Assembly: GCA_016764015.1 (NCBI GenBank) | Contig: JAESSR010000287.1 | Location: forward strand, 1-17,272 | Length of the DNA: 17,272 nt | Direction of reading: 5' to 3' | Origin: Phycisphaerales bacterium | GTDB lineage: Bacteria > Planctomycetota > Phycisphaerae > Phycisphaerales > UBA1924 | Part shown: positions 1 to 17,272 of the stretch, piece after piece | Position numbering within the stretch: the first letter of the stretch is position 1 | Layout of the letters: every line of letters begins with the position of its first letter | The notes under the pieces: model-generated | Databases searched by the model: none | Told to the model about the DNA's origin: nothing | The model's input: the letters and a program-made list of their open reading frames with translations, nothing else | Translations under genes and position numbers: made by a program

Positions 1-2079
1 CCGCTGCACTCCATCCTCGAAGAACTCGCCGACACCGACACCGGGCACGACAACCGCCAATACGGCATCATCACCGCCGACGGGCAAACCCTGACCTACT
101 CGGGCATCGATAACGCCGATTGGGCCGGCGGCATCACGGGCAGAATCGAACGCGGCCAACTCGGCCCAGCCGACGATATCGTCTACACTGTGCAGGGCAA
201 TATTCTCTCAGGACCCAATGTTGTTCAAGACGCGGTCGATGCGATTATCAACACCGATACAGACCTACCCGGTCGGCTCAAAGCCGCGATGCTCGCAGCC
301 CAAGTTGGTGGCGGCGACGGGCGATGCTCATGCAACAACGCCGACCCCACCGGGTGCGGCTCGCCGCCTCCAGGACCATTCAAGAGCGCCCATGTCGGAT
401 ACATGCTCGGCGCTCGGCTCGATGACATCGACGCCGTGCCCGCGTTCTACCCGATCTCCGGCATCTCGGGCGGCATGGCCACCCTCGATATCAACCACGA
501 CGGCATGGAAGATGTCGTCATCGGCGATGACGCCAACGACGAGATTTCAATCTTCCTCAACACCGCCCACGCGGGCGATCCAATCTCACACATGCTCAAG
601 CAAGAATCGATCACCCTCGGTGCTTCGCACATCGTTGCGATGAGCACCGGCGATTTTAACAACGACGGGTACGACGATGTCGCCATTGCACTGAGCACGC
701 CGCCAACGCTGGCAATCTTGCTCGGGCAAGCATCGGGCAGTCTTGGCGATCCGATCACGCTTGCGCTACCTGCGGCCCCAACGGGGTTGACAGCCGCCAA
801 ACTTGATGCTGGCTCAAATGATAAAATCATTGTTTCTCAAGGCTCGATCGATATTGTCCAGTCCTTCTACCTCCTGAATGATCACATCACTCAAGGAGGA
901 AACATCAACATCACTGGCAATCCTTCTACGGTTATTGCCGCCGATGTTGTTGGCAACAGCGACCTAGATATCATCGTCGCCCGGCGCGATTTGAATACTG
1001 TGTGGATCGGCGAGAACAGAAACAAAGACGGTTTTATTGAAGCCGCCAACATCCCCACCGCCAATCAACCCAGCAAACTCGTTGCGGCTGACATGGATAG
1101 CGACGGCGACAATGAACTCATCATCTTAAGCGGCTCGGGCAGACGCGTCGAAGTCTTTGCAGATTCTGCCAAGGGCTGGGTGCAGACCAACGACATGGGC
1201 ATCAACCAGAGCGGAATCGGACTCACTGTCGGCGACTTCGATGGCGACACATTCCCAGACATCATCACCACTTCATCAAGAAGCGGACGAAACCTGCAAG
1301 TCTTTACCAATGATGGCGTCGGCGGGTTTACAATCTCCGACACCGCCCGCGTGGGCAACGGCGCAACGAACATCAAACTCATTGACATGAACGCCAATGG
1401 CGATCTCGATATCGTCATCGCCAACTTTGGCGCTGAAGGACTTCTCATCCACGACAACCCACGCGGCACATCGCTCTCGCGGGCAGGTCGCTTCGCCGAC
1501 GGCGACTACTTCCTCGAACTCAACATCGCCAACCAGCGGGCCGACGATCCAGACCCCGTCGACCAGCTTATCGAAGGATTCGACCTCTGGCGGATTGATC
1601 TTGCTGGCAAGGTCGATGCTGTGCAATCAGCAGTCATCGGACGCCATCGCGTATTAAGCTTTGGCTCAACAACCATCACCGTAGAACTGCGCGACTGGCA
1701 AGATCAACTCCTCCCAATCTCTGACCCGGGCGCGTGGTTATTGCAAGATGCCAACGGGCTCTTTTCCGCGACCGATCCGATACTTGTTGAACCCGGAATC
1801 TTTGAGATCGACCTCATCGGTCACGAAACGCTTGGCCAAGACGAGCTCATTATCCGGGTAGGTTCAGGCGCTGACCAGATCCGCCTGATGCCCAACTACC
1901 CGCTCTTTTTCGTTCACAACATCGCAGACTTCACGGCTGATGGCCGGCTCAACTTCTTCGACATCTCCGCATTCCTCATCGCGTACGGTGCCCAAAGCCC
2001 AGATGCAGATATCAACGGCGATGGCTTCTTTAACGCCTTCGATATCTCCGCTTTTCTCGCTGCGTTCGCCGATGGTTAA
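1..2079 (+). CDS. DUF1028 / FG-GAP repeat / dockerin-like fusion protein (5' truncated)
   Basis: The reading frame is open from base 1, so the true start lies outside the window; 692 residues are visible. Residues about 1-135 match my memory of the C-terminal half of DUF1028, a family of unknown activity: YGIITADGQTLTYSG, a Gly-rich AGGITG stretch, VQGNILSGPNVV and a GGDGR motif. An internal GTG at 190 lies inside this domain and is not the start. Residues about 155-490 carry six FG-GAP/VCBS-type Asp-rich repeats (for example DINHDGMEDVVI, DFNNDGYDDVAI, DMDSDGDNELII), which usually form a calcium-binding beta-propeller. A beta-rich stretch follows at about 498-635, then a two-repeat dockerin-like tail at 640-692 (ADFTADGRLNFFD and ADINGDGFFNAFD). 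This tail ends in ADG rather than GCP and lacks the cysteine that precedes the module in the other proteins here. Likely exported. No terminator is obvious before the palindrome downstream. Confidence 0.85.
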   Translation, partial: PLHSILEELADTDTGHDNRQYGIITADGQTLTYSGIDNADWAGGITGRIERGQLGPADDIVYTVQGNILSGPNVVQDAVDAIINTDTDLPGRLKAAMLAAQVGGGDGRCSCNNADPTGCGSPPPGPFKSAHVGYMLGARLDDIDAVPAFYPISGISGGMATLDINHDGMEDVVIGDDANDEISIFLNTAHAGDPISHMLKQESITLGASHIVAMSTGDFNNDGYDDVAIALSTPPTLAILLGQASGSLGDPITLALPAAPTGLTAAKLDAGSNDKIIVSQGSIDIVQSFYLLNDHITQGGNINITGNPSTVIAADVVGNSDLDIIVARRDLNTVWIGENRNKDGFIEAANIPTANQPSKLVAADMDSDGDNELIILSGSGRRVEVFADSAKGWVQTNDMGINQSGIGLTVGDFDGDTFPDIITTSSRSGRNLQVFTNDGVGGFTISDTARVGNGATNIKLIDMNANGDLDIVIANFGAEGLLIHDNPRGTSLSRAGRFADGDYFLELNIANQRADDPDPVDQLIEGFDLWRIDLAGKVDAVQSAVIGRHRVLSFGSTTITVELRDWQDQLLPISDPGAWLLQDANGLFSATDPILVEPGIFEIDLIGHETLGQDELIIRVGSGADQIRLMPNYPLFFVHNIADFTADGRLNFFDISAFLIAYGAQSPDADINGDGFFNAFDISAFLAAFADG

Positions 2080-2125
2080 TCCGATGTGTGTTCGTCTGAG
2101 CTTGATTGCAAAATTACCCGCCTCC

Positions 2126-2215
2126 GGGTGCCACTACTCGCCGTCTTCGGCGCAGTAGTGTCTTGCTTTGGATGTTTCTTGCACTACTGCGCCCTGCGGG
2201 CGAGTAGTGGCACCC
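2126..2215. repeat. REP/BIME-like paired-hairpin palindrome
   Basis: Two outer 17-base arms are perfect inverted copies: gggtgccactactcgcc at 2126-2142 and its reverse complement at 2199-2215. Two inner 12-base arms are also perfect inverted copies (2149-2160 and 2182-2193). The whole element can therefore fold as one long stem around a 21-base centre (2161-2181). Each half can instead fold alone: cactact/agtagtg plus cgcc/ggcg, with loop gtcttc in the left half and ctgcg in the right half. Two such units in inverted orientation is the layout of a bacterial REP doublet (BIME). It lies between tandem genes. It has no T-run, so it is not a standard intrinsic terminator, although it could stabilise or attenuate the transcript. 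No second copy was seen in the window. Confidence 0.7.
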
Positions 2216-2274
2216 AGATTCCATTCTGCAAGACACTGCCTAAACTCAGTGGGGAACAACACAGGAGTCGTCTC

Positions 2275-3204
2275 ATGAAAACAGCAATCAAAATAATCGC
2301 CGTCCTTTTCGTGCTCATCATCGCGCTCGTTGTCGGACTGATCTTCTTCGGGCTTGGGCAAATCGACAAAATCGCCAAGAACGCTGTCGAATACGGCGGC
2401 ACCTACGCGATGGGCGTCGAAACCACCGTGGACTCCGTCGATGTTGCCGTCACCAAAGGCACCGTCGAGATGGGCACGCTCAACATCGCCAACCCCGACG
2501 GATTCGATACCAGCCACTTCTTCCAGCTCGCAAACGCAACGGCTTCGTTCGATCTCGAATCCATTGGCGCTGATACCTACATCGTCCCCTCGATCCACCT
2601 CACCGGCATCGATGTCATCCTCGATAAGGGCAACGACCCATCGAACTACAACCAGATTCTTGAAAATCTCGCACGGTTTGAATCCGGTGAAGCCGAACCT
2701 GCCGACAAAGCAAAGGCCGGCAAGAACCTCATCATCAAATCATTGATCCTCGAAGACATCAACATCCACATCGCCAACATGCCCGGCGTGTCTTTGCTCG
2801 CGGGCGATGTCGCGATCAACATCCCGCAGATCGAGCTCCAGAACATTGGCGAAAAAGAAAGCATGAACGCTGGCGACATCTTCAACCTCGTCATCAAAAC
2901 CGTCCTCGCTGCTGCCGTCGAAGCCGGCGGCGGGATCATCCCCGGTGATATCCTCGGCGAACTCGGCAACGGGCTCGCAGGGCTGTCATCACTGAGCGAC
3001 ATGGGCATCGATGCCATCTCTGATCTCAACCTCGACGAAGCACTCGGGGGCATCGCAGACCAAGCTGGTGAGCAGCTCGAAAAAGCTACAGAAGATGTCC
3101 AAAAAGCTGTCGATGATGTCGCTGATGACCTTGAAGATGCAGTCGAAGACACCGCCAACAAGCTCAAAGGCATCTTTGGTGGCGGCAAAAAGGATGAGCC
3201 GTAA
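2275..3204 (+). CDS. Small membrane-anchored AsmA-like protein
   Basis: 309 residues starting at MKTAIKIIAVLF. The start is chosen because AGGAG at 2263-2267 sits 7 bases upstream and the product then begins with a membrane segment (residues about 4-28); the frame is open back to an ATG at 2086, but that would bury the anchor. The body resembles small AsmA/DUF748-type proteins: an N-terminal anchor, then the 'VETTVDSVDVAVTKGTVEMGTLNIANPDGF' region described by its key parts (TxVDSVxV, GTVEMGTLNIANPDGF), then repeated beta-strands such as SIHLTGIDVILDKG and SLILEDINIHI. AsmA relatives sit in the envelope and are tied to outer-membrane or lipid homeostasis; the exact role here is unknown. Residues about 263-309 form an Ala/Asp/Lys-rich amphipathic helix (EKATEDVQKAVDDVADDLED) ending in GGGKKDEP. 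It has no dockerin tail, unlike most of its neighbours. Confidence 0.78.
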   Translation: MKTAIKIIAVLFVLIIALVVGLIFFGLGQIDKIAKNAVEYGGTYAMGVETTVDSVDVAVTKGTVEMGTLNIANPDGFDTSHFFQLANATASFDLESIGADTYIVPSIHLTGIDVILDKGNDPSNYNQILENLARFESGEAEPADKAKAGKNLIIKSLILEDINIHIANMPGVSLLAGDVAINIPQIELQNIGEKESMNAGDIFNLVIKTVLAAAVEAGGGIIPGDILGELGNGLAGLSSLSDMGIDAISDLNLDEALGGIADQAGEQLEKATEDVQKAVDDVADDLEDAVEDTANKLKGIFGGGKKDEP

Positions 3205-3252
3205 ACCGATCTATTAAAGACCTTGTTATCTTTAAAAAACACCCTTCATACG

Positions 3253-3280
3253 ACCCAATCTGCAACGGTTGGGTTTTCTT
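3253..3280 (+). terminator. Probable intrinsic terminator after the AsmA-like gene
   Basis: The stem acccaa (3253-3258) / ttgggt (3269-3274) has a 10-base loop and runs into ttttctt. It lies about 50 bases after the stop codon. A weaker A/T-only hairpin, ttaaaga/tctttaa (3214-3220 / 3229-3235), precedes it. The stem is only 6 bp, so confidence is moderate. Confidence 0.5.
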
Positions 3281-3666
3281 TCGCCCTGCTCGATTCACTG
3301 GATATTCAAAGACTCAGATGCAACAGATCACCCTTCCGCTGCGTATTGTTGGGTGGATCGGGCCTGTTTGTGCCGATTCTCCAGCGTATTCTTCGCTGGA
3401 TGCATGCACGGGAATCCGGGTGTTGTGTACACGCTAGGCTGACAAGCTCGGCGTTTGATTCTTGTAGCAGATGTGTCGCATGAAATGTAAGTATGGTTTT
3501 CGGACTTAGCAAGCAGGTAATCTGCCAAGTCTCGAACAAGATGTTCCGGTGGAATGATTTGATCGCTGGTGAATCAGGGCATTCTCAACACCAGATCAAA
3601 CGGATTGCAGGAATCCGACGAAAAGTACGAGACAATAAGCACTGCACTTTGAGAGATATTAAAATC
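3281..3666 (+). other. Gene-free leader region with several stem-loops
   Basis: No convincing gene lies between the terminator and the first protease. The stretch holds hairpins: tccagcg/cgctgga (3380-3386 / 3394-3400); gactt/aagtc with an inner gcag/ctgc around position 3510; tttgat..ctggtg / caccag..atcaaa (3558-3571 / 3589-3600, with a 2-base bulge); and cggatt/aatccg (3601-3606 / 3612-3617, loop gcagg). The last two sit 50-110 bases before the protease start and could be a structured 5' leader. They match no riboswitch class that I recognise. No confident -35/-10 promoter pair was found. Confidence 0.4.
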
Positions 3667-6240
3667 ATGACTACCAACCACACATCAAGCATTCCAAACA
3701 CTTTAGCTGCCATTGCGTTCTTGCTTGCAACAAGCGGCACATGTATCGCTCAACAATCAAAGTCGAATGACACCCTCCCCGCCTCGCCTATTACACTCAC
3801 CAGCGTGCAAGCACGATCCATAGAAAGTGCATACAACTGGCTCGATCGAGACAGCTCAAGCCTCAACGCGACCCTCACCCCGCGCACGATCTTTGTCGAA
3901 ACGCCGGGAGTCAAAGAACGAACCAACTACCTCAATGTCCAAGTGAAATCGCGCGCAAAAATGCTCGAACAGATCGCCCGCGAATCTGCCCATTCACAGA
4001 TCGACAATCCCGTGCTCCAAACCCGAGGCGTCACCAACAACTCAATCCAACAAACTCAGCTCGCATTTGAAGCACGCCTCGCCCTCGCAGATGAACGACT
4101 CATCGAAGCCCGCGATCGCCTTGCCCCATCACTGCGTGAAGCCTACCCAGATATAGACATGCACTCGGTCCAACTCCCCGATGGCATGAGCGCCGAGATC
4201 GCCGCAGAAGCACTCATGCTCACCGGCGACTACGAGTTTGTCTCAATCGACTGGCTCTGCTACCCGCTCGACACAACCCCAAACGACTCGCTCTTTGGTA
4301 CCCAATGGTATCACCAAGCGAACATCATCGACTCGGTTGGCGCCTGGGACTTCACCCAAGGCAACCCGACCACCATCATCGGCATTTGCGACTCAGGTGT
4401 CGATCTCGATCATCCAGACCTGATGGGCGCCCTCGTCGATGGCTACAACGCGGTTGATAACCTCGCACAAATCGACGGCGGCAATGTCAACGATGATCTC
4501 GTCGGGCACGGCACACTCGTCGCTGGAGCCGCAGCCGCGATCGGCAACAACGGCATCGGAGTCGCTGGGGTCGGATGGAACTTTGGGATCATGCCCATCA
4601 AAGTCTCTAACAGTGCCGACGGCACCGCGATGCTCTCGGAAATCCTCGAAGGCGCCCGGTGGGCATCGGACAACGGCGCGTACACTTCAAACTGTTCCTT
4701 CGCCGGCGCCGAAGACGGTGCAGTACGATCTACCGGCGGGCACATCCGCCTCGAAGGGCACCTGCTCGTCTTTGCTGCGGGCAACGACGGGCTCGCCAAC
4801 CAAACCAATGACTGGGCGAAAGTCACCATCGTCGGCGCTTCAAACCAAAGCGATAACTGGGCAACATGGCCACACACTGGCATCGGGATCGACTGCATCG
4901 CACCTGGGGTCAGTATCCGCTCAACCAACCGCAATGGTGGGTACTCATTCACAACTGGCACCAGTTTCTCTGCACCGATCACCGCTGGAGCGTTGATGCT
5001 CATCCATGACGCCAACCCAGCACTCACCGCAGACGAAGTCGAGTTCACACTCCTCAACACTTGCGATGACAAGCAAGCCGCTGGGCAAGACGACCAGACC
5101 GGATGGGGACGGATCAATGTCGGCCAAGCAATCAACGACGCGATCTTTGGGCCATCGATCATCAATCTCCCATTCGACGATTCGTTCCCCGATGAAACCC
5201 TCCCAACCCAATGGCGCAACCCCATTGGAGATGTCATCGTCTCGACCGACGGGATCAACGAGCCGTCGCCCCCATACGCCATGAACATTGATGACACCGA
5301 TTCAATCGAAACCATCTCAATGCGGGCAGCCTTCCTCGCTGGATCACCCGCCGAGATCCGTTTCTCCACTCAACACCGAGGAGTCGAAGCCGGCGAATCA
5401 CTCAGAGTCGAATACCTCGACCTGCTCCTCAACTGGTCAACCCTCACCACCATCACATCCGATGGCAGCGACCAAGAAGAGTTCACGCTCTTCCGATCAA
5501 CACTCCCGCTCCTTGGAATGCACGATCAGTTCAAACTCCGCTTTGTAGCCCAAGGCACAAACACAAGCGACGACTGGTACATCGACGATGTCTCCATCTT
5601 CGAGTTCACAAATAACGAACTCCCCTGGGAAGAAAGCTTCGAGAATGGAATCTTGCTCACGCTCGATTGGGTATCAAGCTCGGCATCTGCATCCACCGAC
5701 GCAACCAACGAGCCCGACGGCACAATGAGCGCCCAGATGGACAACCAAGACTCCATGACCACCACCGATATCGATGTATCGTCAGCCGAAGAAATCATCT
5801 ATGTCCATTTCTACACCCAGCACACCGGAGTAGAAGCCGGCGAAACGCTCGATGTTGAATACAAAACGACAGCCGGAGTCTGGAGAGACCTCATCACCGT
5901 CGAATCCGACGGCTTCGACCAAAACCAGTTTGATCTCAACCAACTCCTCCTGCCCTTCGACGCCTACTTCGGCACCACCGCATTGCGGTTCACCGCTCAG
6001 GGTGACGAACCAGACGACACATGGTTCCTCGATCTCGTCGCGATTACCACCGAGTTTATTGAAGAAAACACATGCCCCGCCGATCTCACCGACGACGGCA
6101 TCCTCAACTTCTTTGATGTCGCGGCGTTCCTCGCCGCCTTTGGTGCCCAAGACCCAATCGCTGACTTCACTAACGATGGGGTATACAACTTCTTCGATGT
6201 TGCCGAGTTCCTCGCCAACTTCGCTGCAGGATGCCCATAA
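3667..6240 (+). CDS. Secreted subtilisin-family (S8) serine protease with dockerin-like tail, copy 1
   Basis: 857 residues. The start at 3667 gives a hydrophobic N-terminus that ends in a plausible signal-peptidase site after CIA (residue about 28); the only purine-rich site upstream is GAGAGA at 3651-3656, which is weak. An in-frame TTG at 3649 would add a positively charged n-region (RDIKI) and is an alternative; the upstream ATG at 3493 would bury the signal peptide. Residues about 30-220 are a propeptide-like region. The catalytic triad is intact: Asp242 (ICDSGVDLDHPDL), His281 (GHGTLVAG) and Ser433 (GTSFSAP), with oxyanion Asn373 (AAGND). Two MAM-like jelly-roll domains follow at about 501-650 and 652-800; both contain a GVEAGE(S/T)L motif. 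The dockerin-like tail is at 803-857 (DLTDDGILNFFD, DFTNDGVYNFFD, GCP). It likely forms an operon with its paralog 62 bases downstream. The substrate is unknown. Confidence 0.92.
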   Translation: MTTNHTSSIPNTLAAIAFLLATSGTCIAQQSKSNDTLPASPITLTSVQARSIESAYNWLDRDSSSLNATLTPRTIFVETPGVKERTNYLNVQVKSRAKMLEQIARESAHSQIDNPVLQTRGVTNNSIQQTQLAFEARLALADERLIEARDRLAPSLREAYPDIDMHSVQLPDGMSAEIAAEALMLTGDYEFVSIDWLCYPLDTTPNDSLFGTQWYHQANIIDSVGAWDFTQGNPTTIIGICDSGVDLDHPDLMGALVDGYNAVDNLAQIDGGNVNDDLVGHGTLVAGAAAAIGNNGIGVAGVGWNFGIMPIKVSNSADGTAMLSEILEGARWASDNGAYTSNCSFAGAEDGAVRSTGGHIRLEGHLLVFAAGNDGLANQTNDWAKVTIVGASNQSDNWATWPHTGIGIDCIAPGVSIRSTNRNGGYSFTTGTSFSAPITAGALMLIHDANPALTADEVEFTLLNTCDDKQAAGQDDQTGWGRINVGQAINDAIFGPSIINLPFDDSFPDETLPTQWRNPIGDVIVSTDGINEPSPPYAMNIDDTDSIETISMRAAFLAGSPAEIRFSTQHRGVEAGESLRVEYLDLLLNWSTLTTITSDGSDQEEFTLFRSTLPLLGMHDQFKLRFVAQGTNTSDDWYIDDVSIFEFTNNELPWEESFENGILLTLDWVSSSASASTDATNEPDGTMSAQMDNQDSMTTTDIDVSSAEEIIYVHFYTQHTGVEAGETLDVEYKTTAGVWRDLITVESDGFDQNQFDLNQLLLPFDAYFGTTALRFTAQGDEPDDTWFLDLVAITTEFIEENTCPADLTDDGILNFFDVAAFLAAFGAQDPIADFTNDGVYNFFDVAEFLANFAAGCP

Positions 6241-6302
6241 CAACCATCACCCATCTCACCGATTCAAACCAGCAATCACTTCACCGCAAGGATATCCTCA
6301 AC

Positions 6303-8714
6303 ATGAACATCAACAAGAGACGAATCTACACCGCACTCAGCGCCACGATGATAAGCATCGCTGCTGGTTCAGCATTGAGCGCGTCAAACTCATCAAGCCA
6401 AGAACCGACCAACTCGGCTCAATCAAACGCAGCACACATCCAAAGAGCTACACAGATCGCAGCAGACACGCTCGCCCTCGAGCCCGGCGACGCAGAACTC
6501 TTCGATCAAGCACTCCGCTCACCAATCCTGTTCACCGCCATTCCCAACGAACGAACTTTCACCGGCCAGCTCATAGTCCATTCCAAAGCAGGCAAGAACA
6601 AAGCAGCAACCAGCCGAATCTCACCGATAACAGTCAAAGAGAGCGCCTTCGTCAACGAGTTCGTCATCACTGTCCCCGCGGGCATGACCGAAGGAGAACT
6701 CGCAGCCATACTCATGGCCACCGGCGACTACGAGTTCGTCGAGCCCAACTGGACGCTCTACCCCGCCGTTGTACCCAATGATCCACAGTTCGGATCAAGC
6801 TGGCAGCACACCCGCCTGCAATCCGCCAACGCATGGGACCTGCACACCGGCACCGCAAACATCATCGTTGCGATCTGCGATTCGGGGGTCGATGATGACC
6901 ACCCAGACCTTGTCGATTCGCTCGTCCTCGGCTACAACGCGGCATCAAACGCCGAACAGGTCAACGGCGGGCTTGTCGATGACATCAACGGTCATGGCAC
7001 TTTCGTCGCAGGATGTGCCGCTGCAAGAGGCAACAACGCTATCGGAGTCTCAGGGGTCGGATGGGACTTCTCCATCATGCCCATCCGCGTCACCAACAAC
7101 TCCAACGGCACCGCCAGCGGGTTCGACCTGCTCGAAGGCGCACGCTGGGCCGCCGATCACGGCGCACAGATCGTCAATGTCAGCTTCTCTGGTGGCACCT
7201 CGCCATCAAACCAATCAACAGGCGCCTACCTCAAATCACAAGGCGCATTGCTCTTCTGGGCTGCCGGAAACGATAACGGCTTCGTCTCACCCAACCGCCC
7301 AGATTATGTACTCGTCGCATCGACCACATCTTCCGACAATAAATCAGGGTTCAGCAACTTTGGACCCGCTGTCGACATCGCTGCTCCAGGATCGAGCGTG
7401 CGTTCAACCCGCCGATTCGGAACCTACGGCAACGGCTCGGGCACAAGCTACGCCTCGCCAATCGCCGCGGGTGTCGGCGCGATGATCTTCTCGGTCAATC
7501 CTGAGTTCTCTCCAGATGATGTCCAAGCAATCCTCTACTCAAGCGTCGATGACCTCGGCGCACCCGGACGCGACGACTCCTTCGGACGCGGCCGGGTCAA
7601 CACTCACAACGCGATCCTCGCAGCCCAGTCATACATCTCCCCGATCATCACACCGCTCAACGAATCCTTTGAATCCACAGACTGGCAAGACCTCTTCGTC
7701 GCCACAACTGGGATTGTCGAAACGACCCCTTCACCCGACGCACCCGATGGTTCAAGCGTATTGGTGCTCAACAACAACGACATCGTCGAAACCGTCACCC
7801 TCGCCGGACGCTCGACCTCAGGTTCAATCACACTCGCGTTTGAGCTCAAAGCACAGAGCATCGAACCCGGCGAATCACTCGAAATCCAATACCTCGAAAA
7901 CCCTGAAACCCTCCCAAACACATGGACAACACTCCACTCGATCTCCGGGCAAGGGCTCACAGCAAGCGAGTTCGTCCTCCATCAAATCGTCCTGCCAAAC
8001 GAATACAAATGGCACGGCGTACAACTCAGGTTCGTCGCCAATGGCTCCGACTCATCCGATGTTTGGATGATCGACTCATTCTCAATTGACCAGAGTGTTG
8101 TACTCGTCGCACCACTCGATGACAACTTCGAATCCGGGTTGATCTCCTCGCTCCGCTGGGATGACATCATCAACGCCCAAATTGCCTTGGACAACAACCA
8201 TTCCGTCCAACTCGCCGACGAAGCAATCCTCGAATCTCACGAAATCCCGCTTGATGTCTTCGGGATCGTCCCCGCGTTCATCCGCTTCGACGCATGGACC
8301 GACGGCAACCAATCACCAAGCGACGAACTCGCAATCGAAGTCTTCAACATCGTCAATTTCTGGGAGAACGCCGACACCATTCTCGCGAGCGATCTCACCA
8401 CCGAGCCGCAATCATTCGAGATCAATGTCCCATTCAGCGCCATCGCCATCGACGACATGCGTGTCCGGTTCCTCGCCTCGACAACGAGCGCGTTCCACAT
8501 CAACAATGTGTATGTCGGCGTCGATGAACTCTCCGCCGGATGCAACGCCGCCGATCTCGCCGAACCGTTCGACACACTCAACTTCTTTGATATCAGTGCA
8601 TTCTTGAGTGCCTTTTCTGCTCAAGACTCAGCCGCCGACTTCAACAACGACGGCGTGTTCAACTTCTTCGATATCTCAGAGTTCCTTACCATCTTCAGCA
8701 TCGGGTGCCCATAA
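6303..8714 (+). CDS. Secreted subtilisin-family (S8) serine protease with dockerin-like tail, copy 2
   Basis: 803 residues; a paralog of the preceding gene with the same domain order. The start at 6303 follows AAGGA (6288-6292) and gives a classic signal peptide: MNINKRRIY, a hydrophobic core, then cleavage near SALSA. Residues about 30-175 are a propeptide (VITVPAGM, GDYEFVEPNW). The triad is Asp193 (ICDSGVDDDHPDL), His231 (GHGTFVAG) and Ser382 (GTSYASP), with Asn323 (AAGND) as the oxyanion residue. Two jelly-roll-like domains span about 450-600 and 600-745. The dockerin-like tail (747-803) is odd: its first calcium loop reads DLAEPFDTLNFFD, one residue longer than the usual DLTGDGxLNFFD and without the Asp-Gly turn, while the second loop (DFNNDGVFNFFD) looks normal. 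It ends in GCP. No terminator separates it from copy 1, and a strong one follows it. Confidence 0.92.
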   Translation: MNINKRRIYTALSATMISIAAGSALSASNSSSQEPTNSAQSNAAHIQRATQIAADTLALEPGDAELFDQALRSPILFTAIPNERTFTGQLIVHSKAGKNKAATSRISPITVKESAFVNEFVITVPAGMTEGELAAILMATGDYEFVEPNWTLYPAVVPNDPQFGSSWQHTRLQSANAWDLHTGTANIIVAICDSGVDDDHPDLVDSLVLGYNAASNAEQVNGGLVDDINGHGTFVAGCAAARGNNAIGVSGVGWDFSIMPIRVTNNSNGTASGFDLLEGARWAADHGAQIVNVSFSGGTSPSNQSTGAYLKSQGALLFWAAGNDNGFVSPNRPDYVLVASTTSSDNKSGFSNFGPAVDIAAPGSSVRSTRRFGTYGNGSGTSYASPIAAGVGAMIFSVNPEFSPDDVQAILYSSVDDLGAPGRDDSFGRGRVNTHNAILAAQSYISPIITPLNESFESTDWQDLFVATTGIVETTPSPDAPDGSSVLVLNNNDIVETVTLAGRSTSGSITLAFELKAQSIEPGESLEIQYLENPETLPNTWTTLHSISGQGLTASEFVLHQIVLPNEYKWHGVQLRFVANGSDSSDVWMIDSFSIDQSVVLVAPLDDNFESGLISSLRWDDIINAQIALDNNHSVQLADEAILESHEIPLDVFGIVPAFIRFDAWTDGNQSPSDELAIEVFNIVNFWENADTILASDLTTEPQSFEINVPFSAIAIDDMRVRFLASTTSAFHINNVYVGVDELSAGCNAADLAEPFDTLNFFDISAFLSAFSAQDSAADFNNDGVFNFFDISEFLTIFSIGCP

Positions 8715-8748
8715 GCCCTGCATTCAATAATCCCCATATACAATAAAT

Positions 8749-8778
8749 AAGCCGGCCCATAATAGGGCCGGCTATTTC
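8749..8778. terminator. Bidirectional intrinsic terminator between convergent genes
   Basis: A 9-bp stem agccggccc (8750-8758) / gggccggct (8765-8773) with the 6-base loop ataata, flanked by A/T-rich sequence on both sides (aataaat before it, atttc after it). It sits 35 bases after the stop of the second protease and 24 bases past the stop of the minus-strand FG-GAP gene, so it can end both transcripts. Confidence 0.88.
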
Positions 8779-8797
8779 AATCAAACAAGAAACAACA

Positions 8798-11122
8798 TTA
8801 AGGACAACCCGCAGCGAATAACAGAAGGAATGCACTCACATCAAAGAAGTTAAACACACCCTCGCCTGTAAAATCTGCGATGGGGTCTTGGTCTCCAAAC
8901 GCCTGGAGAAAAGCGGACACATCGAAGAAATTAAGAACGCCTTCACCCGTAAAATCTGCCAAACACACCGATTCAATACACATCGTTGTCAGAACCCCAA
9001 CTTGTTCGATTGTGGTGCCCACTAAATCTCCCAAACCATCGCCGTTGATATCTTCGCATGCGAAGATTCCACCGAGTTCTAAGAGCACATCATGCTCATA
9101 GGTGACCTGCAAAAAACCATCCCCACTTGGCGTGCCGAGCAATACATCCAGAGTCGCAGCACTCTTTGCGATGATATCAATCAATCCATCGCCATTGATA
9201 TCCCCATGAACCAACCCAGCCCCTTGCCCGACCGGGTACAACGCTGATTGCACAAACCCGCCACCTGGTTGCTGATACAAAATCGAGAGTTCGTTTGTGG
9301 CAGCAGTCACCACAGCGATATCAATATCTCCATCCCCATCGAGATCGGCGGGGAGAACACGCGACATAGCACCAATGTCCGTAGCAATCAAGCTCACATC
9401 ATCAAACCCGCCACTCCCATCGTTATTGAACACGCCGATCTGATCGAAGACCCGCCCGACGATATCAAGATCCGAATCGTTATCAATATCAACAAGCCAA
9501 ACCGATGACATCCGGTGGTTCGATGTATACTCCGTCGGCTCAGAAAAACCCCACAAACCTGTCCCGAAGTACACACTCATTTCAACATCAAATGATGGAG
9601 AATGCCTCACCACGACATCGTTCAACCCATCACCATTCAGATCGCCAGCATCAACTCGAATCGGCCCCAGAGCGGTCCTGATCGAAGAAAACGGCTCAAA
9701 GTTTCCCGCGCCATCGCCGACAAGCACAGAAAAACGAGCCGACAAACTGTTCACAACCACCATGTCAATCGTGCCGAACCCGCTCAAATCCGCAATCGCG
9801 AGATCCTGAGGCGAGTTTCCCAGCCCATTATCAAATGACACACCCGCCCCAAATTCACCATTCCCGTCATTGAGAAACACACGAACCTCGTTGGCATCTC
9901 TCTCGAGTGCAATCACATCCTGATCGCCATCTCGATCAATATCAAAGAGTGAAGAACCTCGCAAGTTTGAGCCATAGGCAGCGAGCGAAACACCAAAGAA
10001 TTGCCCGTCGCCAGTATTCTCAAGTATGCTCACTGAATCTGCCAACACCTGCGCAACTGCAATATCTTGATCGCCGTCTTGATCAAAGTCGCCGGCAATC
10101 ATCGCTCCCGTTCGAGATCGGAGCGAGACAGAATACGCATGGTGAGCAAACACGCCTCCAGCGTTTCGATACACGCTTGCGCCATACGCGATTTCGCCTT
10201 GAAAAGTGAGCCGACTCAGAACAATATCAGGCAACAATCCTTGGGACAGATTGGCAACCACGATACCCTCAACAATTCCTTGGGTTGAGAATCGCTGTTG
10301 TTGTGTCAATATCCCAAACCCCACATTCTCGAGTACACGAATAAAATCAACGCCATCTTCACGCTCAACGATCACAAGATCCGCATCGCCGTCGCCGTCG
10401 ATGTCACCTATCGCATTGTGCAAGTTTGATCCCGGGTTGGGAACTGAAAACTCGATCTGATCACTGAAAGTACCATCGCCTTGATTGATCAGTGTCGTCA
10501 CCGAACTACTCCGCACCGACAACATATCCATCGCTCCGTCATCATTAAAATCATGGCCAATCAATTCGCCGCCGGCATTGAGTTCATGTGTTTGGTAGGC
10601 TTCAAACGAGCCGTCGCCGACCCCGCGAAGCAGAATCAGATCCGTGCTCGCCCGAACGGTCAATGCGATATCAAGGATGCCGTCTCCGGTAAAATCTTCG
10701 ACCACCATTGACCGAGGGTCATTGCCGCACAGAAAAATCGCAGACTCCCCAAAGGTACCGTCTCCATTGTTGAGCCAAACCTTCACCCAAGGATCGAATC
10801 CGCTCTCTACAACAATATCGAGTGCGCCATCGAGATTCAGATCACCTAAGACAACGGAGTTCCCACTTTGATCTGAAGGATATCTCATTTCAGGCAGAAA
10901 CCCACCTGCACCATCGTTGATGAGCACGCTCACCCCTTGGTTCCCCCCGCTTCGCGCTACGATATCTTCCCAACCATCCCCATTGAGATCGCCGCTATCA
11001 AGCACTCTTGGTAAATCGCCAACATCGTATTGATCTGCAAACTTGAAAAACTGGTTCTCGTCACACTCCTGCGCACACAACGGAGACACCGACAACAACA
11101 AAGCCAACGAAGCATACCGCAT
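8798..11122 (-). CDS. Secreted FG-GAP/VCBS repeat protein with dockerin-like tail
   Basis: 774 residues. The start is ATG at 11122, because GAAAGG at 11130-11135 lies 7 bases upstream; the frame extends to a TTG at 11140 that overlaps this site. The signal peptide MRYASLALLLSVSPLCA is followed by QECDENQ. Fourteen Asp-rich FG-GAP-type repeats can be counted between about residues 40 and 715, such as DLNGDGWEDIVA, DFTGDGILDIAL, DIDGDGDADLVI, DFDQDGDQDIAV, DLDGDGDIDIAV and DINGDGLIDIIA. Such repeats form calcium-stabilised beta-propeller blades, and fourteen would fit two seven-bladed propellers. The dockerin-like tail is at 720-774; both calcium loops read FTGEG, with Glu where most of the other copies have Asp, and it ends in AAGCP. 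It follows the beta-strand repeat gene by 49 bases on the same strand. Function is probably binding rather than catalysis; no catalytic motif is visible. Confidence 0.9.
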   Translation of the reverse strand: MRYASLALLLSVSPLCAQECDENQFFKFADQYDVGDLPRVLDSGDLNGDGWEDIVARSGGNQGVSVLINDGAGGFLPEMRYPSDQSGNSVVLGDLNLDGALDIVVESGFDPWVKVWLNNGDGTFGESAIFLCGNDPRSMVVEDFTGDGILDIALTVRASTDLILLRGVGDGSFEAYQTHELNAGGELIGHDFNDDGAMDMLSVRSSSVTTLINQGDGTFSDQIEFSVPNPGSNLHNAIGDIDGDGDADLVIVEREDGVDFIRVLENVGFGILTQQQRFSTQGIVEGIVVANLSQGLLPDIVLSRLTFQGEIAYGASVYRNAGGVFAHHAYSVSLRSRTGAMIAGDFDQDGDQDIAVAQVLADSVSILENTGDGQFFGVSLAAYGSNLRGSSLFDIDRDGDQDVIALERDANEVRVFLNDGNGEFGAGVSFDNGLGNSPQDLAIADLSGFGTIDMVVVNSLSARFSVLVGDGAGNFEPFSSIRTALGPIRVDAGDLNGDGLNDVVVRHSPSFDVEMSVYFGTGLWGFSEPTEYTSNHRMSSVWLVDIDNDSDLDIVGRVFDQIGVFNNDGSGGFDDVSLIATDIGAMSRVLPADLDGDGDIDIAVVTAATNELSILYQQPGGGFVQSALYPVGQGAGLVHGDINGDGLIDIIAKSAATLDVLLGTPSGDGFLQVTYEHDVLLELGGIFACEDINGDGLGDLVGTTIEQVGVLTTMCIESVCLADFTGEGVLNFFDVSAFLQAFGDQDPIADFTGEGVFNFFDVSAFLLLFAAGCP

Positions 11123-11171
11123 ATGAATACCTTTCAGCAAACTCTTTTATATAAACAGAGATCAAAGAATA

Positions 11172-14078
11172 TTACGGACATCCTGCTACAAACGCTCCAA
11201 GAAACGCAGACACATCGAAGAAGTTAAACAATCCGTCGCCACTGAAATCCGCGATTGGGTCTTGAGCTGCGAATGCGGCAAGGAACGCGGAGACATCGAA
11301 GAAGTTGAGCGAACCATCGCCAGTAAGATCCGCAATGCACGATGCTGTTGCGGTGATGCGCACTTCAATACCAACTATTGAAGCAATAAATCCCTCGCCG
11401 GAACCAAGCCCGACCACCTGCACATCATCAAACGCCCCGGTGATACCCTCTGAAGCAATTAAGACGATCAACTCTTCGCCGATCGTATAGTCCGCGAGCG
11501 TTCCGTCGATCGTTGCGCTCCCGATGATATTGAGGACATCCATCGTGTTGGTGCCAGGCCCAGACTGGACCATGCTTACATGCAATCTCGACGATGGACG
11601 CATCAGCAGATCACCCTGCATCCCGATGACACTCGATCCCGATTCGTCCACACCAAAGCGCCCCCACACCTCGAGCAACGGAGTCACGATTGAAGGCAAT
11701 GGTGCCCCCCGCTTTTTCCCATTCCGTGCGAGCACTGCAACGACATTAATCTCATCTGCTGCACTATCAACCTCACCGATCGTCATTGATCCCGTTGCTT
11801 CAATCTTTGCCCCGGGCTCGATTGTTGTCCTTGATCCGTCTTTCGATGTATAGTCGCCGTGAACAGTCACATCACCCGCGGCTGTCAGTTCCGAACCACC
11901 CGAGAGCCCCAGACTGCCGTTGAATACCGAATCAAGAAGCCTTGCTGATGCGGCGTTGTCCATGCGCTCGAGCGATCCCAACTGCGGCATCTCTGCCGTA
12001 CCTCCACGGATAACGCCAGGTCCATGAAGTTGAATAAGCTCACTTGTAAAATTGAGACTCGAGCCCATTTCAACAGCCCACTCCCCGCCGGTGAGTGTTC
12101 CTGTAAAGGGCTCAAACTGAGTGACATCGCCGGTAAGAAAAAGATGCCCCTTTTTAACAAACACAAGCCTGGTGTTATTAAACGGAGCGCTGATGATGTG
12201 TGTTCCAAAGTTCGGATCATCAACCGAGAACTCGTTGTAGTTATTGAACATATTCCCGCTACCAGACATCAATATTGACGAACCATTACTCATCACCCAA
12301 GAAGAAGAACTGTCAACAGTGCCGCCCTGTAGGGTAAATGATCCGCTTTGGGCAACACTCGCGTTGTCCTCAAAGATTGCAAGTTTGGACTTGAGCACCT
12401 TGCCTGTTGCCGGCCTGATGCTCAAGACATTGGACTCCATGTCGACATCGACACCAATCGAGCCACCAAACCAGTTGATGTCATGAGTGATTTCAATCTT
12501 CCCAGCACCGGTAATCTCACCGCCATTAAAATCCGTCTTGGTTCCGATCTCGAGTGTTGCAGACACATCAACTGTCGGCCCAAAGCCATTGATCGTGCCA
12601 ACTGACATTCGTGATAACGATGCTGCAGACGATCCGATGCTGTAGTCACCTGTCACAGAATACGGCTCTGTTGCTGTCCCGTTTACATGAAGCGTCGAGA
12701 TCAAAAGGTCTTCGAAGAGATTCACAACTCCTCCGCTGAGCACTCCGCCGCCGGTAAGATGAAGCGTCGCGTTATTCACCAACAGGGCACCGCCCTTGTC
12801 AGAGTTGTATTTAGAATCGATCGTTGAAGTCGCGCCTGACTCATCACCAACAAGCTCAACATTCCCAACATTCAAAATCGCGCCGCGCGTTGCCGGAGTC
12901 AATGATCCAACCACACTCCCGTCGTGGAGCTGGATCGTCCCCAGGAAGTTCTCAAGCACAATGTTGTCATCTAAGAACAGCGACCCGAACAAATCAACTG
13001 TTCCTTCATTGTGCATCGGCATCTTCAAGGACATCGAGTTGCTAATAGGCACCTCAACAGTTCCGCCAGATTCATTATCAAACGAGCCGGTCCCGCTGAG
13101 TGTCGAGCCGCGCCCAACCCACAATCCTGTGTTGGAAATCGCGCCGGCGATGTTGAGCGTCCCAGCCCACGCGGTGAGCCCGGTGCCCGTGACATTTGTA
13201 TCCGTTGATCCGGCCCAGTTGATCGTTGCGTTCGCAGGAAACACATCCACCGCACCGTTCCCGCTGATGCTTGTCGCGCCAAGCGATCGCGTCGCGGCGA
13301 CATTTGTGCCGATGAGCAAGAGCCGACCACCATTACTCACCGAAAGGGAGCCGCCCGAAATATTCCACGCATCGCTGTTGATCGAAACCGCTGCGCCGAT
13401 GCCGCTAACTGAAATGGATCCAGATGACTGAGTAAGCCCAAAGTTGATATTTGTTGTCCCCGCCCCACCAGTTCTCGATAAAGTACCAGAGTTGATGAAC
13501 ATACCGTTGGGACCACCAATCACCGCATCCGGCTGAAGGGTAAATGTGCCGCTGTTTGTAAACTCGGCGCCGTTGCTCAAGTTGAGCGAACTCCCCCCGG
13601 GCTGCATGTTCCATGTCCCCGTATTTGAGCCATTGATCGCGTCATATCCAAAGCTAAGGACATCAAAAATTCCCGCATTGTTGAAGCTCCCAGATCCGAA
13701 GACCTGCCCGACATTGCATGAGCTATTGCCGGAAATTATAAAACTCCCTTCGGTGAACACTGTCGGTACACCTCCGCCACCATCGAAAATCATGTTGGTG
13801 ACCGTAGATGAACCCGACACATCAATCGACCCTGTGGTCAAACGCAAGCTGCTCAAGCAGTCAAGCGACGAGCACGCCTCGGACGACAGAATAATCTGCA
13901 CCGTCCCCGCATCGCTCGGGATCATCACCTGTGATGAAATCCCAGGCACAATGTCCGTGTCCCAGTTCTGTTGTGATATCCAAAGACCATCACCTGCATC
14001 GCCATCCCATGTCGTCGGCTGCGCAATCACACTCCCGCTCAATACCGCTAAACAAACAACACCTGCACGAATACCCAT
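11172..14078 (-). CDS. Secreted autotransporter-like beta-strand repeat protein with dockerin-like tail
   Basis: 968 residues. The start is ATG at 14078, chosen because AAGGGAG (14084-14090) lies 5 bases upstream; the frame runs to a TTG at 14093 that overlaps this site. The signal peptide MGIRAGVVCLAVLSGSVIA is followed by QPTTWDGDAGDGLW. This opening, with GLWISQQNWDTDIVPG close behind, is typical of passenger-like proteins rich in autotransporter-associated beta-strand repeats. The body is rich in Gly, Ser, Asn and Thr with recurring short strands (NNAGIFDV, NSGTFTL, NEGTVDLFGS), fitting a long beta-solenoid. Near residues 840-910 the text MDVLNIIGSATIDGTLADY ... GAFDDVQV resembles the usual end of such passengers. 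There is no outer-membrane barrel; instead a dockerin-like tail sits at 914-968 (DLTGDGSLNFFD, DFSGDGLFNFFD, VAGCP). A role as a surface filament or adhesin is inference. Confidence 0.87.
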   Translation of the reverse strand: MGIRAGVVCLAVLSGSVIAQPTTWDGDAGDGLWISQQNWDTDIVPGISSQVMIPSDAGTVQIILSSEACSSLDCLSSLRLTTGSIDVSGSSTVTNMIFDGGGGVPTVFTEGSFIISGNSSCNVGQVFGSGSFNNAGIFDVLSFGYDAINGSNTGTWNMQPGGSSLNLSNGAEFTNSGTFTLQPDAVIGGPNGMFINSGTLSRTGGAGTTNINFGLTQSSGSISVSGIGAAVSINSDAWNISGGSLSVSNGGRLLLIGTNVAATRSLGATSISGNGAVDVFPANATINWAGSTDTNVTGTGLTAWAGTLNIAGAISNTGLWVGRGSTLSGTGSFDNESGGTVEVPISNSMSLKMPMHNEGTVDLFGSLFLDDNIVLENFLGTIQLHDGSVVGSLTPATRGAILNVGNVELVGDESGATSTIDSKYNSDKGGALLVNNATLHLTGGGVLSGGVVNLFEDLLISTLHVNGTATEPYSVTGDYSIGSSAASLSRMSVGTINGFGPTVDVSATLEIGTKTDFNGGEITGAGKIEITHDINWFGGSIGVDVDMESNVLSIRPATGKVLKSKLAIFEDNASVAQSGSFTLQGGTVDSSSSWVMSNGSSILMSGSGNMFNNYNEFSVDDPNFGTHIISAPFNNTRLVFVKKGHLFLTGDVTQFEPFTGTLTGGEWAVEMGSSLNFTSELIQLHGPGVIRGGTAEMPQLGSLERMDNAASARLLDSVFNGSLGLSGGSELTAAGDVTVHGDYTSKDGSRTTIEPGAKIEATGSMTIGEVDSAADEINVVAVLARNGKKRGAPLPSIVTPLLEVWGRFGVDESGSSVIGMQGDLLMRPSSRLHVSMVQSGPGTNTMDVLNIIGSATIDGTLADYTIGEELIVLIASEGITGAFDDVQVVGLGSGEGFIASIVGIEVRITATASCIADLTGDGSLNFFDVSAFLAAFAAQDPIADFSGDGLFNFFDVSAFLGAFVAGCP

Positions 14079-14180
14079 CGCTTCTCCCTTCAATCATCCA
14101 GAGCGTTCAGTATCGCAGAATAAACTATTGGGGTCAAGCCTAGAAACGAAGTCCGATATTGGAGCCCGTTATCATCTCAA
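14079..14180 (-). promoter_or_regulatory. Candidate sigma70-type promoter and RBS for the beta-strand repeat gene
   Basis: On the minus strand, TTGACC (14132-14137) and GATACT (14109-14114) are separated by 17 bases, resembling a -35/-10 pair (5/6 and 4/6 matches). The predicted transcript start, near 14102, is followed by AAGGGAG at 14084-14090. If real, it would allow this gene, and the FG-GAP gene 49 bases beyond it, to be transcribed independently of the upstream frameshifted gene. No terminator is visible between that gene and this promoter. Confidence 0.4.
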
Positions 14181-15250
14181 TCATGGACATCCTGCTACAA
14201 ATGCACCGAGAAACGCCGACACATCAAAGAAGTTAAACAGCCCATCACCCGTGAAGTCTGCGATCGGATCGTTCTGAGCAAACGCACCAAGGAACGCGCT
14301 GACATCAAAGAAGTTCAACTCGCCATCACCGGTCAAATCGGCGAGACAACCGACGGCTCCATCGTCAATCACCAGCGTCACGGCATCCCATGTCTGTGCA
14401 CCCTCGATCACCCCGAGATCAACAACCGATCCGACCAACGGATCAACCGTATACAGGTGACTCGAAATCTCGACAAAGACATCCGGCTTCACCTCATCAA
14501 ACCCTTGGATCACCGCGTAAAGCGTTCCGTCAGAAGCGAAGTCGAGTCGGTCTCGAACTGAGGTGTAAACCCAATCCCAAAGAGCGACTGCTGCGAAACA
14601 ATCGTGTTCGAATCCAAATCAATCTGCACCAATCGAAGCGAGCCGCCAAAGCTCGCCGCTAATCCATACAAATCGCCAGCAGCCAATGTCGGATGCCCCA
14701 CTGGAACAACGGCCAACGACGAAACGACAAAGTTCAAAATGTTGTGTACCTCAAGCACCGCACCCGTATCAGCATCGACTCCAAGAATCCGCAAAAACGC
14801 ACCAACCGTCGTCGACACATACGCCACAGATCCATCGTTCGAATACGCCATCCCGGCCACTCCAGAATCCATGTAGCCAATCGAGTCGATCAGCGTGTTG
14901 CCGCCGTTGACCAGATCAAGAATACGAATCGCATTGGTCGTATTTTCAAACGCGACGAGATCTGCGGTCCCAGGCCGAATATCCGCCCCACCAAACCGCA
15001 AGTCGGTCGCGGCCAACGCAACAGAACTCACCACGCTCGGATCAGCCAAATCAACCAACCCCACGCGCCCGAGTTCGATCCCCGGCGCTCCAAAGAACCC
15101 AGAGCCCTCGATAATGTACGCCTGTACTGCCGCATCACCGCCAGCCGACGCGTTCATCGCCACACCCATCACGACGGCTGCGCCAACCAACCCTAAACTC
15201 TTGATGCTCTTCTTCATACACCATCTCTTCATAAACCGATTCGTATTCAT
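14181..15250 (-). pseudogene. Beta-propeller-like secreted dockerin protein split by a -1 frameshift
   Basis: Two overlapping frames together make one protein of about 356 residues. The first frame (15250-14510) has a signal peptide ending near NASA, then propeller-like text (AFENTTNAIRILDLVNGG, GMAYSNDGSVAYVSTT, GDLYGLAASFGGSLRLVQID). It derails after GFTPQFETDS into a short meaningless tail (LLTERFTR, then stop). The next frame supplies the expected continuation, DFASDGTLYAVIQGFDE, then SHLYTVDPLVGSVVDLGVI and a dockerin-like tail (DLTGDGELNFFD, DFTGDGLFNFFD, VAGCP). One missing base near 14543-14548 explains this. ATG at 15250 has GGAGGG (15257-15262) 6 bases upstream and overlaps the previous gene's stop as ATGA; a later ATG at 15217 (MKKSIKSLG) is an alternative start. 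It could be a true broken gene, a sequencing or assembly error, or, less likely, programmed frameshifting. No enzyme family is recognised. Confidence 0.8.
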
Positions 15251-16296
15251 TTCGAGCCCTCCACACTTGTCGACAACCCGAGTTCATCTGCAATCGCCTG
15301 AGCCTTCGATCGTGGATCAGGTGCTGGCATCGCAATCGGAAGACGCTCATTGTGATCATCAGTGTTCATGTTCAATAATCCAATCGGCACGGTAAACTTC
15401 GTCACATATCGAAACCCGGTCCCCGCTGCTTCGGTCTCTACAACAACCCCGGCGCGTGTCACTTCAAAGACGCCAGTAGTCGTGGTCACCAACAGATTCC
15501 CATTGCCAAGCTCGGCGATCCCACGATACAGATCCAGATTTCCCGGGTCATACTGACCAACAAGATTCGCATCCGAATCAAACTCAAGGATCACACCGTT
15601 CGAGAACGAACACACCAACAGGTTCCCGTTGCTCGCGATCGCCATCTGTTGAGGAAAATCAAGTTGAGGCACAACGAACGAACTTGTGAACCGCTCATTG
15701 AACTTGCCATCAAGCGTGTATCGCACGATCTTGTCTTGCCCTTCATCGGCGACCAGCACCTCGCCGTTGTATTCGATCACATCGAACGGCCCACGAATCC
15801 CGCCATAGCGATTAAACGCAAAGTCCTGCTTCTCTGAACCATCCGCCGGATCAAGCCGCTTTACATTTTTCTGCGACACGGCCAGATCATTAAACGCCCC
15901 CGAGTTCGTCACCAGCACATCGCCAGCACCATCGCCCTGGGTCAGAACATGCCCGCCTCGGATATTGTTCATGATATTGGGATCACGAACGCCCCCAAGC
16001 GAGAACACACCAACAAACGAGCCATCCGCATTGAACCGCGAAACCACATCTGCAAACTGATCCGTGACGAGCAATGATCCGTCAGCCGCCAAGAGCACTT
16101 CCATTGGACGATTGAAAACATCAACGCCGTTGTCTGAGCCGGGATCGACAATAAATGAATCGTCGATCAACGAGCCATCAAATGCCGAGAACATCCATAC
16201 CCGATCGGCAGAAGAATCAGGAATCAACAACACATCTTGTGCGCTCGCCAATCCACAAACCCCACCCAACGCAATCAACATACAATATCGGACCAT
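15247..16296 (-). CDS. Secreted NHL/SMP-30-like beta-propeller protein
   Basis: 349 residues. The start at 16296 is chosen because AAGGGAG (16302-16308) lies 5 bases upstream and gives the signal peptide MVRYCMLIALGGVCGLASA followed by QDV; the frame stays open to 16362 without support. The body has repeated NHL-type units: NRPMEVLLAADGSLLVTDQF, VSRFNADGSFVGVF, GPFDVIEYNGEVLVADEG, IVRYTLDGKFNERF, FPQQMAIASNGNLLVCSFSN, ILEFDSDANLVGQY and GIAELGNGNLLVTTTTG. This fits a six-bladed propeller. No catalytic set typical of gluconolactonases was identified. The last 30 or so residues are polar and there is no dockerin tail, unusual in this cluster. Its stop overlaps the start of the next gene (ATGA at 15247-15250), so the two are probably translated together; both are propeller-like. 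Confidence 0.85.
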   Translation of the reverse strand: MVRYCMLIALGGVCGLASAQDVLLIPDSSADRVWMFSAFDGSLIDDSFIVDPGSDNGVDVFNRPMEVLLAADGSLLVTDQFADVVSRFNADGSFVGVFSLGGVRDPNIMNNIRGGHVLTQGDGAGDVLVTNSGAFNDLAVSQKNVKRLDPADGSEKQDFAFNRYGGIRGPFDVIEYNGEVLVADEGQDKIVRYTLDGKFNERFTSSFVVPQLDFPQQMAIASNGNLLVCSFSNGVILEFDSDANLVGQYDPGNLDLYRGIAELGNGNLLVTTTTGVFEVTRAGVVVETEAAGTGFRYVTKFTVPIGLLNMNTDDHNERLPIAMPAPDPRSKAQAIADELGLSTSVEGSK

Positions 16297-16333
16297 GACA
16301 ACTCCCTTGTAATCCAGATTATGACCGGCTCGC

Positions 16334-16362
16334 ATCCTACCACATGTTTGATGAATCACCAA
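16334..16362 (-). promoter_or_regulatory. Candidate promoter for the NHL-propeller/dockerin gene pair
   Basis: On the minus strand TTGGTG (16357-16362) and TAGGAT (16334-16339) are 17 bases apart, a weak match to -35/-10 elements. It lies directly after the terminator of the upstream gene and about 40 bases before the ATG at 16296, which is the right place for the operon promoter. The match is weak and is supported mainly by position. Confidence 0.28.
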
Positions 16363-16416
16363 TACAAAACCCGCTCAATCGCGGGTAGAAAACACACATG
16401 AAAGCTATTTATGTGT
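16361..16416 (-). terminator. Tandem hairpin terminator after the beta-helix gene
   Basis: On the minus strand, just past the stop codon of the beta-helix gene, lies a 6-bp hairpin acacat/atgtgt (16411-16416 / 16394-16399). It is followed by a stronger stem acccgc/gcgggt (16381-16386 / 16369-16374, loop gattga) that runs into ttttgtatt. The second hairpin is a standard intrinsic terminator and separates this gene from the NHL-propeller operon. Confidence 0.75.
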
Positions 16417-16418
16417 TC

Positions 16419-17272
16419 TTACGGACACCCCGCCGCGAACGCACCCAAGAACGCAGACACATCAAAGAAGTTCAACAACCCATCGCCCGTAAAATCGGCA
16501 ATCGAATCGCCCGCACCAAACGCACCCAAGAACGCACTCACATCAAAGAAGTTGAGCGAGCCGTCACCGGTCAAATCCGCAGCACACGCAACCGTCACCT
16601 GATACTCATACGCACCCATATCAATCATCGGCGACGCGCCCGCGCCAGAATCAACAGTGTCAGGATCATCAACGAATCTTGGGTTGCCATCAAAATCAGT
16701 CATCAACAACGAGGTCCACCCAGCATTCTCACCAGCATCAATCCCTGGCGAACCAGCCGCAAGCCGATAGTCGCCACTGCCAACAAACACAGGTTCACTC
16801 TCAATACACCCGATCAAGTTCTCAGCATCAATCGGATCTTCACCGGCTGCGGGAGGCCCGAAGATGCCGGGAATCAAGGAATACCGTAGATCAAAGTTCC
16901 CGCCAATCTGCTCGCGGTAGTACCCTTGGAACTCAGGATTCCAGCCTGTGTTCCCAGAGAACACGCAGTTATTCACGATCAGGTTTGAGTTCCACACGCC
17001 ACTGGCGCCGCCATGCTCTTTACCGTGGTTGTTCACGAAGGTACAGTTCTCCAGAAACATATCCCTCGATGCAGCGGAGTACGAGCAGAACCCCCCGCCA
17101 AACCCACCAAGTTCTTGGATCGTGCTCTCCCTAGATTGGGCGGTGTTATTCTCGAAGATGGTATTGACGATCAACGCTTCATTCCAGGCGATGATCCCAC
17201 CACCGATTGACGCGGTATTGCTCTTGAACACTGAATCCTCAACAGTGAGCGGCGATCGGAACGAGAAAATCC
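16419..17272 (-). CDS. Right-handed beta-helix (choice-of-anchor-Q type) protein with dockerin-like tail (5' truncated)
   Basis: The frame is open to the window edge, so the N-terminus and signal peptide are outside; 284 residues are visible. The GTG at 17231 is internal to the repeats and not a start. The first half shows parallel beta-helix rungs: PLTVEDSVFKSNTASIGGG, LIVNTIFENNTA, MFLENCTFVNNHG and LIVNNCVFSGNTG. Then comes the typical end of a beta-helix of the choice-of-anchor-Q type: GDYRLAAGSPGIDAG, DFDGNPRFVDDPDT and MIDMGAYEYQ. The dockerin-like tail occupies the last 55 residues (DLTGDGSLNFFD, DFTGDGLLNFFD, AAGCP). Proteins of this kind are extracellular; some relatives bind or cleave polysaccharides, but no catalytic residues can be assigned from this part. 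A terminator follows directly. Confidence 0.9.
   Translation of the reverse strand, partial: IFSFRSPLTVEDSVFKSNTASIGGGIIAWNEALIVNTIFENNTAQSRESTIQELGGFGGGFCSYSAASRDMFLENCTFVNNHGKEHGGASGVWNSNLIVNNCVFSGNTGWNPEFQGYYREQIGGNFDLRYSLIPGIFGPPAAGEDPIDAENLIGCIESEPVFVGSGDYRLAAGSPGIDAGENAGWTSLLMTDFDGNPRFVDDPDTVDSGAGASPMIDMGAYEYQVTVACAADLTGDGSLNFFDVSAFLGAFGAGDSIADFTGDGLLNFFDVSAFLGAFAAGCP

Follow-up and report, generated by a model that had tools for sequence, protein, structure and literature searches.

Genes and C-terminal tails of the window

The stretch of DNA analysed, referred to here as the window, is 17,272 nt long and holds nine genes, one of which is broken into two frames. Scanning of the ten ORFs revealed a match to the NCBIfam profile NF041540 at the very C-terminus of seven (31.4 to 50.5 bits, cut-off 29 bits), and none in ORFs 2086-3204, 15247-16362, and 14510-15250, the last being the front half of the propeller gene. 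The tails and the two untailed neighbors are listed below, the words beta-helix, beta-strand, and propeller being those of the first-pass annotation.

1924..2076, + strand: GC-type dockerin tail of a DUF1028/FG-GAP protein (ORF 1-2079, 5' end cut by the window; NF041540 31.4 bits, residues 642-692)
6073..6234, + strand: GC-type dockerin tail of subtilase 1 (ORF 3493-6240; NF041540 43.3 bits, residues 861-914; Peptidase_S8 1.2e-35)
8547..8708, + strand: GC-type dockerin tail of subtilase 2 (ORF 6231-8714; NF041540 32 bits, residues 773-826; Peptidase_S8 3.4e-44; repeat 1 irregular)
8804..8965, - strand: GC-type dockerin tail of FG-GAP protein 2 (ORF 8798-11140; NF041540 40.1 bits, residues 726-779; FG-GAP_3 7.3e-65)
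11178..11339, - strand: GC-type dockerin tail of a beta-strand repeat protein (ORF 11172-14093; NF041540 46.4 bits, residues 919-972; body without a Pfam family over the cut-off)
14187..14348, - strand: GC-type dockerin tail of a propeller-like protein (second frame 14181-14513; NF041540 50.5 bits, residues 56-109; front piece 14510-15250)
16425..16586, - strand: GC-type dockerin tail of a beta-helix (choice-of-anchor Q) protein (ORF 16419-17270, 5' end cut by the window; NF041540 47.6 bits, residues 229-282)
2086..3204, + strand: untailed neighbor, DUF748/AsmA-like (DUF748 2.6e-11, 42.8 bits, under the cut-off of 50)
15247..16362, - strand: untailed neighbor, NHL-propeller-like (weak NHL/SGL-type matches under the cut-off; signal peptide by a crude test)

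That seven of the nine genes carry the same C-terminal module, as the first-pass annotation had claimed, is borne out by the seven matches over the cut-off, and a chance origin of these tails is excluded; the two-repeat pattern, which misses one window tail (that of ORF 6231-8714, with its irregular first repeat), was found in none of the shuffled C-termini, whether taken from called genes (0 of 1294) or from stop-to-stop ORFs (0 of 14333). The module covers about 54 residues, and 21 of 62 columns are invariant in the alignment of the seven window tails. The ending GCP, which had been called usual, is present in six of the seven; the tail of ORF 1-2079 ends in ADG and is without both flanking cysteines. 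In this protein a DUF1028 front (2.2e-15) is joined to FG-GAP repeats (FG-GAP_3, 8e-23), and its closest relative among the compared loci (L043, genome G007) is also without both cysteines.

Regarding the other bodies, ORF 16419-17270 matches NF041518 choice_anch_Q (31.6 bits, cut-off 25), and a protein similar to the untailed 15247-16362, likewise untailed, was seen by eye in three related genomes. The two frames of the propeller-like gene (14181-15250, - strand) overlap by a few bases near 14510, because either the sequence is in error or the gene is broken; the tail of the propeller-like protein described earlier is on the 14181-14513 piece only. The closest bodies among the compared loci are 60-63% identical and occur in G006, G001, and G007, which are Phycisphaerales genomes from metagenomes.

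All five tailed window genes with an intact front, the broken gene counted in, have a signal peptide by the crude test, a loose one, since the cut gene 16419-17270 and 64 of 249 shuffled fronts pass it as well. By this test signal peptides are commoner in tail carriers (201 of 249) than in other genes (301 of 971), the numbers after shuffling of the first 105 residues being 64 and 219, in agreement with the export that the earlier reading of a surface-assembly or sorting system requires.

Distribution, dockerin features, and group code of the tail

The count of carriers by module profile, which had been proposed as a check, gave 55 to at least 150 tail matches in each of 12 genomes reached via related loci, three of them with at least 150. 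Among 248 genomes of the class, for each of which at most the best 23 tail candidates were scored, a tail match was found at E <= 0.001 in 118 and over the cut-off in 62; across the phylum, 20 of 294 genomes match, of which 15 were already in the class sample and five have one weak match each. In G044, a single contig of 3.6 Mb, 400 kb sampled evenly hold 316 ORFs, 23 of which carry the module, two of them off the C-terminus. Two G044 proteins at locus L107 (11803-13980 and 14023-16431) have alike ends and a module that is not C-terminal; in the first of them the signal peptide is immediately followed by the module. Of the 198 distinct tails in the first set, 188 reach the final residue of the protein, and a single module per protein is found on unrelated bodies, second matches being weak fragments. 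On the evidence of sequence, the same tail is carried by dozens to hundreds of exported proteins per genome.

The likeness to dockerins pointed out in the first-pass annotation holds in sequence and in predicted fold, with two clean F-hand repeats in 226 of 255 tails and a predicted fold that is that of a dockerin. Across the 226 tails, positions 1 and 12 are Asp in all, as demanded by the search pattern, position 5 is mostly Asp, and positions 3 and 9 are mostly N, D, or T; the calcium ligands of dockerins are positions 1, 3, 5, 9, and 12 (PMC5590126, available text).

Of 253 tails, 236 have a cysteine on both sides, one before repeat 1 (mostly by three residues) and one after repeat 2 (in most cases as the fourth residue), five, including that of ORF 1-2079, have neither, and 12 have one only (Fisher p 2e-5 for co-occurrence of the pair). 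The ends of a dockerin domain adjoin each other in space, and because they lie side by side a disulfide clasp between the flanking cysteines is likely; for a Ruminococcus dockerin, an intramolecular clasp has reportedly been published. Two clean examples, L156 and L157 of G131, show a variant of the tail in which the loops are longer (repeat offset 34 vs. 27) and the N-terminal Cys is missing.

For comparison between genomes the two 20-residue repeats of each tail were used, after exclusion of the 29 tails among 255 in which two clean repeats could not be recognized; for the group tests one tail from G068 was also dropped (253 to 252). The calcium positions 1, 5, and 12 are alike in all groups, whereas positions 9, 10, 11, 13, 14, and 17 (the face positions) differ between genome groups, are largely uniform inside a group, and vary in parallel in the two repeats, forming a password:

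Group S, to which the window belongs: FFDVS..L
Group Q: FFDVQ..L
Group L: IFDFL..QN
Group T: TLDVL..LN
Group N: NGDFN..FA (2 tails)
Group A: FADLN..L
Group W: A(A/S)DLA..LG

Permutation of the group labels (all 5040), for groups that were drawn after the passwords had been seen, placed the true pairing best at the face positions (0.74 vs. a mean of 0.28), while the calcium positions gave 0.88 vs. a mean of 0.81, reached by 8 of 5040, and the other positions 0.58 vs. a mean of 0.40, an excess smaller than at the face. A RecA tree taking in 27 of the 30 genomes (G002, G004, and G039 are missing) recovers S, Q, and L as clades without resolving how they branch from one another, and the two W genomes do not group together in it. 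Homologous bodies across groups (at least 35% identity over at least 200 residues, 70 proteins) have both tails in the code of their own group in 91 of 92 pairs; the bodies of one pair in G058 and G201, for example, are 55% identical, each with its own group's code. The password belongs to the group, not the gene.

These counts depend on a naive gene caller, prone to choosing antisense ORFs where the DNA is rich in GC (in G011, among others); a recount over stop-to-stop ORFs gave 303 tails, and of 302 of these 289 were assigned to their own group (G011 forming a separate one) and 283 are flanked by Cys at both ends. Loci L001-L076 had been fetched with S-password patterns, and removal of the tails so seeded leaves 84 of 158 S tails with the same face consensus.

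Codons of identical residues inside a genome show a small excess over saturation in 10 of the 10 genomes computed, and because codon identity is barely above saturation, the uniformity of the password does not appear to come from recent copying. In groups S and L, position 2 favors different residues in the two repeats and the face is the same in both. The simplest reading is that there would be one common partner per genome, bound via the face that dockerins use for cohesins, recognition having been placed at positions 10 and 17 (PMC5590126) and at positions 11 and 12 in the numbering of a second study (PMC5301203), both as given in the available text.

Search for the partner of the tail

As had been stated, no cohesin is encoded in the window: at E <= 10 none of its ORFs matches a cohesin profile trained on the class, and none matches the profile of the candidate receptor described below. 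Regarding related genomes, the PF00963 cohesin was rejected as the partner, being found in one of the 12 reached via related loci. At E <= 0.01, 43 of 248 class genomes have recognized cohesins (loci L113-L137), 37 of them with a score above the cut-off. The nine genomes with the strongest tails (best tail E below 1e-12) have none, and of the 22 with at least 23 tail candidates three have one (G221, G258, and, with a score under the cut-off, G108). A profile built from 32 class cohesins, which matched G039 as expected and G114 once, gave real matches in G012 and G233 among 24 tail-rich genomes and no match at E <= 1 in 21 of them, a match in G001 at E 0.485 being taken as noise. Cohesins recognizable by sequence, as in the planctosome (see below), were not found in the S, Q, and L genomes, G012 excepted. 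The first-pass suggestion that the receptor is undescribed or encoded elsewhere stands, the partner lying outside the window and, for 22 of 24 tail-rich relatives, being no recognized cohesin; it has to be qualified in that the module itself already has a name (NF041540).

Other candidates were also discarded. Exosortase, present in all 12 genomes reached via related loci and in 241 of 248 class genomes, does not discriminate, and the PEP-CTERM body L108 of G012 matched 4 of 25 genomes, three weakly. A hunt for scaffoldins by internal repeats gave 12 untailed long proteins in about 1.9 Mb, none scaffoldin-like from length, repeats, and ends alone. The bodies of L108 and L112, both of G012, are 44% identical, one ending in PEP-CTERM and the other in a GC-dockerin with a short extension; anchors apparently swap on one body.

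One weak L108 match led to a PEP-CTERM family with a predicted cohesin fold, the one family modeled. It was found in 18 of 18 S, Q, and L genomes and, with a domain-only profile, in 0 of 241 other class genomes; 16 other genomes matched weakly, only the C-terminal end being covered among the matches listed (to E about 1e-4), and 15 of the 22 class genomes with at least 23 tail candidates are without the family. The S, Q, and L genomes have several one-domain members each, often in tandem, and no recognizable multi-cohesin scaffoldin. In genomes without the family, inspection by eye of small PEP-CTERM proteins at seven loci revealed no relative of it; L205 (G225) and L204 (G233) are other small PEP-CTERM proteins from such genomes, two alike standing in tandem in G225.

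The structure predicted for one member is cohesin-like, a nine-strand sandwich whose best fold matches include the cohesins 2jh2, 2vo8, 2w1n, and 2xdh at 6-10% identity. By sequence, no Pfam cohesin matches 8 members at E <= 1, hhalign of the family against cohesins gave probabilities of 0.2-2.4%, and a PDB sequence search with the family returned no cohesin. The PEP-CTERM signal exceeds the TIGR02595 cut-off in 6 of 8 members and was found by pattern in 78 of 87, 70 of 78 members have a signal peptide by the crude test, and four members are fused to the tail. No gene linkage was seen for the family, and its dockerin-facing sheet showed no conservation difference (p = 0.40). The likely partner in the window's group is this family, a candidate receptor by its predicted fold; other groups would either hide receptors of their own or work differently.

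Proposed mechanism, alternatives, and known systems

On balance, the tail is probably a dockerin-type plug that fixes exported proteins outside the cell via a cohesin-fold receptor held by a PEP-CTERM signal. The cargo would cross the inner membrane by its signal peptide, and the tail would fold around two calcium ions as an F-hand pair, locked in most cases by a disulfide from the Cys before repeat 1 to that of the GC(P) end. The folded tail may then bind the cohesin-fold receptor, itself putatively anchored in the envelope by a PEP-CTERM signal on which exosortase would act. Because both repeats keep the same password, either may bind the receptor (dual mode), and receptors that bear a tail could chain to other receptors.

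The most serious competitor, which we regard as unlikely, also has one partner per genome, an unseen protein, the PEP-CTERM family being a lineage-restricted surface protein with a chance cohesin-like sandwich. The 15 tail-rich class genomes without the family must use something else, linkage of genes was not seen, ancestry alone could yield the co-occurrence of family and tail, and a fold has been predicted for one family alone; against this stand the restriction of the family, by the domain-only profile, to the S, Q, and L genomes, a predicted fold that is that of the dockerin partner, and the four members fused to the tail. A role of the tail as a signal for secretion or sorting that an outer-membrane machine would read, as with type IX C-terminal domains, rather than as a stable anchor, is improbable. 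Its strict C-terminal place, the mixed cargo, the single password per genome, and the 'choice-of-anchor' body in the window would suit such a signal, but a calcium dockerin with residues covarying at known recognition positions suits binding, and the two G044 proteins with the module off the C-terminus, as well as the homologous G012 bodies ending in PEP-CTERM or tail, speak against it.

Hardly credible is the absence of any common partner, with the module spread inside each genome from one founder and its uniformity due to recent copying; one module per protein on unrelated bodies and the small codon excess are what such spread would leave, but codon identity is close to the saturated value, and in S and L the favorites at position 2 differ between repeats that share their face.

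The preferred reading, a plug held by a cohesin-fold receptor, may be an instance of a general non-cellulosomal cohesin-dockerin sorting, in which several per cent of the genes of Phycisphaerales-type genomes would be labeled and read by exosortase-anchored cohesins unrecognizable by sequence, the label having changed, while lineages diverged, at identical positions of the two repeats in almost every tail; we hold this only slightly more probable than its opposite. How Planctomycetes keep many secreted proteins on the surface is, to our knowledge, poorly understood, and the proposal would bring a proteome-wide sorting tail, its receptor, and the link to exosortase into one model. If true, the binding code would have changed jointly in the ligands, dozens to hundreds of them, and in their receptors, and cohesins visible by fold comparison alone may be hidden in genomes that have dockerins and seem to have no cohesins.

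Regarding known systems, the name of the module, dockerins on peptidases, and the planctosome proposal are already on record. The tail is that of NCBIfam NF041540, 'GC-type dockerin domain-anchored protein' (all seven window tails over the cut-off), an entry compared here by its name and description, which give no partner or mechanism. In the literature searched, mostly without subscription journals, the phrase 'GC-type dockerin' and dockerin together with PEP-CTERM were not found; dockerin, cohesin, and exosortase appeared together in one archaeal study alone, and within the same partly available literature no description of a tail and PEP-CTERM receptor pair was found.

Cellulosomes (Clostridium, Pseudobacteroides, Ruminococcus) share with the present system the two-repeat calcium dockerin, the predicted cohesin fold on the partner side, the overlap of password positions with known recognition positions (PMC5590126; PMC5301203, in their available text), and repeats that are alike, as in dual-mode binders. 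They differ in that the cargo of the window consists of proteases, FG-GAP, beta-helix, and propeller proteins, the candidate has no sequence similarity to cohesins and one domain with PEP-CTERM instead of scaffoldins, and the password here varies between genome groups. The contrast with cellulosomal glycoside hydrolases drawn earlier is correct for this cargo, but dockerins on peptidases have precedents: the available text of PMC5590126 reports 71 on peptidases of Pseudobacteroides cellulosolvens, and that of PMC6461901 proposes cohesin-dockerin pairing for peptidases in the 'planctosome' of Nemodlikiaceae (Phycisphaerae). The planctosome thus shares the class of bacteria and the idea of such pairing; its cohesins are recognized ones, on proteins with LTD, P-domains, or hyaline repeats (PMC6461901, available text), whereas 21 of 24 tail-rich genomes here have no class-cohesin match at E <= 1. 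Non-cellulosomal cohesins (Clostridium perfringens glycosidases, Archaeoglobus) are among the best fold matches of the candidate, at 6-10% identity, but its members are small, with one domain and PEP-CTERM, often in arrays. Like PEP-CTERM/exosortase surface proteins, the candidate receptor ends in a PEP-CTERM signal, which is here proposed to hold a receptor for many other proteins.
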